64,000 bases of DNA from Trebouxia sp. TZW2008 (lineage: Eukaryota; Chlorophyta; Trebouxiophyceae; Trebouxiales; Trebouxiaceae): positions 63,243 to 127,242 of the forward strand of contig BDIU01000219.1 in assembly GCA_002118135.1 (NCBI GenBank). Reading direction: 5' to 3'. A model generated the notes under the pieces. That model did no database searches. It saw only the letters and a program-made list of their open reading frames with translations, and was not told where the DNA came from. This document shows positions 1-64,000 of this stretch, piece by piece. Each line of letters opens with the position of its first letter. Within the stretch, counting starts at the first letter, position 1. The translations under genes and the position numbers were made by a program.

Positions 1-3000
1 CTGCACACAGGTGAGGAAAGCCTTCCAACTTTAGTTTGGCAAAGGAACATGCAATATTGGCCAGTGACTGCACACGCACATGCAAAGGTCAGACTTTGAG
101 AGCAGCAATGCATGTATTTCAAAATGGTAAGCATGCAACAGACAACAATACTAGCCAGTGAGCAGTGACGGATGTGTCAAGGTTGCTGAGAAAATGCAGA
201 ACATTGTCTGTTGTTGACATGCGCAACAATCTTGCTCAGTGCTACATGCTTGTAGGTGCATGTAACAAGTGACAGGCATCGCTTTGTTTCTTCTTCTGCA
301 ACGCATGACAGGGAGGTAAGCAAAGGTTGGATGCTGGCTAAACCTGATCTGACAGATTGATTTTCTGCCGTATGGTTGCCGCTGCTGCCGCTGTGATGAA
401 GGCGGCATCATCAATGAACCCCTGGCTTGCGCTCGCCCATAACACATTGGACAGTGCAGGCAATGAGTACCATGACACACTGCAGTCACACAGCATGTTC
501 GGCAAAATTGCGTGAGTCACAATGCGTCATGTGACATGACTGCTATGATGTGGGCTGCATCATCAGTGAACCCCTGGGTTGCGTTCGCCCATAAGGCATT
601 CAACAACGGAGGCAGTGAATACCATGACACACTGCAAGCCACACAATATCTGATGTACATCATGCCACTGTCAGATGTGTTGCATAAGTGCTGAAATGAA
701 GGCTGCATCATCAGCAGACCCCTGCCCTGCGCTCGCTCACAAGACGTTGGACATCGCAGGCAATGACGACAAGGACACACCGTACGCTACACAAAAGCTC
801 ATGTAGCCCATGTACGTCACCATCAAATGCCAAGCATGCAACAAATGTCTATCGTCATACAATGATACTCAGCAAATGCGAGGATAAACACAGTCTAGTG
901 AGTCAAGTGGCGCGGATTTCATACAGTCAATGTCACAAAGGCATGACAGCTCAAAGAGGTCTGATGTCCCGGATGATACTAGTATCAAATGAGTGGCACA
1001 GTTGTCACGTGCTTGACATGTAGGCTGTGCGCTTTGTGAAGTAGCCAACTGCAGGCTGTGCTGCAATACATGATTTCCACAAGAGCATAATAGCCAAAAC
1101 AGCATAAGGTTGCAACTGGAACAGATTGCTGTACAAGATTCAGAAAGCATTTGGGAGTGCAGCAAACAGTGCACAAGCAGCCGTAGAGACAAGAACAGTT
1201 CGAAGCAGAAACTAAAGTCCTGGTTCAGAAACAAGACATGCATGCATGCAGCTGCACTCCAAATGAGTCGCGTCCAAGCAAGCAGCACTGCCTGCAGGAA
1301 TTCCATGTTGAAACAGGCTGCCAACTCTATCTACATGGCGCAAAAGCAATTTCAATATGGGGGCCCAACACCCAGAAGCATCAGCTGCAAGCTTGCCCTA
1401 AGGCAAATAAGCAAGAGCTACATTGCTGGTCCAATAAGCCTGCTGTATGGCCTACAGAAACAGGGTGAGGCATACCTGTCACCTACCTCCGATTTACACG
1501 GGCACAGGTGTCAATCAGTCGATCAGCAAACAGCTCAACCTAGCAGTCTGCTTGAGGAGACAACTGGCTCACGGCAAAGATGTGACAATTGCAAGCTTTT
1601 CAAAGAGCACTACCTGGCAGTCAATCTAGGGGAGAAATGATCCCAGAGGGCTTGGGTCAGAAACCCCTGCTTTGCTGCCCCCCACACTACAACATATAGC
1701 TCCTTTGCTGGAATGTACTCGCTTTCTGCTCTTGACCTCTCACTGACGAGCTGTATGACCTGTGTACAAATATGACCGGATGAAACATTAGCTCAAGGAC
1801 CTAGCCTAGTGGCATGAGTATCATTTTGTAATGTATAATTTGAGAAGTTTGCCCATCGCTGCATGGGAGTACACCAGAATAGATTGCTCAGTAGAGCTTG
1901 TAAAGCTGGTAGAGGGAGATGCTTTGATAGCAATTGGGCAGCACAGCCTTGCAATGATCAGCAGCATCACATGCATGCTAGACCAGTCATGCTTGACAAA
2001 AAAGACAGTGAAATCCACAGCAAAAGTGAGTGCATTTTAAATGGACGATGTCCACAGCAAACGTGTTTAATTGCTTCAGTATGTCAGTAGGAAGGTCACA
2101 AAATCTGGCTAGCAAGTATGTGGACGCTGCTGATGACAACAGCAAGCGGGTCAATGCTGCTGATGATGACACTGCGCATTGAATGCTGCTGATGATTACA
2201 AAGCATGCCCAACTGCTGATGATGACAGCAAGCGTGTCAATGCTGCTGATGATCACAAAGCATGTGCATGCTGCTGATGATGCCAGCAAGCGTGTGAATC
2301 CTGCTGATGATTACAAAGCATGTGCATGCTATTGATGATGACAGCAAGCGTGTCAATGCTGCTAGAGATGACAGCAAGCATTCAATGCTGCTGATGATGA
2401 CAGTACACATTGAATGCTGCTGATGATGTTAACAAGCGTGTTCACGCTGCTAATGATGACAGCAAGCGTGTCAATGCTGCTAGAGATGACAGCGAGCACT
2501 CAACGCTGCTGATGATGACAGTACATATTGAATGCTGCTGATGATCACAAAGCATGTCCATGCTGCTGATGATGACAGCAAGCATATCAATGCTGCTGAT
2601 GATGACAGCAAGCATGTAAACACTGCTCAAGATGATAGCGAGCATTCAATGCTGCTAATGATGACAGCGAGCATGTGAAGGCTGCTGATGATGACAGCGA
2701 GTGTGTACATGCTGCTGATGATGACAGCAAGCGTGATTGCATACCTTGCGCATAACTTTGGTTGATCCAAGAGACATGGCGCCTTGAGCCCAGCATATGT
2801 TGATCAAGCCCCACGCATCACACTCATGCATTTTGCCTATCAGGGCTGTGGTCAGCTCTTGCATCTCTGGATGCTTCTGCAATGCCTGCTTCTTGGCCTC
2901 AATGTGTCTCTGGGGCTCGAAGGCCTTGAGTTTCTGCAAAAAATAACAATGCAAAGTCGACGATTTTCACTCCTTTTAGGCAAACAGAATAGCTTATTTG

Positions 3001-4539
3001 GGCTTGCTTACCAGGCAATGGTTTGGATATGCTTTTGAGGGCATGCAGGCCTTCAGTTTGGGCAGAAAGACACCGGATCAATAGCATTTTGTGCTGTCAT
3101 GCAATGCGTTGCTCTGTTGGGATGCTCAGAGAAGCACCTCTCCCTTCATTGCTGATGCAACGTCTAATTGCACATACTCACCAACAATGAAGAGAGACGC
3201 GCTTCCCTGAGCAGCCTACGAATGCGACGCATTGCGCCATAGCGCCTAATGCACATGCAGTTGGTCCATGTGCAAGATGCATGCACTCAGGCAACAGCCA
3301 TGCTGTACTGAAAGGCACAGCGCTTCACAAGAAAGCACATGAAGGAGACAGCAACATGTAAGCATGAGCCTAGCAAACAAGTATGTGTGGGGATATGGGT
3401 TGATGTGATTCATGGGGAAGATGGACATTGTGCAGCTCTTGTCAGTGGCCTTTGTGGCAAGGGGAAGTATCAAGACCCCTATCATATTTGCCAAAGTATC
3501 AGGCTGCAGTACATGTGGAGCTATGCGAAAGGCAGTTTGCATTGCTGGAAAAGCAAAGCAGCACTGACGCCTGGCATCATGTGCACCGTTCTTCATCATC
3601 CAAGAGCCACATTGATGACATGACAGACAAAGTGCGTGCATGCGTGACAGCACATTTGGGCATGTGTTCTAGCACTTTGCTGATGTGTGTGGTGTGTGTC
3701 AAAATGTACCAATGAGTCCTGAGTTCTACAAAGTGCATTCAGGTGGAAGGCTCTGTCATCGACTGTACTTCATGCACATCATGTGGGTGTCGATATGTTC
3801 ATATCTGCATGGGGAATATAGCAACACCAAGACATACTCATATACCACAATGGTGATGCGAGCATACATTGAGTGCGCGAACGTGTATAGATCACTTGGT
3901 CAATCAATGCCATTCACTGGTCAGAGCAGGAATGGAGCCGGGACTTACTCTGGCCATGCGGTAAAAAGCTGTGGTAAGGTTGATGACATTGAAGCCATGT
4001 TTGTGAACTGCATACAGCCCTAGGATATCCTCAATAGATGCTGCTGCTATAATCAGCTTGTTGAGCTTTGCAGGATGTGGCCACCCATCTTTACCCTCTG
4101 TTGAGAGGGTGGGGGGATTGGACCCACCCTTGCCATGATCAATAGGTGTGTTGTCATGCTGGGGTGCAGGCTGTTGCCTGCTGTCCTGTTGTATGACGCG
4201 TCTAGCTGCTGCTTTCAGCAACTCAGGATCTGCTTGGTTCGGCTGCGGCTGTGGCTTCTTGTACTTCCTGGACTGCTTCTGCTTGATGGGAGGCGTCCAA
4301 GCAGGCTGGCGTTTTGTGGACTTGTCTAAGGCTTCCTGAGGCTTCCTGAAGCGCTTGAATGGCTTGCTTGGCAATGCTTCCTGGCTTTTGCTCTCGCCGA
4401 TCTGCCTCGCTTGCTGATGTGCTTGCTGCTGCGCAGCACCGAAAGCTCTTGTGGGTGTATGAGGGCGCGGCTGGTTTGCTTGTGAGCCTAGCTGAACAAC
4501 TGAAGTTGGCAAGACTTTTGATGGCAGCGGATTGATCAT
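1..4539 (-). CDS. OPR/FASTK-like organelle RNA-binding protein (partial, runs off left edge)
   Basis: This is a multi-exon gene read on the minus strand. Exon 1 is 4539-3949: 197 codons, rich in Pro, Gln and Lys, ending with an helical repeat (LNKLIIAAASIEDIL...INLTTAFYRMAR) just before a GTAAGT donor. A second clear exon is 2933-2745 (63 codons, phase 0 at both ends, acceptor after TTTTTTGCAG, donor GTATGC), containing the ITALIGKMHECDAWGLINIC-like helical pattern. A third lies near 496-353 and reads YSLPALSNVLWASASQGF, a pattern typical of octotricopeptide (OPR) and FAST-kinase repeats (LSNxLWAxAxLG). Known OPR proteins bind and stabilise or process organelle RNAs in green algae; that role is inferred here. 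Other exons between 3949 and 353 were not resolved, and the C-terminus (RAP domain if present) lies outside the window. Family call fairly confident, exon set incomplete. Confidence 0.6.
340..800 (-). repeat. Three tandem copies (~150 bp) of an OPR-gene exon and its flank
   Basis: A core reading cccctgg(c/g)ttgcg(c/t)tcgccca recurs at 419, 571 and 719, each in the same surrounding order (catcatcag upstream, accatgacacactgca downstream). On the minus strand copies 1 and 2 both encode the OPR-type repeat (YSLPALSNVLWASASQGF and YSLPPLLNALWANATQGF). Copy 3 is interrupted by stops. Copies 2 and 3 are probably intronic ghost copies of the exon at 353-496, or copy 2 may be a second used exon. Confidence 0.8.
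2120..2735. repeat. Minisatellite, ~28-30 bp unit (AATGCTGCTGATGATGACAGCAAGCGTGT)
   Basis: About twenty degenerate units of aatgctgctgatgatgacagc + aagcgtgtc follow each other between the OPR exon at 2745 and the region left of it. Units vary by substitution and small deletion. The open frames seen here on the minus strand are produced by the repeat. It lies inside an intron of the OPR-like gene and ends 10 bp from a functional donor. Confidence 0.9.
3037..3070 (-). repeat. Ghost copy of the acceptor side of OPR exon 2933-2745
   Basis: On the minus strand this stretch reads ctttctgcccaaactgaagg, matching the exon's start (tttttgcag|aaactcaagg) about 130 bp upstream in transcript order. It is a decayed partial duplicate of a splice acceptor plus the first exon codons (K-L-K-A retained). 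Confidence 0.55.
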
Positions 4540-5320
4540 CCACTGATTCGGACACGCTGTGTAGCTAAAGCCATGGCATCCTCTCTACAAGGGAGCCGTT
4601 TAACCTCTCACTGATAGCGTGCATGCATGGTCCTAGGTCCAAGCATCAAGCTTGGGTCGGCTGCTGCACCTTCCGACACATTGATTCACAAAGTGAAAAC
4701 GAGACTGTCCTCGCGACTGACACTACGCTGTACGCGCAGGTTGTCTGAGAAAGGTTGAACGCGATCACTCTCGTTCCAAGAATAGTGGCGCGCGCGAAGA
4801 TCCCGCTGGCAATATGCGCTGACTTACTCGTGTTTTCGCAGTATGCTGTTGCAGTGATCCAGGGTAATCCTCCTTGCCTGTCAGTTGCGCTCAATCGAGA
4901 TACAGCTCGACAGACGTTCCGTCTCCTTTCTGATGAACTCACAACGAGCTCAGAGGCGTAGCGTTGAGCCTATCTTACATTTGCGTGTTCAGACAGCAGC
5001 TGTCTTTGTCAAGAACAGGCAGCGCAGCAAGGCCTGTATCTGTTGTGAGCAGACACAAGCAGCGTTTGGCCGGTTTGGCCGTGCGCTTACTGACCCAACA
5101 GTTGCTCGTTAGGTCAGTCAGGCCCATCCGGAGCGTGGGGACAAAGCAGGCAGGCATGCCCTGCCTCGCACATACACAAAGCGTACTCAGCTCATGCCCG
5201 CCGGTGCACGCTGCTACACACCTCAAACCAGCTCACAGCACAGCTTGCCAGCAGCTATTCAAAACTAGAAAGGTACACCGACTCGCTGCTGTGCCTGCTC
5301 AGCATACACTGCCGCTCCAA
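4540..5320. promoter_or_regulatory. Divergent intergenic region between the OPR-like gene and CRTISO
   Basis: This 0.8 kb separates two genes transcribed away from each other, so it should hold both promoters and 5' leaders. I see no TATA box or repeat that I would call. The open frames crossing 4646-5226 on both strands have no recognisable protein content. Confidence 0.4.
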
Positions 5321-8300
5321 ATGGACATGCGCGCCTTACAACCCAAGCTTCAACTCAAGCCTGCTGTTTGCGCAGCTCAAGTCGTTGGTGAGGCAGCGAT
5401 ATGAGAGCGCTGTCAGAGCTACAGTAGCAGAGCCCCCCGTGCAGAAAGCTCAGAGAGCTCAGAAGGCTGCAGGGCCTGATCCAAACATTCTGTATGATGC
5501 CATCATCGTTGGAGGTGGCGTTGGAGGTCTTACCACTGCATCACAGATGGCAGCAAAGGGCGCCAAAGTGCTGGTGCTTGAAAAGTGAGACGCCATCATA
5601 AATGGCACAGCCTGCATTGGATACAGCTGCAACACAAGGACCATCAACACAAATGGTGCATGAGCGCATCCCTTTGACTGCTTGACAGGCCTAGCAAAAG
5701 AATGGTGTGTAGCAATGGTGGTGCTGCTGGCCTGCACACACATGAGCCCAGTAGGGCTTTTGACTGCTTGACTGACAGGCACTGCCTTGGAATGGCATTG
5801 ATGGCACTGTTCACCTGCAGGTACATCATTCCAGGAGGCAGCGCAGGCGTCTTCACAAGGGGTGACTACACCTTTGATGTGGGATCATCCATGATGTTTG
5901 GCATGGGCCAGCAGGGCACCACCAATTTGATCACTAAGGCTTTGCAGGCTGTGGGTAAAGAGCTAGAGACTATTCCAGACCCTACGCAAATTCACTATCA
6001 CCTGCCAAAATCTGAAGCCCATCCTCAGGTGCAGTCAGGTGCCATGTCAAACACTGGCACCTGTTGTCGTTGCACCGCCCTTATTATCATTGACATTCTG
6101 CACCAATTTTGTGTGAGGATTCTCAATGCTGCACAGATTTGCTACTTCCTGCCCAAATCTGAAACCCATTTACTCAGGTGCCATTTGATTCTCCTCTTGG
6201 CATCACTTTTGTTCTGAATCTTCTGCAAAGTCGCATCAATCTTGTCTGCAATCATTCGTGCAGTCAGGTGCCATGTCACATCATTTTCATTGCACCACCC
6301 TTGGTCTCGTTATTGTTTTGCACCGTCCTCAAGTGGACGTTCTTGATGCTGTTCAAATTCACTACCACCTGCCCAGATGTGAACCTTAAAGTGCAGTCAG
6401 GTGCCATTTGACTCTTCTGTCAGCACTAATCTTTTTTTGAGCTCTCAGCAGTCTTGCACCAATCCTATCTGCCAAAGTTTGCATTCTGTGACATTTGAGG
6501 TGCAGTCAAGTGCCATGTCAAACCGTCCTTGTTGCACCAGCCTTGGTCTCAATCGCTACGATTTGCACCACCCCCATTGCACTGCTCTTGGTGACACCCA
6601 CGACAATTTTACACCAAGCTTAGTTGAGTTTTGCTGATGCTGCGCAAACCTCATTTTCACTTCAAGTGCTCGTTGTGCATCACTCCAGGTGCAGTCAGGT
6701 GCCGATTTGGACCATCTTGGCTGTTGCCTCTTAATGTCATCATCACTTTGCACTGTCCTTGTTTTGAACCAACTTTAGTTTGCATTGTTCCAACTTTGTT
6801 GCATTTCATTTGGAGACACCTCCCTTTGGCGACTGTCCCAGGTTTGGCATGCAGTCAGTTCTGCAGTGATGGCAAGGGGAGAGGCACTCAGGGACCCAAC
6901 ATGAGGGCCACACAGATGATGTCGAGAGTCACCAAGCCCTGCACAACAGACATCTGACACTGCCATATCAATTGCCACAGGGTTTGGAAGTCAAAGCATG
7001 GAGGGGATATGAGCTGCAGGAACCAGGCATGATATTTTTTAGAACAGCGCAAGGGCATCTGCAAACTATATTGGGTGCTGGCATAGACTTGCCATTTCGG
7101 GTTTTTTGCTGCATAAGCAAGCTTGGCATTGAACACTGCCATGTGACTGGCCACAGAGTTTGGAGGTCAAGGCATGAAGGGACTATGAGCACTTCCTGCA
7201 AGAGCTGGGCAACAAGTGCCCAAAAGAGCACAAGGGCATGTTCAAGTTCTATAAAGGGTGCTATCATAGATTTGATATTCGTTTCTTGCTGCATATGCTC
7301 CAGCGATACACCTGACATTGGCATGTGACTAACTATAGGGTCTCGAAGTCAAGGTATGGAGGGACTATGAGCAATTCCTGCAAGAGCTGGGCAATAAGTT
7401 CCCAAAAGAACGCAAGGGCATCCGCAAGTTCTATGACGAATGTTGGCGTGTGTTCAACTCCCTAAATTCCTTGGAGCTCAAGAGTCTTGAGGAGCCTCGC
7501 TATCTGCTTGGACGTAAGTGAATGGTCTCAACGTCACCGTGACACAGAGCCAGGCTCTGATTGCATTGTTGTTCTTAATCCGCCTCAGCCTTGAACATGA
7601 TCCATCATGACCGTCTCAAGACCAGGCTGCATGCTTGCAGAAATTGTGAGGAAGTTTGTTGATGTCCCGTGACGTAAAGTGCGAACGATCTACGCCTCAG
7701 CAAATGTGTCGAGTCAAATTGTGAGGAAGTTTACCGCTTACCTTGATCATTGGCATTGAGAGCTACCTTGAGATCAATCTGCGTGTCTGCAGAGTTTGTC
7801 AGGACATCTTTCGCTTACCTTGATCATTGACATTGAGAGCTACTTTGAAGTCAATCTGCATGCTTGCAGAGTTTGTGAGGAAGCCCATTGCTTGCCTGAC
7901 CCTTGCAAGCTTCCTGGCCACCAACACCGGTGACGTTGCCCGCAAACACATTCAAGACCCTGAGCTCCTCAGCTTCATTGACATTGAGTGCTATTGCTGG
8001 AGCACTGTGCTGGCTGGGCTGACGCCGATGATGAACGCTGGCATGGTCTTCTGTGACCGGCACTATGGGGGCATCAACTACCCAAAAGGTGGTGTGGGCA
8101 GGATAGCACAGGCGTTAGCAGGTGATCAGTCATGCATGAAGAGGATTCCTGCTCTATAGTGAATGCATGTGAAATGTTCAGTGACCAGCACTATGGGCGA
8201 ACCAACTACCTCAAAAGGGATGGTGGGCAGGAAAGCAGAGGCAGTCGCAGGTGATTATGCACAGAAGTCACACTGTCAACCTTTGCAGAATTGAAGCTGG

Positions 8301-10471
8301 CATGGTGTTGTATGATTGGCATTCTGGGGGGGGATCAACTGCCAAACAAGAGGTTGTGGGCAGGATAGCACAGGCATTGGCAGGCTCTTCTTGTTTGTGA
8401 TTGCTTGTTTAGCTCCTGATGCCATGTGTCTCAAAATTGTCAGGCGATTGTCCCAAAGGGACAAGCTTGCTTGACCAGCATGAATGCACTTGTTGCGTAC
8501 TTGCCTTGTGTAACAACGATGTACAAATGCATGGGCCGCCAGGCACACTCTGCTGTAAGCCTTTGTGCAGCTGTTTCAGAACTCATGGTGTGCCAAAGTG
8601 TGGTCGACTGTGTTATAGACATGCTGACTTTCACGTGACTGTCCTCAAAGACATGGTCCGCCATTGTGTGGTTGACGAAGTGATCAGACACAATGAGTTG
8701 GATTGTGACTGGTGATATGTGCATCCATAGTTGTAGCGGGATACAGTACTTTTTCTTGACATCGGCATCCAAGATAAGGACACTTTTTATGTAAGGACAA
8801 GGCAATTGGGAATCAGTCACTGCATTCTGACTGCAGTGGTACCACTGAGTACGGACAATTTGATTCAAGGACAATATTCACGGCAACTGCAGCAGTCATC
8901 TTCAAGAAAACAGAAATCACTGTAGCTTCGTCATTCACAATCATCTGTGTGTGATTTTGCTGCAGATGGCATAGAAGAGCGCGGCAGCAGCATCTTGTAC
9001 AAGGCCAATGTACGCAAGATCCTGACAGAAGGCAATGGCGACAAGCTAAGGGCACTTGGAGTGCAGCTGGGTGATGGACGTGTGTTCAAAGGCCAGGTAT
9101 GTAGCTGCTCCCATGCACACCTACTGCTTGTTTCAGCTTTTCGGGAGACGAAGAAAGTCTCGTATCTTTTCGGTATACGAAAAAAGTCTCCCGGAATCAT
9201 TTTCTCCCCTTCAAGGTGCGCTTGCCATACCTTCACAGGACACTTCAGTTGAGGGCAACGTGCGCTGTGCAATGAGGCTAGTGTTGCAGCCTGTTGCAAA
9301 CATGATTCAGTGCCGCTGTATCTACACTGCTGCACGCCTCAAGCTCTTTCTCATGTATGTCATGCAGACAATCATTTCCAACGCTACAAGGTGGGACACC
9401 TTTGAGCACTTGATGGAGCAGCAAGCGCTGCCCAAGTCAGAGCAGCTGTTCAGGAAGCGCTACAAGAAGAGCCCCTCTTTTATTTCCATACACATGGGTG
9501 TCAAGGCAGATGTGCTTCCTCAGGTGTGTTTCTTGACATCTCAATATCAACATGTCCACTTCGACTGTCAGAAAGACCCGATCGGGGGTCCTGCAGACTG
9601 TGTCTGCCTGTCAGCCGCTGCCTCTTGCAATGGGTATCTGCCTTTCGGCGAGTGCCTTCTGCCTTTCAGCCATCGGCGTCTGCCTTTCATCCATCGGCGT
9701 GTACCCGTCAGCGACTGGCATCTGCCTTTCAGCGACTGGGACCTGCCTTTCAGCCATGGGTATCTGCCTTTCGGCGGCTGGCTTTTGCCTTTCAGCCATT
9801 GATATCTGCCTCTCATCAATCGGCATCAGCATTTCAGTCATTCTTCCTGTCATCTGTGCAGTATCATTAAGGATCTTGCCTTTAAAACATGCTGCTGTGT
9901 GCAGGATACTGAGTGTCACCACATCATTGTCGAAGACTGGCAAAAGATGCAAGACCCACATGGCACCCTGTTTGTGTCTATACCATCCTTGTTGGACCCT
10001 TCAGTGTGTCCAAAAGGCACACATGGCGTGCACATCTTCACACCAGACTGGGCAGACAACTGGACAGGTCTCACAACCCAGCAGTATGAACAGAAGAAGC
10101 AGGAAGTTGCTGACAGCCTTGTAAAGCGGCTTGAAGCATTTTTCCCTGGCTTGCAAGCAGCCACAATCTTTAGGGAAATTGGCTCTCCTAGGACGCATAG
10201 GAAGTTTCTGAATAGGGCTGATGGGTCGTATGGCCCTATCCCTGCGCGGCGGCCCCTAGGCATGTTGGGAATGCCCTTCAACCGAACATCTGTGAAAGGG
10301 TTGTATTGTGTTGGCGATAGCACTTTCCCAGGACAAGGCGTGAATGCTGTCGTGTTTTCTGGCTTTGGCTGTGCGCATAGAGTGCTCTGTGATCTAGGCA
10401 AGCAGCCAACCATACCCATTTTGGACCCTGCTTACAATGGTCTACTAAGCGCTGTTAGGGATAGGGCTTGA
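5321..10471 (+). CDS. CRTISO: Prolycopene isomerase (carotenoid isomerase, CRTISO), plastid
   Basis: The product would isomerise cis bonds of tetra-cis-lycopene to all-trans-lycopene in plastid carotenoid synthesis, an FAD-dependent step. Exons with matching phases: about 5321-5584 (leader, then dinucleotide-binding [20 protein letters not shown]), 5821-6028, 7339-7513, 7870-8121, 8966-9096, 9368-9523 and 9905-10471 (stop). Diagnostic stretches are [70 protein letters not shown] and the C-terminal [19 protein letters not shown] loop. All match plant/cyanobacterial CRTISO in order. The start is unsure: the frame containing the FAD motif has no ATG, so ATG 5321 would need a ~43 nt intron (5388-5430), or an upstream exon exists. 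Introns 2, 3 and 4 are full of exon-edge copies. Confidence 0.93.
6009..6720 (+). repeat. Ghost copies of the CRTISO exon 2 donor region
   Basis: The functional exon end and donor (ctgccaaaatctgaag...cag|gtgcagtcaggtgccat, 6009-6045) recurs in decayed form at about 6147, 6254, 6365-6410, 6498 and 6688. The most conserved piece is gtgcagtcaggtgccat, i.e. the 5' splice site itself. Each is followed by a similar 'gcaccaccc/gcaccgccc' stretch, so the unit includes intron sequence. Confidence 0.8.
6981..7338 (+). repeat. Two ghost copies of CRTISO exon 3
   Basis: The real exon begins at 7339 (gg|tctcgaagtcaaggtatgg). Copies with acceptor and exon start lie at 6981 (ggtttggaagtcaaagcatgg) and 7157 (agtttggaggtcaaggcatg), spacing 176 and 182 bp. 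Copy 2 keeps about 100 bp of exon homology (GAGCTGGGCAACAAGTGCCC) but carries a frame-breaking change. Copy 1 loses homology after about 40 bp. Confidence 0.9.
7641..7869 (+). repeat. Three ghost copies of the CRTISO exon 4 acceptor
   Basis: The functional acceptor cag|agtttgtgaggaag starts exon 4 at 7870. Related acceptor-plus-exon starts occur at 7641 (aaattgtgaggaag), about 7715 (aaattgtgaggaag) and 7793 (agtttgtcaggac). The last two units also share cgcttaccttgatcattg(g/a)cattgagagc upstream, a ~80 bp tandem period. Confidence 0.85.
8122..8385 (+). repeat. Two ghost copies of the CRTISO exon 4 end and donor
   Basis: Exon 4 ends at 8121 (gcgttagcag|gtgatc). Copies of the last ~70 bp (cactatggg...gtgggcagga...gcag) end at 8250 (cag|gtgatt, donor intact) and about 8381 (ggcattggcag|gctctt, donor lost). 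They preserve the words CACTATGGG/GCATTCTGG and GGCAGGATAGCACAGG in order. Confidence 0.85.
8744..8889. mobile_element. Diverged MITE-like element related to the one at 18319-18492
   Basis: It shares the segments taaggaca, ggcaattgggaatcagtcact, gcattctgactgcagtgg and tacggacaa with the element in the FAD gene. Its left end is TA-CAGTAC, its right end approximates the inverse (AACTG). No coding capacity. It lies in CRTISO intron 4. Confidence 0.6.
9142..9197. repeat. Nested inverted repeat (potential hairpin) in CRTISO intron 5
   Basis: cgggagac at 9142 pairs with gtctcccg ending at 9197, with a second inner pair tcgtat / atacga around a loop of cttttcggt. A further gagac/gtctc pair lies in the left arm. 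The perfect short arms are unlike the surrounding AT/GC-mixed intron. It could be a small terminal-inverted-repeat remnant or an RNA hairpin. Confidence 0.55.
9620..9835. repeat. 21-bp minisatellite (ATCTGCCTTTCAGCCATGGGT type)
   Basis: About ten units of a 21 bp motif (a/g tctgcctttcagcgactggg) follow in tandem in CRTISO intron 6. Because 21 is a multiple of three, long open frames appear on both strands; these are repeat artefacts. Each unit contains a pyrimidine tract followed by CAG, i.e. an acceptor-like motif, ahead of the real acceptor at 9904. Confidence 0.9.
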
Positions 10472-11223
10472 TTTTATTCGCAAGCTGCCTTGCTCGACAC
10501 AAGCATGTTTATGATTTTGTTCTGAGCTTATTGTGTTGTTTGTGTCACTGTTCTGTAGGTAATGCTGTGGTTCTAACCACGCTGTGAAAAGACTGACAAT
10601 TGAATATTGCACGATACAATCCTCAGAGCATTGCCACACTCACCTGTCAGCTGAGCTCTGATTGCGTGATTCACTGCAATTCGTTGCTGACAGTCTACTG
10701 GGGTTCCGGCGAGTAACAGAAAGCGCAGCCTGCGTGTATGGGTTAAGGTGTGTTTTCGTCTCAACGTCAAAAATACTAAGCAGATCTTTGATAGGATGTT
10801 GACAGGCTCTTACTGCCCTTGTCCTATGCAGTGGCTTATAAGCGCCACTGCCTAGGGCTCTATCTGAGTCGCTGCTCAAATCAGATGCACTGTGAAAACG
10901 GTCATTCATTGCAGACATGTTGAGCAGACTTTTTACACATGGCACTGCTGTGGCTGACATTTCACTGTCATACTATAAACATGGGAAACATCACCAGCTT
11001 TTCACCAGGAGCCCTTCTGTCTATCATAGGCCTGCTTTCAAGAAGGCTTTCACTGCAGACATGTCAAACAAACTCTGTATGCTGTGACTGACATGGGGCT
11101 GTTAAACTGTAAACACGGGAACCAAATGAAGGGCTTTTCATTGAGAGCGCCGTTGTCTATCATAACCAGCCCTTGTACAAAAAGAGATTTCACTGCAGAC
11201 ATATACACGTGAATACACAACTT
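10472..11223. other. Convergent 3' region of CRTISO and SNF8 with tandem copies of the SNF8 3' coding end
   Basis: The first ~430 bp after the CRTISO stop show no gene. From 10905 to 11187 there are two ~140 bp tandem units that continue a third one, 11188-11325, which contains the last codons of SNF8. Minus-strand copies retain MIDN/MIDR-like codons (gttatgatagacaacgg; cctatgatagacag) corresponding to the real AMIDDG. They are downstream ghosts of the terminal exon. Confidence 0.75.
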
Positions 11224-12658
11224 CTATGTTGTGACTGATATTGGGGTGTTATACTGTAAACATGGGAACCAAGTCAAGGGTTTTTGATCAGGAACCCCAT
11301 CATCTATCATAGCCAAGCCTTCTTTCAACAGAGCTGACAATGTCTCGGATGCACGGGTGTCAGTCCATTTAAGACTGCTCATGAGTTCCTCTTCTGACGT
11401 ATATCCTTTACTCTGTGCCAAATTCAGCGCTGTGTTCTTGTCTTGATTGAGTTCACCAGGCACTGACTGCACTAAGCTTTTGTTGCCTATTTTGACCAGC
11501 TGAAAGCCACTTCCAAGGGTTTTGAGCTTTCCTATTGCCCGTGTGATGTCGTCTTCACTGACTGGCTCCGCTGCTGCTCCTCTTCGCCGCTGCAACATCA
11601 ACTTTATCCTTATCATCATCTATGTTGCAGTGCTTGTATGCATTGTCAGCATGCAATCTGCATGTTGCTTAAAAGACACACAAATGGATGGGTGGACACA
11701 GACTCATTTTGTCCATTTCTTGCATCACATGCACTGTTAGCTTCACAGAAGCTGTGCATCTGTTTACTTGCTGTTGACATTTAACACTCTTTCAAAGACC
11801 CATCAATAGAGCTCCAAACAGACATTACCGTGCTTGGGCTTAGTAGATGAATCAGGCACAGTTGATCATTTGCTAGATGACACACATGACAGTTACTGCT
11901 TCTGCTTTTGCAGCAAAGACTGAGGAATGATTCCAAGCCAGCTGTGCCTGGTGCTGAGCTGCATGCTTCTGAATAGAGAAAGGCAGGTGCAACGGCATCG
12001 ACTGTTACACAACGAAGCTTCTGATCTACCTGAACAGCATTTCTGAGTTAGCCTCAAGGGCTGTTGCCCTATCTGGGTCTCTCACTGAGCATAAAAAGGC
12101 TGTTGCCATACCTGAACAGCATTTCTCAGGGAGCCCAACTCCATGAAGCCTCCATTGTAAGCTCTGGTCGCCAGGCAGGCTTCAACAATCTGCACTCCAA
12201 GCTCATAATAAAAGTCGCCAAACCCCAGCAACTGAGCCCACATGCCTTTGTTGGAAGCCAGAGGGTCTACTCCAACATTTGCACACATGGTGTGGAACTG
12301 AGCTCTAAAAACTGGATCCTGCCGTATGTCGTTCCTGCATGGACCCAGTTTAAACGCCTGAGTCATTTAAGTAATAGATTGGGCATGAGAAGCTCAGTAG
12401 CAAACAGTGTTGCCCAGACATGCCTGTGCTTGATGGCAAATTCCTCTAGGCTCTTCTTGAAGATCACCATCTGTGACTTCATGTGCTCAAGCTTTGTCTG
12501 TTGTACATGCTCTCCAAGCACTTTATACTGATCCTGCGCTTGACACAAAGTTGGCACAACAGCAAAACAGAGTGATAGTGATTGATCGAAACTAGCTGAC
12601 TGCATACCCGGGTTTGGGCTCCCTTCTGTAGCCCCTGTATCCCAGGACGCCGCCGCAT
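11224..12658 (-). CDS. SNF8: ESCRT-II subunit SNF8/VPS22
   Basis: ESCRT-II subunit acting at endosomes in sorting ubiquitinated cargo to multivesicular bodies; partner of VPS25 and VPS36. The model has four exons with consistent phase: 12658-12608, 12533-12424, 12334-12112 and 11589-11224, giving 249 residues, the usual family length. The N-terminus [11 protein letters not shown] is the canonical VPS22 start, so the start codon is well supported. Winged-helix core words are [46 protein letters not shown] and [20 protein letters not shown], ending near TWFP as in other VPS22s. The exon 2 donor appears to be GC (CACAG|GCATGT); no GT donor keeps frame. It diverges from the FAD dehydrogenase across 356 bp. 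A ghost of the exon 3 donor lies at 12028. Confidence 0.95.
12026..12050 (-). repeat. Ghost copy of the SNF8 exon 3 donor
   Basis: acctgaacagcatttct at 12027 repeats the exon 3 end plus donor found at 12110-12127 (acctgaacagcatttct), 83 bp away in the downstream intron. The flanking ggctgttgcc is shared too, so the unit spans exon edge and intron. Confidence 0.75.
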
Positions 12659-13014
12659 AGCTCCGACTGGCTCAAATGGGCTCCATTAGGGTGCGCTGTC
12701 GGTGTTCGCGGCTAGTTCTAATCTAGGGATGCATAAACAGGTCAAAGTGCGCAGAACACAGAGCAATCAGTCCTTGTGATCGCAGTGATTATCGCACACT
12801 TCGGTCGACTACTGCAGTGAATTGTCAACGCTGGACGCACCCGTCATCTTGCATCGATGGCGAGGCCGATGCGCATGTCCGAGCGTTGTTGTAACGCAGA
12901 TCCTGCTTTGACCGCAGCATGCGCGAGCAGCAGCATTGCAAAATCTCGGCTGACAGCAGGGACAGAGCCGGCAAGTAGTTCTCCCCCACCATAGATTTTG
13001 CCCTGATTCATTGC
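12659..13014. promoter_or_regulatory. Divergent promoter region, SNF8 / FAD dehydrogenase
   Basis: 356 bp lie between the SNF8 start codon (minus) and the first ATGs of the plus-strand FAD dehydrogenase. It must contain both 5' leaders and core promoters. No TATA motif at a sensible distance is evident. Confidence 0.5.
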
Positions 13015-16000
13015 ATGTCCCTGATTGCCGGTTACTGCCCGCGCCTGCCTGCCAGTCGCTGCGCACATCGACACGACACTTACAGCGCGGCTTGTTTCCT
13101 GTCGCCGGATCGAGCGTTCAATCTTATTCGACGCCATCAGCTTCAGCGTTTTCCCTGGGCGCAGCTCAGATCGCAAAGGCAACGGCGTCCAAGCGCTCAA
13201 GCAGCAAAAACAGCGAAGTCAGCGAAGTCAGCGAAGCCAGCGAAAGCAAAAGGGAACGTCAAAAAGGTCTTTCCATCACGACAGGTGCCGGGACGCTCTT
13301 CTTTCCAGAGTGGCGCCGATGCACGCATTGGTGGTTCACGCAAACAAACCAAACCAGAAATTCGTCAAGACAGCAATTCCTGCAGGAAAAGTGGAGGCTA
13401 TACGAGGTCAGGTTGTCAATCCAGGATGACCCTGGCAAGGACATGCATGAGACCAGCGAGGCTCTCTGTAGTGCAGTTGCGCTGAAGCTCAAGTGCAAGG
13501 TGCCACTGCACTGTCTCGCAGCATTCTCAAACTCACCCATGCCAGCCAAAGCTGTTCAGCAATGCATTGATGCCCTTGCTATAAAGTTTGTGATTGAATG
13601 CCAGCTGCCAGCTGAATACAATGTCATATGAAGAGCATGCCCAGCCAGGCTAGCTAATCAGACATAAATGCAAGCTTTGAAAGAGCCAATCAGCATATCC
13701 TGTGTTGAAGTAAGCCATGCATGCTCTTCATCCAAGGCATGAGGGTTGGAAATGCATTTACCTTGCATTCACACTTCCTCTGCCCCAAATTATTTGCATG
13801 CAGGGTCAAACACTACCTTCAGATGCTGTCACAGTGATCAGGAAATCCTTCGATGCGCGCATTAAGCACAGAGACTTTGTGTATGTTGTTGATGTTGATG
13901 CAGCAGCAGCAAAAGTTGCTGGTGCTAAGCCCAGATTCAAGTCAGGGCAACTGGAAAGGTATGCGACACCACACAAATGCTGCAAAAGCACTACAACACG
14001 TGCATGACAGAGCACAGCAAATTATAGCTGTACATGTTGTATGCCATCCGGGCTTAGGGCATGCTGCAATTAGTAGCATTGAGCAAGTAGAGCTACAGAC
14101 CAAGTCTGCATCAGCTGTGTAAACCCCAGAACCAAATTCATGGGAGACAGTTGGTTGCTCCAGTACAAACCTAGCTGCGCCTGCTGAGCCTGTCTAGCAC
14201 ACGTTTAGAATGCATGAGATGAAACCAGAGTTGGCAATGCCTCCAATACATGGCCTTTCCTGCAGTTGTTGCTTGATTTTCTGCAACATGGCTGTGTAGA
14301 AAGCCGCGGGTTTGTCATGCTTGAGGCGCTAGGCCTCACTAGCCACGTCATTCATCAGTGAAGTTGTTTCTCTCAGTGCTTGACATGTTGTACATTGGTG
14401 CACATCAGCCGTTTCACCCATGCCTGAAAACATGCCTTCAACCATCTGGTATATGCAGTGATCTAGTTTGATCCATTGCAGGGTGCCGCATGAACCCACA
14501 TCTGGCCAGGCCACTCCACAGCGGACAAGGACCATGGCATACAAGCAAGACCCAATTGTTATTGTTGGCAGGTCAGTCCCCTTTGGTCACTGAACTACTG
14601 ATACTGTTGCTTTGCGCCAGACAAACGCCTACATTGCAACCAGGGGCCATGACCTACAAGCAAGACCCAGTTGTTGCTGTTGGCAGGTCAGTCCCCTTTG
14701 GTTTGAGCTACTGATAGTATGACTTGACGCCAAACAAACGCCTGCATTGCAACCAGGGGCCATGGCCTACAAGCAAGACCCAATCGTTCTTGTTAGTAGG
14801 TAATTTATGTTTGGTAGCCGAAATACTGAGAGGGATGCTGTATGCTGATCAGACAAATGCTCAGTGGCCAAAGCCATGGCTTACAAGCAAGACCCAATTG
14901 TTGTTGGCGGCAGGTCAGTCCCCTTTGCTGGCTGAAACTGTGAGTGTTGCTATATGTTGAACAGACAAATTCACGGCAGCCAAGGGCCATGGCACACAAG
15001 CAAAATCCAATTGTTGTTGCTGGCAAAGTATGGCAGGACACATTTTCAGCACAGAAAATGGGAATTGAAGGCACTTAGGCAAATTGACTGTTTGTGTATA
15101 TATCCATGCAGTGGTCCAGCAGGGCTGTTTGCAGCATTGGAACTGGCTGAAGCTGGATTGCCTGTGACTCTGTTGGAGCGGGGCCAGCCTGTAGAAAGCA
15201 GGGGCAGGGACATTGGTGCTCTCATGGTGCGGCGCCTGCTCAACACTGAGTCCAACCTGTGCTATGGTGAGTGCTAAGCACTGAGATCGGAGCGCTATTT
15301 CACACTAGGCTTGAGCACATTGCCGTCTTGCCCATGTTGTTCCATTGAGTGCTGTGGTGCGTGAAGAGGGCTTCATTGCTTGTTGGCACCCTTCATGGTG
15401 CGGCGCCTCCTCGACACTGAGTCCAACCTGCGCTATGGTGAGTGCTGAGCGCTGAGCGCTGAGCCTTGAGTGCTGCCTGCCTGTCTGGTGGAGCAGTCAC
15501 GCAACCCACTACGATTGCAAAATGCTGAACAATGAATGACGCGTACTCACTCTTTGCCTGTATGTCTGAGCAGATGTGCGCCTTGCTGATCACTGCTCAA
15601 TGCTCACCTCTCAAAACTGAGTGTCAAACACTAAATCTGAAGTGTTGAATGGTGAAATTTGACAATAGATAGAGATGAGGGGTTGCAGGGGAGGGGGTTG
15701 CAGGCAATTGGAGTGATGAAAAGCTGACCATTAAGGTGGGCCGTAACAGCGACCCTGTGATCTTGAGCACCAAATGCTGAAGGCTGAATGCTGACTCGTG
15801 AATGCTGAATGCCAAATGGTGAGGGATGAACGATGACTTGCGAGTGCTGAAACTTGATGGTGGTGTTGCAGGGGAGGGGGGTGCAGGCACTTGGAGTGAT
15901 GGCAAGCTGACCACCAAGGTGGGCCGCAACAGCGACCCTGTGCGGCGCGTCCTACAGACCCTATACACCTTTGGTGCCCCCCAGGTCTGCCTTCCCCTTC

Positions 16001-19000
16001 ACTGCAAGGGCATAGGTGTGTTGTGCATAAGTCTGGGGTCATGAAAACGTTTTGAAAATTGATATCAAATTGACAGCTATGCGGCAATATGAGTATTTTG
16101 CACCGTATTGTTGTACTGCGTTCTGTGTAGAAAATGTTGGTGGCAAGCATGTGTTTTGGTGAGCACTGACCCAGCTCTCCATGACTCTGGCGCCACAGAC
16201 TTCAGCAGCACATCACGTTTGCAGCAACTGGTGGCTACTTGTGCTGTGTGGTGTGCAGAACCATTTGGGTCACAGGCAAGCACAATCTGGAGGTAGATTA
16301 ACCAGTTAGGAATCTGAGTACTACTTGCTGAAAGAGGACAGGTATTGAGATCATTTTGATAAGCATCTTTCATCAGTGTAGAGACCTGTGTTTGACTTTA
16401 CTATACTGTATGCAGAACACTCTGATGGCAAGCAAGTCAAACCTGCATGTGACTGACTCATCAGCATCCTGCAGTCATTCAGAATGCACTTGATGTTTGC
16501 TGTGGACTGTGACCAGCCCTGCTGTGCTCTGTGCAGAGAAGTGCGATCATGCATGGAGGCTGAGGTTTTGATACATGTTATGCAGTAGCGGCAGATCTCT
16601 TCTAACCTGTACTGCTTTGTGTGCAGAAAACTTTAGTGGCAGGCAAAGCCTATCTGGGTTTTGATCAGCTGGTCGGAGTCCTGCAAACGTTCAGAAACCA
16701 CCTCATGTTTGCTATGTACACTTGTAATGTCTTGTTTGTGTATTTTCTTGTCTTCAAGTCTGCAGTGACGGTCACATGTCCTGCTGTGGTTTGTGCAGAA
16801 CACCTTGGTGGCTGGCAAGCCCCATTTGGGCACTGACCGCCTGGTCAGAATCCTGCAAGCCTTCAGGAAGCATCTCACAGCACTTGGAGTAAAGATCCAC
16901 TTTGGTGCATGTGTCACAGACCTGGTCATCCAGCATGAATGTGCTGTTGGAGTCCAGCTCAAAGGTCAGCATAGCCATTGTACCGGCCTATACCTGTCTG
17001 ATGCTGTGCAATGTTGGAGCATTGCACGCATGTGCAGTCAGCACACACTTTGGACTGTATGGCAACACTTCAGCTTTTGGAGTCCAGCTTGAAGGTCAGC
17101 ACAGTCTTCAGCTTTGACAGCTTGAGGGGACGCATCTCATCAATGCTCTGCAGTTGGTGCATGTCAGGATGCTGCATATCAGCGTGGATGTGCACTTACC
17201 AGCATCAAGAGATGATAAACATCTTCTTGGCCACATTTAGAATGATTCTTTACATCTTCAAGGGTCCGCAGGGCAGCGTTGGCAACCTGCTGCCCTAGGC
17301 CTGTTTCGCTACAGAGTTGACTTGATTGCAACCCTATAGAAGGTGAGGTGTTGCCAGCTTCAAGTTTGGTGTTGGCACAAGGCTGTCTACAATTGCATAC
17401 AAGAATATGTGCAATTGCAAGCTCACAGGCCCTTCAGTGTTGCTCATTGCAATCGGGCATGGCTGAAAGACATAGGGAGTGTAGGATTATGGCTCAATGG
17501 CCATGAGATACTCTGTGTGCATTCAACTGAGCTGAAACTTTGCAGGCAGTGAGGTATTGCGAGCATCAAGGGTGGTATTGGCAGTTGGCTGTTTTGCAAG
17601 AACAGACTCATCAATCGTACTGGAGGATTGGTCTCACTACAGAAGGTGAAGTGTTGCCAGCTTCAAAGGTGGTATTGGCCGTTGGACACAGCTCAAGGGC
17701 ACTGTATACAACCTTGGGGGGCCAGAGCGCTGCCCTCTGCACCAAGCCCTTTGCCCTGGGGCTTGTGTTCTGCAATGCATTTCACCAATAACACTGGTGG
17801 ACTGACGCAGTTGCAACCTTGCAGGAGGTCAGGTGTTGCCAGCTTCAAAGATTGTGTTGGCAGTTGGGCACAGCTCAAGGGCGATGTATACAATCTTAAG
17901 GGACAAGGGCGGCACCCTCAGCCCCAAGCCCTTTGCCCTAGGGCTTGTGTTCTGCAATGCATTTCACCAGTTACACTGGAGAACCAATGCAGTTGAAACC
18001 TTGCAGGAGGCGAGGTGTTGCCAGCTTCAAAGGTGGTGTTGGCAGTTGGGCACAGCTCAAGGGCGATGTATACAACCTTAAGGGACAAGGGCGTTGCCCT
18101 GAGCCCCAAGCCCTTTGCCCTAGGGCTACGTGTGGAGCACCCACAGGCCCTCATTGATGGGATTCAGTATGGACAAGAGTATGCAGCAGGTAGGTCAATG
18201 CCTACCGCTGAAGTCGTCGGCAAGACACGACAAGACATTGCATCCTGTGCCGTGGAAAGCCCTGCAAATAGCTCCAAGTAGACTGTCAGTAGTCCTGCCA
18301 CAGGCCTTTCATGCACTACAGTAACCTCTCTTTGTAAGGACACTCGATGTAAGGACAATCTCGATGTAAGGACAATGCCATTGGTAACTAATCACTGCAT
18401 TCTGACTGCAGTGGTCTCTCTGAGTAAGGACAATTCCATGTAAGGACAAAAGTATTGGTAACCAATGCAGTCGTTACCAAGAGAGTTTACTGTACCATCA
18501 AACTCTGGTTGAGTTGGCTGCACAGATGCTGAGAGGCAAAGGGTGAATGTCAGTTGCACACTACAGCCTCTCAACCTGCCTGACAGGGTCTCTTGCAACC
18601 CCAGCAGCCCTTGGTATAGCTCTCCAAAAGATGTCTGTGTGTTATGCGTGTTCAGACGTGGTGTGCTTGGCTGCAGAGGTGCAGCGAGGCAAGGGGCGGG
18701 TGCCAGTTGCTGACTACAGCCTGACAGCCCAAGCCTTGCCTGACTACACCTCAGTCACCCCCCAAACAGCCCTGCAGTCAGCCCACACTGAGCCTTCCAC
18801 CAGCCCTGCCCCATCCAGCCCTGCACCTCATGCAACATCATCAGCTGCTGGACACCAGGAAGCAGGAGAAGATGTACATAGTAGTCAGACTTCTTCATCT
18901 TGCAATGGCTCTTCAAGTGATGGCGATCAGTCATCAATACAGAAGCAAATTGGACTGTCGACCCCTACTTCTTCCTCAGACAGCCAGGATGCTACTCCCA

Positions 19001-19937
19001 GCCATAACTCTTCTTCTGCTCCTACTGCTTCATCAGACTTCAGCAATCACAAATCCCAGGGCTCTGCTGCTGAAAGCGCACACAGTCAGGAAAGACAACA
19101 GTCTGGTGCTGCTACAAGTACATCAGGCAGTGATGGGTCAACTCCAAGAGGGTTGCATCAGGGTTCCAAGCAGCCCTCAGGGCAGTTGCAGGGGGCCAGT
19201 AAGGCAGGGCAGGGCAGAGGGCAGTTGCAGGGGGCCAGTGAGGCAGGGCAGGGCAGAGGGCAGTTGCAGGGGGCCAGTGAGGCAGGGCAGGGCAGAGGAG
19301 TGTACTCCTTCTGTATGTGCCCTGGGGGTCAGATCGTCCCCACCACCACAAATCCTGAAGAGCTTTGCATCAATGGCATGAGCTTCAGTCGCCGCAATTC
19401 GCTGTGGGCCAATGCAGCGCTGGTGGTGGCGGTTCAGCCCTCAGACTGGAGTCATTTGGAGTCCCAACACGGAGCTCTTGCTGGAGTTGCTCTTCAGGTC
19501 CAAGCAGAAAGGTGTGTTTCAGTCAACTGCTGGTGACATGCATTGGTAAGTTGTTGGCCATGCGCATCAGTCACCTGTTCGTCACATCTTTGGACAACAT
19601 CAAGTCCTTCCTGGAGTGGCTCTTCAGCATCAGGCAGAAAGGTACGCATTAGTTACATGTTGGTGTCATGCTGCGCAGGTATGCCGTTTAGCAGGAAAGG
19701 TATGGCGTCAACTGTTGTGAACATGCTATGACAACATGGAGTGCTGTGGAGGCCCTTGAGGTTCAAGCAGAAAGGTTTGCATGAGTCACCTGGTCACATG
19801 CTAGGCAGCTTTCACAATCCAGCGGGAAAATTATGAAATGTGCAAGGTTTCAGCACGTACTCGTCCTCACCTTAATTGCACATCTGAGAATCATGTATAC
19901 AGGCATAACCTTATAAGACAATATGCATCTGACGCTG

Positions 19938-19969
<32 letters not shown>

Positions 19970-21920
19970 ATTCGATTCTCAATTTGCTGCAGGCTGGCAG
20001 CAAAGCTTGGTGGTGGAGATCTGGTGGCGCCTGCGCAGCGTGTGACCGACTTCCTGGCAGAAGAAGTGTCACTCAGCGCCCTGCCAACTTCTTCCTACAG
20101 GTCCGCCCACGTGTGCTTGTACGGCATTGCTGTACATCGTTTGTACAACTCTGTCTATGACACACTGTGTGCTGATCCTGTACCGCTCTGCCGCGCTTGT
20201 CCTACAGGTCTGTCTGTGGCAGTGTATATGCTGATACAGCATCAATCTGCATGTGCGCATTGCATTTGCTAACTTCCCCCTGCAGATCTGTATGCCGCAA
20301 TGTGTGTTCTGGTATGGCAGCCCTGTGCATCTTTCCTACAGTCCCACAGCATTGTGTGGGTTTGTCTGATTGCGCCCTGCCAACCTCATCCTACAGGTCT
20401 GTCTGTGGCAGTGTATATGCTGATACAGCATCAATCTGCATTTGCACACTGCATCTGCTAATCTCGGCCTGCAGATCTATTTGCTGCAATGTGTGTGCTT
20501 GTACGGCAGCCCTGTGCATCTTTCCTACAGGTCTCTCCATGGCCTTATGTGTGTTTGTCTGATCGCGCCCTGCCAACCTCATCCAACAGCTTTGTGCTTG
20601 GCTATGTGTGTGCTTACGTGGCAGCACTGTGCAGTGAATTCTGATTGTGGCAATGTTGTGTCTGTCTGCCAACTGTTGCTGCAGGCTTGGTGTGCGCAGC
20701 GCTGGCCTGCATGAGGTGTATTCCCCACCCATCACTCAGGCTCTCAAGTATACCCTGCACCGGTCTGAGCTCTTTGCCTTGGCCATGACAGTCTCGGCTC
20801 TGACCCACTGTTCCTACAGATTTCGCCTCCATTACTTGAGCACTTATGCCTGCATGCCTGGTGCAACTACAGCAGCCCTTGATTATGCAAGTGTCAGCTG
20901 TCAAGCTGTGTTGAATTGTTGGCTGCAGGCTGGATGTGCGCAGCGCTGCCTTGCACGACATCTACTCCCTGCCCATCTCTCAAGCTCTCAAGTCTGCCCT
21001 GCACCAGTTTGACAGGGCAATGCCCTGTTTCAACAACAGATCGGCATTCATTTGACTGCACTGTTGGCTGTAGGCTTGGTGTACGCAGCGCTGGCCTGCA
21101 TGAGATCTACTCCCCGCCCATCACTCAGGCTCTCAAGTCTGCCCTGCACCAGTTTGACAAGAGGATGCCGGGCTTCATTTCAGACCAGGGGCTGCTACAT
21201 GGCGTGGAAACCCGTACCAGCTCTCCAGTAAGCATTCAATAAGCATAGCATGATGTTCACCAGCATGGTGGTCAGCTGTGTGATGCTCATAAGTATGATA
21301 CCCATCACCATGATGATTTTCAGCACGTCTCTTATTAGCATATTGTTCACCAGCGAGCATAAAAGGATGCTGTGAATTCAGCCACAATGTGGTGTTGCAG
21401 GTACGCATAGACAGAGGTACGGACTTACAGTCCCTTTGAACACCAAGGGGCTGTGGCCACGTGGGAAATGCAGCAACTTATTCATTGAGATGGCAGGATT
21501 CTTTGCATTCAGCCACAATGTGCTGTTGTAAGTAAGCATAGACAGAGGCACTGACCTGCAGAACTTGAGCACAGCCACATTGTGTTTTCGCAGGTCCGCA
21601 TTGACAGATCCGCTGACTTATCTGAGCCCACTGGCAGACACAATATGCTGTTGCAGGTGTGCATAGACAGAGGCACTGATTGAGACATTTTGAGCATCAA
21701 GGGGCTGTGCTTGTGCATGAATATCAGCATCATAATAATTAGCCACATTGTGCTGTTGCAGGTGCGTATAGACAGAGGTACGGACTTACAGAGCCTGAGC
21801 ACCAAGGGGCTGTACCCATGTGGGGAGGGAGCAGGGTATGCAGGGGGTATTGTCAGTGCAGCTGTGGACGGCATGAGAGTTGCGCAGGCCATTCTGCAAG
21901 ACATTGGTGTTAGCATTTAG
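13015..21920 (+). CDS. COG2509-type FAD-dependent dehydrogenase (probably plastid)
   Basis: Rossmann-fold FAD oxidoreductase of the uncharacterised COG2509 family; the substrate is unknown. Exons with matching phase: ?-13499, 13804-13958, 14530-14571, 15112-15266, 15872-15984, 16799-16964, 18007-18189, 18677-19511, 19993-20100, 21074-21227 and 21762-21920, about 850 residues. Motifs in order: DFVYVVDVD N-domain; PIVIVGSGPAGLFAAL (FAD phosphate loop made by joining exons 3 and 4); YGEGGAGTWSDGKLTTK; KPHLGTDRLVRIL; VLAVGHSSRAMY; FALGLRVEHPQ; YSFCMCPGGQIVPTTT; GGGDLVAPAQRVTDFL; LYPCGEGAGYAGGIVSAAVDG. Exon 8 carries a ~170-residue Ser/Gln-rich insertion between VPVADY and the CMCPGG motif, absent from bacterial relatives. 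The 5' end is unsure: ATG 13015 or 13025 are in other frames than 13499, so a small intron probably intervenes. The basic, Ser/Ala-rich leader suggests a transit peptide. Confidence 0.88.
14530..15022 (+). repeat. Five tandem copies (~114 bp) of FAD-dehydrogenase exon 3
   Basis: The exon encoding the first FAD-binding strand (MAYKQDPIVIVG) occurs five times, with catgg at about 14533, 14646, 14761, 14874 and 14989. Copies 1, 2 and 4 keep a perfect donor ggcag|gtcagtcccctttg. Only copy 1 (14530-14571, acceptor acaag|g) fits the phase of exon 2 and exon 4. Copy 3 has tagtag|gtaat, copy 5 lost the donor. All five retain an open frame across the strand. Confidence 0.92.
15390..15445 (+). repeat. 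Ghost copy of exon 4 end and donor (FAD gene)
   Basis: atggtgcggcgcctcctcga...cgctatg|gtgagtgc repeats the end of exon 4 (15224-15275) 173 bp downstream with few differences. The donor GTGAGTGC is identical, so alternative 5' splicing here is conceivable. Confidence 0.9.
15683..15765 (+). repeat. Ghost copy of exon 5 (FAD gene)
   Basis: tgcaggggagggggttgcag and following aattggagtgatgaaaagct...ggtgggccgtaacagcgaccctgtg copy the acceptor and ~80 bp of exon 5 (from 15872), 187 bp upstream of it. Substitutions change SDGKLTTK to SDEKLTIK, and one extra mismatch set breaks the end. Confidence 0.9.
16132..16720 (+). repeat. Four ghost copies of the exon 6 acceptor side (FAD gene)
   Basis: Relatives of tgtgcag|aacaccttggtggctggcaagc (real, 16793-16815) occur at about 16132, 16252, 16412 and 16625. 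The 16625 copy extends ~85 bp (ggcaaagcctatctgggttttgatcagctggtcgg) and encodes GKAYLGFDQLVGVLQTFRNH against GKPHLGTDRLVRILQAFRKH in the real exon. Earlier copies shrink to ~30 bp. Confidence 0.85.
17065..17100 (+). repeat. Ghost copy of exon 6 end and donor (FAD gene)
   Basis: gttggagtccagctcaaag|gtcagca (16945-16970) is echoed by ttttggagtccagcttgaag|gtcagcacag at 17073-17103, about 130 bp into the intron, donor retained. Confidence 0.8.
17341..18006 (+). repeat. Four ghost copies of exon 7 (FAD gene)
   Basis: The exon start gaggtgttgccagcttcaaag is found at about 17345, 17550, 17648, 17829 and, functionally, 18012. Copies at 17648 and 17829 are nearly full length for ~140 bp (through tttgccct(a/g)gggcttgtg) at a 181 bp period and differ from the real exon by few substitutions; both then read ttctgcaatgcatttcacc instead of the coding cgtgtggagcacccac. 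The 17345 and 17550 copies are short. Confidence 0.93.
18319..18492. mobile_element. 174-bp MITE with CAGTAA termini and TA target duplication
   Basis: Left end CAGTAACCTCTCTTTGTAA, right end the inverted form of CAGTAAACTCTCTTGGTAA, flanked by TA on both sides. The inside repeats gtaaggacaa four times. No coding capacity. Terminal CAGT plus TA duplication resembles Tc1/mariner-pogo type elements, by analogy only. It sits in the FAD-gene intron between exons 7 and 8; a diverged relative is at 8744-8889. Confidence 0.82.
19180..19296 (+). repeat. Three 39-bp coding repeats (13 residues) in exon 8 of the FAD gene
   Basis: The unit gggcagttgcagggggccag + t(a/g)aggcagggcagggcaga occurs three times, encoding GQLQGAS(K/E)AGQGR. 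It closes the low-complexity insertion just before the conserved YSFCMCPGG motif. Near-identity suggests recent expansion. Confidence 0.95.
19590..19830 (+). repeat. Ghost copies of the exon 8 end and donor (FAD gene)
   Basis: The exon end gctcttcaggtccaagcagaaag|gtgtg has relatives at 19619-19645 (gctcttcagcatcaggcagaaag|gtacg), 19690-19702 (gcaggaaag|gtatgg), 19752-19778 (gaggttcaagcagaaag|gtttg) and ~19820. All keep a GT donor after GAAAG. Confidence 0.85.
19934..19970. repeat. (GCT)n microsatellite in the acceptor tract of FAD-gene exon 9
   Basis: About eleven GCT/ACT triplets lie just upstream of the acceptor at 19992, forming much of its pyrimidine-containing tract. Confidence 0.95.
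20190..20600 (+). repeat. Tandem ~200 bp copies of the exon 9 donor region (FAD gene)
   Basis: Exon 9 ends at 20100 (ccaacttcttcctacag|gtccgcc). Copies of its end occur at 20207, 20340, 20396, 20528 and ~20585. Units starting at 20205 and 20393 are nearly identical for ~140 bp (ctacaggtctgtctgtggca...tacagcatcaatctgca), indicating a recent 188 bp duplication of already intronic ghost sequence. Confidence 0.9.
20682..21040 (+). repeat. Two ghost copies of exon 10 (FAD gene)
   Basis: gcaggcttggtgtgcgcagc at 20683 and gcaggctggatgtgcgcagc at 20930 precede the real start (taggcttggtgtacgcagc, 21071). They keep ~85 and ~95 bp of homology, encoding GLHEVYSPPITQALKYTLHR and ALHDIYSLPISQALKSALHQ against GLHEIYSPPITQALKSALHQ. 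Both have intact CAG acceptors, whereas the presumed real one is TAG. Confidence 0.92.
21400..21720 (+). repeat. Four ghost copies of exon 11 acceptor side (FAD gene)
   Basis: Starts resembling cag|gtgcgtatagacagaggtac (real, 21762) lie at 21401, 21532, 21594 and 21657. The first extends ~60 bp (acttacagtccctttgaacaccaaggggctg), and the last ~55 bp. All contain stops or indels; three keep a CAG acceptor. Confidence 0.9.
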
Positions 21921-22441
21921 TTCAACAGGGCAATGCATGCAGCTTGACGACCCAACTTTGAGACATAACATATATGTCATATGACGCCTCATATGGACAT
22001 TCGACGCCTAACGGCGTAGACATTACTGTACTGAAACTTAAGACATGCAACATGTCAATGCTGTGAGCCAACAAGCTTTGAATTTGCTCAGAATGTGTGC
22101 AGTATCTCAATGTTCACAAGCTTGATGAGGCCAAGGTTCTGAACGAGAAACGGCTGCAATCCATATGCAAAACATATATGCTGCAATATATGCAAAACAT
22201 GAATGTGTCTACCATGCAGACAAGCTGATACCAGATTCGTTCGTTTGAATGAGTCAACATACGGAGCAACGCCATCACGAACCTTGCAACAAAAGCAATG
22301 TGTTCTGCAACCGATTGCTGCCTCACAATAATCTTGTTCATTCAAACGTGCTGCTGCTCACACAAAAGGCACTGCCAGCTAGATGGCAAGGTACAGTTTC
22401 CTCGAACTGCTGCACAGCAGCAGCAAATGATGTCAAAAGGT
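21921..22441. other. Convergent 3' region between the FAD gene and NAR1
   Basis: 520 bp between two stop codons on opposite strands. It should contain both 3' untranslated regions. Short open frames on either strand have no protein signature. A short direct repeat of atgcaaaacat occurs at 22163-22200. Confidence 0.5.
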
Positions 22442-25400
22442 CTACCAGTCACCAATTGTAGCTGACACAGACTTTTCCCTATGATGATACCCAGTATGGA
22501 ACAAAATTCGAGCTTCATGACTGAACACACCACTGCCAACAACATCCCTATACACTACTGGAACTAGCGGGTCATTCTGAGGGTGCCTGCCTACTACTTC
22601 AGAGGAATGGTAACTAGCATCTAAGTCATCTAGCAATTGCTGTGCTGTTTGTCCTTTTCTCGCCTTGATTTGCCCTCCGCCATTCAAACAAGCAGATGGA
22701 CATGCCATAATCTCAACATAGTCATAGTCACAAGCCCTCCTCTTGATCTTCCTGACAAGCGTTTGAATGTTGCGAAAGCCGTACGCTGCTGCAAAGCGCA
22801 GCACAGTGCATCCTTCAACTTCCAAGCTTGTCTCTGTGAAGTCAGCATTCCGGAGAGTGGTCATCTGCAAGGGGCCAGCCGGCAGCTGCCTGCCGAAGAG
22901 CTGCTGAGCAGCTTGTCTGAAGATGAATTCCAGATATCCACCTGCAAGATGTACACCCTCAGCCATCTACCAATCAGTCAATCAACAGAATCTACAGTCC
23001 CGGGTAGAAAGCCAGATGTGACTTACCAAGCTTCCTGGCTTGAAGGCACAGGTCTATCGGTATGGGTATGAGCTTTATAAACACAGTTTCACAAGCTTGT
23101 GAGCTTCAAGCTGCTCACACCTTGAGACCACCACATAATGCACACATAAGATTTCACAAGGCGGTGCTCAGAACAAATCAGGAAGCAATGCATGGCAAAG
23201 CAAGTATGAACGTACCTGCTCCTCCATAGACGCCATACAGCTGGCGTTCAGAAGCCTGTGTGCCCAGCACAGAGTCCATTGCTACACCAGGTAGGCCCTC
23301 AAATGTGCAGCTGTTTTGATAACCTGAATGCTGCTGCTGCTCAAAAGCCAAGGGCTGCTGCTGCTGCTGCTGCTGCTGCTGCAGCAGCTGCTGGCTATAA
23401 TTTGCCGACAGTTGCTGCTGCTGCTGGTTTGCTGGTTGCTGCTGCTGCTGCTGCTGCTGCTGACTATGGTTTGCTGACAGTTGCTGCTGCTGCTGGTTTG
23501 CTGGTTGCTGCTGCTGCTGCTGCTGCTGCTGCTCTGGTGGCTGCTGCTGCAACTGCTGCTGGATGAGCTGCTGCACCTCAGCAGTCGTCAAGACAGAGTC
23601 TGTCTCGGGAATGGAGGTGCCTGCAGTACAGAGTGCTTTGAGCACACAGTTGCAAGTACACAACACGGTGCGTGATTCCTACCAGCTGCCTGTGAGGTCA
23701 GCCTAATTTCTGACATCAGGAAAGGAGTCAACAATGTGCAAAGGCAACATGCAGCGCTTCTGCTCCTGACCTGTAATTGTACAGTGTGCCAGCGTCACTG
23801 ATCAAGATGTCGACTGATAGCATGCAGGATGCAGCAAAACTATGCAATTGGTCTATTTGCATCATCCAAATCACAAAGTCTGTCAGCTGATGTCTCGTAC
23901 TGACACAAGTCCTGCAACACTAAACGCCACTGGCATGTGATATCTGTGGTTGGGCAGTGCAAAACAGCACGCAGAAGGCAGATGCAAGAAACTCAGTTTA
24001 CCAGGAATCATGAAGTCCTCTCTGGACCCTTCCAGTTTCTTGTCATAGCATGGCATGACAGCACAATGGTATATCTGCTCAGGCTTGAGCCCGAGCTTCT
24101 TTGCCAGAAAGCGCTTGACCAATGTGCCCATCACTGCCTGCATAATGACAACCAATAGCAGCATCAGAGGCAGTGATCTGTGAGCTCATCATATGGTGCT
24201 GATGCCAACAGCTTATCGTGCACTTAGCTGCTTCACCAATGTGCTCATGACTGCCTGCATTACCACAACCAACATTGGCACCATTGTCAATATGTGCAGA
24301 GTGCCACCATGTGATGCAGATGCCAACAACTTGGTACTCACAGTCATCCTTACTCACTTACTGGAACATACTCTGACAGTATGTGTGGCTGGTCACTTGT
24401 GCATCACTGGAATATACTCTGACAGTATGTGTGGCTGGTCACTCGAGCATCAATGGCAGAAGTTTGTATCCAATGAGCAGCAATGCTGTGCATTTGTCAT
24501 GTTGTCTCAAGAGTCACAAACGCCCTCATGCATGCAGCACAATATGAGCTTGTTGATCGACTGTGGCCCTGACAGTCAATTCAAACACCAGACAGGCTCT
24601 GATCCTCATCCGTGAGGGCAGCCAGTCTGATCATGACATACACGATGATCATGACATGCACAAAGCAAATGCTGCACAGCAGTAACGCACAGGCAGATGT
24701 CTCTGCGCACTGAAAGGAACCTGGGCATTGCTTGCACAGTCCTAGCATGAGATGAAGTAAACCTGCCTGAGGACTCTTGGCAGTGCTGATGTATGGCAAA
24801 ATGTAGCTCCCATGCGTCTTCTCAGCGTAACACACCCATCCAGGACAGGCAGACGCTAGCATTGGTAGAGGGCCTGCTGCATCATCTTTGCCATGCTGTG
24901 CTGTGCCAGTTGCTAAAGCAGGCTGCCGCAAATCCTGAGTCGTAAATGCCTCATGTTTTGCTGAGCCATTTGCTACGATGGGCTGTTGTGATTCCTGGTC
25001 ATTGAAGCCGTTTGACATAGGCATAAGACTGTTTTCACCAGAAACAGCTTGCTGATGCTTTCTGCCATGAGGTATCTGGGGCTGCTGCCAACTTGTTTCA
25101 TTGCTTGCATGACTGCTTGCATGAGAACTTTGGTCGCAACTTGAGTTGCTAGTGCTTGCTGACGCATGAGACTGTTGCCTGTCATTGTCTGCTACTGAGT
25201 AGGGTCCACCTGCACAGCTGACCTTCGTTACACACACTTGCTAGGCAGTGTTTGGTACCAGCAATTCTGTATGCACAGGCGCAATGAACCGCCACCATGC
25301 ACGCGTGTCAGAGGCTGTTTTGAACCAACTAACCTAAACACAACTTGCTGGCGACTCAGCTTAGGAACTTTGCTAACATGCTGGCAAAGCCTGTGATGCC

Positions 25401-26304
25401 TGCGCACAAGACGAACAATCTTGCAGTACCTGTACCCTGGCCACGCAACATTCTGCTATGACATGTTCAGCTTCTTGCAACAGCTTGGTCTGGATTGCTA
25501 TTGCTGATTTTACCTCACATACATAGCAGCTGAGGTCATGGATGAGGATGTACAAAAGATGCAAGCCAAGACACACTCAAAGGCAGCTAAACACACATAA
25601 AGTTCATGTGCTTATGAGTACAATGTGTGCAGATAGCATGACAGGCCGAACCCATACCTTTTGAGGTTGCAATAGGTTGCTGAACAGCTGCATGCTCTGG
25701 GTGCTTGGCCCTGTACCTTGCAATGAACTCCTGTGCTGTTTCCAGCAAAGCTATGTCACGGCTGGCGCTTGTGTCGAGGACAAAGCTGACGCCAAGACCT
25801 TTCAGAAAGTGAGTCAGCTTGCCAGCAGTGTCTGAAGGTGACAGATCATAAAATACACCCAAAGAAGCCCTTGACTGTGGTGATATGGAGACAATGACAG
25901 TCTTGTCTGACTGCAATGCTGATAGGAGCTCGCCAGTGCTCTGATGTTCAAGAAGTACAGTCTCTGCTGAAGTGACGCAGCCACTGCAGGCTAGGCAATC
26001 TTGCAAACTGACTTTGACAGCGTCGCCAGACAATTCGGTTTGTTGAAAGCCCTGCGGCTGTTTCTTAGTTGGCGGCAACTGTACTGCGTCCACCTATATA
26101 TGCATGAATTGCTCGGAGGCGTGGACACCCGATAGACCTTCAACGAGACAACATACGTCAGCTGATCAGCGCTCAAGTCACTACTCGTACCTGTAGATTG
26201 ACAGAGTCGACCTTCGATGTAGGAGCAAGATTGACAACGCAAGCCTGGGAGGGTGCGATGAAGTCGTTCAAGTCGCCAAGCTTGACCGCGCCAGAAAATG
26301 ACAT
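22442..26304 (-). CDS. NAR1: Cytosolic Fe-S cluster assembly factor NAR1 (NARFL/IOP1), with poly-Q insert
   Basis: Fe-only-hydrogenase-like component of the cytosolic iron-sulfur assembly pathway. Six exons with continuous phase: 26304-26191, 26093-25658, 25209-24763, 24133-24002, 23620-23216 and 22941-22442, giving 677 residues against ~470-500 usual. The start [20 protein letters not shown] is canonical. N-terminal cluster ligands are C22 and C71/C74/C77 (CLACSGC); the second cluster region shows [35 protein letters not shown] and [13 protein letters not shown]; the end, [14 protein letters not shown], is family-typical. Extra length comes from a Ser/Gln-rich ~100-residue stretch opening exon 3 and a poly-Q region in exon 5. 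The exon 3/exon 4 junction can be read GT-AG or GC-AG because GCAG occurs on both sides, with the same protein. It diverges from FBPase across 279 bp. Confidence 0.96.
23338..23560 (-). repeat. Coding CAG/CTG repeat (poly-Q) in NAR1 exon 5
   Basis: Long runs of CAG codons (CTG on the plus strand) encode Gln blocks of up to nine, broken by [12 protein letters not shown] units that themselves recur twice. The frame stays open throughout. The block falls between the VLTT helix and the LPGVAMDS strand, at a position where other NAR1 proteins have a short loop. Confidence 0.95.
24236..24340 (-). repeat. Ghost copy of NAR1 exon 4 acceptor side
   Basis: caccaatgtgctcatgactgcctgcattaccacaacc (24235-24271) repeats gaccaatgtgcccatcactgcctgcataatgacaacc (24117-24153), which is the start of exon 4 with its acceptor. 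Spacing 118 bp; similarity continues to gatgccaac on both. It lies upstream of the exon in transcript order. Confidence 0.85.
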
Positions 26305-26583
26305 GCCCTGTCAAACTTGGAATCACCTATACCTCGCGAGGAGTTATCTGCCACTGTGCTCGACAGTGGCCAGGTCGGCCGCGATGCCTCCTCCGCCAGC
26401 GCTGCAGTGCGCGCAACCGCTTGAGAGACCTTGCTGCAGACCGAGCGAATTACGACATGCCGTCACGGAAAGAGTTCCGTAACGGAAGCGTCTCAGAATT
26501 CTGTTCTTCTTCTTCTGTCATAGCAGCAAGTTCAGGCTTCTTATCTTGTTTGCAGCAGCGTCGTGCAAACGCCGGTCGTCAAG
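26305..26583. promoter_or_regulatory. 279-bp divergent promoter, NAR1 / plastid FBPase
   Basis: The two start codons (26304 minus, 26584 plus) are only 279 bp apart, so core promoters of an Fe-S assembly factor and a Calvin-cycle enzyme must overlap or abut. A perfect-looking inverted pair ccgtcacggaa/ttccgtaacgg sits at 26460-26484 (core tccgttacggaa-type palindrome) and could be a factor site. Confidence 0.6.
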
Positions 26584-29500
26584 ATGATCGGGGCTATGCA
26601 CGCCCGTGGTGGGGTCGCCGGTATCAGCACGCATGCTACAAGGCCGGCCTTTGCGCCATTTGTCGCTGCACGAGGCCTGGCCGTTCAAGTAAGCCGAGCT
26701 AAGCTGATCTCGACACAGGGTTTGCTGCCATCATTCAGTGAAACTTTTGAATGTGAACTTTGCAGCAAGTGCAGAAGGTGTGCGTCAGAAGCAGCAGCAG
26801 GCGGCAGCATGCCTCTGCGCGTGTTACACGTGCTCAGGTACACACACAGACATGCCGCTGACAGAAATGAATACTTCGTTGCAACAGCCACTCGTCCTTC
26901 TATACAGCTGCTCTAGACGTAGACCACTGGCGTCAATGTGCAGGCCGTTGCCACACAACAGGCAGAGGCCAAGCCAACAGCTGCCAAGCCAAAAAGTGAA
27001 TACATGCTGCAAACTTTGACTCTGTGGCTCTTGAAGGTACGAGTCATAGCTTCCTGAATGCTTGGCAACACCTACACATGTGTACATGACATCACCTGGA
27101 TTTGTCAGCCGTGCTGGCACAAACTGTAATTATGCTCAACGACCTGCAGTGCATGATGGGAGGACATTATGCGTACCATTGTGCATGTTGAGGGGTTAGA
27201 AATTGTACAGGAGCAAGCTGGCAATTCAGCACATGCTCAAGAACAAAATGTGCATCACATCAGGTCATCTTGCATACTTGTGTGCATATAGAAAATTTGC
27301 TTCATGTCTAGGAGGAGTAAGCAGCAGCTAATATGCTCAACGATCATCGTTGCATGATGTTGGGTCATCATGTGTGCATGGTGCACATTGAATTGGCAAG
27401 CTGGCAATGGATGACATGCTTAATGACCAACTTGGCACGACGGAAGGTCTTCATGTATGCATGTGCACGTCACGTGAATTTGGTTCATCTGTCAGAAAGA
27501 GCAAGCGGGATGGAGCTTTTTGCATGAGTTGTCGTATTCCGCTGCATACTGTTGCACATGCAGCTCACGCTGGTTTCTCATAGTTGTACGCGGGTCATGC
27601 AAGAGGCGATGCTGGTTTGCCTCTCAGGAAGAGCAAGAGGGGAGAATTGACAATGAGCTGGCGGTGGTGCTGTCATCCATTGCGGTGGCGTGCAAACAGA
27701 TTGCATCCATGGTGAACAGAGCAGGCATCAGCAACCTGACAGGTGCTGCTGGCGAGCAGAACTTTTCAGGAGAAGACCAAAAGAAGCTGGATGTTGTGTC
27801 CAACGAGGTCTTCTCAAACTGCCTCAGAGCATCTGGCAGAACGGTGCGCACTGCTTCACATTGTCCAATGACCGATATACTGCATGCTTGATCATGGGCG
27901 TCCAGACAACCTGTTGAGAGTTCACTGCCAGACTGCCAGAAAGTATGCAAACTAGCCAGTCAGAATGAAATACTGAGCAAAGACGTGGCCTGACAATGGC
28001 TATGCTCAGAACGTCAGGACAAAGCATTTGGGGGAGCGCGTTGTAATCACCACTCATCTTCACGTCATGCAGGGTGTCATTGCCAGTGAGGAAGAGGATG
28101 AGCCAGTCGCAGTGGAGGAAACCTACAGCGGCAACTATGTCGTGGTGTTCGACCCATTGGATGGTTCCTCCAACATTGATGCTGGCATCAGCACAGGATC
28201 AATCTTTGGGGTGTACGCTCCCAGTGAGGAGTGCAAAGTGGATGACATGGAAGACCCTTACAAGATGATGGAGAACTGCCTTTTGCACACGTGTCAACCT
28301 GGTATGTGTCTCATCGCTGGTCATAATCAATCAACCAGGCAAACCTGACTATAGAGGCTGGTGTCTATCAGTCAAACATCTGGTCAGGCAGGCAGTCAAC
28401 GTGTCAGGCAGTCAGTCCTGAAGTAGACATTGTAAAAGACCTTTACAAGATGATAGAGAACTGCCTGTTGCATGTCAGCCAAGTCTGCTGGTAAGCCTGC
28501 TGGTAGCACTGTCATATCCGCCAATATGGGCCAGCAAGTCAGTAAGCTGTGGGGCAAGCAGGGGCCTATGCAGTCAATCAGGCAGTGCAGTCAGCCTGTC
28601 AGCCAGTCTGTCAGTCAGCCAGCTAGCCTTTCAGTTCGTCAGGCAGGCTTATGGGCAGTCAGTCTGTCAGGCAGGCATACGGGCAATCAGTCTGTCAGGC
28701 AGGCAGGCATATGGGCACTCAGTCTGTCAGGCAGGCAGGCAGGCAGTCAGTCTGTCAGGCAGGCAGGCATACGGGCACTCAGTCTGTCAGGCAGGCAAGC
28801 AGGCAGTCAGTCAGTCTGTCAGGCAGGCAGGCATATGGGCAGTTAGTCTGTCAGGCAGGCTGTCTGTCAGGCAGCTGCTAAATTATCCCCTTCAATTCCT
28901 CCATTCCAGGTTTCTTAGCAACATGTCAGCAAGCACTTGCTTTGCTCCACCGACGGCATGCCTATGATCAACCGGTTTACCAAGACTGTGCTCATCAGTG
29001 AGAATGTCAAGCTGCCAGATCAATGTGCTTCACCTCATGTGCCCGCCTAAACCTGATGATGCCATGCATTGGTCACAAGTCTGTCACAAAGCTCGTCAAC
29101 ATGCAGGGGTCAAAGCTGCATTGACAGCAGGTCACTGCCTGAGAGTCCATTATATCATAGTAATGATCTAGAATGCAATCACTTGCCAAAACAGCACGAC
29201 TGATACCTGACAACAGCCCAATTCCAGAATGAAGTATGACCATTCAGCATTGCTTTCCTTTGCTATGCAGGTCCAGCGCTATTGACAGTCAGCTTCTGCC
29301 TATACAGCAATCTCAGCATACAAATGTCCACAGAGTTGTTGTGAGCATTTGCCAGAAGAAATTATTTGGTGACTGGTCATAGCCTGATGTGGCCAAAATC
29401 TTGTTATGCATGTATGCAGGTTCCGCGCTATTGACAGTCAGCTACTGCCTATGCAGCAATTACAGCATGCAAACATTCCCAGTGCCATTGTGAGCATTTG

Positions 29501-32341
29501 CCAGGATAAGCCATCTGGTCACTGGTCATAGGCTGATGTGGGCAACATCTTGTTGTATGTGTGCGCAGGTTCAGCGCTATTGACAGCTGGCTACTGCCTA
29601 TATAGCAGTTCCACCATCTTTGTGGTTACGACCCGTAACGGTGTGTACGGTTTCACCCTGGATCCCCTCCTGGGAGAGTTCATCCTGTCACATGACAATG
29701 TCAAGGTGAGTCGTCGATCAGTCACCGCCAGCCAACCGTTTTCTGCTCTGTACCATCTTGTTGAGTAGACTAAGTAATCAGTGTTGTGTCCATGCATGGC
29801 ATGGCTCAAGCTGTTGAACTGGCGTGAAGCCTGTGTTCATGAGTCAGTCACCGCCAGCCAACCGTCCTCTGCTCTGTACTGTACTGTATTGTTAGGCAGT
29901 CAACCCCAACGCTGTGCTAATACATTGCATGGCCACCAAGGCCACACATGCTTTGTTGAGTTCCGAATAAAGCCTGCTCTTGAGCCAGGCAGTTTGAGCA
30001 ATCAAGTCCAAAAGCATGTGTCTCGAGGCATTTTTGTGTGGTACATGCCTGAGTCGCGTAGGAGGTATACTTTCAATGAGGATGACAACCCCGTTGGAGA
30101 AGGGCCTGACCCTGTGTGATTTTAGAACGTTAAGCCTGAACAAAGATGTGCTGAGGTATTTGTGTACGGTAGGTGCCAGAGTCAGGCAAGATCTACTTTC
30201 ATGTTTGTATTGGCACTTTCATCTTTGTATCAGCACTGTGGCTGGTTGCAGCAAAGTGAACATGAATGCATGTGTGCTGAGGCAAAATATGTATGCAGGT
30301 GCCAGATTCAGGCAAGATCTACGCTTTCAATGAGGGAAACTACGCTGGCTGGGAGAAGGGACTGCAGGATTACATGATGAGCCTGAAAGACCCTGAAAAG
30401 CATGGCGGCAAACCCTACTCAGCCAGGTACGCTTCCTGGTGGGAAGATGCATCCCTGAACACGAGAGCTTCGAAGTGATATTGTCTTCAACGTGCAGCAC
30501 ATCAACCAGCTGCATTTCCCAGCTGTACACCTTCCTTCTATGAGCACATGCATCAATTGGGGGCAAGGGGGGGGGGGTTGGTTAGACTGCAGAACCTTTC
30601 CTTGTCAATTTTGGCTGCCTGAACATGAGAGCGTTGAAGTGACATTGCCTTCATCATGCAGCAAATTGAACACCTGCATTTGTTAGCTGTGTACCTTCCT
30701 TGCATGAGCACATGCATCATTTGGGGAAGGCTAAGTCCCATGTGCCCAATGAGCTGAATATGGTGTCGACATGAAGCGTGTTGCAATGCACTGTTGTCAA
30801 GTTCTGCTTGACTCAGATAGATCTCTGTACTGCAAAGCCGGACTCTGTTGTGCTTGACATCTAGCTTGCAAGGTCAGTGACCAGTCATGAGCATCTGCAT
30901 TCTGGCACAACGCTGTCACACAGCTCAGAGCTTTGTATGGCCTTGAGCTTGCCTGTCAAACGGTGATACGAAGTTGGCACGATAACAACCCCAGCAGCTG
31001 TATCACTCTGTTTGCCTGTTGCACAAGACTTGTTGGCTGACTACTGGCCTGGTGAGTTATGGTGTGAGCAATGATGTCTGCTTGTGTGACCCACACCATC
31101 CTCAGCATGCCAACAATCAGGCAGCAATGTCTGTCGCGACAAGCCAAAGATTTCAGCAGCTAGATCAGAAGTTCTCTTTTTTGTATGTGATTTGCTGCCT
31201 GATCATTGGCATAGACGTATGTTGGGAGCAATCACGTATGCTTGCGTGACCCACATTTATTCTCAGCGTTTCAATGATCAGGCATTAAGTCGGCCCCAAT
31301 AGGCCAGAACCTACCTGCAGATCAGACAGCCTGTACCCAAAACTGTCGTGACTGCAGCATCTCTAAGTGCAAGCAAAATTTCCATCCTGCATGTTGTTTG
31401 CAAGCCCTCACAACAACATGACATCCTCCAGTGTGGGCGCTTTTGCTCACATTGTCTGACGGCAACAGGTATATTGGGTCCTTGGTGGGCGACTTCCACC
31501 GCACGCTTTTGTACGGCGGTATCTATGGTTACCCAGCTGACACCAAGAACAAGACTGGCAAGCTACGATTGCTGTATGAGTGTGCGCCAATGAGTCTCAT
31601 CATGGAGCAGGTCAGTCAAATTAGATTCAAAATTCAGTGCTCCTTGTCTGACTTATTTGTGGAACAGCATACATGCATATCTTTCGCCCTTCATCACGAG
31701 ATTTCCTCCTAAGCATGCCAAAACAGTAGTGCAGACGCATGCAAATGGCACCTACTACCACAATTTGCATGTAAGCAATGTCGGCATAGGTCCCCTGATC
31801 AAGAGCTCACGCACATTCTCATACTAGATGCAAATGACCCAAAGTGTGATTTCAGCAATGTTGAGCACACTACTGTAGCAATATGCCTCACAGGCTATGC
31901 AAGGGCAACAGGAATCATGCGAAGTGGTCTTTTGTTTGAGCTGCAGTGACGTGGCATTGAGTGAGCTGCTGTTTGCTGGCCCTTCTCTGCATGTCATGTG
32001 GATGTCATCGCGAATTAGACTGTGTGCATGTAGGCAAATCTGTGATGTAGCATCAAGGTTGTCGTCAATCTTTGGACATGCAAAACAATCATGTAGGGGT
32101 AATACTGTCAGTCTGGCAGCTCACCATAGAATATGCTTGTCGTGTCTTTCAGCGATTGTCCAACAAGGGCATCTTGCTGTTTGAACACAACTTGATTGGG
32201 TTATTGCAGGCTGGAGGCCTTGGCTCAACAGGGCAGGAGCGTGTCCTCGATGTATGTCCTGAGAAGGTTCATCAAAGGGTGCCCCTCTTTGTGGGCAGTC
32301 CCAAAGAGGTGGAGTATCTGGAGAGCTTCATCAAGAAGTAG
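26584..32341 (+). CDS. FBP1: Plastid fructose-1,6-bisphosphatase
   Basis: Hydrolyses fructose-1,6-bisphosphate in the Calvin cycle. Nine exons with matching phases: 26584-26688, 26766-26837, 26944-27036, 27628-27843, 28073-28301, 29569-29705, 30299-30426, 31469-31610 and 32210-32341, giving 417 residues. Exons 1-2 encode a Ser/Arg/Ala-rich transit peptide. Family markers: [49 protein letters not shown], the metal site [50 protein letters not shown] and YECAPMS. The loop before TCQPG holds three cysteines (EEC, ENC, HTC) at the positions of the thioredoxin-sensitive loop, so light/redox activation is likely. Introns contain copies of exons 5, 6 and 7 edges and a satellite at 28560-28880. Confidence 0.97.
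28430..28482 (+). repeat. Ghost copy of FBPase exon 5 end
   Basis: gacctttacaagatgatagagaactgcctgttgca repeats gacccttacaagatgatggagaactgccttttgca of exon 5 (28252-28290) about 183 bp downstream, covering the redox-loop codons. The donor is not conserved. Confidence 0.92.
28560..28880. repeat. Satellite based on CAGTCAGTCTGTCAGGCAGGCAGGCAT
   Basis: Irregular 20-50 bp units of cagtctgtcaggcaggcaggcatatgggcactcagt repeat about eight to ten times in FBPase intron 5. Frames on the plus strand stay open through part of it because of unit length; they are not genes. Confidence 0.93.
29271..29568 (+). repeat. Two ghost copies of FBPase exon 6 acceptor side
   Basis: Acceptor and exon start cag|gttcagcgctattgacag (29569) recur at 29271 (cag|gtccagcgctattgacag) and 29420 (cag|gttccgcgctattgacag), an exact 149 bp period. 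About 45 bp of exon homology remains in each (through ctgcctata/tgcagcaat), and both acceptors are intact. Confidence 0.95.
30047..30298 (+). repeat. Two ghost copies of FBPase exon 7 acceptor side
   Basis: The real exon starts gtgccagattcaggcaagat (30299). Copies: 30174 (gtgccagagtcaggcaagat) and 30047 (atgcctgagtcgcgtaggagg, then tatactttcaatgaggatgac matching ctacgctttcaatgagggaaac). Spacing about 125 bp. Confidence 0.9.
30478..30740. repeat. ~160 bp tandem duplication in FBPase intron 7
   Basis: tgatattgtcttcaacgtgcag...catgcatcaattggggg (30476-30560) and tgacattgccttcatcatgcag...catgcatcatttgggg (30640-30725) align throughout. The first unit ends in a run of nine G. Confidence 0.85.
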
Positions 32342-33434
32342 ATTGCAAACTACACTACTTTGCAGCATTCCTACAGTCAGCATGGGAACGCTGTGGGATG
32401 CAAAAGAGTAGGGAGAATCATGCTCCATCTGCATGATAGTCTTAGCTATGCGTCAAGCTATTTACCGCCATGACAAGGCGCAAGCACACTCACAATGCAA
32501 GGTTGCATGCATGCATATAGGACATGCACTGCTTGTGCGTGACGTGGTGTGCCTTGACTGAAGTGCTGACATTGTTTCTTCCTCTGTCATTCTTTATGAG
32601 TGTGCTGGCTTCATGCTGCTCACTGCAACTACTCTTGGCTGCTATGAGAAGACTTCCAACATTGAAACGAAAACTTGCCCCAACAGCCTTGTCTCAAATC
32701 ACTTACCCTGTGACATCATGAGATTGCATTAACAGGACTCACCTTGCAAAGACAATCAACAGGACTTCCAATCCCGCAGACGGTGTCGCGAAGCAACAGC
32801 TGACCTATCCAAGGCAATTGCAGAACAAGAGTGCAAAGACGGTCTTACAAATGTTGCTCAACGTTCACCCAGCCAACTGCATCCTCCAGGCCAGCAACAT
32901 GAGCTGTTTTACACAGCATGGCATGGTGCGAAGTCTGTATCAAAAGGGGTTTCCAAAGACACTGGCTGCCTCAAGCCTCAGCTAGGCATCAGCAAGAACA
33001 GTTTGTTGGTCCTGACCGGCTAATGCTTGACTAAGTATTGTACACATGGCGTGACAAAAGGAATACTCTGCAAGAAACTGTTGTACAGCTGTACATACAT
33101 GAGCCGCTTGTACACAAGTTGCATTCCTGAATTGCCACACTGAAACAAAGCTCTGCGCTGCAGCATACACACTCATGTGCCTGCGCTCCCATAAATCGTT
33201 TGGTATGGGGGCAAGCTGATACTATGAGAGAATTCACCAGGATGGCAATTGCTGTGCTGGCATCCCAGGCACGTAAGCATGACAAGTGCCCTGACAAAAA
33301 CACCAGGCTGTGCCCATGATGACCCCTATTTTGCACAGAAGTGGCTTCATGATCAAGCATGACAAGATGGCCACACACACCTAGCATATGTGCTGGAATG
33401 TGTGACAATTGTTATTATTATCATTATGGCAAGA
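32342..33434. other. Convergent 3' region between FBPase and the HSP20-like gene
   Basis: 1.1 kb between two converging stop codons. I find no exon-like stretch with splice signals on either strand; the minus-strand frame 33408-33031 is Cys/Ser-rich without a family pattern. Confidence 0.5.
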
Positions 33435-34863
33435 TCAGCAGCCATGCTTCTTGCGAGCCTTGATGAGCAGAAGACCATTGATCAGTTCTGCGCGCACGCT
33501 TGTGGTGTCAAGTTCATTTGGTAGCCTGGTGCTGCTTCTGAACAGGGCAGATGGCAAACCTGGCCTTTTGCCTGCAAGCAGAAGCCCGTATCTCAGCCCT
33601 GAAAACAATGAGAAAAGAAAAGTCTGTGCTGATAGGCGTCACGACAGGAGCGTCTGTCTAAAGAGGCAGCCCTAGAAAACAATGACAAGAAACATCTACA
33701 TCTTGAGGCGTCATGATGGGGAGCTGCTCTGAGTAGAAACAGATCATGGCCTTCTCAGCAGCAACCAAATGAAAGATGACCTATGAGGGCTCAGCTTGTC
33801 TCAACCTATCAGAAACGCTTGATGAAGTGAGCATGCATTGCTACGTGTCTGTCACAAAAGCTGCTACCCTTCATAGGTATCTGACTCACAAGCACATCTG
33901 AAACATCTGAAAAGGACTTTCACAAACACTGCCAGCCAATGCAAGTATGAAGCGTGTCTTGCATGGCCTTGATAATAGCATGAGGCAAAGGCTGCTGATG
34001 TGTACACATGGTTTATTGACTGCAGCTAACCTGACATGGCTCTCCTGCCAATGACCACAATGTCATTCCCTTGCAGCTCCAGCGTGATCTCACCTGCACA
34101 GCATTCCAGTCTGTGGGGAGATGTAACGTCAAATGCCCTGAAATCAGCCATTTGAGACCACTTTCACCACGTTGTTGCACAACATGCAATTGCTGCAAGC
34201 ATCGCACCTGCACTCATGCCGGGCAATGCCATCTCCATCTGATAGCCTGCCTTGCATTCTGCAATTTGGAGCTGAAACAGCCAAGCTTAAGATGAAAGGA
34301 CAAGAATGTGGACACAGCTTGCCAACTTTGTGCCAATTTGATACCTTAGGTTTGCCGTTCTGCTGCTGTTCAAGCTTCAACTCTTGGACAGCTTGAATGC
34401 TGTCGCATGGCCTGGCAAATTTTGGCGCTGCTGAAGCGCGCTCTTCATATCTTGAAAACGTCCCGGGCTTGGTTGGTTGATACGCAGGTCCTGGAATGCG
34501 GACTTGCGACAAAGGCTGTGCATGATTGAGCGGCGCAGACTGCGTTCACACACGGGGTGTAGGTAAGCTTCAGTCCCGTTCAACGAGCTGTAACTCAGTA
34601 GAGATCAAGCCTTACATGCCCAACAGGCCGAGCGAAACGAGTTGCTATGGCAATTGGGCGAGCGAACGCAGGACCAGCGCATTCCTGCAAGGGACACAAG
34701 GCTTCAAAAGCGAGCTCTTTCTGTCTACACAAGTTGTAAAACGACCGGCAGTGAATCTTACCGACTCAAGAATCGAGCTGACTTCTGCTACCTGAGCGCT
34801 TGCAAAATGCTTTCGCAGAACATCAATGCGCGCTTGAGCAGGGTTTCCCGCTTTTACGGTCAT
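33435..34863 (-). CDS. HSP20-like (alpha-crystallin domain) protein
   Basis: Reconstructed from five exons too short to stand out individually: 34863-34762, 34539-34345, 34250-34208, 34093-34031 and 33571-33435; all phases fit, giving 179 residues. The C-terminal half reads AGYQMEMALPGMSAG, EITLELQGNDIVVIGRR, then FRSSTRLPNELDTTSVRAEL and INGLLLIKA: the strand order and the spaced LPG, gER-like and AxLxNGxLxI words of the small heat-shock alpha-crystallin domain. The N-terminal ~100 residues are Pro/Gln/Lys-rich and unrecognised. It would act as an ATP-independent holdase if typical; there is no IxI tail motif (ends KARKKHGC). The exon 3 acceptor is AAG rather than CAG. Start ATG 34863 is the first in frame. 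Confidence is good for the fold and moderate for exons 1-2. Confidence 0.75.
33596..33740. repeat. ~74 bp tandem duplication next to HSP20-like exon 5
   Basis: agccctgaaaacaatgagaa...ggcgtcacgacaggag (33596-33650) and agccctagaaaacaatgacaag...ggcgtcatgatggggag (33669-33723) align. The unit begins 25 bp inside the intron beyond the exon 5 acceptor. Confidence 0.8.
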
Positions 34864-35898
34864 GACTCGCGCGGAACAAGGCTTCCTTAATTACCGACAA
34901 AGTGATCGATAGCAATAAACGCCTGCATGCAACGCCACGACTCCATGTGAGGCAATTTTGTGCCCGGCCCTGGGGGGCACCCAGCACAGACAAAGGTGCT
35001 GCTGCTGCTTAGAAGCAAGACTTTGCAGGGACCCATGCACAAGGTCCTGAAGGCAGGTGACAAATCAGAACGCAGGAGCAGAGCTGAGCCCAAGCTTGCC
35101 GCAAGGCAAATTGAATTGGTAAACGATATCTGTTGGGTTTGTGGGTGACGCATATTGCGTGGTCGAGAACTGGCCTCCAAGCATGCAGCAGTCAACGGTA
35201 GAAGACGATGTCATTCAAGCTTGAATTATACGCCATGACAGCTATGCAAGCTGGTAATTTAAGGCAAAAGCTGGTTTCATTCCTCATCTTTCACTTTTGG
35301 CTTGATCGGCACCATGATCAAGCCTATGTACGTGATGTCTTGCCTCTATGACTTATTGCAACATTGTTGCGACATGGGCCAAAAAATTCCTCACATTTAC
35401 AATTTACCACGCTCCTAGACACAGGACAGCAGAAAGCTGACGTTGTAGATGGTGCAACAAGAACAGGTTGAACATTCTCATGGCAAACGGGATACTCACA
35501 GCTTATAACAAACCAATGAATGCAGTCAAAGAATAGACAATGGCTCTGAAATTATACCTATACCTTTCAAAAGCAAGCAAAAGCGCACATACCTTGGCTA
35601 AACTAGCGCTGCTTTGTGCTGCAGAGCAACTCTCACACAAACGAACAAAGCCTGAATCTAGAATCAAATGCACAACATGACGCTTGAAGAAAGGGCCTCA
35701 TACTGTATTGTAGCAGCAAGTGCTGCTAATACGCTTCTGCTGCTGGTCTGGTGAGCTTCTAGCACATAGACATCTAGCCTGTTGGCTCTGACAATGAGTT
35801 CTGTCCATCTGCCTTGGCAGATGTTAGCAGCAGAGATGACCACCAGCAAACTCCCCAACTGGCTTGAAAGCTGAACAGAGCAGTCACACTGTGTGGGC
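34864..35898. other. Region between the HSP20-like start and the ABCF stop
   Basis: 1 kb upstream of the HSP20-like gene and downstream of ABCF (both minus). It should hold the HSP20 promoter and the ABCF 3' UTR. A perfect heat-shock element was not found. The frames at 34887-35195 (minus) and 34960-35148 (plus) have no recognisable content. Confidence 0.45.
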
Positions 35899-36215
35899 TT
35901 ACAAGCCCATGTTCTTGGCCAGCAGCTTCTTGTAGTCGCGGATGTCGCCCTTCCAAGGTGTCACCTTTTTCTTGTCACACACCCAGATCTCATTTGACAC
36001 CTGGTGCAAGCAAGACAACCATGAGTACAGTAGGGCAGTTAAAAAACACTCAATCATCTGCAGACTTGACAATGTACAATGTGAAAAGTAAAAGCAGCAG
36101 GCAGCACAGGACAACCCCAAATGTCGCCTGACGAGTAAATCAAGCAAGAAAATCAACTCTGCAACATAGGAGTCAAGTATGATTTTCTTGTGATGGTGAG
36201 AACTGCTATCTACCA

Positions 36216-36253
<38 letters not shown>

Positions 36254-39200
36254 AATGCAGCCTTGATTGCAACAACTGTCACAATGGCGATGTCGCCGCC
36301 AAAACCACTGAAAGTCAGCATCAAGCAAATGTGCAACACAGCATGATCTGCCTGCTGTTCAGACTTGCTGGACAGGACAAGCATTAGATGCCCTGCAGAG
36401 GCTTGATCACTGCTAGGAGGATAGCAATGGTCTGAGCCATGGCATACATTTGCATCAACTGATATGCTGCGCACAGGATGCCTTAGCAGAAATCCTGCAT
36501 TTAGGCAATCCAAGCTGATCCAAACTCTGATGACAAGCCTTTGTCAGTACATGTCTAGGAAATAGGACAAGGGTGCTGGAGCTGCAGGGTGCAGCGACAG
36601 CAGGAACAAAATTAGTCAATGAGTCTAAAGTAATGAAACACCAGCGCTAGCTTGCCCTTGAAGCCTTGAATGGCTTCAGTCAGGAGTTAATGACCTCAAA
36701 GTCATGAAATACCAGATGCAAGATTGAGGGAACATGCACACAATGACGCAGTGATGGGGATAAACAGCACCTGATCTATGAGCCTGAAGTCATGGGACAC
36801 CAGCACCAGTCCTCCCTTGAAGCCATTGATAGCCTCAGCCAGGGAGTTAATGTGAACTCATGCAACACAGAATGCAGTGATGTGGGAAAGCGTGCACTGT
36901 GTCAGTGAAGCCTAAAATCCTTGGACACCAGCACCAGACAAGATGAAGAGAAAGACAGAGGCACACCTGGTCAATGAGTCTGAAGTCATGGGACACCAGC
37001 ACCAGACCTCCCTTGAAGCCCTTAATGGCTTCAGCTAGAGAGTCAATGGCCTCAATGTCCAGATGGTTGGTGGGCTCATCCAGCAACAGCAGGTTGGGGT
37101 TCTTCATGCAGATCATGCCGAACACTATTCTGCTCTTCTGACCGTCACTCAGCTCACCAATCTTAGTGGTTTGCATGCGACCTGCATACATGTGATGCAT
37201 GTGATCAGCTTTGACTCATGGCTGCAGGTTGTAGATTTGTTGGAATTTTCATGCAGATCATGCCAACCACCTTAGACTCTTCTGGCCATTGCGCATATCA
37301 CCATGTTGGTGGTCTGCATGCGGCCTGCAAACATGTGTCACACGTGAGCTGATGAAGTGCATGAGTGCAGAGTGAGACCATTCAGCAGCCGTTCTAATCG
37401 TTGCTCAGCTCACCAGACTTGATGGCTTGCATATGCCCTGAAGTCATGTGTCCCATATGATTGACATCGACTAATTGTTTCAGGCGAAAACCTTTGCTGA
37501 GGTTCCTCATGCAAATCACGACGGACACACTATCACTGCTGGCCATCGCTTGGCTTGCCAATTCTGATGGTCTGCATATGCTCTACGCACATGCACCAAG
37601 GGTGAGCTGCCGCATTCAGGAAAGGTTGAGGTAAGTGAGTGTTACCAGACACAGCAGAAACTTGACGTGATTAAAAACACACATAAACCATGCAAGATCT
37701 CAGTGACAACAGTATCCTCGAAACATCATGCACACAAACTGAGCCTGAAGTAAACACCAAGCCTAAGCTCAGACAGCACAAGCATTGCTCACTACAGCTC
37801 TCACCTGTAATACCGTAATGACCCAGGTACGCCCTCCACTCCTCCATTTCCCTCTTGAATGTAAGGCTGTTGGGGTAGGTGTGCATGAAGAAGTCCAAAA
37901 CGGTGGCACTGTTGTCTAACACATCGACAGAATGCTGGTGGTAGCGCCCAATGGATAGATGCGAATGCCTGCTGACTGTTCCCTTTGTGGGTGTGATGTC
38001 ACCAGTCATGAGCTTCAGCAATGTTGACTTGCCAGCACCGTTGGGACCCACCAAGGCGATACGACTATCACAGTCAATGCCAAACTCCAGATTCTGCAAG
38101 AAAAGGCATCAAGCTCAGCAACTTGTGCATTTGACTGCATGTGCTGGTGGTCACGCCCTGTTGGCAAATGTGAATGCCAGGTAACCATGCCAGTGGTGGG
38201 TGTGGTGTCTCCAGTCACTAGCTTGGGCGATGCCAACTAACAGCACCATTGAGACCCATGAGGGCAATGCAGCTGTCACAGGCAAAGCCAAAATGAAGAT
38301 TCTGCAAGAAGACCAAAAGATGAGACATGCAGACGTGTGGTCTCTTGTCATAAAATCTGCAGTTATAGGCACTGCCAAGCGCTCAAATCTGCATGAAAAT
38401 GAGACTCAAAAGTTAGGTTGAAACCGGCGTCATGCACATGAACATGAATGGCAATGCAGTTGTCAACAGTCAACGCTGTCCTTCAGATGCTGCATGAGAG
38501 AAAGTATGATGGCTCAGCTGGCATTTCTTGCAAACAAGCAATCAGTGGTGATGAGGTGCGGCTGTCACAAATATTCAGCTGTCAGTTCCATTCGGCTGCA
38601 TCAAGAAAGCATGGTGCTCAGCGAGTCCAGTGGTCAGAAAGCTCTGAGCCTGTTGTTGCTCAGCTGACATTGTCACTGTGCAGACATGCACAGTGGTGGT
38701 AGCATACAGCTGTTGCAGTGAACTGCAGGCGCTGCACGAATATAAGATTGAGCAGGGTGAAGTGAACAATTGTCCTTCATGAGAATGAGAGGCATGTACA
38801 GCAGCATGATGAGTCAAGATGTGTGCACAGCTTCTGTCATGAATGTGCACAGACACAATCACACTGGTGAGCAACTGCTAATGCTGACATGAAGCGAAGT
38901 GGCAAATGCAGTATGCTGTCAGCTGATTGTCAGGCTGTGAACGGATTGCTACAATTGGGCTGACATGAGAACACAGATGTCAGTATTGCTGGCATAACTC
39001 TAGACACTGCAGGTAGCAATGACACCACATGTTCATGGACCCAACAGCAAGATACACTAGAGGAAAGCACTTCAAACGTCCCAAGTTGAGCTGAGCTGCC
39101 CTTCAGCATTATTGTGCACTGAAGCACCCGTTAGCAGATAGTGTCAGGCAGGAATGTCAGACACAAGCACAGGCACTGATAGGGTTGACAGCGCTCACCC

Positions 39201-42200
39201 TATACAAGCAGTCCTTGTCTTGGCCAGAGTAGGCAAAGCTGACGTCCTGGAACGGCAAAACTGGGGGTGGAAGCTTGTCACAATCAGGGAAGTTGAAGTG
39301 GAAGGTGCTCTCATGCTGCACTGGGGGTGTGAGGCCTGCTGCCTCCATCTTGTCCAGGATCTTCTGCTTGCTCTTGGCTTGTTTCACCAAGTTGGAGTAC
39401 GTTCCTGCAGATCAGCAAACAACTGCATTCATCCTGAGTTGCCAAGCACAACAGAGTAGATGATTACAGGCATGAGTGACATTGGCAGACTAAAGTCAGT
39501 GTGGAACCCCGCGTCTGAGCTGCCGATACTTGCCTGCCTTTGAGCTGCAATGCTGCACAGCATGTGAAATAGCAGATCAACTTGAGACTCTCACACAAAC
39601 AATATAAACAGCTGTGTTACATGCATGCAGCGCAGCCCTTGAGCATGTTGCATGACATTCATGCAGTGCACTTTTGGCAATTATTTAGGCCCTCCTTGGG
39701 CGCAACACAGTAAACCAGACGAAATGTCATGCCTGGGCCACGCATTGGAGAACAACCTACACCCGCAAGTGTGCATGATCACCATTGTAAAGTACTGTAA
39801 TGCATGCATTCTGCAGTGGCTCACAGCATTTGTTGCTTGGATGATGTGTTGCCTGCAGACAGTTGAGCCAGCTGATGCAGCACTCACCACAAGAGGAGAT
39901 GAAAGCCTTCAAGTGCTTGATGTCATCCTGCTCCTTCTCATACTTTTTCTGCTGGATGACCTCATTCTCCTTCACTGTCTTGCAGAAGGTGTCGTAGTTA
40001 CCGGTGTAGTATGTCAGCTTCTGCTTAGTCAGCCAGATGATATGCGTGCACACCCCATTCAGGAAGTCCTGCAGATTACCACATATCAATGCCTCATTGA
40101 GTTGCTGTTGCTGTTCCATGCCCTGTCTGGCTTTGCTGTTTCACGCCCTGTCTGTTTTTGCAGTATCTTGCCCCGTCTGCCTTTGCTGTTGTATGGCTTA
40201 CTTGCCTTTGCTCTTTGCTGTTGATGTTGTGTCTGCCTCTGCTGTTTCGTGTTCTTTTTGCCTTCGTTGGTGCATATTCTGTCTGCCTATGCTGGTTCAT
40301 GCACTGTCACCAGTTGCAATCAGACTCACACAGAGATGGGGTTGATTCAGACAGCACACTCAGCTTGCAGGAGCGCCTCAAGCAGCAAACATGACAAGTG
40401 TAAACAAGCACATATTCCACGCAGCCATTGTGCACCACAATGACAGGCTGCAGACAGCACGCCGCCAGCCAAAAGAAAAGCAACCGCAGTCACAAGAAAG
40501 CATATGCAGGCAGAAGCTCACAGCAACTCACCTGTGAATGTGAGACCAGCACAAGGCACTTGTTGTATGTCTTGAGGTACTCTTCAAGCCAGACGCAAGC
40601 CTCAAGGTCCAGGTGGTTTGTGGGCTCATCAAGCAAAAGCAAGGTAGGGGAGGCGAACAGGGCGCGGGCAAGCGCCACACGCATTCTCCATCCACCTGCA
40701 GTGGGTATTGTCAGTCAGGTCCATGAAAGCTGATGAATGCTGAACCCTTGAGCAGAAACCACATGATGAAAGTGATGCAGAAGCAGAGGCGGGAATGCAA
40801 TCACTGCATGAGCCAGAGCCACTTGCACTCTCTAATCACCTGCAAATAAACCAAACCTGTCGTTGAGTTACTGTTCCGTTTGTGAGTACCAGTCAAAAGT
40901 GCTGACTCAGACGGCAGACAATGCTTATATACACGATGCCCACAGTCTTGGGTGGTGATCAAAGCTGATCATGTACCACAAACTTAAAGCAGGGAGTATG
41001 CATTGCCAGCACCAGCGTGACTTGCAACAGATGCAACTGCAGTGGCCAACTGGCCTGGATTTTGCGGAGACATGTGCTTTGATGACAGCCCTGCAGAAAT
41101 CTCCCATGTCTTGCACCTTTTGACAAAGGGATGCTTGTTGTGGCTATAGCAGGTTTATGACGCTGATACCGCGTATCTGCTGCAGACGTATGCGGCATGT
41201 AATGCTTGCATTGACCAGAACTGACCTGACATGTCTTTGGTGCCTTTTGCCATCATGGCCTTGTCAAATCCTAGACCATGCAGGAGCTTGGCAGCCTCCA
41301 CCTCAAACTTGGTAGGGTCCAGCTCCTCCATGCGCTCATAGATGGCCTCTAATCGCTCATCTTCTGGCCCAAAGTCTGTCATGATTTGCTCTTCTTGAGC
41401 CTGCACTTAGCACACGCTGTCAAGCCAGATCTAATTTGTGGACTTGCAATTGATTTGAAGGTGACATGGCCTGGTCTTTCTTCTGGGCTCTTTGCTTTTG
41501 CAGTCAGCAAAAAGCTGTCATATTCTGCTGTCTGGACGGCCAAGTGCAAGCCGAAAGTCTGCCAGCATTGGCTATTGCATATGTCTTGTGAGTGGTCGGC
41601 AAGTTAGCTGTGAAGCTGAGAGCGCTGTGTCTGACAGAGAGCTGAAGGTCACAACTACACATGTCAGCAAACGGCATTTGCCCAACCAGCAAGGGCTATA
41701 TCAAGCTCACTTAACCACCAAGCTACATATGTCCTGTGACTCATGTTGCCCAAACATTGTATGCCTTATTTGATGTGTAGCTGTTTGTGATGTGAAAAGT
41801 TTCAATTGCTGAAACTTTGCCAGGCTTGCCATAAGTTGCAGAGCCGGTTGATACAGTGAGTACCTTGAGTAAGCAAATCCAGTCGTTGTAATATGCACTA
41901 ATGATGATTCGAGACGTATATTACTAGGTTTGTATAGCACAAGTCATGACTTGCCAGGCAGGCTCTGTCTGAGCACTAGCCTGATACAGAAACTTACTGT
42001 CAGGCGGGCCACTTCATCCTTGATGTAATCCACGACAGTTTCCAAGGCTGTGCGGTCTGTAGGCGCTGCCTCCTCACACAAGTGGTACAGGTCCATGTGT
42101 TCTGGGATGGGCACTTCTCTGTGCGCAAGACACTGCAGGAAGTTTGTTTTGCCGCAGCCATTTTGCCCCAGAAGACCATAACGCCGCCCAATTGTGAGCT

Positions 42201-42777
42201 CAATGGTGCAGTCCTGTATCAACTCCTGGCCATTGACACCCATGCTGAAGCCATCGATCTTGATGTCTCGTGAGGTAGGGCGGGATGTGAGAACACCAGT
42301 CACTGTTCTGTGCACATTGTCCAGCTCTGCCTGACCGTTGGCATGGCCATTTGCATCCCCATTGAGATCCAAGTTGGCCAAGGATACTGCACTCTGCAAA
42401 AGGAGCGATGCAGCTTCAGCATTCCTTGCCAGTTGCGCGGGAACTGGACAACACTGGCAACTCTCGAGTACACCAGTCAAACATTTGGCACAGATGCTGA
42501 GTACTTCGGCAACTTATGCCACCAAGCGACGCTTGCACGCATGTGAACTGGCTTTACACCTGAGATGCAGCATGATGCGCTGTAAAAACAACACAAACTG
42601 CCTGTGCAGTGCTGATCAGCAGGCGGCACAGCTTACAAGACATCCAGCACTTCCCCACGATGCGTTCGGGCGTACCGTGCTAGTCGAAACAGAAGGGCTT
42701 GCTGTTGTGCCGTTTGCTTTTGCGCTGGCTTTGGCCTTCTTGGCGGCTTCACGCTTCTTTTTCGAGTCCGATACCAT
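35899..42777 (-). CDS. ABC-F family ATPase (ABCF1/GCN20-type)
   Basis: Soluble twin-ATPase without membrane domains, family acting on ribosomes/translation control. Nine exons in consistent phase: 42777-42676, 42393-41998, 41400-41226, 40695-40532, 40068-39888, 39404-39199, 38093-37805, 37181-36967 and 36000-35899, giving 609 residues (Arabidopsis ABCF1 is close in length). Starts [14 protein letters not shown]. First ATPase: Walker [15 protein letters not shown], signature [18 protein letters not shown], Walker [32 protein letters not shown]. Linker with K/E-rich helices. Second: [15 protein letters not shown], signature [43 protein letters not shown]. Ends ...[12 protein letters not shown]. 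Exons 7 and 8 have ghost copies in the flanking introns. Confidence 0.97.
36218..36251. repeat. (CAG)n microsatellite in ABCF intron 8
   Basis: Eleven consecutive CAG triplets (CTG on the coding strand). Intronic, 218 bp upstream of the last exon in transcript order. Confidence 0.97.
36640..36966 (-). repeat. Ghost copies of the ABCF exon 8 end and donor
   Basis: The exon's 3' part (plus strand: cacctggtcaatgagtctgaagtcatgggacaccagcacc, 36965-37004) is copied at 36771-36855 (cacctgatctatgagcctgaagtcatgggacaccagcacc..., ~80 bp, even the donor complement ac|ctg kept), at 36905-36935 (short), and at 36640-36720 (two short blocks). All lie downstream in the transcript. Confidence 0.92.
37270..37610 (-). 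repeat. Ghost copies of the ABCF exon 8 acceptor side
   Basis: The exon start (plus strand: accaatcttagtggtttgcatgcgacctgcatacatgtg, 37156-37194) has relatives at 37300-37338 (accatgttggtggtctgcatgcggcctgcaaacatgtg), 37412-37448 and 37558-37592. They are upstream in the transcript, so exon 8 has degenerate copies on both sides. Confidence 0.88.
38147..38312 (-). repeat. Ghost copy of ABCF exon 7 acceptor side
   Basis: The stretch mirrors exon 7 codons [20 protein letters not shown] as [20 protein letters not shown] on the minus strand with the acceptor cttgcag retained, then loses frame. It lies ~213 bp upstream of the real start (38093) in transcript order and extends through a copy of the HSHL(S/P)-coding part. 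Confidence 0.92.
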
Positions 42778-43687
42778 ACTTGCGGTGCACTCGGCGGCGA
42801 AGCGCCCGACTGTGCAAATGCTAGCTTTCTATGTAGCTTGGACAAAGTCGAGGTACGATGCGATCAGAACAGGCGGCACGAAAGTGCAGGTCTCGCCTCA
42901 GAAGCAGGAGGCTCTGATTATGCGAATATAAATTTGTCTCAGTGGCCCAGCTTCTTCAGCAGTTTGTATGTATTTAGTTGCCTCAAAAAAGGCAAGTCAA
43001 GGTAAGCAAAGTCAATTTTTGCAGGTCCTGGGTCTATGCATGACCGACCCTGGACAACTCTGAGTGACCTGCTCTTATGCTGCGTATGTCATGCTTTGCT
43101 CTCATGCTATCCAGGACCGTAGCCAATGCACCATTTTGTACGTGATCAACAGCATAAAAACGCTGTGACCATGCACCACTTGTCGTGTCAATCAGAAAAC
43201 GGGTAGGACCTGTCATTGCATTGCAAGAAAAATCTGTGAGCAGTGCACACCCATGCGAAGGGTCGTCACACACACAATTGATCATTTCATGAGGCTATAC
43301 ATGTCCAAGAGCATTCAGATTTAAATTTAAACTGCTGCCACAAATTTAACCTGCAAGGAAAATCTCAACAAAAAAGCACAATCTAGTAGTTGAACCTATA
43401 GGCGACCACTGCATGCTGACAAAATTCATGAACAGAGCATGACCGCTATCACTGCTGGCTTCTGCACATTTCCATCAATCAACGCATGTGCTTGCACAGC
43501 TTTGCAATTGCAGGGCTTATGGTACTGAACTCAGCTCTAAATCAAGCATGTGTTGCCTATATATGTTGTCTGTATATGCCCACTACATCTGCTTCACTGC
43601 TCAGTGCAGCGGTACAATCTCATACATGCACATAGCTGCCAGCATCAGAAGGGTGTGGTGAGCTACTTTGGAACTCTTGCTCTACAT
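42778..43687. other. Intergenic region upstream of ABCF
   Basis: About 0.9 kb between the ABCF start and the possible C-terminal extension of the dynamin-like gene (both minus). AT-richer than average around 43300-43400. I see no gene here. Confidence 0.5.
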
Positions 43688-43899
43688 TCATCTGCGCAAT
43701 GGAGGACTGCGGAGATGATTGACGACTGCTGTGACAGTGACCAGCTGCAATGGCTGCACCTCAACCTCGGCAGCAGCTGAAGATGATAATGCTGCAGCGG
43801 CTGCTTCTGAAGACAATGCTGGTCCTGATGCTTCTGGCAAGTCAGCTGACTGATCAGTAATTGCTGCTGTTGCACCCTGTGCAGCCTCAGAATCTGTCA
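43688..43899 (-). other. Possible frameshifted C-terminal extension of the dynamin-like protein
   Basis: Downstream of the called stop, the neighbouring frame stays open for ~70 codons with an Ala/Ser/Glu-rich composition (TDSEAAQGATAAITDQSADL...). A run of seven G (43946-43952, C on the coding strand) lies in the last exon just where a one-base change would join the frames. Confidence 0.4.
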
Positions 43900-46714
43900 C
43901 ATGCGTGGTGGTGGCTGCAGCCTGAACATTTGGCTGAGGGACACTGGGGGGGCTGAGGAAGATGGTGCACTAGCGGGTGCTTGCTGAGCTTGGAGACCTG
44001 TGCTGAAAGGCTGAACAACGTTGATGCTGAATGCATCCTCAATGTGTGATATTCTTTCCTCAGCAGACATCAAGCTGTGTAGCTTGGCCTCAAGCATCAA
44101 GCCCCTTTGATGGGTTTGCGCGTCCTCAGTCAAGACAAAGTCATCTGGAAGACAAGGCGGCTCGTTCTTGACTTTCCAAATGATGAATCTGACCAGACAA
44201 GCCTTGATTGCTTGGTCCAAATTTGGGAAGAGGTCAGGATCATGTTTGCCAGAAGCAAATTGCATCAGCGTTTGCTCCTGCAGGGTGTCAATGGTCTGGG
44301 CAGCAACCTGCTTGGCTTTGTTGACACACTGAGGCAAAACTTTGTGCTCAAGCTCATGTTCGAGGGTACCAAAGCGCATTAGCTTGGCAGGCGTGTCTTT
44401 GGCAAACGCAAAGTCAAATTGTCTGATGACAAAATAGAGGTGCATGTTGCTCTGGAGGGCACGCTGGACCGCTGTGTTGACATTGGCTTCAACCTGAGTG
44501 ATGTAATTGACCCAGGCCACAGTTTGCACACCGCTAGCCTTACTTTGTCGACTTCACTTAAGCTGCCGAAATCAGTGACATGTGTTGTAAGTTGATAGAA
44601 GTACCTACACATGGTATCCCAATCAACCTGCAGCAAGTCACGCATGGCTTGAGGATACCATCATCATCTGGGAGCAAATATGAGCAACACATGCTGGTGT
44701 ACATGCGCTTGAATTGCAAGACTTTGCATGGCAAACTTGTGAGGCTGTGAGATCATCAGGATGACCAAATTCACAGGGACAAAACCGTTTGGCAGATTAG
44801 TTTGCAAGCTTGAGGCTGCTGTTGACAGTACAACTCAAAAGCCCACCATTGTTTTATGGCAAAGAGCTCTTTTGTCACCAGGTTCGACGCAAGGTTCAGC
44901 AACCATACATGCACATTCAACATCAGCAGGCGATATGACAATTGGCTGACATCATGTCCCAATCAGGTGGCATACAACTGTTCAAGGTTGTTCAAGATTG
45001 GGACTGCAAAAGCAGACAATTGCTCACCTTGTCACATATTGCCTTCAGCACGCCCTCTTTGCTCAAATTCTCAACAGCAGGGCCAAGCTTAATGATGTCC
45101 AGCCGCACCTGAGATCAAAAAAAAGGATAGTTTGACATTGGAGCATAGTATGAGTGCAAATACCAGCAATTGCATTCAAGTATGCACGCAACCAGACTAG
45201 CACAGGTTGTCTACATGCAAAATGCTTTTGCTTCCAAAACATGATTTCTGCCAAGTGATGCTGGACATGCCATGCATGCTTGTTGGCTTGAAAACTTTGA
45301 TGTGAGCAACCTGTGGTCATGTGCGTTTCTGTGTACCCTTTCAGCACTTTCAAAGTACATCTCATGCTGAGAAGGCTAGGGTGTTACAACTTGCATCACT
45401 TGCAAGCAAATTGACGCACGCGAGACTTTCAAAGCTGCATATACTGGAAAGACATAATCTTGCATGAACACTGATGCAGGTTTGGCAATATGATGCGTTT
45501 GTGTGGCAGTCGTTACCTGCTTGATCAATGGTGCCAGAAGCTGGAGTGCACTAGGCCTCCAAGTTTGCACAATGAATTTGTGAAACAGCTTGTCCAGCTT
45601 GACAATCAGCTGCTTGATGTTCATGTTTTGCAGCAGCTCTTGGTACTCTGCCGGAGCTGCATCAGGGTCAGTTGCTTCAAGCATTGAGGCAAACACACGT
45701 CGCTCTGCCTGTTCTGCTTCGACCAGGCTGAGCTGATCGCTGTGGTCGCGGTTGACAAATGCGATACAGCCAGCCAGCCCAGATAGCAGAAGATTGTCCT
45801 GATCCTCTGAAGCGTCCCTCGGAACACAGCCCAAGAACTTGACAATCTGTGCGTCATTATCGCTTCTGATGAGATCTGCTTTGGTGAGAGCCAGAACCGT
45901 GTATTGGAGCTGCTTGGCATCATGCACCAGCCTCAGTGCTGGGTCTGCTGTCAGTGTCCCGTTTGTGGCATCGATAACACACAAGACTAGAGTACTCTGA
46001 TCTTGTAAGTACTTTTGAGCCAGAGTCATGGTGACTTCTGCATGAGCTGCTGGCAAGAGCTGTATGCCAGGTAGGCCTACAAGCTCAAAGTCTGGCACAT
46101 CTACCTGCAAACAGCATTGCATAGGCTATGCACAGGGTTGAATTTTGACTCAGGGTGCTACGCTGTCCATCAGGTGAGAAATGCAATGCCTTGGCAAGTA
46201 GCAGCGACTTGCACTAGCATTCTTTTTGGCTGAAGTGCTCACCTCACAGATCTGTACTGTGAGCTCCTCTGCTTGAATGGTCTCCACTTTGTCCATGATT
46301 CCTTGGACCTCAGCTAAGATGCTGTCTCTTCACTGCAGCGTTTTGTTGAAATCTCCCCATCTGATCTTGACGGAAGATTCAGCCTCTGTGGCCACGTGAG
46401 TGAGCTGCAACCTGACTGACATCTTGGTGCATAAACCACTTTTGCGCGGGAAGACAGGGCACTTGGTGATGTTCTCCAGCAAGCTGGACTTTCCCGCATC
46501 CTTACCCCCAAGTACAACGACGCGGGGAAGCTTGAAGTTGACCAACGGAACCTCCGATTGCAAGCCTTGCAAGGCAGTGCTAAACTTGCCGAAAAGAGCT
46601 GCGCTGCAACTGCTCAACGATGCCAGTTCCGTCAAACAACGTAGGCGACTGCTTTGTAGGGGTGCGTTTCGCCCTGAGCAGACCGCGAGCGCGTCCTGGC
46701 GCTGTAGCACTCAT
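43897..46714 (-). CDS. Dynamin-like GTPase (in-frame TGA; atypical G3)
   Basis: Large-GTPase-type protein, probably membrane remodelling. Exons: first exon ending at 46243, then 46104-45517, 45108-45028, 44627-44544 and 44493-43897, all phase 0. G1 P-loop VVVLGGKDAGKSSLLE, G2 region SGLCTKMSVRLQL, G3 position ELVGLPGIQLLP (canonical dynamins have DLPG; the Asp is replaced), G4 LTKADLI. The stalk follows (VRLDIIKLGPAVENL, VEANVNTAVQRAL, SVDE-like MSAEERISHIEDAF). The frame is broken by TGA at 46332-46330 between DFNKTLQ and RDSILAEVQ; only a ~46 nt GTCAAG...AAG intron would remove it. The start is unsure (ATG 46714 is in another frame than the P-loop). About 470 residues. It may be a pseudogene in formation, a sequence error, or spliced as suggested. 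Confidence 0.75.
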
Positions 46715-47206
46715 TCTTCGGAAATTGAAATTCAGTTGGCCTGAAAGAAACAGCCGCAGCCATCAACGATTGCTCTCTGTTTGGTCGCAGCACAATGCAG
46801 AAATGTTGCAAGATGCAAAACGTTTGCGAATTTGCTCCTGCGGAACAGATCTTCCGCAACTCACCTGACCAGACAAAGCGGTGTCGATCGTGCGAGGTTC
46901 GCTGGTGCAACAAGCTGTGACACGAGCCTCCTAAAGCTCTGCAAGTGTGCGCGCTAGATGCCAACTGTTGAACGAGACGGTGAAAACAGCCATGTCACTA
47001 GCTTCAGCGCTGGCGTTTAGAACTTGCGTTACGGGCGTTACGGTAAGTCATGACAAGCTGGCAAAAGGTGTCAAGACAACCAATTTTGCAGTGAATGTGC
47101 CTCATGCCGGCCAGCAAAAACATGCACTGCGTTTTGTAACTCAATTTAGCAGCATGGCGCTTTGCTAACTGTCAAAATGAACCCACAGTGATGCCTTCAG
47201 CTTAAG
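46715..47206. other. Intergenic region between the dynamin-like and sulfotransferase genes
   Basis: About 0.5 kb, upstream of the dynamin-like gene and downstream of the sulfotransferase stop (both minus). An additional 5' exon of the dynamin-like gene may be hidden here; no other feature seen. Confidence 0.4.
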
Positions 47207-50200
47207 CTAGTCATAACCATACTGTCTAAAATACTCAGGGAAGCGCTGCTTGAGCTGTCCTGCTCTAGTCTGATCAGGCTGTTTGCTGACATTTGCAGTG
47301 CTTGGTGATTGTTGGTTATCAGCGAGAGGCGCAAGCCCTTCATCATGGTTTTGCTGCACCTCAGCACTGTAGTGTCCTGGCCACAGCTTGCTGACTGGGT
47401 CAGGGGCGCCCCTATAGGCAGGCTTCAGACTTCTCAGCTCTTCATTCACCTCTGCCACGCTGACCTATACAGTGTGCACTATGCTCAGCTGCCATGAAAC
47501 ATGAACAAGACACAGAAAGTCTATACCTTTGAACCCCTGACAGGAGCCTCTCTTTGCCACAGCAACACATGTCTAGCAGATGCAATACACATGCTGCTTG
47601 AGATGCATGCATCAAGAAAGTGCTCTGAAATGTGCAGCCTTCATCGAACTATGAGCTGGAGTTCAGACAGACAGCATGACTGTCAAAGGTCATACAAGTG
47701 CGCACATGTGTCAACAAGGTTCATGACTGCTGCAAGTTCAGGGTGTCGTGATCATGACCAATGCAGGTTGCAAGCACCTGCTGAGCAATGTCCAGAACCT
47801 CTGCCAGCGCCTGAAGCTCCACTAAAGGCTGGCTCATGATGTTCTCATAGGCGACATCCCTCTGCGCAACTGCCTGTAACGCGCCAGGAGACAATTTAGT
47901 TCTGCAGCTGGTCACATGACATAAATCAACAAGCATTGAGCCTGTTTCTCTGCTGTTATGTCGTGTTCTGAGCGGCCACTACCAAAGCCTGTGAAAGTTG
48001 GTGTCAGAGTACACTGTGTCTCTGCATCAACGATGGCACACCGACACACTTGCTGTTATGCAGTGTTTCTGCAGGGCCATTGCTGATCAGGCAGTGTAGT
48101 CTGACTCCTTTGCCCAGGAGCACCAGCAATGGAAGGTAGGCACACTGCACAATAGCAAGTATTTGATTAGGACCGGTTCATCATGCCGCTCCTGTATGCA
48201 GGAGTCAGAGTACATTGCCTCAGTGATTGATGGCTGGAGCGTCTCTACCCACCACTGCTGATGGTGTAGGACATAAGACCCAAAAGTGCCCGACATGCAT
48301 TAGGCCTACCTGCCAGTGCTGATGTTTTGGACATAGGACTTGGCATACAATGCATAATGCTGCTGTCATGCATCCTTCATAGACCACCCACCCCCGGCCC
48401 CTCTTACGCCAGACCATTCCCCCCCCCCTCTCCCCTCCCTGGGCTCTGGAGAAGTGAGAGCATGGTACCTGACCAGTTGGGGTCATGCAAGAAGGCTACC
48501 TCCCACTGCTGATGCTCCTGGACATAGCAGGCAGCATACGCTGCGTCATGCTTTGCTGTCATGCAGCACTCCAACCTGCCATTGCTGATGCGTTTAAAGA
48601 CAGGAGCTTGAACCCCCTGATTACTTGCTGTCATGCAGCACACCCTTCCGCCTTGAGTGATGCTCCTGTACATAGGATGCAGCACACACTGCATAAGAGT
48701 CAGAATGCAGTGACCTGTCACTTGCTGTCATGCAGTGTGCGTGCCTGCCATTGCTGTTGCATCAGGACGAGGGAGACAGCATACACTGCATGGAAGTGGG
48801 ACTGCAGTGCCTCGTAACTTGCTGTCGTCAGTGTGTGCTTGCCATTGCTGATGCTTCTGAACACAGGAGTCAGGACAGTTCCACAAGCCTATTCATGCAT
48901 TGACCTTGAACCTCCCCTCCCCCCTCTTGCCCCTTGCGCTGATGCTCCTGAGAGTCAACGCACTTCCTGATCACTAGCTGCTGTACAGTGACCCCACCTG
49001 CCACTGCTGATGCTCCTGAACATAGGAGTTGGCATGCACTGCGTGAAGTACGCATGCAATGCCTCACTACTTGCTGTCATGCAGTGTGCCTACCCGCCAC
49101 TGCTGATGCTCTTGAACATAGGAGTCAGGGATGTTGAAGGCCCAGCCCACACGCTTATAGGACGCCACCACGCCGTGCAGGTCTCGATGAGTCAGGAAGA
49201 TGTGGTCTGCTTGGCTGACATCCCAGTCATCACTCCAGTAGTGAGTTTTGATGACAACATGTCTGTCTTGTGCATACTGCCTCCCTGAACACATTGTGCA
49301 ACACATTTCAATATGTAGTGTTGCAGGAAAGGGTTGCATTCATTCATTCATTCTAAACATGTGCTAGACAGGCTCAACAGGCTCAGCTAGGTAGGTGATG
49401 GAGCAATGCATGTTGCTGGCCTAGTACATGAGTGGAGCAAGAGCAGGAAGCAATCTAAAAGAAAAGAGCGCGACAACACTTGACGGCATGTGTGATCATG
49501 CACAAACTGGAGTGGGAGTGCATGGCCAAGAGGGTGGGTAGTCATATACAAGCTGTCAAACAGAACATCGCAAAAAAGCCATGACAACTTACGCTGCTGA
49601 ATCTTTTGCTGATCCAGGTTAGTGATCCAGTATGGGTCGTACGGAATGTGCGCATTCTTCAGAAGCAGCCGTACAGCATTGAACAACCAGGTGCTGCCAG
49701 ATCGCTCAGGACCTACACACAGGACAGAAGTTTCTGTGAGCTGCATGTGAAGACATGCATCCCATACAGTAGGGAGGCTGAGATGGCCAGCCCTGTAGCA
49801 GTTGTCTTTGTACAGCACGTTTTGACAGACAGAGAGGGTCCGTCGCTTAGATGTATAGTCATCCATTTTCAAATTGAACCAGAAATCAAACCAGAATCAA
49901 CACAGACTGACCAGCTGTCACTATGACCTTTTGATGTTGTGGTCTTGACCATGTCGCGCGCTGTTGCCGCTCCTGAAGTGGTAGATGCAGGCCTTCGCAC
50001 TCTCCATCAAAGCAGGTTCCTGCAACGTAAACATGCAACGTGACATGTCTAGCTGCTGAGCTGATGTGTAGAATGATGAGATGATGCAGCCAAATTTCTC
50101 ACCATTCTGCCAGGAGCAGCCTTTTGTGAATGCGCCTTCACTTGGGACACAAAATGCTGGTGGCTCCTCAATGTCTGACATGACTGCCTGAGCTGTTCCT

Positions 50201-50238
50201 GCTGGTACTTTGAAAACAGCTTGCTTCCTGAGCAGCAT
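47207..50238 (-). CDS. Sulfotransferase-fold protein (PAPS-dependent type)
   Basis: Exons in consistent phase: 50238-50103, 50019-49912, 49712-49593, 49284-49094, 47873-47778 and 47464-47207, about 302 residues from the first in-frame ATG; an upstream exon is possible. The PAPS-binding loop is built across an exon join: QKVIVTAG|PERSGSTWLFNAVRLLL. Then HVVIKTHYW, the 3'-phosphate motif THRDLHGVVASYKRVGWAF, and late helix VAYENIMSQPLVELQALAEVL, in the order of Golgi/cytosolic sulfotransferases. The N-terminal ~80 residues contain a Cys cluster (GCSWQNGTCFDGECEGL) that I do not recognise; no clear membrane anchor is visible in this model. The C-terminal ~60 residues are low complexity ending in RFPEYFRQYGYD. 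Substrate unknown. The 1.2 kb fourth intron is mostly exon-edge copies. Confidence 0.85.
48101..49093 (-). repeat. ~10-copy array of a sulfotransferase exon end and donor, one copy inverted
   Basis: The real exon 4 end reads, on the plus strand, ctaccc|gccactgctgatgctcttgaacatagg (49090-49122). Degenerate minus-strand copies have their tgctgatgc cores near 48258, 48317, 48507, 48585, 48660, 48758, 48848, 48939 and 49010. Most keep the complement of a GT donor (c(t/a)acc) and the adjoining tgctgtcatgcag of the intron. At 48103-48160 the same unit is on the plus strand (caggagcaccagcaatggaag|gtaggcacactgca), i.e. inverted. Confidence 0.92.
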
Positions 50239-51235
50239 GGACACGGCTTATAATCGGAGGGTGTTATGTAATTGCTCAGTGTAATCACAATAGCTTGTCA
50301 AGTTTATGGGGTCCCTTGCAGAGCTACATACCTCTTCGTATCAGTTGACATGCAATGTCGATGTGCACGTGAGTACCCTGGAGGTGAACTTGCTGATGGC
50401 GGGAAGATATGTCGCAAAACCGCTGGCTTCTGTGCCGTACCAATCTGGCTTATGGACATCAAGCGACTCAACGCAGGGCGTATGAACCACGCATGAAGTG
50501 TGGACCTGGGACGAAATCTGCCAAATATGTTTGAACGAGGTCAGACCAAAAGGTGGGCCGTGCCAGCCTTTATGTTCATGTTGAAATCGCTGAAAACGCT
50601 AACACATGTTGCCTTGAATGACAAAGTATGCAGGCAGCGCGTGTAAACGCGTTTGTGACACATGCGACACACAAACAGCATTTCGGGATACACGTGAAGC
50701 TACTTGTTTTGGTAGGTCGCTTTTGACAGAAAAGTTGCGCTGGTCATGCATGATTGCATGCCATGCATGCAAGGATGCCACAGGGGTCCGAACTTCTTCC
50801 TCTTCTAGTCAAATTCAAACAGCCCTTTTGCAAATCAATTGAGCAGAAGTTTCCTGTGCAGCTGTACCTGATGAAGCGACGGATGTGCGTGCGCTAAGTG
50901 CGTGGCTCAAGGCCTGCGCCGTCTTCAAGCTTTTGCAGGGTTGAAAGCAGTCTTGAGGAGCTCAGTCAGGCTAGCGATCGTAGCAGGTTTGTCAATCGCT
51001 GCTGTTTTGTCTGAAACGCAGCAATCTTTAAACAAAACAGGCGAGCTCGTATTCGCCAAATTGCCCTAGAAAAAAAAGACATCTTCTGCGCACTTTGCAA
51101 GAAAAGGTCCAGGGGTTGATTTTGAGCAATCTCCACATACATGCCGAAGAAATTGCTTTGCCAGGGGTGTCTGTTCTCATTCGCGGATAGTGCCTTGACC
51201 TGACTGAGCCGGACTCTGACACTACTTACTTGCAG
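50239..51235. promoter_or_regulatory. Divergent region upstream of the sulfotransferase gene and the next plus-strand gene
   Basis: About 1 kb. It may contain a first exon of the sulfotransferase gene (a transit/signal-like frame starts at ATG 50459 on the minus strand with a GTACTC donor near 50379) and 5' exons of the plus-strand gene. Neither is certain. A run of eight A is at 51069. Confidence 0.35.
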
Positions 51236-53313
51236 CAGGACCGAAAAATCAGTGCCACACTCGAGCAGCGACTCTATTTGTTTGAAGCACTCCAAGCGCC
51301 TGCTCCTGGTGTCCGTGACAAGCTTACACAGTCTGCATTGGCAGAGCAGCGGCTTGACAAAGGGCTGTATCAGGGCCAATATGAGATCAGCTTGCAGCCA
51401 CTGCCTAGCAGCAAGCTGTTCATTCTCTGCTGGGGGTGTGCCTGGAATTGCATGCTCCACCTGTGTATTACCAATGCACACCCAGTGCTTTCATGCTTTT
51501 GGTGTGAATTGCACTTGACTTGCTGTCAATCCAGCAGGCAATGCATGTAGTCAAAACGCCTTCCACCACCAAACAACTCCCGCTGATGGCAAGCAAGTGC
51601 AACAGCCCCTCTGCATCTGGTGTATGATGCAGGCTTCCAGCTCTGAAGCTGTATTCTGCACACTTGCAGGTGATAGTGCATCTTCCATTCATGCAATACG
51701 CTCCAGTGATAAATGATGGACTTGCCTACGCCAAGAACTCATGGACCATCGTGATCACCTATCTAAGGAGGGTCTATCGCCTCTTTAGCTCCCAGATGGC
51801 AAAGTTGTTCAATTCTTGCCTTTGATCATCCTCAAGATGCCAATGGTCTGGTTATGCGTATGGTCCTTCTTTTGGTTGTGCCAATTTTTTGTGGGGATTG
51901 TGCTTGGTGCTGGCAAGAACTGGTGTCCAAATTGGATGTTCAAACTGCAAGCCTTCTTCATAGCCAGAACGCTGCAGGTGTACTTGACCACATCGCTGCT
52001 GCACATCCTGAGCCTGACTTCACACGGCTTCCTGTAATGAGCTGAATTCTGTATTGGCGTACTACAGCTATAGCCACACGTGCCTTGCGGCGTCCACCGT
52101 CACGGCACAACCAGTGACTGTGCATGTGAGTGGCTGCCATGCACAGCTTTTCAAGTTGGCATTGCTCGCAAGAATAACTGTCAAGGACTGGTGTTGTGCA
52201 ATGCACAAACACTTGATGCAAGCCACTGTGTGTATTGCATAAGGACAGGTGCACTGACTTTGCTCATACGCACCCTGGCAGACTCCTCTTGGTTCAACGC
52301 AGGGGGATGTTTTGGTGAAGCAAAAGCATGCTCAATCTTGTGCAGTGCACCTGGACAATGAGAAAAAGAAGCTGCGCAGAGCCTATAGAGACGCTGCTAC
52401 CATCAGGGATGAGCCGCACAAGCATGATGACTCCTTGCTGCACCCGGTGAGAGCTAAACTTGCTGCCTTTGTACAACTGCATAGGCTGCAAGTCCCATGC
52501 AGACTGGCTTGACAGTTATATTTGTGTTTAGGCACTGCATTGCATTGGTGTCTGCTTGACAGGAGTACATCGTCTTCACACGCTGGTGGCTTTGTAGAAA
52601 GAATGGCGGAAGCAGTGGAGGAAGCTTCACCTCAAGCGCCAGGACGACCTTTCCAGCACCCTGCTATGGTGGAGCTATAATCACATAGACTTCTGGCTGG
52701 ACATATATGAGGTAAGCCCTGGCTTTGTCTTGGCATTGCGCCAGCTTTGGTGTTACAATCTCAGACTGGCAGTCTAGCATTGGTCATGTTATGTTGCCAG
52801 GCAGTATGCAGCTTGCACCAACCTGCACACATACTGCAGATTTTGCACAGTGTGCCCTGTGCATGTTTGCAGCACTTTCTGCATATATTGCTCAAGCAAA
52901 CTCAGCCCTTTCACCTGTCAAGCTTTAGCAATAGCTGCTTGTGACATTGGATTGCATACATGCCTGCCTGCTGAATGCGCTACTGATGCCTACAGTTTAT
53001 CCTGCTTTCTGTCACAAGCAGCGACTGCGTATGTGCAGACAAATATGATATTTGCTGAGAAGGCATTGAAGAAGGCACAAATTGCTGCTGCTGCAGCTGC
53101 TGCCAAGGTAGGTTCATCATGTCTTCAAGCATCAATCATGTCAGCAAGCAACGTGTGCCCAGTTTGCATTTGTTATCATCGCACAGCTATGGCAGGCATG
53201 AGTATATACAGTAGGATTATTATTATAGGAAGACAACAAGCTTTACTCAGCTTCTTCCTAACAATCACTTTTGAGTTGGAAGTGTTTTGTTTGTACAGGC
53301 TGCACGGCCTTGA
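51236..53313 (+). CDS. Unrecognised multi-exon gene
   Basis: I do not recognise the product. Probable plus-strand exons: from 51236 (QDRKISATLEQRLYLFEALQ..., after acceptor cttacttgcag), from 51670 (VIVHLPFMQYAPVINDGLAY..., amphipathic), about 51910-52036 (LDVQTASLLHSQNAAGVLDH...), 52308-52448 (GDVLVKQKHAQSCAVHLDNE..., charged), 52597-52710 (KEWRKQWRKLHLKRQDDLSS..., Trp-rich, donor GTAAGC), 53022-53107 (helical, Ala-rich end) and 53299-53313 (short, stop TGA). Several borders are clean, but phases do not join 52710 to 53022, so at least one exon is missing, and the 5' end is unknown. A competing minus-strand reading at 51470-51237 with a GTAAGT donor exists. Composition suggests a soluble coiled-coil/helical protein. 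Confidence 0.4.
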
Positions 53314-53786
53314 TTCAGATGATTGCTTGGGCCGTGCAAATAAAGCAATAGATTATAGGCAGCAACCTAATGCGCTAAAGACCTCCAGGAGCACCAGACT
53401 GCGACAATGCGGAAGCCGGTGTCAAAAGCTTGTCCACAAGCCTTCAGCAATATAAGCTGACTTGTTATAGCAAGGACACTGTTGCGCTAAGCGGCTTAGC
53501 AATGTTCTTGCGCACGAGGCTTCTGAGTCACAACACTTGCCTTAAAGCACAGCACCAAATCTCTTCTTCTTTGTGGCTTGCAAGAAGATGAAGGGTTGTG
53601 CTCGGTGCATTCGTTAGTCATGTCGCATGATCAGTGTCATGACTTGACCTTGAGCACGCTAGAGCCAGGAGTGACGCCGCGTAAAATCGCGTAGGCATCT
53701 GCGATGCTGCAATGACGTCACAATGCAAGCATAACGAGCTGGCAATTCCTGCCTTTTGAAAGCTATATGCAGCCGGATGTCGCAGC
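53314..53786. other. Intergenic region, 3' of the unrecognised gene and 5' of the ApaH-like gene
   Basis: About 470 bp with no coding pattern; it should include the promoter of the downstream phosphatase gene (same strand). Confidence 0.5.
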
Positions 53787-55596
53787 ATGAGCATATGTGC
53801 CGGGTCTTTCCGGGCCTATAGTCGTGCGTTATCGCGGCGAATCAACGCCAGCTTTGGCGTGAGTTCAGCACGTTCAGTGAGCTGCAGACAAGTATGCAGG
53901 CCACGATGCGAGCTAACGCGTAAAGCACCAAGACGGGCCCAGAGAAAGGCCGTGACACCAGCAGGTACAGCAGTTGTCAGCAGTCATACCTCATTGTGTG
54001 ACGAATGTTTTCTTATCATCTTGGCACGCAGGCCTTGATCCACCGTCGACCGTACACAAAACATTGGGATTCTTCCCTAGCCAGACTGGACGTTTGATTG
54101 TCATTGGTGATGTTCATGGCTGTGCTGTTGAGCTGGCTGAGCTGCTGGTCAAGCTCAAGTACAAGGCTGGCATGGACGTGCTCGTATTTGTTGGTGATCT
54201 GGTCAACAAAGGGCCAAGGAGTCGGCAGGTAGCACCTTGAGCGCATCGTCCCCTGAATCTGCCTTGTCACAATGGCAAGCAGAAAATGTCAAATGCTGGC
54301 ACCATGCAGGTCTTGCAGATAGCAATGCAGGCAGGAGCGCACGCAGTCCGTGGCAATCATGAAGAACTTGCCTTGGCGGTGTACAACGAGCTCATGGCCG
54401 CAAGGGTAGCTGTCCCTCCTGCCAACGCTGAGTCACAGGCAGCATGCATATTTTCTTGCTGCACTTCTGAAGAGAACTCTTAGCCCATGGTGCATGATAA
54501 AGATCCACTTTGTTTTGATGAGCCAAGTGATGCTGCCGCTGTCATTGCTGCCGATCATGTCACAAACATGCTGCTCTTTGATTGTGTCATGCAACTCTTA
54601 CTTATTGCAAGCTCACAAAACCACAATCTGATAACAAGCTCCATGCAAGGGCTCAACTGCAAGGAGCTAGACATGCTTTCATTCAGATCATTACTGCTGG
54701 TTCAGATTGTGACTGCTGCTAACTTCTGGCTGCTGCGCACTGCAGGATCACACAGCATGGGTCAATGATTTGAGTGCTGATGAGGCACTGTTTATGTCAG
54801 AAATGCCCTTCACCCTGTCAGTAGAAGCTCTTGATCTTTTGATTGTGCATGCTGGCATGTTGCCAAACGTCCCAAAACGGTATCAAAACTGGCGAAATCT
54901 ATGCACGGTACGACAAATTTACCTTTGCCCTTGATGTCCTTTACGCGACTCTTTGTAGCAAACAGCAGCGAGCATGCCTTGCATTCAAGTCATCCCTGCT
55001 GCCTAGCACAAAGCATTCTCCTGATGTTGCAGCAATTCTTCTACTTGTTGACCCCCAAGTGCTAATGCATTTTGTGCTCCTGTGAGCATCAAACCTAGCT
55101 TACTGTGCAATCTGCACTGCAACACTGTTGCAGAGCATCTTCAGTGTGATGTTTTGCAGCAAGCAGACTGACATGAGCTTGCCTGCATGTTCAGATGAGG
55201 GACATCTATCCATTGATTGCTGCTCCCAACGATACCCAAACAAAATACAAAGTCATAGCCACGCACAGAACTGGAGCAAAGCCACCTTATCTACTGAAAT
55301 GGGCCCCTTTGTGGAAGGGACCACAACACATTCTGTTTGGTCATGACGCCCAGCAGGGCTTGCAGAAGCACACACATGCTACTGGGCTGGACACAGGCTG
55401 TGTGTATGGCGGCAGCTTGACAGCGTGTGTGATTCCAATCCCTAAAGCTGTTGAAGTGGTCAGCAAGCTGCGTTACAAAACTGCCCCGACGTTTGAAGAC
55501 CTCGGTGCCCATTTGGTTTCTGTTCCTGCCAGACAAGCCTATCTGGCCGTTCGAGAAGAAGTTACCACGAATTTGAGCCATGCAACTCATGCCTGA
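53787..55596 (+). CDS. ApaH-like / calcineurin-like metallophosphatase
   Basis: PPP-fold metallophosphatase of the ApaH-like group (bis(5'-nucleosyl)-tetraphosphatase or related phosphatase; the natural substrate cannot be told). Exons: 53787-53964, 54032-54228, 54310-54405, 54746-54907 and 55195-55596, phases consistent, 344 residues; a small exon between 54405 and 54746 is possible. Catalytic motifs in order: GDVHGC, GDLVNKGP, RGNHE, VHAG, GHDAQQG and LDTGCVYGG, so all metal-binding His/Asp/Asn residues are present. The first exon (Arg/Ser/Ala-rich, SRRINASFGVSSARS) looks like a plastid or mitochondrial targeting peptide. It lies 190 bp after nothing recognisable and has the same orientation as its left neighbour. 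Confidence 0.88.
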
Positions 55597-56441
55597 CATC
55601 ATAAACATCTCAAATTTTCGTTCCAACAGCTCATCAGATCTGCCTGCCCAGGCAAAATCTGCCTGCTTGAGACGCGCTATATAATCAGACAATGACATTT
55701 TCAACAGTGTACTGGACGTACATGTTTGTCCTTGTGTTATGGTTGTTTGGCCCAATCCCAGTAGGTATGCTGAGACCCAATGTCATTCTGTTGTGCTGTT
55801 TGGCACAAGCCCTGTGTGAAGTGTATGCAGACTTTTGACCAAGGAGACTAAAGCCATACTAAGGGGAACAGGGCAGGCTAAAGAGTACTTGTGTTTCTAG
55901 CTAGAGGGCGTCAGTGCTTTTTCATGCTACGCTGTTGTGTGTCAGGTTGTTACACGAGGATTGAGGTGAAGTACATTTGAGTTCATGCGTATACATGTAC
56001 TTACTTGACTTCAGTGAGGCTTTCGATCATTTGTTGCATGCTCCACTGCACGCATGCATGTCCGATCAATTTGAATCATGCAATTGGTAGAATGACAGTT
56101 TACTCTCTGCAGCACACTTTCACGATTTCAATGCAATAACAGGCATTCTTCGTTAGGCTAGCGTCATTCTTCAAGCTCAATATTCTGCCAAACTTTGGCA
56201 ATACATATGACAACGTTGTAAAGGTTCTCGCTGTTTGCAACAGGCACGCTGCATAAGAAACAGCAGGCAGCCTATCATGGATGACTTTGTCACAAGCATC
56301 AATAGCAGTGCAAAACAATCTTGCCTATGCATGCCATGACTGAGCTGATGTAGCTCAAGAAGATGGCATCATCATGGAGCTGCTACATTCAAAGAATGCG
56401 AACAAAGAATATCATAGGGCCTGAAAATGAATGTTCCCTCT
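55597..56441. other. Convergent 3' region between the ApaH-like gene and PSBQ
   Basis: About 0.85 kb between converging stop codons. No exon-like stretch seen on either strand. Confidence 0.5.
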
Positions 56442-59400
56442 CTAAACAGGCAATGCACCCCTGACAGCGTCCAACGTCTGCTTGACCTCTGCCAGTTGCT
56501 CAGTTGCCTTGGCCTGGTCCTTCTTTCTGATCTGGTAGTCAAACTCCTCAACCTGCAACAATGCAATCGGCGTCAAAACAACCATGCTGCTTCTGCAGAG
56601 CTAAACAATGCAGAAATGCATGAGGTGCTTTGGCAGCAGTGGCGGGTGCAGTCAGACTTGTAATGCATCATCATACTGCTGCATCAGCAAGCAATGCAGC
56701 AGCAGCGGCATACACAAGCATGCAGACAGCTTCAGGAACCTATGCAGGCTGCAAAAGCCAAGGCATATGACAACAAGTGGCTCTCAGCTGCAGCAGCAGC
56801 AGCATGTCACTGTGATATTCAAGTACTTGTCACATCTAAATCAATATGTATAGCGTAACTTCAGCAGGAAGTCCTTCTTGTGCTGGTTGCTGAGGCCAGT
56901 GGGCAATTGACCATAACAAGACATGATTGCTGTTGTCACCTGTCACTGTGATATCACAACAGAGAAAACAACATATACAGCGCACCTTGAGCAGGAAGTC
57001 CTTCTTGAGCTGGTTCTTGAGACCAGTGGGCAGTTGACCATGACAAGACTCGATTGCTATTGGCACACGTCACTGTGATATCGCAACACACAAAAAAGCA
57101 ACATGTACAGCGTACCTTGAGCAGGAAGTCCTTCTTCAGCTGGTTGGCGGCCTTCTTGTCAGCCTTGTTCTTCTGGCTGGTCTCAATCAGAGTGTTCAGG
57201 TCGAAGCGCAGGTTGCCCACCTGGTTACGCAGCTCCTCACGGGCCTCAGTCCTGCAAGCAAACATTACTAGTGAGTATGCATCACACTGATTGGGCGTTA
57301 CGCAGCAACAGGTCTCCGCCCTGCAAGCACACATCAATGGCCAGTGGGTATGCATCATAATGATTGCACATGAAGCAGCAAGTGGCCCTGGGGGTTGGGG
57401 GGGGGGGGGGGGGGGGGATGGAGACCTGAACGGGTACTGCCACTGATGAGATAACTGAAGCATTCCACGCTAAAGGACAAAAAAAGAAGGCTCAAAATCT
57501 AAAGTGGTGCTTGGCTGGAAAGCATCCTTGAGATAGCGGGACACATATCACAGCAATTGGACAAATAGCAAAGGACAGATTGGAGACCTTTGGAGCTGAA
57601 GGGTTGACCATTCTACCAGAGCACACAAATTTTGTAGCATAGGTGAATCACAAACAGCTGCAGATGCAGAGTGCATAGATGTTTGTTACAGAATGATTCA
57701 CCTTTTTGCTGTCAGACAGTCTCACATACTGCAAAGCTTGCCAAGCTGGCAAGAAAACAAGCATTTACATCCAACGGCAACTCGCAAACCTGGCCAGTGA
57801 TAGACTTCATATTGGAAGCAAGCATGATTGCTTGACAGTAAACTCACAGCAACAGTAAATATGACATAAGGTTTCAGTGGATGAAACCAGCTGTACACGT
57901 GCCAGCTTAGCAAGCTTTGATCTACCAGAACCTCCTGGATTGATGTCAGAAGCTCAATCAAGAAGATTCATGTAGCTCAAGGCCTGCTAAGATGGTATGA
58001 ACACGGCTGTCTACATCCCTTGAGCAGGCCGCTGTTGTTTAGCAACCAGGACTACACTGTGCTGGACCACATTGTACGGTGATTGTACACAATGACAACA
58101 ACAATAAGCAGTCGCAAATGTCAGCAAAAGTGTTACTGTATGTGGCTCAAGCGTTGCCAGGCTGGCCTGTGCTAAGCATCACATCACAACCTCAAATGCA
58201 AGCCGCATATCATCAATTGCAATGCTCAAGATGCAAAGTGTAGTTGCATTATACAAGCATTTGACAATATGTAACACTGAGTTGCAGTCAAAACTGTGAA
58301 ATGCACGACAAGTTGCTGCAAACACATAATGCACCATTCAAAGCGTCAATCACTGAAATGGAGAGTATGTTCACCCACTGGATGTAGAATCAGATAATGT
58401 AAGAAGCCTAACAGTACTTCTTCTTGATACATGGCTCCAGCTTGGTGTCAACAATGCGCTCAGCCTCCTTCCCACACCCCTTGGTGCTGTCAATGTCATA
58501 CATTGTGTGTGAATGCATTGAGCTGTGACGTGTATTGCTGTTGTACAGCGTGCAACAATGTTGATGGTATCAGAAGCCTACCAGTACTTCTTCTTGATCA
58601 GTGGCTCCAGCTTGGTGTCGACAATGCGCTCAGCCTCCTTCACACGCGCCTTGGTACTATCAATGTTCTTCCTGTATTGAGACAGGCCATCCCTAGTGGC
58701 CTGGTCCAAGTCTAGGTCACGCGCCTCATAGATCAAGTCAAAGCCCTTTTGTCGCACTGCCCTCTCATCTTGCAACTCGACTGCATTGGCTTTGAGGGCT
58801 GTTAGGCTGATGACACCGGCCACTAGCCCACTCAACACCTGCACCAAATGCCCCACAGGTTGTGCCAAGGATTGGTCAAGCTTCTGCCAAAGCTTCTGCC
58901 AAAAATTCAAAGGGAGAGTCAAGGGACTGTGCCCATCAGCTGAATAAAGTAAGACCAATGACGTGTTTTATATGAAGGCTGGATGGTTGGACAGTCTGGC
59001 GGTATGATCAGCGTTGATGAGGGTGTCCTCGGACATTGTCCAGGCATCATTGAGTTGTTTTGAGTTGAGTTAGTCAATTTGCCGAGAGGCTGTGTACAGG
59101 ATCACTAAGGCCAGGCCAGGCTTGGACAACACGCAGGGTCCAGGTGTTGACAATGTTCGCCTTATAGAATCATGCAGGCAGACAGGCATGACTGGGCTGC
59201 AGATCTAGAAGGGCTGTAAATGACCCGGAATAGGATGACCGTCGCCATGCATGCTCATAAAATGAGGTCTGAGAAAGTATATGGATGGCATCTTGTATGC
59301 ACAAAATGCAGAGACATGTTCCATGTGCAGGAGAGCCATTGCTGTGACATGCTTGGCACTGCTGTGATGACATGCTGCATTGTCACGGCACATTCTGTCA

Positions 59401-59940
59401 CAGCTTTAGCTGACCTGACGGCGAGATTCTTGCGCCTCAGCTCTGACCACCAGTCTAGATGCTCTGCAATAGCAAGCAATGTTTTGGCTATGTCTTGCTG
59501 CGTCCTGAGGAAGACACAGCAGAAGCAGAATTGCACAGCCTTAAAAGCAGTATCAAGATGGCATGGCAATCTGAACACCGCTCAAACGTGAAGCAGATGA
59601 AGCGCTTACGTCCTGGATCCTGCAGAAGCAACAGCATCGATGTTGTACGCGCGCGAAACACCTTGCTCGGGTTCAAGCAAAATCAATGCGTGCGCTGAGT
59701 GAGTGACCAAGTTGCGACTAATATCTCAGCTCACCTGTCGAGCGAGTGACTCTGTTGCCGGCTGAGATCCTGCAGCAAACATTTTCCGTGATCTCGGCGA
59801 ATCACAAGTACACAATGACATATTGTGAATGCGTTGTGAAGGACAAACGGTTCCTGTGCGACTTGAACGACATGCCCAGTGAGACAAGGCAAGCTATCTT
59901 ACTTGGGAGTAACCGCCGACTGCATGGCAACGGCGTTCAT
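56442..59940 (-). CDS. PSBQ: Photosystem II oxygen-evolving enhancer protein 3 (PsbQ)
   Basis: Extrinsic lumenal subunit stabilising the oxygen-evolving complex. Well-supported exons: 58838-58582, 57251-57116 and 56552-56442 (stop), phases fitting. The first begins with the thylakoid transfer signal ([18 protein letters not shown], cleavage after ANA) and continues with [43 protein letters not shown]; the second with [20 protein letters not shown]; the third ends DAVRGALPV. This is the four-helix bundle of green-algal PsbQ. The stroma-targeting part is less certain: start ATG 59940 ([12 protein letters not shown], donor GTAAGA at 59902), plus small exons around 59630 and 59440-59410 (LRRKNLAVR). 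Two introns hold ghost copies of exon ends. Confidence 0.9.
56856..57112 (-). repeat. Two ghost copies of the PSBQ exon ending at 57116
   Basis: The exon end with donor (plus strand: gcgtaccttgagcaggaagtccttcttcagctggtt, 57110-57145) is copied at 56983-57018 (gcgcaccttgagcaggaagtccttcttgagctggtt) and 56857-56892 (gcgtaacttcagcaggaagtccttcttgtgctggtt), period ~126 bp. Each is followed by gccagtggg(c)a(g/a)ttgacca and gtcactgtgatatc. Donor complement intact in one. Confidence 0.95.
57397..57417. repeat. 21-base poly-G run
   Basis: Twenty-one uninterrupted G in the PSBQ intron upstream of exon 57251 (poly-C in the transcript). It has length-variation potential and could form G-quadruplex on the plus strand. 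Confidence 0.97.
58403..58500 (-). repeat. Ghost copy of the PSBQ exon ending at 58582
   Basis: agaagcctaacagtacttcttcttgatacatggctccagcttggtgtcaacaatgcgctcagcctccttc (58402-58470) copies 58571-58640 with few changes, 168 bp into the downstream intron. The donor complement acc became aac, killing the splice site; homology covers ~95 bp. Confidence 0.95.
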
Positions 59941-60705
59941 GGTGGCGCTGGGAAGAGTGTTGGCGTTTGATCGATAGATAGCCGGGCAAGCGCGTCCTTG
60001 CGGGAGGACTGGACAAGGCAGATAAGGTCTCTGTACACGGATTTGACGCCGTGAGTAATTACTATCCCCTGTCCGCGCTGCGTTAGCATCCGTGCGTATG
60101 TGCCGCTTCACCAGTGGCAAAAGCTCACTACAGGACGTCGAGACATGTCATTGGACACATCTTGCAGTCACGTAGTGTACCGAAGGTTGTGAGATTTGAA
60201 GGTTTTGAAGAGGTCGTCAGGGTATACTTTGAGCAAAGTGTGAGTTCTGGCCATGGCTTTAAAAATTTTCAATCATGCTGATGGGGTGGACAAGAAACGG
60301 GGGAGACAAAAGGGGGGAAAAGAAACTTTACGCCGTTGAGCGACATAACGGGACCCTCTGTGTTTACAAGCATCCCTAGCAAAGAAAGTGTCCTCATTGC
60401 AACCTTGCAAATGCAACTTCTTGACAAGCAGCACATCGCATGTATTCATAACATCAACACACTGTGTGCACACCTTTACATGCAAAGAACCATGCCGTCA
60501 TGCGCTGTCTTGTGACGACTAAAAGGTATTGACTCAAGGCAGTACTTGCGTAGGCCCTTCACAAAACTTTTAGCAGATGGGTAGATCCGACACCACCCCA
60601 ATGGCTCCGAAACCAGGCTTCAGTTTGTGCGTCAAGTGTTGATTTGTCCCATTTGAACTGTGACCAAGGGTCAGTCATCGTTCAGACGAAGCCCTGCAAG
60701 CCACT
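59941..60705. promoter_or_regulatory. Divergent region between PSBQ and the intronless ORF
   Basis: About 0.77 kb upstream of both genes. ctttaaaaattttc at 60258 is the only A/T-box-like stretch and is ~450 bp from the plus-strand ATG. Function not demonstrated. Confidence 0.4.
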
Positions 60706-61599
60706 ATGTACTATGCCTTGCAGCTCCTGTATGTGAGCCTATACCTAGTATGCATTCCTTGGAGATTGCCGACTTGTTGTGCCAAGGCACTTGAGAGCAG
60801 AGTGCGCAACTTCTACTCAACCAGCAAGATGATTTATCACCACCGTCTGACGGCAGCATGCTCGTTTTTGGAGACGACCCTGACGTCGTGCTGTCGAAAC
60901 GCCTGCTATCTCGGAGTCAGCAGCTGCATGAATAGCTTGATACGACTCACAGACTTGCTGATAGAGGTTTTGTACAGAGTTGTTGACGTTGCTTCGCTAA
61001 ACAACCTGATGGAACTGCTGCAACCACTGATCCTACTGTTCCGAGCTGCAAGGGCAACACTGTCCTGTTTGGTAGTCACTTTTCTCACACTGTGCAGCCA
61101 CTGCAATGATACGATTGCTTCTAGCTTGCAATGCGTCCTTGAGTGCATCAAGGCAGTCGAGTTCAGCCTTTGCATCAAATTTGGTCCATTGTTGGGAATG
61201 AGCCCAGCTAAGTGGCTAGAGGCTCACTTGAGTAGGTGGGGCTGGACCATGGTGCCTGTTCAACAAGTCGAGGCGGATGCGGTTGAGGAGGGATTGAAAA
61301 GATTGGAAAAGCAGGTTACACGTATCAAGGCGACTTTTGGGAAAGTTGCGAAGGGGCAGCAACATACAGCAGCAGATCTGACAAACAAATCACTGATAGA
61401 TGCTTGTCAGGCAACCCCTCTTTTTGTTGCTTTTGCAGTCAATATGTGGGACAAAACAGCTGTCAAACAAGCATACCCAGAACCCAACATGCGTTATGCT
61501 TCGCTTGCAAAACAGTTTAAACAGAGGAACGGAGGTGTAAGCTTTGAGAGAGCAAAAGCGGCCAAGTATGCTGTTTTCAGTTTGGTCAAGTCATGTTGA
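60706..61599 (+). CDS. Unrecognised intronless protein, 297 residues, several hydrophobic segments
   Basis: Single uninterrupted frame from ATG 60706 to TGA, the only long intronless gene in the window. The N-terminal half has hydrophobic helices (about residues 4-20, 75-95, 100-130, 135-150) separated by charged turns and is Cys-rich. The C-terminal third is soluble and charged (VEEGLKRLEKQVTRIKATFG, then FERAKAAKYAVFSLVKSC). No family recognised. Intronless structure and absence of ghost copies set it apart from its neighbours and could mean a retroposed or recently acquired gene, or chance. Coding reality is supported by length and by the hydrophobic periodicity. Confidence 0.55.
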   Translation: MYYALQLLYVSLYLVCIPWRLPTCCAKALESRVRNFYSTSKMIYHHRLTAACSFLETTLTSCCRNACYLGVSSCMNSLIRLTDLLIEVLYRVVDVASLNNLMELLQPLILLFRAARATLSCLVVTFLTLCSHCNDTIASSLQCVLECIKAVEFSLCIKFGPLLGMSPAKWLEAHLSRWGWTMVPVQQVEADAVEEGLKRLEKQVTRIKATFGKVAKGQQHTAADLTNKSLIDACQATPLFVAFAVNMWDKTAVKQAYPEPNMRYASLAKQFKQRNGGVSFERAKAAKYAVFSLVKSC

Positions 61600-62150
61600 T
61601 TTACGGAGATATGGCCTGCTTATGTGACGCACCTTGTTGCTGCTGAGGTTGAAGTTGTGCATACACCGTGCCAGGTATCTGTAATGAACAAGCGTGAGTT
61701 GTTCGTGCAGAGAACATGAGTTGGCTCACCAAAAACGACTCAATGACATGTTATCAATCACAATTGCCGATACTGCCATGTGCAACTCATGATGAAGGAA
61801 CGAAGGCTTTTCCTGCATGGCATTATACAAGCACGGCAATCAGGAGGCTATGCACAACGCCTGACTGCCAGATGACTTGCAGTCATATTGCACTTTGCAT
61901 TGTGACAAAGTCAGTACGGAAACGAAATCTGCTGCTTTCTATGAAAAAGGTTCATCTTGCATAACCACAAGATGTGCAACCCTGCATGATCTCAAGTCGA
62001 TCTCAGTTGCAGCATCCTTCCATACCTATCAGCGCCATATATTGCCTCTTTGCAAAAATGCGCACACAAACAGCAGGATTGACTGAGTGACATCATGACC
62101 CAGCGTGTTATTGATGCAGTGCATAGCATCCACAGGAGACTGGCAAGCAG
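61600..62150. other. Convergent 3' region between the intronless ORF and the RPI4-like gene
   Basis: 550 bp between converging stop codons, nothing recognisable. Confidence 0.5.
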
Positions 62151-64000
62151 TCAAAGACTGTCTTGCACTTCTGCAACAGTGGCTTCAAACCACTGCAGAC
62201 CCTCACTGGTGAACATGGCAGCAGACTGCGCTACATCCACAAACAGACCATGCGTGACAACGCCATCTATGCTTTCCACTTCTTTTGCTATTGCAGCATA
62301 CTTGGCATTTTCGCCATATAACTTCAATGGCCCATCTGCAGCATACAGAGGTTCTCAAACAATGATCCAATAGCTGAAAGAGCTATTGAAGGAAGTCACA
62401 GTGCCAGCACATATACATGCCACAAACAGAAGACAATGCACATCATGCAATGTTGTGAAAGTTGGACTCTGTGCTTCAGACAGCTGATGACGCTGTGCGC
62501 TACAGGTGCAAAAATTTGCAAGAGGCTCTCTTGAGACAGAGGCACTTACAGAATTTGACATCAAGGATGTTGTGTCCTTGTGTACTGATGTATGGGCCGG
62601 ACATTGCCCTAGGGTCTGCTGGATCATATCCGCCCACACTCCTTCGCCTGCATGCAAGAGCAAAGGCATTGCATGCTTCTGCTCATCAACAATTGATTGC
62701 GAGCGAGGCTGTTGCATGCACTACATAGACAGGTAGATTGCAAAACATCTAATATGGCAGAATATTGATGCACAATGTTATCATTTGTGATGTAGGATGA
62801 CTTTCCAGCCTTGTGTCAAAGTGGACAAGCATACAAAACTGCTGTGGCCTTGAGATTATGCGTGCTCACAAAGCCACATGTTTTGGCTTGAAGTGGTACT
62901 GCATTGCCTGACCAGGCAGCCGCATCAGGATATGCCTTGACCTTGACATCATAGACTATGGCATGCAGCAGAATCACATTGCCTCACCAGACTTCAGCAT
63001 CAGGTATGAAAATGTCATCCAGCGCCTCTCCTGTATCTTCCCAGAAGTCAGCACCCACAACTACAGGCAGAGCTCCTCGCAATCTGACTGTCGTCTGCAC
63101 AGCATGCTAGTGAAGTAAGTGTTCTGTGCAAGCATGTGTAAAGCCGACTGTCTTGTTGAATTGCAGGTCGCAGGCCTGTGCTTGTTTGCCTGTTGTCATG
63201 CAATGCGCTGCTGTCACAGCTGGTGGATTGAAGTATGCAACTTGTGACAATCTCATAGCTGACCTTGCTTTGACGCATGCAGGACATCTTTGTGCTGCTT
63301 GGTGCTTGTACAAAAGCTTTGACGCTCCTAACAGCATTGTCCACTGGCTCGATCTTGTACCTCAGACAGGTTCAAGGCATTGCAATCATGGCAGTATACA
63401 CAAAGCAAAACAGTCTGCAGCTAGAACAGAAGACAGCCTTGAGAAGACTTGCATTGTTTCTCAAAACATCTCAAAGAGAAGGCTTCGAAATTCAATGACC
63501 AGGTGCATACAGGCACAGTCAACTGTCAGCAGGCTTACATTGTCCATGCCATCCACTAGAGCGACATTGTGCTGACTTGCAGCTAACAATGCCCTCATTC
63601 GCAGCAGGTTTGGCTGCACAGGCTCTGAGATACGGCCGGCAATGAAAGGCAGCCCCTCCTCAAGCAAAACAATCTCATTCACCTCCTCAAATGCCACATC
63701 CACCTGCGATGCATGAGCCTTTTGCAGAAGGTATGTTTGACTCCAAAACAGCTTGTGTCATGCACACACAAAACTTGAGCACTGATGCATTGCTGCTGCA
63801 ATTGGAATTCATAACTTTGTTCATCTGAGCTGTTTGCCTCATACTTCCAAGCGCATTGCATGGCTTCCGCTGTCTTTCATTGCATGCGAAAGGGCTTACA
63901 AAGATGAGTGAGCCCCGACTAGGTCTCAAGCGCGGCATTTTGCAGTCAGACGTTTGGCCATCAAATGACGTTGGGATGGCGGCACAACTGAAGGCATTAT
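62151..64000 (-). CDS. RPI4-like ribose-5-phosphate isomerase family protein (partial, runs off right edge)
   Basis: Exons with matching phase: 63702-63538 (VDVAFEEVNEIVLLEEGLPF..., donor GTAAGC), 63094-62988 (RGALPVVVGADFWEDTGEAL..., ending DAEVW), 62647-62550 (RRSVGGYDPADPRAMSG..., STQGHNILDVKF) and 62335-62151 (YGENAKYAAIAKEVESIDGV, VTHGLFVD, stop). The order PVLV..W..TAEEIDD-like / DAEVWRR / GHN(I/V)LDV / DGVVxHGL matches plant RPI4-type proteins, distant relatives of ribose-5-phosphate isomerase A whose catalytic competence is uncertain. Another probable exon at about 63992-63898 (AIPTSFDGQTSD...) reaches the window end. An exon between 63538 and 63094 may be missing. The N-terminus is outside. 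Confidence 0.7.
62905..62945 (-). repeat. Ghost copy of an RPI4-like exon end
   Basis: ttgcctgaccaggcagccgcatcaggatatg (62907-62937) echoes ttgcctcaccagacttcagcatcaggtatg (62979-63008), the end of exon 63094-62988 with its donor, 72 bp further into the intron. Donor complement changed from cac to gac. Confidence 0.75.

Follow-up and report, generated by a model that had tools for sequence, protein, structure and literature searches.

Exon-edge copies in introns of Trebouxia genes and their probable origin in ordinary local tandem duplication

The window analysed here is a stretch of 64,000 nucleotides from Trebouxia sp. TZW2008, in which the introns of many genes hold copies of the edges of their own adjoining exons. 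Such a copy, termed a ghost, sits within the adjoining intron and comprises an exon edge together with the splice site and some intron beyond it. Ten genes had been listed as carrying such copies in the original prediction, which was made from the sequence. All eight of them with placed exons (CRTISO, FAD dehydrogenase, SNF8, FBPase, ABCF, NAR1, PSBQ and sulfotransferase) do so; OPR and the RPI4-like gene were left out. The features are collected in Table 1. The geometry is as had been described: acceptor-side copies lie upstream and donor-side copies downstream of the exon, and the retained copy is the one continuous with the remainder of the exon. The spliced FBPase model aligns over its full length with FBPase 5iz1, so its splice sites are taken to be right. 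Gene finding by codon usage was also tried and was rejected, its signal being weak and captured by simple repeats.

Table 1. Exon-edge copies and source exons in the window (positions in the window; exon ends and starts refer to the exon copied)
Gene	Feature	Positions	Strand	Basis or remark
CRTISO	exon, source donor 6028/6029 of donor-side ghosts	5821..6028	+	gene model and ghost alignment
CRTISO	five donor-side ghosts of exon ending 6028	6119..6763	+	alignment scores 58-71
CRTISO	spans of these five ghosts	6119-6212, 6205-6302, 6317-6407, 6456-6544, 6617-6763	+	alignment
CRTISO	two acceptor-side ghosts (6950-7064, 7101-7246), exon start 7339	6950..7246	+	
CRTISO	acceptor-side ghosts of exon 7870-8121	7589..7829	+	3 by eye, 2 after automatic de-duplication
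CRTISO	two donor-side ghosts, exon end 8121	8181..8443	+	
SNF8	donor-side copies, ~144-bp steps, exon 11589 to ~11254	10905..11174	-	exon end by eye
SNF8	weak donor-side ghost, exon end 12112	12001..12057	-	
FAD dehydrogenase	exon, source donor 14571/14572	14482..14571	+	gene model
FAD dehydrogenase	donor-side array, ~115-bp steps	14625..15025	+	4 by eye, 3 after automatic de-duplication
FAD dehydrogenase	donor-side ghost, exon end 15266	15383..15464	+	
FAD dehydrogenase	acceptor-side ghost, exon start 15872	15633..15759	+	
FAD dehydrogenase	acceptor-side ghosts 16366-16488 (weak) and 16581-16705, exon start 16799	16366..16705	+	
FAD dehydrogenase	weak donor-side ghost, exon end 16964	17028..17162	+	
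FAD dehydrogenase	four acceptor-side ghosts of exon 18007-18189	17287..17911	+	two nearest at 182-bp steps
FAD dehydrogenase	spans of these four ghosts	17287-17392, 17495-17588, 17590-17732, 17765-17911	+	
FAD dehydrogenase	acceptor-side ghost, exon start 18677	18498..18584	+	
NAR1	acceptor-side pair, offset 118 bp; exon start 24137, ghost ~24230-24332	24113..24332	-	
FBPase	donor-side ghost, exon end 28301	28409..28523	+	
FBPase	two acceptor-side ghosts of exon 29569-29705, 149-bp steps	29267..29468	+	
FBPase	acceptor-side ghost, exon start 30299	30117..30201	+	
ABCF	three donor-side ghosts of exon 37181-36967	36585..36937	-	
ABCF	acceptor-side ghosts of exon 37181-36967	37248..37593	-	
ABCF	acceptor-side ghost, exon start 38093	38213..38339	-	
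Sulfotransferase	donor-side copies, 8 clear and 2 marginal, downstream of exon holding SYKRVGWAFNIPDSYVQEHQQW	47951..49036	-	
PSBQ	donor-side ghosts, offsets 130 and 257, exon end 57116 included	56838..57145	-	
PSBQ	acceptor-side ghost, in intron of donor ghost 58402..58496	~57297-57381	-	
PSBQ	donor-side ghost, exon end 58582	58402..58496	-	

In a main set of 48 introns, ghosts were found in 20 introns and at 24 of 96 junctions. They number 43 in total, 23 on the acceptor side and 20 on the donor side. Within the window, 14 of 28 modelled introns bear ghosts, as do 3 of 5 modelled in NAR1 and PSBQ, in a sample that is biased because its genes were selected partly for ghosts already flagged there. 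Five of the 25 introns of mitochondrial-carrier genes were excluded for poor splice scores (<5); three of these are repeat-free, while an acceptor-edge pair occurs in the fourth and an intronic family in the fifth. One poor CCT intron (splice score 2.5) was retained in the counts. Self-comparison of the 48 exon-intron-exon regions gave 87 matches of at least 30 bits (73 in the window and 14 in the mitochondrial-carrier genes), against 9.5 inverted matches in the same comparison. Comparison of each of the 48 regions with a single randomly chosen region from a different gene gave no match of at least 28 bits. The 87 matches exceed what chance would give.

The donor-side array of FAD dehydrogenase at 14625..15025 takes up most of the 540-bp intron 14572-15111. 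Nearest offsets per junction range over 68-208 bp with a single case of 265 bp; the original prediction had given a spacing of 60-200 bp. One to nine copies per intron had been described, and the sulfotransferase array agrees with this: downstream of the exon, whose end was placed by eye, ten copies outscore all 200 base shuffles, although for two of them the margin is small (40 vs 37). A splice pair is aligned and intact in 35 of the 43 ghosts. The claim that the acceptor or donor always accompanies the copy does not hold strictly, the AG being intact in 21 of 23 copies on the acceptor side and the GT/GC pair in 14 of 20 on the donor side.

Ghosts are also present on other contigs, in 10 of 44 introns (12 genes on 11 contigs). 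Copies account for 31% of intron bases in the modelled window genes and for only 5-11% in the other genes. The feature is genome-wide, as the original prediction proposed, but sparser; 'introns throughout' goes too far, with ghosts in around half the introns modelled in the window and at a lower density in other genes.

The copies are local in origin. The array at 17640-18127 has one match in the 68.5-Mb genome, in a search that scored best candidates only; a plasmid search with one array gave no match, as expected. Introner elements, found in Micromonas and other protists, are dispersed and alike between genes, and some green algae gain introns from them. They share with the Trebouxia copies the expansion of intron sequence within a lineage. 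Such an element, or another mobile element, is nevertheless a very improbable source and was rejected: the copies are neither dispersed nor alike between genes, as the empty cross-gene comparison (one per intron) and the single genomic match indicate, and every ghost matches its own exon, coding sequence included. False tandem copies might be suspected in a fragmented assembly of 527 contigs with short N runs in 3 of 24 sampled loci. Such copies would be nearly identical, which is contradicted by closest pairs below 90% identity in 107 of 115 families, and collapse could hide young copies but not invent old ones. An assembly artefact was rejected and is given virtually no credence.

The decay of the ghosts resembles that of one dead copy adjoining one copy under selection. 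Mismatches between ghost and exon amount to 17.5, 13.3 and 25.5% at codon positions 1, 2 and 3 (43 ghosts), position 3 being about twofold above position 2. This pattern is expected if a ghost drifts everywhere and the real exon changes mainly at silent positions. A frameshift or stop was found in 31 of the 43 ghosts, with at most 90 bp of exon-derived sequence inspected in each. Decay after duplication of whole exons, or the use of mutually exclusive exons, in which an exon is copied beside its source, could account for ghosts that keep up to ~40 nearly intact residues (e.g. L028). This is hardly probable and was rejected: exon sequence is likewise copied to an adjacent place here, but each listed copy shares a single exon edge, none spans an exon entirely, including its two junctions (at most 200 bp searched per exon), and most are broken.

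It might also be supposed that ghost sites are kept through use, as decoy or alternative splice sites or as exon-definition signals. Among the 22 acceptor ghosts having an aligned site, 21 retain the AG, which would favour such use. The partial loss of donor pairs, the broken state of most ghosts and a mismatch pattern fitting neutral decay make it a quite unlikely reading. The AG retention lies somewhat above the ~75% expected under neutral decay, a value that is our own estimate from the 13.3% mismatch, with an aligner that favours intact sites; it is counted against tandem duplication with neutral decay.

Ordinary local tandem duplication, with selection tolerating the cases that cross a single junction, is probably the best explanation of these observations. 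Short tandem duplications (~70-230 bp), arising by replication slippage, end-joining or unequal exchange, would strike the genome more or less at random. If a duplicated segment spans a single exon-intron border, the copy that remains attached to the exon would continue to be spliced. The other copy, carrying a splice site and some adjoining intron, would be stranded in the intron and lengthen it by one unit. The stranded copy would then decay neutrally, and repeated events at one junction may build arrays of up to ~10 copies. Duplications within exons or over whole exons would mostly be purged by selection, so that exon-edge ghosts and purely intronic copies remain. The breakpoints are unreadable because the copies are too old. 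Duplication across splice junctions had been proposed in the original prediction, and it fits the local origin, the roughly equal share of both sides, the neutral copy beside a selected one and the offsets modulo 3 (10, 18 and 15 with remainders 0, 1 and 2), which show no preference for multiples of three. A process specific to junctions is not needed.

Random placement was modelled, and outcome classes were computed: 50.8% would cross one junction, 37.2% would be intronic, 7.5% exonic, 2.8% would cover a whole intron and 1.6% a whole exon. With simulated decay and detection (present introns, t up to 0.18), the predicted junction-crossing share is 0.50-0.57, and for 220-bp introns 0.74-0.82. 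Observed families cross a junction in 24 of 32 cases in the 48 introns, and in 32 of 40 with NAR1, PSBQ and CCT added, which exceeds the random-placement value of 0.577 (p=0.004). This excess could mean that duplication targets splice junctions, for example through R-loops at exon borders or through DNA breaks linked to transcription or splicing, with junctions duplicated more frequently than the interiors of introns. The 12 other genes point the same way, with 10 of 12 families junction-crossing (p=0.085 at 0.577; p=0.039 at 0.5), although restoring two introns excluded for poor splice scores would make that tally ~11 to 3. Targeting to junctions is nonetheless unlikely: the choice of window genes was biased, acceptor and donor sides are affected about equally, and families detectable from the intron side only, which were picked by eye, divide 9 to 8 (p=0.8), with no excess. 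In the model the excess would vanish only if introns were then ~220-300 bp long or if the age of most copies exceeds t=0.18.

A cruder null, using present intron lengths per family, gave 15 of 23 junction families against ~5 expected. Pairs of two ghosts are counted in it, and its introns had already grown through the copies; for this reason the other nulls were weighted more. It nonetheless points toward a junction excess and is counted as evidence against random placement.

Related processes are known. Internal gene duplications, often across splice sites, reportedly alter exon-intron structure and create introns (Gao and Lynch, 2009). Both there and here the events are short duplications within a gene that often cross splice sites; in Trebouxia, however, pre-existing introns are enlarged, and what is copied is a dead exon edge, in many cases as part of an array. 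Intron gain by tandem genomic duplication of a segment with AGGT, as in the Rogers model and the potato RdRP case, is said to proceed by duplicating a splice signal as well. None of the 87 matches pairs a donor copy with an acceptor copy, and the introns accordingly show no visible sign of having arisen in that manner. Intronic minisatellites are likewise local head-to-tail repeats, whereas the units here are 70-230 bp long, few in copy number and span an exon border.

Intron growth is usually attributed to transposons or drift. Ghost-bearing introns have a median length of 766 bp versus 402 bp for ghost-free ones, with ~132 bp of intron length per ghost; longer introns also offer more room in which copies can be found. 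The proposed growth of introns by such copies is supported by this association. An ongoing process is not: only 8 of 115 copy families reach 90% identity, and with so few young copies the wave looks old. This scarcity does not fit a steady process and is counted against tandem duplication as set out above. A tentative and rather doubtful reading is that short tandem duplications, possibly junction-biased, once swept the whole genome, made many introns twice as long and left datable exon-edge fossils in a quarter to half of them, the wave having since largely stopped.

Small tandem duplications across exon-intron borders would provide a simple route of intron growth whose steps are readable from the sequence, which also supplies an internal clock (ghost versus conserved exon) and a count of events. 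This would allow direct measurement of intron growth, of the tolerance for duplicate splice sites and of the origin of alternative sites. Gene finders should be applied with care here, as the ghosts resemble exons with good splice sites.

Ghosts, the decaying copies of exon edges that lie with their splice site in the adjacent intron, were counted in modelled genes. Six genes of the window (CRTISO, FAD dehydrogenase, SNF8, FBPase, ABCF and sulfotransferase; 28 introns) had their cores identified by eye and frame-keeping splice sites placed by script, with one ABCF acceptor set by hand (36000 in place of 36057). Five of the six spliced products matched the expected Pfam families, the short sulfotransferase piece matching none, and the alignment of spliced FBPase to the solved enzyme 5iz1 spans residues 1-316 of 318. 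Eight mitochondrial-carrier genes on eight other contigs were modelled in the same way (25 introns built, 20 used), and these 48 introns form the main set. Two further sets were added: NAR1 and PSBQ from the window (5 introns), and four of eight candidate chaperonin (CCT) genes elsewhere (24 introns on four contigs, of which C44 also holds a carrier gene). The 12 non-window genes, on 11 contigs, were picked by number of exon matches before repeats were inspected, although the match tables already showed stop-containing matches and two overlapping matches in one carrier gene. Two introns were assigned as GC-AG by the splice script: 12424-12334 (-) in SNF8 and the one after 2112 (-) in the carrier gene of locus L031, where both ghosts retain the GC donor.

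Local self-hits of at least 30 bits numbered 87 in the main set (73 in window genes, 14 in carriers), compared with 0 when each intron region was matched to one random region of another gene; inverted self-hits numbered 9.5. At least one ghost was present in 20 of 48 introns and at 24 of 96 junctions, giving 43 ghosts (20 donor-side, 23 acceptor-side). The window genes, a biased choice, contributed 35 of these in 14 of 28 introns, and the carriers 8 in 6 of 20. A long series lies downstream of the sulfotransferase exon, with 8 clear copies and 2 near the detection limit in about 1.1 kb. By eye from match lists, ghosts were also found in 3 of 5 NAR1/PSBQ introns and 4 of 24 CCT introns. The share of intron bases lying in repeats is 30.6% for the modelled window genes, 11.4% for carriers and 5.0% for CCT genes. 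These counts and coverages show that the phenomenon is widespread and reaches other contigs; the original observation that introns are built this way throughout is overstated for the genome, since only 10 of 44 introns in the 12 non-window genes carry a ghost (11 of 49 with the five dropped carrier introns). A possible further ghost, from the match table alone, lies at G000:C144:151117-151751 in this genome, where two adjacent CCT-family matches with one stop overlap in profile range (408-490 and 361-438).

The window (C211:63243-127242) belongs to a 68.5-Mb, 527-contig genome whose gene content points to a photosynthetic eukaryote, probably a green alga. Short-range direct repeats occupy 15.8% of its bases, and in 23 sampled 10-kb stretches of the genome the range is 0-41%; inverted repeats are scarce. 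Two of these stretches adjoin the window, and the majority of the remainder lie close to contig starts. Local duplication therefore characterises the genome at large and does not set the window apart. A separate, satellite-like case is the short contig L007 (G000:C60:10001-12689, 2.7 kb), with 73% of its bases in direct and inverted local repeats.

The copies bear marks of decay. Mismatch between ghost and real exon edge is 17.5%, 13.3% and 25.5% at codon positions 1, 2 and 3. If one copy drifted freely while the other still coded, position 2 would be expected to carry the changes of one branch and position 3 those of about two, and the mismatches match such a pair. A stop or frameshift interrupts 31 of 43 ghosts. 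No preference for multiples of three was seen among ghost offsets (remainders 0, 1 and 2 in 10, 18 and 15 copies, those within one array being non-independent). The acceptor AG is intact in 21 of 23 ghosts (one altered, one unaligned), somewhat high for neutral decay; donor retention (GT or GC in 14 of 20) is not.

Among known processes, internal gene duplication across splice sites is the closest. Intron creation by AGGT tandem duplication fails here, as donor-to-acceptor copy pairs are absent from the 87 self-hits. Introners fail likewise, with no matches of 28 bits or more between genes in one comparison per intron and with the one array searched against the whole genome occurring at a single place. 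The type of mutation is already known; its density here seems unusual.

The role of the copies in intron growth, also proposed originally, is readable from the sequence. Ghost-bearing introns have a median length of 766 bp versus 402 bp for ghost-free ones (p=4e-5), with about 132 bp per ghost (rank correlation 0.60), although part of this association may reflect the extra room for seeing copies in long introns. The clearest single case, intron 14572-15111 of the FAD dehydrogenase gene, is 540 bp long and consists mostly of units of about 115 bp.

Splice junctions may be duplicated preferentially, or the pattern may follow from random placement. When randomly placed duplications, matched to the observed unit sizes, were drawn in genes carrying present-day ghost-free introns, 50.8% crossed one junction, 37.2% stayed intronic, 7.5% were exonic, 2.8% swallowed an intron and 1.6% a whole exon; the junction share of the first two classes is 57.7%. 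Against 0.577, the main set gives 24 ghost-bearing junctions and 8 intronic families, three of them short-unit arrays (p=0.050); adding CCT, NAR1 and PSBQ gives 32 and 8 (p=0.004). The 12 non-window genes give 10 and 2 (p=0.085), the second intronic family being one earlier merged with a junction family, or about 11 and 3 with the dropped carrier introns. A cruder per-family null expected about 5 junction families where 15 of 23 were found. After simulated decay and detection the random share stays at 0.50-0.57 for changes of no more than 18% per branch and is 0.79 at 24%, and with shortened introns it is 0.67-0.82 (300 bp) or 0.74-0.82 (220 bp). Among families detectable from their intron side, picked by eye, the tally is 9 and 8 (p=0.8). 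We conclude that random duplication followed by selection accounts for most or all of the ghost pattern; a bias toward junctions may add to it.

Under steady duplication, young copies would be as numerous as old ones. In 115 repeat families from 294 kb (the window and 23 sampled loci), closest-pair identity peaks at 80-90%, with 7 families at 90-95% and 1 above 95%. This scarcity suggests either an old wave of duplication or collapse by the assembler, to which near-identical copies could have been lost. The same gap is seen, however, in arrays whose 20-60 bp units can be read through by virtue of their shortness, 1 of 60 reaching at least 95%. The simpler reading, if unproven, is that a wave of longer duplications lies in the past. 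Young members do occur among arrays with 4-19 bp units (at least 95% in 20 of 118), so short-unit slippage continues. The 39-bp-unit array in the FAD dehydrogenase gene is one of the few young ones and would be expected if exons tolerate multiples of three.

Short-unit arrays in the window
Position	Unit	Copies	Location and remarks
2108-2735	30 bp	~21	Outside modelled genes
9603-9842	~21 bp		Within CRTISO intron; not exon-edge copies
19179-19298	39 bp (13 codons)	3.1 (98% alike)	Inside open frame 18547-19533, FAD dehydrogenase gene
28570-28874	~28-32 bp		Within FBPase intron; not exon-edge copies
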